From: Gemmatimonadota bacterium
Lineage (GTDB): Bacteria; Gemmatimonadota; Gemmatimonadetes; Gemmatimonadales; Gemmatimonadaceae
DNA length: 17,923 nt
Direction of reading: 5' to 3'
Assembly (NCBI GenBank): GCA_003142495.1
Contig: PLMM01000347.1
Span: forward strand, 1-17,923
This document shows, piece by piece, positions 1 through 17,923 of this stretch (its first letter is position 1; each line of letters begins with the position of its first letter). Under the pieces are notes generated by a model. The model did not search any database, was not told where the DNA came from, and saw only the letters and a program-made list of their open reading frames with translations. The translations under genes were made by a program, and so were the position numbers.

Positions 1-84
1 ACCGGGACGTTCGCGACCTACGAGCCCCTTGCCGGTGATCAGCAGCCGCCGGTTGAGGGGATCGTAGGTCGCGAACGTCCCGGT
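1..84. repeat. 23-bp perfect inverted repeat at the window edge (probable fold-back artefact)
   Basis: Bases 1-23 are the exact reverse complement of bases 62-84, separated by 38 bases. The right arm is genuine coding sequence for the KTGTF region of the carboxypeptidase. The left arm replaces the expected downstream codons, and read on the plus strand it spells TGTFATYEPL, the same peptide again. Two opposed copies of one coding segment at the very end of a sequence suggest an assembly or amplification fold-back. A real terminal hairpin cannot be excluded from the sequence alone. Confidence 0.85.
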
Positions 85-1488
85 CTTGGCGAAGACGTGT
101 CCGGCGGCCGGCGACGCGGGCTGGATGTTCCAGAGCGTGCCGTCGCGGCCGAGTATGGGAAGCGCCGCGCGAAAGATCGCGGAATCCTTCAGCTGACTCA
201 TGTATTTCAGATAGCTCACCACGAAGGCTGGCGTGAAGTGCGCGTCACCGCCCGCCCCGTCGGCCTGCTGCGCGCCGGTGAGATCGAGTCTGGCCTTTTC
301 GAGGAAATCGTGCTCGAGATCGAAGCCTGTCTTCGACGTATCAGCCGGCGACAGCACCGCCTTGAGGATGCGCGGTGTGATGCTGGCGTGAAGATTCTGA
401 CTGACTTTGAGCGTGATCGTCGCCTCTTCCTTGAAGGCGGGCGACACGTGCTCCGCGACTAGGTGGCCGGGAAGGTACGCTGCGCGGAGCGATTCGAAGT
501 CGGCGGCGGAGGACGCGCGTTGCTGCGCGACGAAAACGCCGCGCTGCTGCAGTGCTTCGGTGAAGGTGATTTCCGCGAATCGCGCGGGGTCGGGAACGCG
601 ATAGGCGTAGAGGATCGGCTCTTTGCCGTACGGCGTGGTGCCGGTGACGGTGAGCGTATGGAGCCCAGCCGCGTCGGCGGTATCGAGCGCAAACGCGATG
701 GAGTTCTTCGATCCCGGCGCGCCGGTCGTGGCGGTGTTCACGATGCGCAGGTACGATGTCGCGGGTGCGGCGGCGATCGCGGCGGCGCTCCCCGCTTTGC
801 CGCCGGGTCCGATCATGAGATCGACGACATTGTCGTTGACGACGATCGGCGACATGACGACATCGGTGCCGAGCTCTCGATCGCCTCCGGGGAAGAGCGT
901 CGCGTCCACGAGCACGCGGCCCGTGATGCGCTTGATGCCGTGCGCGGCGACCTGAGAGGCCATCTCTCGAATCACGAGCAGCGGATCGCCGGGCACGGCG
1001 CGCGTGTGCTCGTCGCCGTCGTACGCGTGATCTTCGTTCTCGAAAGCGAGTGTTCCGTCGGTGCGCACGCGCCCGGACAGATCGGGATCGCCGCTGGCGA
1101 CGAGCACGAGATCACCGGCGAGCGTTCCACTGTTGTCGACGGTGCCGGTGCGATAGACGCGCGTGTGGAAGTGATAGTCGGCGCCAAGAAGCTCGAGCGC
1201 GGTCCCTTCCGTGAGCAGCTTCGTCGTGGAGCCCGGCACGAAGAGCTTCTCGGCGTTCAGCGCGTAGATCGTCTGGTTGGAGTCGAGCGAACAGAACTCG
1301 ATCCCGAAGAGCGCGCGCCGAAACTCCGGGCGATCGATGATTCGCTGGATGCGCTCGGCGAGTGTGCCGGCGGCCTGTGCCTGGAGCGGGGCGCCGGTGG
1401 AGAGTGCGACGAGTGAGACGAGTGCGGCCACTCCGAATGCGTAGAGGCGATTGGCGCCTACGCCGAACCTGTGACGAGCGGAGTACAT
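1..1488 (-). CDS. dacB: D-alanyl-D-alanine carboxypeptidase/endopeptidase, S13 (PBP4/DacB) family, 3' end missing
   Basis: The protein starts at ATG 1488 and runs off the left edge after 496 codons without a stop. A good ribosome site (AGGGAG) lies just upstream. Residues 1-38 look like a signal peptide, with a hydrophobic stretch ending in ...PLQAQA, so it should act in the periplasm. The three penicillin-binding motifs are present in order: S87-T-T-K90 in the context PGSTTKLLT, S363-Q-N365, and K468-T-G470 in KTGTF. The wide gap between the first two motifs fits the extra domain inserted in S13 enzymes. This family trims D-Ala from peptidoglycan stem peptides or cuts cross-links. About the last 7 residues (from base 23 down) come from an inverted copy of upstream sequence and are probably not genuine. 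The gene is divergent from the GntR regulator, and an operator-like motif lies in its promoter region. Confidence 0.9.
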   Translation of the reverse strand, partial: MYSARHRFGVGANRLYAFGVAALVSLVALSTGAPLQAQAAGTLAERIQRIIDRPEFRRALFGIEFCSLDSNQTIYALNAEKLFVPGSTTKLLTEGTALELLGADYHFHTRVYRTGTVDNSGTLAGDLVLVASGDPDLSGRVRTDGTLAFENEDHAYDGDEHTRAVPGDPLLVIREMASQVAAHGIKRITGRVLVDATLFPGGDRELGTDVVMSPIVVNDNVVDLMIGPGGKAGSAAAIAAAPATSYLRIVNTATTGAPGSKNSIAFALDTADAAGLHTLTVTGTTPYGKEPILYAYRVPDPARFAEITFTEALQQRGVFVAQQRASSAADFESLRAAYLPGHLVAEHVSPAFKEEATITLKVSQNLHASITPRILKAVLSPADTSKTGFDLEHDFLEKARLDLTGAQQADGAGGDAHFTPAFVVSYLKYMSQLKDSAIFRAALPILGRDGTLWNIQPASPAAGHVFAKTGTFATYDPLNRRLLITGKGLVGRERPG

Positions 1489-1646
1489 GCGGCTCCCTGC
1501 TCTTCGAAAGAATGGTATATATAGTTGTGCACAAGACTGTATGCAGTGCATCCTAATGTTGTCGGGGGAAAGTAGCCGCGCAAGGCGGCTCGCCCGGACT
1601 ATACTTTCATGCATCCGCATCCACATCCACCCTTCGGGACCCAACC
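1489..1646. promoter_or_regulatory. Divergent regulatory region between dacB and the first GntR gene, with operator-like site A
   Basis: This 158-bp gap has no gene. Site A (1513-1534) starts TGGTATATATAG and ends in the perfect 10-bp palindrome TTGTGCACAA (1525-1534). It matches the motif found at the three other intergenic regions by the GntR genes, with its TGGTATA end facing dacB. On the minus strand it overlaps the TATATA run that is the best -10 candidate for dacB, but no good -35 is seen. On the plus strand TATACT (1600-1605) is a good -10 for the GntR gene, again without a clear -35. A perfect dyad, AGCCGC-5-GCGGCT (1574-1590), lies just upstream of that -10. Confidence 0.6.
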
Positions 1647-2402
1647 ATGGCCGTTCGCAGCGCAGCGAAGACCGCAAGGCGCCCGGTGGCGGGCGCGACC
1701 AACGTATTGACGATCGCGCGCGGCGAGGGAGCCCTCGCGGTCTACGAGCAGCTGCGCGAGCGCATCGTGCGTGGGCGGCTCGCGCCGGGGAGCCGGCTGG
1801 TCGAGCGCGAGGTCGCCGCGCGACTGGGCGTGAGCCGCACGCCGGTGCGCGCGGCGCTCGAGCGCCTGACGCAGGAGGGGTACATCGTCGCGACGGGAAG
1901 CGCGCTGTTGGCGCGCTCGACCGTCGCCCCGCTCACGAACGACGACGCGCGCGAGATCCACATGATCGTCGCGCAAATCGAGGGGCTCGCCGCGCGCGAG
2001 GCCGCCGCCAAGCCCAAGGCCGTGCGGCTCGCGATGACGAAGGAGATGCGGCAGCTGAACGCACAATTCTCGAAGGCGGCGCAGGCTCGGCTCCCCGACT
2101 CCGACCGGCTCCACGACCTCGATGATGCATTCCACCAGCGCTACGTAGACGTCGGCGCCGGGCCGCGCCTGCGCACCCTGCACGCCGCGGTCAAGCCGCA
2201 GGCCGAGCGCTACGGGCGCATCTACACGAGCACGCTCGTGAGCGAGGTCGTGACGTCGGTGGCCGAGCACGAGGCGATCGTGAAGGCGCTCGAGGCGGGC
2301 GATGGCGCGAAGGCTCAACGCGCGGTGCAGACGAACTGGGAAAACGCGGCCGAGCGACTGGCGCGCGTGATCAACGCGGTGGGCGAGCGCGGCGCCTGGT
2401 AG
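1647..2402 (+). CDS. GntR-family transcriptional regulator, FCD subfamily (paralogue 1)
   Basis: This is a 251-residue DNA-binding regulator. Residues about 30-100 form the winged helix, with a recognition region reading GVSRTPVRAALERL. Residues about 110-245 form an all-helical FCD ligand domain. FCD proteins usually bind a metal and an organic or amino acid through one Asp and three His. D159 and H163 (DDAFH) and H208 (AEHEAI) are present, but the position of the third His, 22 residues after H208, is N230 in QTNW. The paralogue at the right end carries the same TNW change. The start ATG has only a weak ribosome site. The protein probably represses its own region and the next gene, since operator-like sites lie at 1513 and 2440. 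Its ligand cannot be read from sequence, though the neighbouring genes suggest a peptide- or amino-acid-derived compound. Confidence 0.92.
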   Translation: MAVRSAAKTARRPVAGATNVLTIARGEGALAVYEQLRERIVRGRLAPGSRLVEREVAARLGVSRTPVRAALERLTQEGYIVATGSALLARSTVAPLTNDDAREIHMIVAQIEGLAAREAAAKPKAVRLAMTKEMRQLNAQFSKAAQARLPDSDRLHDLDDAFHQRYVDVGAGPRLRTLHAAVKPQAERYGRIYTSTLVSEVVTSVAEHEAIVKALEAGDGAKAQRAVQTNWENAAERLARVINAVGERGAW

Positions 2403-2428
2403 CATCCGTGCAGTGCGCGTGGCGCCAC

Positions 2429-2461
2429 TTGCAGCATTCTGGTATACCGATATAGTATGCC
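2429..2461 (+). promoter_or_regulatory. Promoter with operator-like site B upstream of the CPBP protease
   Basis: TTGCAG (2429-2434) and TATAGT (2451-2456), 16 bases apart, form a good promoter. Operator-like site B fills 2440-2461, starting TGGTATACCGAT and ending AGTATGCC, so it covers the spacer and the -10. Bound regulator would block RNA polymerase. Site C at the right end has the same arrangement of -35 and motif. The motif runs over the ATG at 2457. Transcription from about 2463 would leave the ATG at 2466 almost leaderless. Confidence 0.65.
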
Positions 2462-3323
2462 GAATATGACGGATACTTCGCCCCGCTGGAAACGGGAGCT
2501 CGCGACCTTCCTGCTCCTGACCTTCGCGCTCAGCTCCATCTTCTACGTCACCTTCGCGCGCGCGAAGTCGCTCGGCGCCGGCGGTGGGCTCTACGTGCCG
2601 ATGCTGATGTGGTGCCCCGGCATCTCGGCGCTCGCGACACGCCTCTTCTTCCAGCACAACGTGCGCGGCGAAGGATGGGCGCCGGGCCCGATTCGCTACC
2701 TGCTCGCGGGCTACGCCCTTCCCCTCGCGTACGCCGCGTGCGCGTACGCCGCGGTCTGGATCTTCGACTTCGGCGGAGTCGATCTCGGTCGCTTTCACAC
2801 AGCCCCGCTCCGCTTCCTCACCGTCGGTCTCGCCACGAGCGTCGCCTTCGCCCTCGGCGAGGAGCTCGGCTGGCGCGGCTTCCTCGTGCCCAAACTCGCC
2901 GAGCGGCTGTCGTTCACTCGCACCGCAATCGTGAGCGGCATCATCTGGGCGTCGTGGCACATGCCGCTGATAATCTTCGCGGACTACAACGGCGGCACCC
3001 CCACGCTCTACTCGATCGCGTGCTTCGCGGTGATGGTGGTGGGGATCAGCTTCCCACTGGCCTGGCTCAGGCTCAAGTCCGGCAGCGTATGGCCCGCCGC
3101 ACTCCTGCACGCCACTCACAATTTGTTCATCCAGGGATTCTTCGACACCGTGACGGTCGATACCGGCGTGACGAAGTATCTGCTCAGCGAGTTTGGCGCC
3201 GTGTTGGCAATCACCGCGGCGATCACCGGCGTTCTCTTCCTGCGACTCGACCGATCGCAGCCGGTGCTCGAGACGACGCGCGATTCAATGCTCAATCGGG
3301 CGCAATTGCCGCGCGCCATTTGA
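2457..3323 (+). CDS. CPBP-family intramembrane metalloprotease (Abi/CAAX-type)
   Basis: This polytopic inner-membrane protein of 288 residues has several hydrophobic helices (the first at about 16-34). It carries the family's catalytic motifs: E135-E136-L-G-W-R140 (EExxxR), W-A-S-W-H168 in the place of FxxxH, and H218-A-T-H-N222 (HxxxN). CPBP proteins are membrane proteases related to Rce1; bacterial members are linked to self-immunity and peptide processing, and this one's substrate is unknown. The ATG at 2457 lies inside the promoter -10/operator, so ATG 2466 (285 residues, MTDTSPRW) is the more likely start. The 3' end overlaps the convergent serine hydrolase gene by 39 bases, leaving no room for a shared terminator. 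Confidence 0.88.
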   Translation: MPNMTDTSPRWKRELATFLLLTFALSSIFYVTFARAKSLGAGGGLYVPMLMWCPGISALATRLFFQHNVRGEGWAPGPIRYLLAGYALPLAYAACAYAAVWIFDFGGVDLGRFHTAPLRFLTVGLATSVAFALGEELGWRGFLVPKLAERLSFTRTAIVSGIIWASWHMPLIIFADYNGGTPTLYSIACFAVMVVGISFPLAWLRLKSGSVWPAALLHATHNLFIQGFFDTVTVDTGVTKYLLSEFGAVLAITAAITGVLFLRLDRSQPVLETTRDSMLNRAQLPRAI

Positions 3324-4850
3324 CCGACTGAACGTCACACCGAACGCCTGCACGGCGCTCGCGTGGCCGGCTCCGTCGGGAATGAACGTCAACTCCGAAA
3401 TCCCTTCGAGCTCGTCGTCCTTCACGCTGCGGAATGTGTCGTACGATGTGTGCTTCAACTCACCGATGTCGAAGTTGACGAAGCGCGCGCGCAGCGCTCC
3501 ATTCAGAAGCGTCACCTGAATCGATCCGTACGTCGAATCAACATAGCTGCCCGCGTAACGCTCGAGCGGCAGCGACGGTTGCGTCGCTCCGTCGCGGCTC
3601 CGCTCCGAGTCGGCGGCCGGCGCGGCGACATGGGCCGCGGCTTGCAGTGAATCGAACAGCGCCTTCACATCTTTATTCCAGTCGCGATTCGACGCCTTCG
3701 GCGCGCTCCGGTACATGTCGAACACCTCGTACATGAGCGCATGCCGCAGCTCGGCGTGATCGAGATTCGCCAGCACGTACACGCCGACGCGCCGCTCCGG
3801 CAGCAGGCCAATGATCGCGCTCATCCCATCGATGCTGCCGGTGTGCATCCACACCGTCTCGCCGTGAAAGTCCTGCACGAACCAGCCGAGTGCGTAGCTG
3901 AAGAAGTGCGGCGGTGCGAGCGCGAGCGCGGGGTACTGCGCCATCGACGCCCGCATCTGCGGCGCGACGATTTCCCTGAACGTCGCAGGCTGGATGAGCC
4001 GGCGATTTCCGATGCGGCCGCTGTCGAGCATGAAGCGCATCCACTTGGACATGTCCGAGACGCTCGACCAGACCGATCCCGCCGGCGCGATGGCATCCGT
4101 GGTGCGGAGCGGTATCAGGCGCACGGTGTCGCGCACCTCGCCGTACGGCTTGGCGACGTTCGGCTTCCCTGCGATGCCCGAGACCAGCGGAATCGACTCC
4201 GACATGCCGAGCGGTGCGAAGATGCGCGTGCGGACGAAGGTCTCCCACGGCATCCCCGATAGCTGCGCTACGAGCGCGCCGGCGATGTCGTACATGACGT
4301 TCTGATATTCCCACTGCGAACGAAAAGACGAGATGGGTTTGACGTACCGCAGCCGTCGCATCATCTCCGGCGTCGAGTATTGATTCTCGGGGAATGCCCA
4401 GAGCAGATCGGTGCCCGGTAGCCCGGTGCGATGCGTGAGGAGATCGCGAACGGTGAGCTCGCGCGTCGCGTACGGATCGTACAGCTGGAAGCTGGGGAAA
4501 TAGTCGATGACGCGATCGTCCCACTTGAGTTTTCCTTCATCCACGAGCATCGCGAGCGAGGCAACGGTCATCGCTTTCGTCGTCGACCCGATCGCGAAGC
4601 GCGTATGCTCGGTCGCCGGCGCGGGCTTCCCTAGCTCGAGCACACCGTAGCCCTTCGCGAACACCAGCGAATCGTCCTTCACGATCGCGATCGCGAGCCC
4701 CGGCACGCGCCAGTCGCGTGCCGCGTGCGCGACGTACTTGTCGAAGGCGACGAGGTCGGGTGATTGAGCCGATGCGCTCACGGCGACTAGCGCCGATGCG
4801 AGCGACAGCGCCGCAACGCGCAATCCGCGCATACTATAGTAGTAGGCCAT
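3285..4850 (-). CDS. Exported serine hydrolase, beta-lactamase class C/PBP4* type with C-terminal DUF3471-like domain
   Basis: This is the last gene of the seven-gene operon, 521 residues from ATG 4850. That ATG shares one base with the TGA of the S41 peptidase gene (TGATG), which favours it as the coupled start. The next Met, at 4832 (MRGLRVAAL), would give a cleaner signal peptide ending ...VSASAQ. Active-site motifs are S89-T-T-K92, Y182-Q-N184 and H336-T-G338, the last standing where KTG is found in beta-lactamases. The family includes D-aminopeptidases, esterases and D,D-peptidases besides beta-lactamases. The region after about residue 400 looks like the beta-rich tail (DUF3471-like) often found on such hydrolases. 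With a D-aminoacylase in the same operon, a D-amino-acid peptide or peptidoglycan fragment is a plausible substrate, but this is inference. Confidence 0.9.
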   Translation of the reverse strand: MAYYYSMRGLRVAALSLASALVAVSASAQSPDLVAFDKYVAHAARDWRVPGLAIAIVKDDSLVFAKGYGVLELGKPAPATEHTRFAIGSTTKAMTVASLAMLVDEGKLKWDDRVIDYFPSFQLYDPYATRELTVRDLLTHRTGLPGTDLLWAFPENQYSTPEMMRRLRYVKPISSFRSQWEYQNVMYDIAGALVAQLSGMPWETFVRTRIFAPLGMSESIPLVSGIAGKPNVAKPYGEVRDTVRLIPLRTTDAIAPAGSVWSSVSDMSKWMRFMLDSGRIGNRRLIQPATFREIVAPQMRASMAQYPALALAPPHFFSYALGWFVQDFHGETVWMHTGSIDGMSAIIGLLPERRVGVYVLANLDHAELRHALMYEVFDMYRSAPKASNRDWNKDVKALFDSLQAAAHVAAPAADSERSRDGATQPSLPLERYAGSYVDSTYGSIQVTLLNGALRARFVNFDIGELKHTSYDTFRSVKDDELEGISELTFIPDGAGHASAVQAFGVTFSRSNGARQLRPIEH

Positions 4851-7800
4851 CAGTCGTGCTCAGTGGGCGCAGTTACGACCCGGTCAATGGGTGCCGGGCG
4901 CGGCGTGCGCTCAACGGGATGCTCCTTCAACATCTTCATCGCCTCCGCGACGCCGCGCTCGAGCTGCGCGTCGTGGCCGCGCATGAGCTCCGCGGCGGTA
5001 TTCTCGACCTCGATGTCCGGTGCGACACCCTTGTTCTCGACCGACCATCTGCCAGCGCTGTCGTAGAAGGCGAGATCCGGAGCGGTGATGCCTCCGGCGT
5101 CGATCACATTCGGAACGCCGAGCGTGCCGACGAGCCCTCCCCACGTGCGCGTGCCGATCAGCGGGCCGAGCTTCGCGACGCGGAAGTAGTAGGGGAGCGC
5201 GTCGCCTCCCGATCCGGCAGATTCGTTGATGAGCATCACCTTCGGACCGAAGATGCCCACCATCGGCGCGGTGATGCTCTTCCCCGCGCGCTCAGCGAAG
5301 TAGCCCATGCGCGTGCGGCTGAGTTGCTGGATGACATAATCCGCCACGGCGCCGCCTTGATTGTATCGCTCATCGATGATGACGCCGTCCTTGTCCTGCT
5401 GTGCGAAGAAATACCTGTTGAACGCGGTGAAGCCGGCGACGGACGTATTCGGAAGCCAGACGTACGCGAGCCTTCCGCCCGAGAGCTTGTCGACGAGCCG
5501 GCGATTGTCGTCGATCCACGCCTGCGTGCGCAGCGCCTCATCGTCCGCGATCGGCATCACGTTGATCACCCACGACCCCTGCATGCCCGGCGTCGTGTTT
5601 ACGCGAACGCTCGTGAGCTTCCCGGCGCTTCCCTCGAAGAAGCTGTAGAGATTCGCAGGCGGCGTGAGCGCGCGCCCGTTGACCTCGAGGATGTAGTTCC
5701 CCTCGCCAACGCTCACCCCCGGTACGCTGAGCGGCGCACGCAGCCGCGGATTCCAGCTCCCAGCCGTATAGATGCGCTGAATGCGATAGCGGCCATTCTC
5801 AACCGAGTAGTCCGCGCCGAGGAGTCCGACCGATGTGTGCGCGGTGTCGGGGACGTCGCCGAGTCCTTCGAGATACGAGTGACCAACCGTCAGCTCGCCA
5901 CCAACGGTCGCGATCAGGTAGGCGAGGTCGGCGCGGTGCTGCACGTACGGTAGAAAGGCGCTGTATTTGTCGTAGATCGCCTGCCAGTCGTTGCCGTGCA
6001 TCTTCGCATCGTAGAAGAACTCCCGCTGCGTGCGCCACGTTTCGCGGTAGATCTCCGCCCACTCCGCGCGCGGATCGACGAGTGTCTCGATGCCGTCCGT
6101 CGCGAGAAGACCCTCCCCCGGCTTTGGCGGCTGCTCCGCTCCGACGATGCTCCAGTGCTCGCCGCTGCTGTATAGAATCTTCTTCGCATCCGCGGAAATC
6201 ATGTACGATGTGATCCCGTCCACGAACGGGTGCGCCTTTCTGTCGCTCAGCGAGTACTGAAAGAGCTGCTGCGGTTGAGGGCCACCCTCGCCCGAGGGCG
6301 GCGCCTGCGTGTAGAAGAAGGTGCCCGCGACTCCGGCTGCGAGATCGCCCAGATCGCCCGCCGGCACATCGAGCGGAATGATGCGGTGCTCAATTCCCTC
6401 GAGGTCGACGCGCGCCTCCGCCGCACTCGGCGCCGGCTTCACCGCCGGCGTCTTCGGAGTTGCAGGCTTCGCTGCTGGAAGTGTCTTCTGCGCCGAGTCA
6501 CCGGCGTCGCCGAGTCTCGCCGCCTCATCACTGAGGCTTGGAAGAAATGGCGATGGCTCGTTCGCGGCGAGCACCGCGAGATAGATGCTTCGCTTGACCA
6601 CGTGCTCCATCGAGCTCATGTCGAGCCATCCCGTGGTGAGCCCGTAGTTCGTGCTCGCCAGGAAGTACAGATATTTTCCACTCGCATCGAACGCCGGGGT
6701 GATGGCGTCGGCCATGCCGTCGGTGACCTGATGCGCCTTTGCATCGCGAATCGAATACAGGAAGATCGCGCGCATGTGACTGTCGAGTGACTTCGAATAC
6801 GCTACCCAGCGTGAATCCGGCGACCACGCCGCATCGAAGCCGCGTCCCGGATCGTCGTACGTGTCCACGTCGATCTTCGTGAAGCGCCCGCTCGCGACGT
6901 CGACGGACCAGAGCTGTGCCCCCGTATCACGAAAGAGAAGCTGTCGAGCATCGGGCGACCAGACCGGGCGCGCGAAGTATGCACGCGAGGGCAAAGCGAT
7001 CGCGCGTGGCTTCGAGTCTCCGGCCTGGTCGCCGATCATCAACTGATACTCGCCACTCGCATCGGAGAACCAGGCGATGTGCCTACCGTCGGGAGACCAG
7101 GCGGGGTCGCGATCGTGCGCGCCCGAGCTCTGCGTGAGGTTGCGATAGCTGCCATCCTTCGCGGCGACGGTGAAGATGTCGCCGCGCGCCTCGAACGCCG
7201 CGCGCACACCCGTCGGCGAGAGCGACGCCTCGGCGATCAGCGACGCGACGCGCTTCATCTGCGGCCGCGCCCAGGGAAAATCTCCGGTCGCGACGATGTC
7301 CAGTTGATGCGAGGCTCCACTCTTGAGATCGAGAATGTGCACGTAACCAGCCTGCTCGTACGCGATCGCGTCCTCGCCCGCCGAGGCCGACATGATGTCG
7401 AAGTCGCGATGGCGCGTGAGCTGCGTGAGCTGTTTCGTGTCGAGATTCTGCGCGTACAGATTATTCGTGCCGTCGCGATCGGAGAGAAAGTAGACAGTGT
7501 TGCCGACCCACATTGGATCGGTGTCGTTGCTGTTGTTCCAGGGGAGCTTCTCCTCGGCGTAGCTCGCGAGATCGATGATGCGGATCGGCTGCGTGCGGCC
7601 GCCGCGATAGCGCCTCCACTGGCTGCTCTGATTCTCCGCCCACATGGACGCGAACATCGCGACCGCGATCTGCTGGTAGGCCACGCGTTTGCCGTCCGCC
7701 GAATACGAACCGGTGAATGCACGAGGTATCGGAAGAAGCTCGGGCATCCCTCCGTCCGGCGCGACCGTCCAGAGACGAAAGAACGAATTCGCTCCCGGAG

Positions 7801-8191
7801 TAGGGAGCGTTCCCCGGCTGGAGCCGAACACGATGCGTTTCCCATCGGGCGTCCACCCGCGTACGTAGTCGGCGCCGGGATGATAGGTCAGCCGCTTCGG
7901 CTCACCACCGGCGACGGGGACAACGAAGACATCCGTGTTCCCCGCGATCGTCGCGGAGTACGCGATGAGCGATCCATCCGGAGAGAAGTGCGGATCCGTT
8001 TCCGCGGATGGCGTGCTCGTGAGACGGCGCGCAGTGCCTCCTGCTCGAGGCACTACCCACAGGTCGCCGCCATACTCGAAGGCGACCATGTCCCGGCTCA
8101 CCGTGGGCCGGCGGAGAAATCTCGTTCCCTGCCCCGCCGCAATTGCGGCCGGTGCGACCAGGAGAAGAAGTCCGAGTAAAGCTCTGCGCAT
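4850..8191 (-). CDS. Tricorn-like S41 serine peptidase, exported
   Basis: The protein is 1113 residues from ATG 8191. An upstream ATG at 8248 would place a hydrophilic leader before the signal peptide (MRRALLGLLLLVAPAAIAAGQG) and overlap the SusD gene, so 8191 is preferred. Residues about 25-560 are repeats of the DPxFSPDGxxIAY type that build the Tricorn beta-propellers. A Pro/Ala/Lys-rich linker follows, then a PDZ-like and an S41 catalytic domain. The catalytic set fits Tricorn: H771 (VGHSY), nucleophile S994 (NESAGSGGD) and E1052 (VENKGVAPD). The S-to-E distance of 58 equals that of Tricorn S965-E1023. Tricorn trims peptides to short products. Archaeal Tricorn is cytoplasmic, but this one has an export signal, so it would work on imported peptides in the periplasm. 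Confidence 0.93.
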   Translation of the reverse strand: MRRALLGLLLLVAPAAIAAGQGTRFLRRPTVSRDMVAFEYGGDLWVVPRAGGTARRLTSTPSAETDPHFSPDGSLIAYSATIAGNTDVFVVPVAGGEPKRLTYHPGADYVRGWTPDGKRIVFGSSRGTLPTPGANSFFRLWTVAPDGGMPELLPIPRAFTGSYSADGKRVAYQQIAVAMFASMWAENQSSQWRRYRGGRTQPIRIIDLASYAEEKLPWNNSNDTDPMWVGNTVYFLSDRDGTNNLYAQNLDTKQLTQLTRHRDFDIMSASAGEDAIAYEQAGYVHILDLKSGASHQLDIVATGDFPWARPQMKRVASLIAEASLSPTGVRAAFEARGDIFTVAAKDGSYRNLTQSSGAHDRDPAWSPDGRHIAWFSDASGEYQLMIGDQAGDSKPRAIALPSRAYFARPVWSPDARQLLFRDTGAQLWSVDVASGRFTKIDVDTYDDPGRGFDAAWSPDSRWVAYSKSLDSHMRAIFLYSIRDAKAHQVTDGMADAITPAFDASGKYLYFLASTNYGLTTGWLDMSSMEHVVKRSIYLAVLAANEPSPFLPSLSDEAARLGDAGDSAQKTLPAAKPATPKTPAVKPAPSAAEARVDLEGIEHRIIPLDVPAGDLGDLAAGVAGTFFYTQAPPSGEGGPQPQQLFQYSLSDRKAHPFVDGITSYMISADAKKILYSSGEHWSIVGAEQPPKPGEGLLATDGIETLVDPRAEWAEIYRETWRTQREFFYDAKMHGNDWQAIYDKYSAFLPYVQHRADLAYLIATVGGELTVGHSYLEGLGDVPDTAHTSVGLLGADYSVENGRYRIQRIYTAGSWNPRLRAPLSVPGVSVGEGNYILEVNGRALTPPANLYSFFEGSAGKLTSVRVNTTPGMQGSWVINVMPIADDEALRTQAWIDDNRRLVDKLSGGRLAYVWLPNTSVAGFTAFNRYFFAQQDKDGVIIDERYNQGGAVADYVIQQLSRTRMGYFAERAGKSITAPMVGIFGPKVMLINESAGSGGDALPYYFRVAKLGPLIGTRTWGGLVGTLGVPNVIDAGGITAPDLAFYDSAGRWSVENKGVAPDIEVENTAAELMRGHDAQLERGVAEAMKMLKEHPVERTPRPAPIDRVVTAPTEHD

Positions 8192-8197
8192 CGTGCG

Positions 8198-8201
8198 CCT
8201 C
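8198..8201 (-). promoter_or_regulatory. Ribosome binding site deciding the S41 peptidase start
   Basis: The minus strand reads TGAGG six bases before ATG 8191. The GAGG overlaps the TGA stop of the SusD gene. This supports 8191 over the upstream ATG 8248 and indicates translational coupling. Confidence 0.7.
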
Positions 8202-9516
8202 AGATGTTCGGATTGTTGACGCGCTCGACGTTCGGCAGCGGGAAGCAAGACTGCGCGCCGTAGCTTCCACCAGAGACGTATGGTGCGCCGACCGCAGGAC
8301 TCATCGGCAGATTCAGTCGCCGGAGATCTCCAAGGCGATGTCCCTCGAGGAAGAACTCGCGACGCCGCTGCTCGACGATCTCCGCCATCACGACGGGCTG
8401 CGTGAGCGTGGGAGGCGCAAACGTGCCCTGCCCGTTCGCGGACCGAAGAGCGTTGATGATCGTCACCGCGCCGCCGAGGTTGCTCGTGTTCGCATCGTTC
8501 TCGGCGATGATGAGCTGCGCCTCCGAATACTTCGCCAGCGCCTGCACTGAGGTCGACGAAGCATCCTTGTTCGCATACCAGATCGTCGTGAAGCCGTCCG
8601 AGCCCAGCGTCAGGCTGTTCGTCACCGCGATCCGGGGGTCGTGGTCCGTGGTGTCTCTGTTGATGATGGATGTGTCGACGGACGAAAACGCAGCCTGTCT
8701 CGTGTGCACGTAGACGAGATTCACGCGCCGCGATGCGGATGCGTCGTGGTCGATGTCGACCTCGAAGCCCGGAGGGATGAGTGCCGCATCGGCGGCAGCG
8801 TCGGCCGAGTTGTTGAGATCGAGCTCGGTGCGGGCGCGGCCGAGTAGCGCGAGGTGGAGCGTCGCATCATCTCCGGCAGCCGTTGCCTCCACGACTGCGG
8901 TATCGAACCGCAGCATCGCCTCCGCGAAGATCTGCGGCGGCTGGAGCTCGGGCCCAAGGTTGATCGCCGCCGAGCACATGCTCTCACCGAGCATCGTGAG
9001 ACTGAATCCCGCGTACGTCGACGCGACGCCGATCAGCGCGTGGCGATCGGGCACCTGTGCGTCCGTCCATCCCTGCAGATGCGCGACGGCCGTATCGTTC
9101 GACGCGCGCGCAACCGAGAGCGGCGTGTAGATCCCCGGAAATTGCTGCGCCGTACAGTCGGACGTTCCGTAAGGCTCGTCCGGTGTGATCGTCCGCCGAT
9201 CGTGGTCGAAATTCTCCGTGCGCGAGATCGCATTTGCGAGCTCGTCGACGAAGAGCCCCGAGCCTACTATGTATTGATTGTACGCACACTCGAAGTCGCC
9301 GCGCGAGCTATTCACGATCAAGTCGGCGTTCTCGGGCGAGAAAACTCCGGGCCCAAGCTGCCCCGGATTCGATTGTTCGAGGTGGGTGATGTCGTTGCAC
9401 GCCACCATCACGACCAGAGCGGCGGCGATCGCCGCGCTTGCGGTGAGCAGCCGCGCCTTCGAGCGTCGCGAGTGAGCCGACATCCCGCCCTTCGTGCTCG
9501 TCTGTGAGTTTCGCAT
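8200..9516 (-). CDS. SusD/RagB-family outer-membrane lipoprotein
   Basis: This 438-residue lipoprotein is the partner of the SusC gene that ends two bases upstream. The N-terminus has a positive stretch, a hydrophobic segment and a lipobox ending VMVAC, with the lipidated Cys at 40. Starting at the internal ATG 9483 (MSAHSRRSK), preceded by AAGGGCGGG, would give a more normal signal length with Cys 29. TPR-like helices fill the middle. The C-terminal part has the family's ending, EQRRREFFLEGHRLGDLRRL followed by CFPLPNVERVNNPNI. SusD proteins cap the SusC barrel and capture the substrate. SusD is best known for glycans, but RagB handles peptides. The peptidases in this operon favour peptides here. 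Confidence 0.93.
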   Translation of the reverse strand: MRNSQTSTKGGMSAHSRRSKARLLTASAAIAAALVVMVACNDITHLEQSNPGQLGPGVFSPENADLIVNSSRGDFECAYNQYIVGSGLFVDELANAISRTENFDHDRRTITPDEPYGTSDCTAQQFPGIYTPLSVARASNDTAVAHLQGWTDAQVPDRHALIGVASTYAGFSLTMLGESMCSAAINLGPELQPPQIFAEAMLRFDTAVVEATAAGDDATLHLALLGRARTELDLNNSADAAADAALIPPGFEVDIDHDASASRRVNLVYVHTRQAAFSSVDTSIINRDTTDHDPRIAVTNSLTLGSDGFTTIWYANKDASSTSVQALAKYSEAQLIIAENDANTSNLGGAVTIINALRSANGQGTFAPPTLTQPVVMAEIVEQRRREFFLEGHRLGDLRRLNLPMSPAVGAPYVSGGSYGAQSCFPLPNVERVNNPNI

Positions 9517-9518
9517 GG

Positions 9519-12500
9519 TCAGAAGGTCAGGTTGAGGGTCGCAACGATGCGGCTGAGCGGCGGGATGACGCCTTGGTCGAACTGCGTAAGGCCCGACGGA
9601 GTTCCGTTGATCTCCGGATCCGGACCACGATAGTGCGTCCAGAGACCCAGCTCGCGTGCGGCGAGTGTGAACGACGCGTGCTGGAATCCCGGAATGAGCC
9701 TGTCAGGAAGAGAGTAGGTCGCCGAGACCTCGCGGAGCTTGAGGAACGACGCGTCCTGGATGAATTGATCCTGCGCCTGAGCGAGATAGCTGCCGATTCC
9801 CGCCTCCGCGACGTAGGTCGCCCCGTACTTCGTGGGGTGATAGTTCACATCGCAGAGCCCGGCGCCGAGGAGCCCGTCGCATCGGCCCTGCTCGATGAAG
9901 TTGTAGAGCGAGTTCCCGCGCTTGAAGTCAACCAGCGCGTAAAGACGCAGGCGCTTGAAGAGCGTGAAAGTATTTCCTACGGAGCCGGTGCTGGTTGGAG
10001 TCGGCGTGCCCGCGAACACGAAGGGCGCGAGATCGCACGAGACGGGCACCTGCCCCGCTCCGCCATCGCAGAGCACGTTCGTGGCGGCGCCCGATTTGTC
10101 CAGCGTTGCCGACACGACACGCTTGGAGAAATACGACTCGATCGGGTATCCCACGACATTGAACTGCCCCGTTGTGGTCACCAGCGATGGGACGTCGCCG
10201 AGGCTGATGATCTTGTTGTGCATCGTCGCGAAGTTACCCGAGATGTCCCAGGAGAAATTCGTGCGCTGGAGCACCTGCACACTCGCCTCGATCTCGAGCC
10301 CGTGATTGTTCACCTGTCCGAGATTCTTGAACTGCGTGCCGAAGAATCCGATGGACGGCGCGATGGTCTGTGCGACGATCTCGTTCGTCGTGTGCTTGTT
10401 ATAGTAGGTGACGTCGAGATGCAGCCGCTTGAACAGATCCGATTCGAATCCGACCTCGACCTCCTTCCCTCGCTCCGGCTTGAGATCGCTGTTGCCGAAC
10501 GCGCCCGCGGTGAACGCGTTCGTCCCGCCCGGCCCCTGCACCGGCTGAAACGAGCGCAGGGCGGAATACGCGAGCGGCGCGCGCCCCGACTCCCCGTATG
10601 CCGCACGCAGCTTCAGTGAATTGACGAACGCCAGATGCCAGAACGGCTCCTCACTCACGATCCATGACGCACCCAACTTCGGATACGTGATCCACTTGAA
10701 ATCCGTGCCGAATGCGCTGTTGTTGTCGACGCGAATCGCTCCCGTCAGAAAGAATCGATTGTTCAACCCAACCTCTTCCTGCGCGTAGCCACCGATCGTC
10801 GTGTTCGTGGTGTCGCCCTGCGATGCCGCAATCGCCTGCGCCGTTCCCGATACGGTCGTGATCCCCGGACCCGGAAATCCGATGCCGCCAAGGAAGCTCT
10901 CGTTCAGTGCAGTGCGATACCACTGGCCGCCGAGAGACGTTGATGAGCTCCACGCCGGCGTGAGCTCGAACTTCGCGGTGCCGTTGTAGTCGAATGTCGT
11001 GAGCGTGCGTCGCGTCAGCGTCTGGCCGATGCGCCCTGCAGCGTTGCCGAGCGTGAACGGCGCAAGCTCCGGCGGTGCGTACGTCTCGAGCGTGCGACCG
11101 TCCTCTCCGGTATAGTCGACGCCCGCTATCAGGCGCTCGGTAAACCAGTGCACGGGTTGGTGGCTCACCGTGGCACTCCCCGTGAAACGGTTGATGCCAT
11201 CGCTATTGTCGAAGAGCGTCTGCGGAACCGCCGGAGGAACGTTCGGATAGAAGCCCTCGGCTCCGGGCACTGTCCATAGCAGCGGGTGAGCAAACTCCGC
11301 TCCGAGCATCGGCGACAGTCCGACATCCGCGCCGAGATGATACGTCCCCTGCACGTAGTTCAAACTCGTCGCGACGTCGTATTTCTCGCTCGGCGCCATG
11401 TTCAGATTGGCGTGCGCGCTGAACTGCGAGATCTTGTTGTTGGGCTCGACGCCGTGATCGTTCTGATAGTTGGTGCTCACGAAATAGCTGGTCGCCCCGA
11501 GCGCACCGGCGAGTGACACGTTGTACTGCTGCAACTGCCCCGTCTTGAACACCGGTGTACCCGCCGCCGCCAAGGCGCCGATCGCATTGTACGAGACGAG
11601 TGCGCCGGTGCTGTCGGGAAGGAAATTCGTCGGAAGGCGCCCCTCGGGATCGCGAAAGTACACGCCGCCCTGCTGCAGCTGCACGTTGAGTACGGGCTTC
11701 GTACCGGATCCCTTCTTCGTGATGATCTGGATGACGCCGTTCGCCGCTTCGGTTCCGTAGATCGTGGCGGCAGCTGGTCCCTTGATGATCTGGATGCTCT
11801 CGATCTCTTCGGGATTGATGTCGTTCAACCGCCCGACGACGCCCGCATTCTGCGAGCCGAAGCCGCTGTTTCCATTCGATGTCGGACCGCCGCCGGTCGC
11901 GTTGCTCACGCGCACGCCATCGATGTAGATCAGTGGATTGTTGTCGAGCCCGAGGCTCGCCACTCCGCGGATGTTGATCTGTGGTCCCGCACCCAGCCTC
12001 CCCGTGCTCGGTGCGATCGTCACTCCGGGCGCGCGCGAGTTCAGCAGCGTACCCAGATCGGGTGCCTGCGACTTTGAGAGAACGTCTGCGGCGTTCACCG
12101 TCGAGACGGCGTTACCGATCTCTCGTCGCTCCTGCCCCTGTCCTGTTCCTGTGACGATGATCTCGCTCAACGAAGTAGCGGCGGCCTGCAGCTCGAAATC
12201 CATGACGGCCTCGTTCTGGCCGTCGGTGGTTACCGAGTGACGCTGCGGCGCATAGCCGAGCCGTCGCGCGATGAGCAGGTGCGTGCCTGCCGGCACGTTC
12301 GAGATTCGGTAGCGACCATCCTGGCCGGTGATCGCAGCGAGCCGCGTACCTTCCGCCGTGACCGCCACTCCCGGAATTGCTTCCTTCGTACTTGAGTCGA
12401 TCGCTCGACCCGTGATCACCGATCGTGGCTGCTGCGCAAGCGCGTGGAGCCCCGTCACCGGTATTGCCGGCACAACGAGAAACGAGATAGCGCCGAGCGC

Positions 12501-12557
12501 GAGCCATCCCGCAAAGAGCAACGTTCGCGGCCGATATTGACATGAACTCTGTCGCAT
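9519..12557 (-). CDS. SusC/RagA-family TonB-dependent outer-membrane receptor
   Basis: The protein is 1012 residues from ATG 12557. A longer frame goes back to 12671 but overlaps the upstream gene. ATG 12557 has AGGAG six bases before it and begins a normal signal peptide (MRQSSCQYRPRTLLFAGWLA, cleaved near HALAQQ). Next come a carboxypeptidase-regulatory-like beta domain (SVITGRAIDSSTKEAIPGVAV...), a TonB-box-like EIIVTGTG, a plug with the signature INIRGVASLGLDNNPLIYID, and a long 22-strand barrel ending in Phe (ATLNLTF), as outer-membrane proteins do. It should import substrate delivered by SusD using TonB energy. It lies 40 bases downstream of the D-aminoacylase gene, the widest gap in the operon. 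Confidence 0.95.
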   Translation of the reverse strand: MRQSSCQYRPRTLLFAGWLALGAISFLVVPAIPVTGLHALAQQPRSVITGRAIDSSTKEAIPGVAVTAEGTRLAAITGQDGRYRISNVPAGTHLLIARRLGYAPQRHSVTTDGQNEAVMDFELQAAATSLSEIIVTGTGQGQERREIGNAVSTVNAADVLSKSQAPDLGTLLNSRAPGVTIAPSTGRLGAGPQINIRGVASLGLDNNPLIYIDGVRVSNATGGGPTSNGNSGFGSQNAGVVGRLNDINPEEIESIQIIKGPAAATIYGTEAANGVIQIITKKGSGTKPVLNVQLQQGGVYFRDPEGRLPTNFLPDSTGALVSYNAIGALAAAGTPVFKTGQLQQYNVSLAGALGATSYFVSTNYQNDHGVEPNNKISQFSAHANLNMAPSEKYDVATSLNYVQGTYHLGADVGLSPMLGAEFAHPLLWTVPGAEGFYPNVPPAVPQTLFDNSDGINRFTGSATVSHQPVHWFTERLIAGVDYTGEDGRTLETYAPPELAPFTLGNAAGRIGQTLTRRTLTTFDYNGTAKFELTPAWSSSTSLGGQWYRTALNESFLGGIGFPGPGITTVSGTAQAIAASQGDTTNTTIGGYAQEEVGLNNRFFLTGAIRVDNNSAFGTDFKWITYPKLGASWIVSEEPFWHLAFVNSLKLRAAYGESGRAPLAYSALRSFQPVQGPGGTNAFTAGAFGNSDLKPERGKEVEVGFESDLFKRLHLDVTYYNKHTTNEIVAQTIAPSIGFFGTQFKNLGQVNNHGLEIEASVQVLQRTNFSWDISGNFATMHNKIISLGDVPSLVTTTGQFNVVGYPIESYFSKRVVSATLDKSGAATNVLCDGGAGQVPVSCDLAPFVFAGTPTPTSTGSVGNTFTLFKRLRLYALVDFKRGNSLYNFIEQGRCDGLLGAGLCDVNYHPTKYGATYVAEAGIGSYLAQAQDQFIQDASFLKLREVSATYSLPDRLIPGFQHASFTLAARELGLWTHYRGPDPEINGTPSGLTQFDQGVIPPLSRIVATLNLTF

Positions 12558-12563
12558 TTCGAG

Positions 12564-12568
12564 CTCCT
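12564..12568 (-). promoter_or_regulatory. Ribosome binding site deciding the SusC start
   Basis: AGGAG on the minus strand lies six bases upstream of ATG 12557, inside the 40-base gap after the D-aminoacylase stop. It is the clearest ribosome site in the operon and rules out the upstream in-frame starts. Confidence 0.8.
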
Positions 12569-12597
12569 GTTGATGTGTTACGATCCAGCGCGGTGAT

Positions 12598-14343
12598 TTA
12601 ACGATCACGTCTCTCATGCCACCCCGGCCCGCGCACGACGCGCCCCGGCTTTGCTCCTGTGTGCTTGCCATCGCGAATCACCTCGACGCCGTTCACGAAC
12701 ACCTCGCGAACGCCAGTCGATGCCTGATTCGGCTTCTCGTACGTGGCGTGCTCCTGGATCGTCGCCGGATCGAAGACCACGACGTCGGCGTACATCCCCT
12801 CGCGCAGCAGACCGCGATCGCGAATGAGCAATCGGTCCGCGACGGCGCCGCTCATCTTCCGGATCGCATCCTCGAGCAGCAGCACATGCTCATCGCGCAC
12901 GTATTTGCCGAGGATGCGCGGGTAGGTGCCGTAGGTGCGCGGATGCGTGAACGTCGTCATGCTGTCGGGATCCGGCCCATCAGCATCGGTGCCGATTTTC
13001 ATCCACGGCTGCTTGAGCTGCATGGCGACGTTCTCGTCGCTCATGAGGAAGTAGATCGTGCCGATGTCCTGATGCTCCGTGAGCAGCAGATCCATCACGG
13101 TGCTCAGCCAGTCCGTGCCGCTTCCCGCCATCACCTCGGACAGGCGGTGCCCCGCCCACTTCTTGTTTTTCGGATTGGTGAAGGCCGTCAGCAACACGCC
13201 CTCTGGCGTTGCCAGCTCGCAGAGACTCTCCGCGTACGATGTGGGATGCGCGATCTCGTTGCGGATCTTTGCGCGCTTCGCCGAGTCGGCGAGGTTCTCG
13301 AACAGCTTCCCGTCCGCCGATGCCGACGGCGGCAGACATGCCGCCAAGCCGGTGCCGCCCGCCGTGTACGGATACATGTCGGCCTGCACATCCTGCCCCG
13401 CCGCGCGCGCCGAGTCGATCTTCGCGATCGCCTGGCTCGCCTTTCCCCAATTCCGCTTCCCCGCCGCCTTCAGATGATAGATCTCGACCGGAACGTGCCC
13501 TTCCTGCCCGATGCGAATCGCCTCATCGATCCCCTCGAGATAGCGATCCGCCTCGGAGCGCATGTGCGTGATGTAGACGCCACCATACGGCGACATCGCC
13601 TTCGCGATCTCGATCAGCTCCTCGGTGCTCGCGTAGTTCCCCGGTGGATAGATCAGCGCGCTCCCCAATCCCATCGCGCCGTCCTCCATCCCGTGCCGCA
13701 TCGCCTCGCGCATCGAGTCGAGCTGCGCCGCCGGCGCCGCGCCCATGTGCAGCCCCATCGCGTACTCGCGAATCGTGCTCGCGCCGACGAACGAGCCGAC
13801 GTTCGGCGAGATGCCATGCGCCTGCATCGCACGCAGCCATGCATCGAATCCGTGTGCGCCCGGGAACTTCCGCAGCATCGCGAGCGCTGCGGTGTCGGCC
13901 GCATTGTCGGCGAGTGTCAGCGCGCTCACCGGCGCAACGGTGTACGCCTCGCCGAGGATCTCCGTCGTGACGCCCTGCGTCAGCTTGCCGACATCGCGCC
14001 CGTCGCCGTTGAGAAAGAGATCGCCGGACTGTCCCTGGATGTCGATGAACCCGGGCGCGACGACCATCCCCGCCGCATCGATGCGCTTGAGCGCGTGCGC
14101 GGAGCCGAGCTGTCCGCGTCTTACAATGCGAACTATACGATCGCCTTCTAGGGCGATATCACCATAGAACCACGCGTTACCGCTCCCATCGACGACGCGG
14201 CCATTCACGATGATCACGTCGTACGTCGTGTCCCCCGCCGGACTCGGCGATCCGTTCCCCGCGCTCGATGCTGCCGTGCTGCATGCGAGCGTGAGTGCGG
14301 TCGCCGCGGCGGCGAGCGTCAAAGTGCGAAGTCGCGTGCGCAT
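12598..14343 (-). CDS. Exported D-aminoacylase-like amidohydrolase lipoprotein with an altered metal site
   Basis: The protein is 581 residues from ATG 14343, one base after the permease stop and with GGAG upstream. A longer frame to 14454 is an antisense-free but hydrophilic extension into the permease gene and is rejected. Residues 1-21 are a lipoprotein signal (ALTLAC). The rest is an amidohydrolase barrel of the N-acyl-D-amino-acid deacylase type: VIIVNGRVVDGSG, APGFID, YITHMRSE, EIYHLKAAG, IGTDADG and the C-terminal REGMYADVVVFDP. The family releases D-amino acids from N-acyl-D-amino acids. Ligands matching H220, H250 and D366 of the known enzyme are H260, H290 and D453. The HxH is Q103-G-Q105, and the Cys96 position is E132. 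The fold is clear, but the exact substrate and even catalysis are less certain. Confidence 0.88.
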   Translation of the reverse strand: MRTRLRTLTLAAAATALTLACSTAASSAGNGSPSPAGDTTYDVIIVNGRVVDGSGNAWFYGDIALEGDRIVRIVRRGQLGSAHALKRIDAAGMVVAPGFIDIQGQSGDLFLNGDGRDVGKLTQGVTTEILGEAYTVAPVSALTLADNAADTAALAMLRKFPGAHGFDAWLRAMQAHGISPNVGSFVGASTIREYAMGLHMGAAPAAQLDSMREAMRHGMEDGAMGLGSALIYPPGNYASTEELIEIAKAMSPYGGVYITHMRSEADRYLEGIDEAIRIGQEGHVPVEIYHLKAAGKRNWGKASQAIAKIDSARAAGQDVQADMYPYTAGGTGLAACLPPSASADGKLFENLADSAKRAKIRNEIAHPTSYAESLCELATPEGVLLTAFTNPKNKKWAGHRLSEVMAGSGTDWLSTVMDLLLTEHQDIGTIYFLMSDENVAMQLKQPWMKIGTDADGPDPDSMTTFTHPRTYGTYPRILGKYVRDEHVLLLEDAIRKMSGAVADRLLIRDRGLLREGMYADVVVFDPATIQEHATYEKPNQASTGVREVFVNGVEVIRDGKHTGAKPGRVVRGPGWHERRDR

Positions 14344-14344
14344 G

Positions 14345-15745
14345 TCAGAGCTCCGGAACGATTGGAAGTGTCGGCGCGCTACGACGCGACCTCGCGCGCC
14401 ACGCATAGAACGCCGGGGTGCCGAGCAGCACGGCAACGACGCCAGCGGCCGCACGAGCGGGCTGGGTGACGAGTGTGTTGACGACGAGCGCCGCGGCTGA
14501 TGCCACGAAGAGAATCGGCGTCACCGGATAGCCCGGCACGCGAAACGGTCGCACGGCATTTGGCTCGCGGCGCCGATACACGAACACGCTCAGCGCGCCG
14601 AGCCCGTAGAAGATCCAGCCGGTGAAGACGACGTACGTGAGCAGCTGCTCGAAGGTCCCCGTCGACGCGAGCAGCGCGGACCAGAGCGCGATCGCCGTGA
14701 TCGCGAAGGCCGGTGTGCCGAGCGTGGGGTGGATGATTGCGAGCCGCTTGAAGAACACGCCGTCGCGCGCCATGGCGAAATACATTCGCGGCGCAGTGAG
14801 CATGATCCCGTTGGCCGCGCTGAAGATCGAGACGAGGATCAGGAGTCCGACGATGCGTCCGGCGACGGGACCGAGCACCGCAATCCCCGCGTCGGCCGCG
14901 ATGTGATCGCTGGCGGCAACGGCCTGCGGACCGAGCGCCGCGATGTAGCCGAGGTTGGCAAGGACGTAGAGCGCGACGAGGGCAGCGGTCGCGAGCGAGA
15001 TCGCACGCGGGAAGGTGCGCTGCGGATTGCGCGTTTCGCCAGCGGAGAAGGTGACGTATTGCCACCCCTCGTACGCCCAGAGCACACCGATCATCGCGGC
15101 GCCGACGCCGGCGATGAGCGCCGGTGAGACCGAAGTCGGCCACGCCTCGCGGCTAACTATGGCGCCCAGGGTCGAGGTGTGCCCCAGGGTGATCATCGCG
15201 ATGCTGAGCGCGAGCAGGCCCGCGACCTTGGTGCCCGTCGTCCAGTTCTGCATCGTCGCGCTGTTGCGCGTGCCGCGTACGTTGATCACGGCGATGATCG
15301 CGATGACGGCGACGGAGATGAGGCGCGCGCCGATGCCGCCAACCGGAAGAAACGCGGCGAAGTATCCCGAGAACGCCACCGCGAGCGTGGCGATCGAGCC
15401 GCTCGCGATCACGAAGAAGCTCGTCCAGCCGTAGAGAAAGGCGGGGAGCGGGCCGAAGGCATCGCGGATGTACGTGTACAGCCCGCCGGCATCCGGCTTC
15501 ATCGCCCCCATCTCCGCGTACGTGAGCGCGCCGAGATAGGAGAGAATGCCGGCGGCCACCCACACGAGCAGCGCGGGACCGGTCTGCGTCCCGGTTTCGC
15601 GCAGCACGACGCCGGGAACGAGAAATATTCCCGAGCCGATCACCGTTCCGATCGCGATGAAGGTGAGATCGAGCAGGCCGAGCGTGCGACGAAGCTCGGT
15701 GATGGCACCGGCGTCGTCCGCGTTCGTCGCGATGGGCGTGCTCAT
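14345..15745 (-). CDS. APC-superfamily amino-acid permease
   Basis: This integral membrane transporter of 466 residues has about 12 hydrophobic helices. ATG 15745 is chosen because it overlaps the GNAT stop by four bases (ATGA). A longer frame to 16012 only reads antisense-like Arg-rich sequence over the GNAT gene. The first helix contains the substrate-site signature of the family, IAIGTVIGSGIFLVPG, with the GSG break, followed by ALTYAEMGAMKPDAGGLYTY, typical of APC/LAT carriers. These import amino acids by cation symport or exchange them. Its position between a GNAT acyltransferase and a D-aminoacylase suggests it brings in the amino acid released outside. The specificity cannot be read from the sequence. 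Confidence 0.93.
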   Translation of the reverse strand: MSTPIATNADDAGAITELRRTLGLLDLTFIAIGTVIGSGIFLVPGVVLRETGTQTGPALLVWVAAGILSYLGALTYAEMGAMKPDAGGLYTYIRDAFGPLPAFLYGWTSFFVIASGSIATLAVAFSGYFAAFLPVGGIGARLISVAVIAIIAVINVRGTRNSATMQNWTTGTKVAGLLALSIAMITLGHTSTLGAIVSREAWPTSVSPALIAGVGAAMIGVLWAYEGWQYVTFSAGETRNPQRTFPRAISLATAALVALYVLANLGYIAALGPQAVAASDHIAADAGIAVLGPVAGRIVGLLILVSIFSAANGIMLTAPRMYFAMARDGVFFKRLAIIHPTLGTPAFAITAIALWSALLASTGTFEQLLTYVVFTGWIFYGLGALSVFVYRRREPNAVRPFRVPGYPVTPILFVASAAALVVNTLVTQPARAAAGVVAVLLGTPAFYAWRARSRRSAPTLPIVPEL

Positions 15746-16620
15746 GGTGTCGCCACTTCGGGCGCGAGGGCGAGTACATAAAATGCGCGCGACGTGACCG
15801 GGTCGCGGTGCAGTCCCGTCACCGAGTACCCCTCGTAGAGCGCGCGCTCGAAATTGATGCGCGTGGCCGCGTGCCAGCGGGCGGCGCGCTCGGGCGAGCT
15901 CGCCGCCATCGCCTGGAAATCGGCGGGGATCTCGAGGAGCATCGTTGCCGAACGATCCTCGAGCGTAGCCGCGCGATCGCCCGCGCGTGGCTCGACCGTG
16001 AGCACGGGACACTGTGCGAGTCGCTCAGCGTCTGAGCGAGTGGGGCGCGAGGCGACGGGCGCCGTGTCGGACGCGACGACGAGGCGATCGGTGGCCAACC
16101 CGCTGTGTAGCGGACTCGCGGTGGTGCCGTACATGTCGCGCACGTACTCGACTACGCGCGCGCCGAGCAGATTCAGGTTGAGATGCGCGTTCTTCGCGAC
16201 GAGCGGATCGTACGTCCAGTACACCCGCGCGATTCCGCGCCGCGCGAGCTCGGCGCGCTGGAATTCCTTGAGCATGCGGCCGACGCCGGCGTTCCGTGCG
16301 GACTCGCGAACACCGAGGACGTGCGACCAGTGTGCGAGAGTGCCGTCGATGAGCGCTGGAAGTCCGAAGACAAAGCCGATGAGCTCCCCGTCCGGAGTGA
16401 AGGCGCCGGCCACGAGACCGCCGACGCGTGCGACGACCTGCAGCACGGATGCGGGGACGGCGTCTCCGTGACTCGGGCCCCAAATCTCGTGCTGGAGGGC
16501 GACGCAGCTCTGGCACTCGAGGCGGGATGTGATGGTGCGCGCGACGATCTCTGCGCCGACATCGGCGAGGACGCCGGTGTCGGAGGTGGGAGTCGAGTGT
16601 GTGCGGGAGTCGTCGAGCAC
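15742..16620 (-). CDS. GNAT-superfamily acyltransferase, COG3375-like
   Basis: This is the first gene of the operon. There is no early ATG. GTG 16620 gives 292 residues with a normal start before the conserved ARTITSRLECQSCVALQHEIWG. The open frame reaches back to 16824 but crosses the promoter and operator. The acyl-CoA loop is R-N-A-G-V-G in VRESARNAGVGRMLKEFQR. YWTYDPLVAKNAHLNLNLLG followed by ATDRLVV are the marks I associate with COG3375. GNAT enzymes of similar context work with N-acylamino-acid racemases, putting a succinyl group on D-amino acids in a D-to-L conversion route. No such racemase lies in this window. The C-terminal third (LEIPADFQAM..., INFERALYEGYSVTGL) is a separate small domain. 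Confidence 0.82.
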   Translation of the reverse strand: MLDDSRTHSTPTSDTGVLADVGAEIVARTITSRLECQSCVALQHEIWGPSHGDAVPASVLQVVARVGGLVAGAFTPDGELIGFVFGLPALIDGTLAHWSHVLGVRESARNAGVGRMLKEFQRAELARRGIARVYWTYDPLVAKNAHLNLNLLGARVVEYVRDMYGTTASPLHSGLATDRLVVASDTAPVASRPTRSDAERLAQCPVLTVEPRAGDRAATLEDRSATMLLEIPADFQAMAASSPERAARWHAATRINFERALYEGYSVTGLHRDPVTSRAFYVLALAPEVATP

Positions 16621-16665
16621 GCGGGGGCGGTTGGGGGCGAGAGACGAGGGAAGCCGTGGGGGACC

Positions 16666-16694
16666 AACATATGCCGCAATCTCGTATACCACAA
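16666..16694 (-). promoter_or_regulatory. Promoter of the seven-gene operon overlapping operator-like site D
   Basis: On the minus strand, TTGTGG (16694-16689) and TATGTT (16671-16666) are 17 bases apart. Site D (16691-16670), beginning TGGTATACGAGA and ending GGCATA, occupies the -35 edge, the whole spacer and the edge of the -10. The predicted start of transcription is near 16659, which gives a leader of about 39 bases before GTG 16620. The TGGTATAC half is identical to sites B and C, while the second half is weaker. Confidence 0.55.
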
Positions 16695-16729
16695 CGGTCG
16701 ACCACTTCGGGCTACAAACCAGCGCGTGC

Positions 16730-16758
16730 TTGCGCCCCCGCGGCGGCGCGCGTATGCT
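16730..16758 (+). promoter_or_regulatory. Candidate promoter of the second GntR gene
   Basis: TTGCGC (16730-16735) and TATGCT (16753-16758) are separated by 17 bases. Transcription would begin near 16765, only about two bases before the GTG at 16767. This implies a leaderless message, in line with the absence of a ribosome site. Confidence 0.4.
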
Positions 16759-16766
16759 CCGCGATC

Positions 16767-17585
16767 GTGCCTCCCTCGCCCTCACGCCCCGCCCGCAAAA
16801 CCCCCCGCCGCCGCGCCGCCCCATCGCCCGCGGGCGCCGACGAGCGTCAGGACAACGTCTCGCGCGCGTACCACGACCTCCGCAGCGTCATCGTCTGGGG
16901 ACAGCTGCCCCCCGGCACCCGCATCTCCGAGCGCGTGATAGGCGAGCGCCTCGGCCTCAGTCGCACCCCCGTTCGCAGCGCGCTCCATCGGCTCGAGCAG
17001 GAAGGCTTCGTCGCCTCGGCAGGTAAAGGGCGCGAGCGCCGGCTCATCGTCGCGCCGCTCACGCGCGACGATGGCGAGTAGGTCTACTGCATCGTCGGCC
17101 ATCCCGAGGGACTCGCCGCCCGCGTGGCGGCCGCGCTCCCCGCGGCGAGGCGCAAGGCCATTGCGACGCGCCTCCGCGCGCTCAACCGCGAGCTCTCACT
17201 CGAGTCGCGCAAGCGCGAAGATGCCGCCCGCGTCTTCGATCTCGACCTCGAGTTCCATCGCACCTACGTCGAAGGCGTCGTCGGCCCGCGCCTCCTCACC
17301 CTCCACCGCGCGATCAAGCCGCAGAGCGAGCGCTACTCGCGCCTCTACGTCACCGTGCTCCTCGACGAGCTCTCCGCATCCGTGAAGGAGCACGAGGCGA
17401 TCGCGTCCAGCATCGCCAAGGGCGATCCCGATGGTGCGCAGCGCGCCGCCGAAACCAATTGGCACAACGCCGCCCGCCGCCTCGCGCGCATCATCGCGCA
17501 GCACGGGGAGCGCGGCAGCTGGACCTCGTGGGACCACGGCGTGATCAACCTCGCGCCCAGCGCGGGGCGGAAGGTACGCTTCTAG
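16767..17585 (+). pseudogene. GntR-family FCD regulator (paralogue 2) interrupted by an in-frame TAG
   Basis: One frame from GTG 16767 to the stop at 17583-17585 encodes a complete paralogue of the first GntR protein except for TAG at 17079-17081. Before the stop lies the winged helix (RLGLSRTPVRSALHRLEQEGF, up to LTRDDGE). After it lies the whole FCD domain (FHRTYVEG, KPQSERYSRLY, KEHEAI, ETNWHNA). The alignment with paralogue 1 (DDAREIHMIV against DDGE*VYCIV) has no gap. The TAG falls where paralogue 1 has Glu, so a single GAG-to-TAG change would explain it. The FCD domain also has Asn at the third metal-His position. If real, the product is a DNA-binding stub of 104 residues. A sequencing error or readthrough remains possible. 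Confidence 0.8.
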
Positions 17586-17607
17586 CGCGCACCCTGGCGA
17601 TCGCCTC

Positions 17608-17639
17608 TTGCGGGATTTGGTATACCGATGTTGTATACA
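17608..17639 (+). promoter_or_regulatory. Promoter with operator-like site C upstream of the right-end serine hydrolase
   Basis: TTGCGG (17608-17613) is followed 18 bases later by TGTATA (17632-17637). Operator-like site C (17618-17639) starts TGGTATACCGATG and ends GTATACA. It shares its first 12 bases with site B and lies at nearly the same distance from the -35. Repression by a bound GntR dimer is the natural reading. The 80-bp gap between the two genes holds nothing else apart from the ribosome site AGGAG at 17655-17659. Confidence 0.65.
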
Positions 17640-17665
17640 GCCCGAACCCCCCTCAGGAGCGATCG

Positions 17666-17923
17666 ATGGCTGCCGAACAACGAACGCGCACCGCCCGGCG
17701 CGCACTCTACACGTCCCTCGCCGTCGCCGCGCTCGCGCTGCTCGGAGCCCCCGCGCTCGCTCAAGCCCACACCAAAGCCGCGCCCCAGGCCGCCGGACCC
17801 AAAGGCGGCGCTCCCGCCGCCACGACGCCCTCGATAGCGACCCCCTCCCTCGACGACACCGCCGCCCTCGGCGATTTCATCGACGGCATCATGAAGGCCC
17901 ACGTCGAAGACCTCCGCATCCCC
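17666..17923 (+). CDS. Exported serine hydrolase (beta-lactamase-like), 5' part only
   Basis: Eighty-six codons are visible from ATG 17666, with AGGAG six bases upstream, before the window ends. Residues 1-33 are a clear signal peptide (RRALYTSLAVAALALLGAPALAQA). A low-complexity Ala/Pro/Lys-rich linker follows, and then TAALGDFIDGIMKAHVEDLRIP. That last segment matches the opening helix of class-C beta-lactamase-type hydrolases, where vPG follows, as in DKYVAHAARDWRVPG of the operon's own hydrolase. The catalytic motifs lie beyond the edge, so the family call rests on this short match. The gene stands directly behind the interrupted GntR gene and operator-like site C. Confidence 0.65.
   Translation, partial: MAAEQRTRTARRALYTSLAVAALALLGAPALAQAHTKAAPQAAGPKGGAPAATTPSIATPSLDDTAALGDFIDGIMKAHVEDLRIP

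Follow-up and report, generated by a model that had tools for sequence, protein, structure and literature searches.

Paired GTATAC palindromes as predicted operators of FCD-type GntR regulators at a peptide and N-acyl-D-amino acid locus of Gemmatimonadaceae

The closest described systems, as presented in the available portions of the reports cited, are those of Atu1419, NanR and the FadR subfamily. Atu1419 of Agrobacterium fabrum (FCD subfamily, VanR group) is a repressor that binds ATGTATACAT, a 10-bp palindrome with a GTATAC core, over the -10 element or between the -35 and -10 elements; two palindromes, 190 bp apart, are bridged through looping by a tetramer, a dimer of dimers, and the system controls hydroxycinnamate degradation (PMC7797058). 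The FCD regulator NanR of E. coli controls sialic acid genes and recognises multiple close boxes with a GGTATA core, arranged as direct repeats at a spacing below half a helical turn (PMC8012715). For FadR-subfamily sites, a GT-N2-AC palindrome has been described in several groups, together with additional weaker half-sites whose distance from the centre is 7-12 nt (Suvorova et al. 2015, PMC4494728). The available portion of the latter work makes no mention of Gemmatimonadota, and a literature search, judged by title and start of abstract, returned nothing on Gemmatimonadota GntR operators, regulons or the genes considered here; no paper was found on D-aminoacylase regulators.

The window, that is, the whole stretch of 17,923 nucleotides analysed, contains the heptamer TGGTATA exactly four times (at 1513, 2440, 16691 on the minus strand and 17618), as the preliminary description had stated. 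The mean over 200 shuffles was 0.14 and no shuffle reached four; the four sites are real and chance is excluded. Sites B, C and D do share the previously noticed sequence TGGTATAC, which is present nowhere else in the window. The 12 leading bases attributed to B and C are actually common to B and D (TGGTATACCGAT), the corresponding sequence of C being TGGTATACGAGA. The octamer TGGTATAC alone was rejected as a regulon marker, because it is found at 15 listed places in the whole assembly, only three of them within the window; 10 of the 11 other loci examined lie inside an open frame of at least 60 aa, which is a weak statement in GC-rich DNA. Sites B, C and D are better described as two palindromic GTATAC boxes with 13-bp spacing. 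The four sites are as follows:

Site A, 1515..1544, no strand assigned: three GTATAC-like boxes in 12-bp steps (GTATAT 1515-1520, GTGCAC 1527-1532, GTATGC 1539-1544), just upstream of dacB, from sequence reading
Site B, 2441..2461, plus strand: double dyad, GTATAC 2442-2447 and GTATGC 2455-2460, 13 bp apart, upstream of the CPBP gene
Site C, 16684..16702, minus strand: double dyad, GTATAC 16684-16689 and GTCGAC 16697-16702, spacing 13 bp, with the leftward operon on one side and gntR2 on the other
Site D, 17619..17639, plus strand: double dyad, two GTATAC boxes at 17620-17625 and 17633-17638 with 13-bp spacing, upstream of the right-end hydrolase

The view that all four sites are of one kind does not hold. 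Site A is a weaker three-box array with 12-bp spacing, which accompanies GntR-1 in two genomes: 24 of 33 positions are retained in genome G001, neighbouring boxes carry three mismatches per pair in the window genome, and in G002, where GntR-1 is missing at this place, the best pair on the dacB side has five mismatches. The genes of the locus are:

dacB, 1..1488, minus strand: D-Ala-D-Ala carboxypeptidase (S13; PF02113, TIGR00666 above cut-off), truncated by the contig end
gntR1, 1647..2402, plus strand: intact FCD-type GntR regulator of 251 aa (PF00392 and PF07729)
CPBP-family membrane protease, 2457..3323, plus strand (PF02517)
Serine hydrolase, beta-lactamase/S12 fold, 3285..4850, minus strand (PF00144), final gene of the leftward operon
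Tricorn-type peptidase (S41), 4850..8248, minus strand
SusD-like lipoprotein, 8200..9516, minus strand (PF07980)
TonB-dependent (SusC-like) receptor, 9519..12671, minus strand
D-aminoacylase (N-acyl-D-amino-acid deacylase), 12598..14454, minus strand (PDB 1rjp, E 2.5e-79)
Amino acid permease (APC), 14345..15745, minus strand (PF13520)
GNAT-fold protein, 15742..16620, minus strand, first gene of the leftward operon
gntR2, 16767..17585, plus strand: FCD-type GntR interrupted by an in-frame TAG (17079-17081), with PF00392 before it and FCD after it
Right-end hydrolase start, 17666..17923, plus strand, truncated by the contig end, 59% identical to the start of the G001 gene

Since position 2457 falls within the operator, CPBP may instead start at 2466. 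For the GNAT-fold protein, GTG 16620 is the only in-frame start codon (ATG, GTG, TTG, CTG) within 16450–16665. This protein falls below the Pfam cut-off, while PF13508 is reached at E <=0.01 by 10 of 14 relatives; the AlphaFold model matches PDB acetyltransferases. The right-end fragment is too short for a Pfam match of its own, its G001 counterpart being PF00144.

The two-box form GTATAC-N7-GTATAC is specific, unlike the octamer alone. Equal-scoring unrelated sites were looked for in the 3.22-Mb assembly, and at up to one mismatch only B and D were found (reversed control 0); at up to two mismatches there are 13 places, including B, C and D, against five in the reversed control. Same-genus genomes yielded 17 pairs with at most one mismatch (control 0), 14 adjoining regulon-type genes and three inside unrelated frames. 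The sites are also present in orthologous loci, related Gemmatimonadaceae retaining pairs at B-, C- and D-type positions. Site B is among the two best pairs of the assembly, and its 21-mer is identical in G002; site D has no mismatch and shares an identical 19-mer with G001, G002 and G004. The pair at site C has two mismatches, and its arrangement recurs upstream of the GntR-2 orthologues of G001, G002, G003, G004, G017 and G067. Compared with palindromes of equal composition, GTATAC is the commonest next to these GntR genes (47 near, 78 far; 1.29 Mb).

Across the family, the 13-bp pattern with GG..CC flanks gave 46 matches in 24 of 179 genomes (reversed control 5). Such a pair occurs in 17 of 28 genomes with a GntR-1/GntR-2-type regulator versus 7 of 151 others (p 1.8e-11), where the list of 28 was set by hand (at least 60% identity to GntR-2, one gene being partial, plus the GntR-1 clade) and left out G068 and G085, with Arg-type proteins 51-53% identical; with these two added, the counts are 18/30 versus 6/149. 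The link is absent at 12-bp or 14-bp spacing. The seven genomes having a pair without a listed regulator of this type count against the regulon, and 11 of the 28 regulator-bearing genomes showed no pair at this stringency. The 34 distinct family sites are covered to the extent of 31: among 29 placed sites, 23 adjoin regulon-type genes or a GntR and six do not, and two more, placed separately, both adjoin S12-type genes. The adjoining genes are mostly S12 hydrolases, CPBP or other peptidases, D-aminoacylase and the GNAT-led operon, labelled by tblastn to the window proteins or by eye except in Pfam-supported cases. Three pairs at 13 bp with up to two mismatches at 47 distant GntR loci also count against the regulon.

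As in the FadR subfamily, a palindromic site of the form NyGT-Nx-ACNy stands near the regulator gene, GTATAC being GT-N2-AC; in contrast to the extra boxes of that subfamily, the second element is here a complete palindrome, and its spacing is fixed, at 13 bp for Arg-type regulators and mostly at 12 bp for other relatives. The boxes abut at 13 bp, unlike the distant palindromes of Atu1419. A cooperative tandem operator of NanR type, with several dimers on direct GGTATA repeats, has also been considered. The core TGGTATA agrees with TGGTATAW, the direct repeat of NanR (PMC4494728), and the three NanR dimers cooperate via a 32-residue N-terminal extension (PMC8012715), the HTH domain here beginning near residue 31; this arrangement is nonetheless unlikely, since the NanR elements are direct repeats within half a helical turn of each other and the boxes here are full palindromes 12-13 bp apart.

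Sites B, C and D are overlaid on promoter-like hexamers, which places them, as with Atu1419, as 10-bp palindromes with a GTATAC core over predicted promoters:

CPBP promoter-like pair, 2429..2456, plus strand: TTGCAG, 16 bp, TATAGT
Leftward operon promoter-like pair, 16666..16694, minus strand: TTGTGG 16694-16689, 17 bp, TATGTT 16671-16666
Right-end hydrolase promoter-like pair, 17608..17636, plus strand: TTGCGG, 17 bp, TTGTAT (weak second hexamer)

Box 1 of site B lies in the spacer and box 2 over the second hexamer, and the boxes of D stand in the same relation to the right-end pair. Box 1 of site C overlaps the first hexamer (TTGTGG), and TTG(T/C)GG-17-TA(T/C)GTT recurs in all six C-type sites displayed, of which two are almost the same sequence. 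TTGC precedes box 1 by 11-12 bases in 14 of 22 target-side sites. The hexamers at B, C and D are poor matches, which counts against the proposed operators over promoters, and a consensus promoter scan of 16500-17923 gave no match near C or D. The fixed offset at B and D, with box 2 on the second hexamer, would also suit an element that belongs simply to the promoters of co-expressed genes (-35 and -10 around a TATAC-rich spacer) and is no repressor operator. This is very improbable: the second box of C lies upstream of the -35-like hexamer and therefore outside that promoter, both boxes are palindromic, the flanking base tracks residue 28 of the regulator, and TTGTATACAA stands at that place in every Thr-type relative that has an exact box nearby.

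The regulators themselves are of the FCD type, GntR-1 holding PF00392 and PF07729 in one protein and GntR-2 in two pieces split by the TAG. A sequence search with GntR-1 finds chain 6z74 (GntR family, E 2.8e-10), which we take to be the structure of Atu1419. The FCD metal site consists of one Asp/Asn and three His; the first position is Asp in 92 of 94 rows, two His are present in all 94, and the presumed third-His position is Asn in 92. In both paralogues HTH position 28 is Arg and the recognition helix contains SRTP.

HTH residue 28 is associated with the base next to the box: all 23 rows with Arg have mainly G, whereas 15 of 17 non-Arg rows have mainly T, the comparison keeping 40 of 94 rows (rows with equal G and T flanks or without an exact box were left out). 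The pattern agrees with the preference of Arg at this position for G reported for FadR-subfamily sites (PMC4494728, available portion). After relatedness the link cannot be called significant, because Arg28 changes only twice on the tree, giving one or two independent pairs; a single clade of Arg-type rows was only just rejected (p-AU 0.0485, quick tree). Spacing follows the same division. Pairs at 13 bp stand beside 21 of 31 Arg-type GntR genes versus 2 of 63 others, and pairs at 12 bp beside 4 of 31 versus 13 of 63; Arg-type genes also have pairs at 8 bp (7/31) and 15 bp (7/31), partly echoes of the same sequences. Genome-wide, 12-bp pairs are barely above the reversed control (21 versus 15; in a second count, 23 sites versus 14), so the 12-bp class rests on sequences adjoining GntR genes. 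A strict rule assigning 12 bp to GntR-1 and 13 bp to GntR-2 fitted 82 genes (the two of the window and the 80 best-placed of the listed matches, with wide flanks) and then failed, because the GntR-1 orthologues of G161 and G182 adjoin 13-bp GG..CC pairs.

The proposal that one or both GntR proteins act as repressors survives as a small FCD-GntR regulon, modified by the TAG in GntR-2 and by the fact that site B cannot depend on GntR-1 alone: in G002, of the same genus, this site separates dacB from CPBP and GntR-1 is missing at that place. GntR-1 acting alone on all four sites, with GntR-2 a decaying pseudogene whose adjoining sites are kept by GntR-1 use, is conceivable but doubtful. It would suit an intact GntR-1 beside an interrupted GntR-2, the Arg28 and SRTP common to both, and the two GntR-1 orthologues at 13-bp pairs. 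It fits poorly with the 12-bp array upstream of GntR-1 itself and with 13-bp pairs in G002, G003 and G004, which have no close GntR-1 among the matches listed (G003 and G004 being 68% complete). The frame of GntR-2 is open in G001-G004, and the constraint between the window copy, with its one TAG, and these orthologues equals that among the orthologues by crude codon counts; any loss is therefore recent or an assembly error. GntR-2 is the better fit to B, C and D and most likely their usual user in the genus. GntR-1 can probably use these sites too, and could stand in for GntR-2, because it has the same DNA-reading Arg and orthologues beside 13-bp pairs in two genomes; if the TAG is real, it may be the sole working regulator here.

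Conserved sites of fixed spacing, associated with a regulator type and with a set of target genes, point to a conserved regulon that belongs to the known FCD-GntR kind and is distinctive in its double-dyad operator. Sites B, C and D are probably operators of repressors of the GntR-1/GntR-2 group, with A separate. The part of the preliminary description that stands is thus a local regulon of FCD-type GntR operators over promoter-like pairs, with three predicted targets, namely CPBP, the leftward operon and the right-end hydrolase; its four equivalent sites do not. Since the two 10-bp palindromes lie 13 bp apart, there is room for two regulator dimers next to each other over the promoter, where they would block RNA polymerase. 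Site C would control the operon GNAT-permease-D-aminoacylase-TonB/SusD-tricorn-S12, site B the CPBP protease and site D the right-end S12 hydrolase, while the array at A would be linked to GntR-1 and dacB. Such a regulon would serve to take up and degrade peptides and N-acyl-D-amino acids, a breakdown product presumably freeing the repressor from its operator. The two mismatches needed for C and the interruption of GntR-2 in this assembly are its weak points.

Tentatively, two distant FCD paralogues may each have gained this DNA-reading Arg and arrived by convergence at a shared double-dyad operator embedded in the promoter, the spacing passing from 12 bp (Thr/Ser-type, mostly TT..AA) to 13 bp (Arg-type, GG..CC) and one paralogue backing up the other on breakage; residue, flank and spacing would then have changed together in one family. 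The regulatory principle is ordinary and the local wiring is new. For Gemmatimonadaceae, the locus provides a regulon of peptide and D-amino-acid scavenging that can be tested, and the 12-bp versus 13-bp spacing with its Arg/G versus Thr/T pairing forms a compact natural experiment on paralogous repressors diverging or sharing operators.

The window represents the entire contig C207 of a 3.22-Mb assembly (431 contigs, completeness rating 84.5%). Its genes and sites are arranged as follows:

dacB, minus strand
1515..1544, site A, between dacB and gntR1
1647..2402, plus strand, gntR1 (FCD-type GntR regulator GntR-1)
2441..2461, plus strand, site B
CPBP protease gene, plus strand
Leftward operon: GNAT-fold protein, amino acid permease, D-aminoacylase, TonB receptor, SusD-like protein, tricorn peptidase and S12-type hydrolase
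16684..16702, minus strand, site C
16767..17585, plus strand, beyond the leftward operon, gntR2 (paralogous FCD-type regulator GntR-2)
17619..17639, plus strand, site D
Start of a second hydrolase gene, after gntR2

The GNAT label relies on Pfam, which matches 10 of 14 relatives weakly, and on an AlphaFold model with a mean pLDDT of 84 that matches acetyltransferases in the PDB. The named close relatives of GntR-2 (15 loci, 66-100% identity) all come from Gemmatimonadaceae or Gemmatimonadetes MAGs. At the very start of the contig, bases 1-23 form an inverted repeat of 23 bases with 62-84, which probably reflects a fold-back artefact of the assembly at the contig end.

The heptamer TGGTATA, which the preliminary description had placed at all four sites, is indeed present there, four times in the window against 0.14 expected; the 12-base match it ascribed to B and C is actually shared by B and D. 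The octamer TGGTATAC alone is not specific, since it occurs at 15 places among the matches listed for the entire assembly. A better unit for B, C and D is a pair of GTATAC-like palindromes (boxes) spaced by 13 bp, found in each of them with one, two and no mismatches, respectively. With at most one mismatch, B and D are the only such pairs in the assembly (none for the reversed control pattern), and the count over the genus's five genomes is 17 (control 0); 14 of these adjoin CPBP, S12-type, S9-type or GNAT/GntR genes and three fall within unrelated reading frames.

Across 179 family genomes, the flanked pattern GGTATACC-N6-GTATACC (at most one mismatch) gave 46 matches in 24 genomes, against five for the reversed control. 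At 12-bp spacing the count was 21, spread over 14 genomes, against 15 for the control; at 14 bp it was four in four genomes (control 5). The exact unflanked GTATAC-N6-GTATAC was present at 23 sites, distributed over 19 genomes, with 14 for its control. Thus only the 13-bp form is clear of its control genome-wide. It occurs in 17 of 28 genomes with a GntR-1/GntR-2-type regulator versus 7 of 151 without (p 1.8e-11, a value that overstates the independence of the data because the genomes are related), and in 18/30 versus 6/149 once two more distant genomes with Arg-type regulators (arginine at HTH position 28) are added. In the same comparison, the 12-bp and 14-bp patterns showed no significant association with these regulators.

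Among 80 loci fetched around GntR homologues, GTATAC is the commonest gene-adjacent palindrome of its composition (47 near, 78 far), followed by ATCGAT (22 near, 470 far). In a tree of 82 homologues gntR2 lies inside a clade of 17 (support 100/100), near which all nine pairs with at most one mismatch have 13-bp spacing; near the other 65 genes there are three at 12 bp and one at 13 bp, the latter being site B itself. In a set of 94 genes and with up to two mismatches, 13-bp pairs accompany 21 of 31 Arg-type genes versus 2 of 63 others, and 12-bp pairs 4/31 versus 13/63. The 16 named loci (51-100% identity), which overlap with the family genomes of the other counts, comprise ten with a 13-bp pair, two with a 12-bp pair and four with neither; three 13-bp pairs at 47 more distant loci give the background figure. 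A 12-bp double box, GGTATACCACATTGTATACC, lies at a second GNAT-like gene near gntR1 in the related genome G001 (L060:12230-12249) and resembles a C-type site one base shorter. At ten loci (L062, L072, L075, L076, L078, L082, L086, L107, L108 and L115) a non-Arg GntR-1 homologue comes immediately after a D-aminoacylase gene, and an exact GTATAC is located 1.76-1.86 kb before the regulator, near the D-aminoacylase start.

At HTH position 28, the counterpart of FadR Arg35, both paralogues and their orthologues have Arg; elsewhere the residue is mostly Thr or Ser. Beside exact GTATAC boxes, Arg proteins go mainly with G (58 of 74 bases), Thr proteins with T (22 of 22), and Ser proteins with a mixture (T nine times, G six times, another base three times). 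The Arg-G combination agrees with the preference described by Suvorova and co-workers (PMC4494728). As Arg28 changes only twice across the tree, the link between residue and flank is consistent rather than proven.

C-type sites carry TTG(T/C)GG-17-TA(T/C)GTT directed toward the leftward operon in all six sequences compared, of which two are almost the same. Of the 22 target-side sites, 14, and not the other eight, have TTGC 11-12 bases ahead of box 1, which would put box 1 in the spacer and box 2 over the second hexamer. These promoter-like pairs are conservation arguments, because the consensus promoter scan reported none near C and D. The 10-bp ATGTATACAT palindromes of Atu1419 lie on or between promoter hexamers (PMC7797058); by analogy, the regulator would cover the promoter and repress it, presumably as two dimers side by side on one double box, and the inducer could be a product of peptide or N-acyl-D-amino-acid breakdown. 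If the predicted B promoter is right, the CPBP transcript would begin practically at the gene's initiation codon (ATG 2466, region 2451-2468), which suggests a leaderless message here and perhaps also in the related genome G002.

Site A consists of three GTATAC-like boxes spaced by 12 bp; they are weak, with three mismatches in each neighbouring pair, and 24 of 33 positions are conserved in G001. On the dacB side in G002, which has no GntR-1 at that place, the best comparable pair has five mismatches. With two genomes only as its basis, the most fitting reading of A is that of a GntR-1 site close to dacB.

In G002, site B is found between dacB and CPBP with GntR-1 missing from that place, so GntR-1 is not needed for B; yet the GntR-1 orthologues of genomes G161 and G182 adjoin 13-bp pairs. 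Together, these sequence arrangements make it plausible that one operator is used by both paralogues. The gntR2 gene of this assembly contains an in-frame TAG (17079-17081) between the DNA-binding and FCD domains; the orthologous frames in G001-G004 are open, and by crude codon counts its constraint equals that of intact orthologues. Among GntR-1 and its relatives, 92 of 94 proteins have Asn at the position ascribed to the third metal-site His of FCD regulators, hence the effector pocket may differ from that of usual FCD regulators.

FCD operators of the GT-N2-AC type, additional boxes and multi-dimer sites are already known (PMC4494728, PMC7797058 and PMC8012715). As far as the literature searched shows, the new details are the taxon, the regulon, the fixed 13-bp double dyad and its likely sharing by two paralogues.
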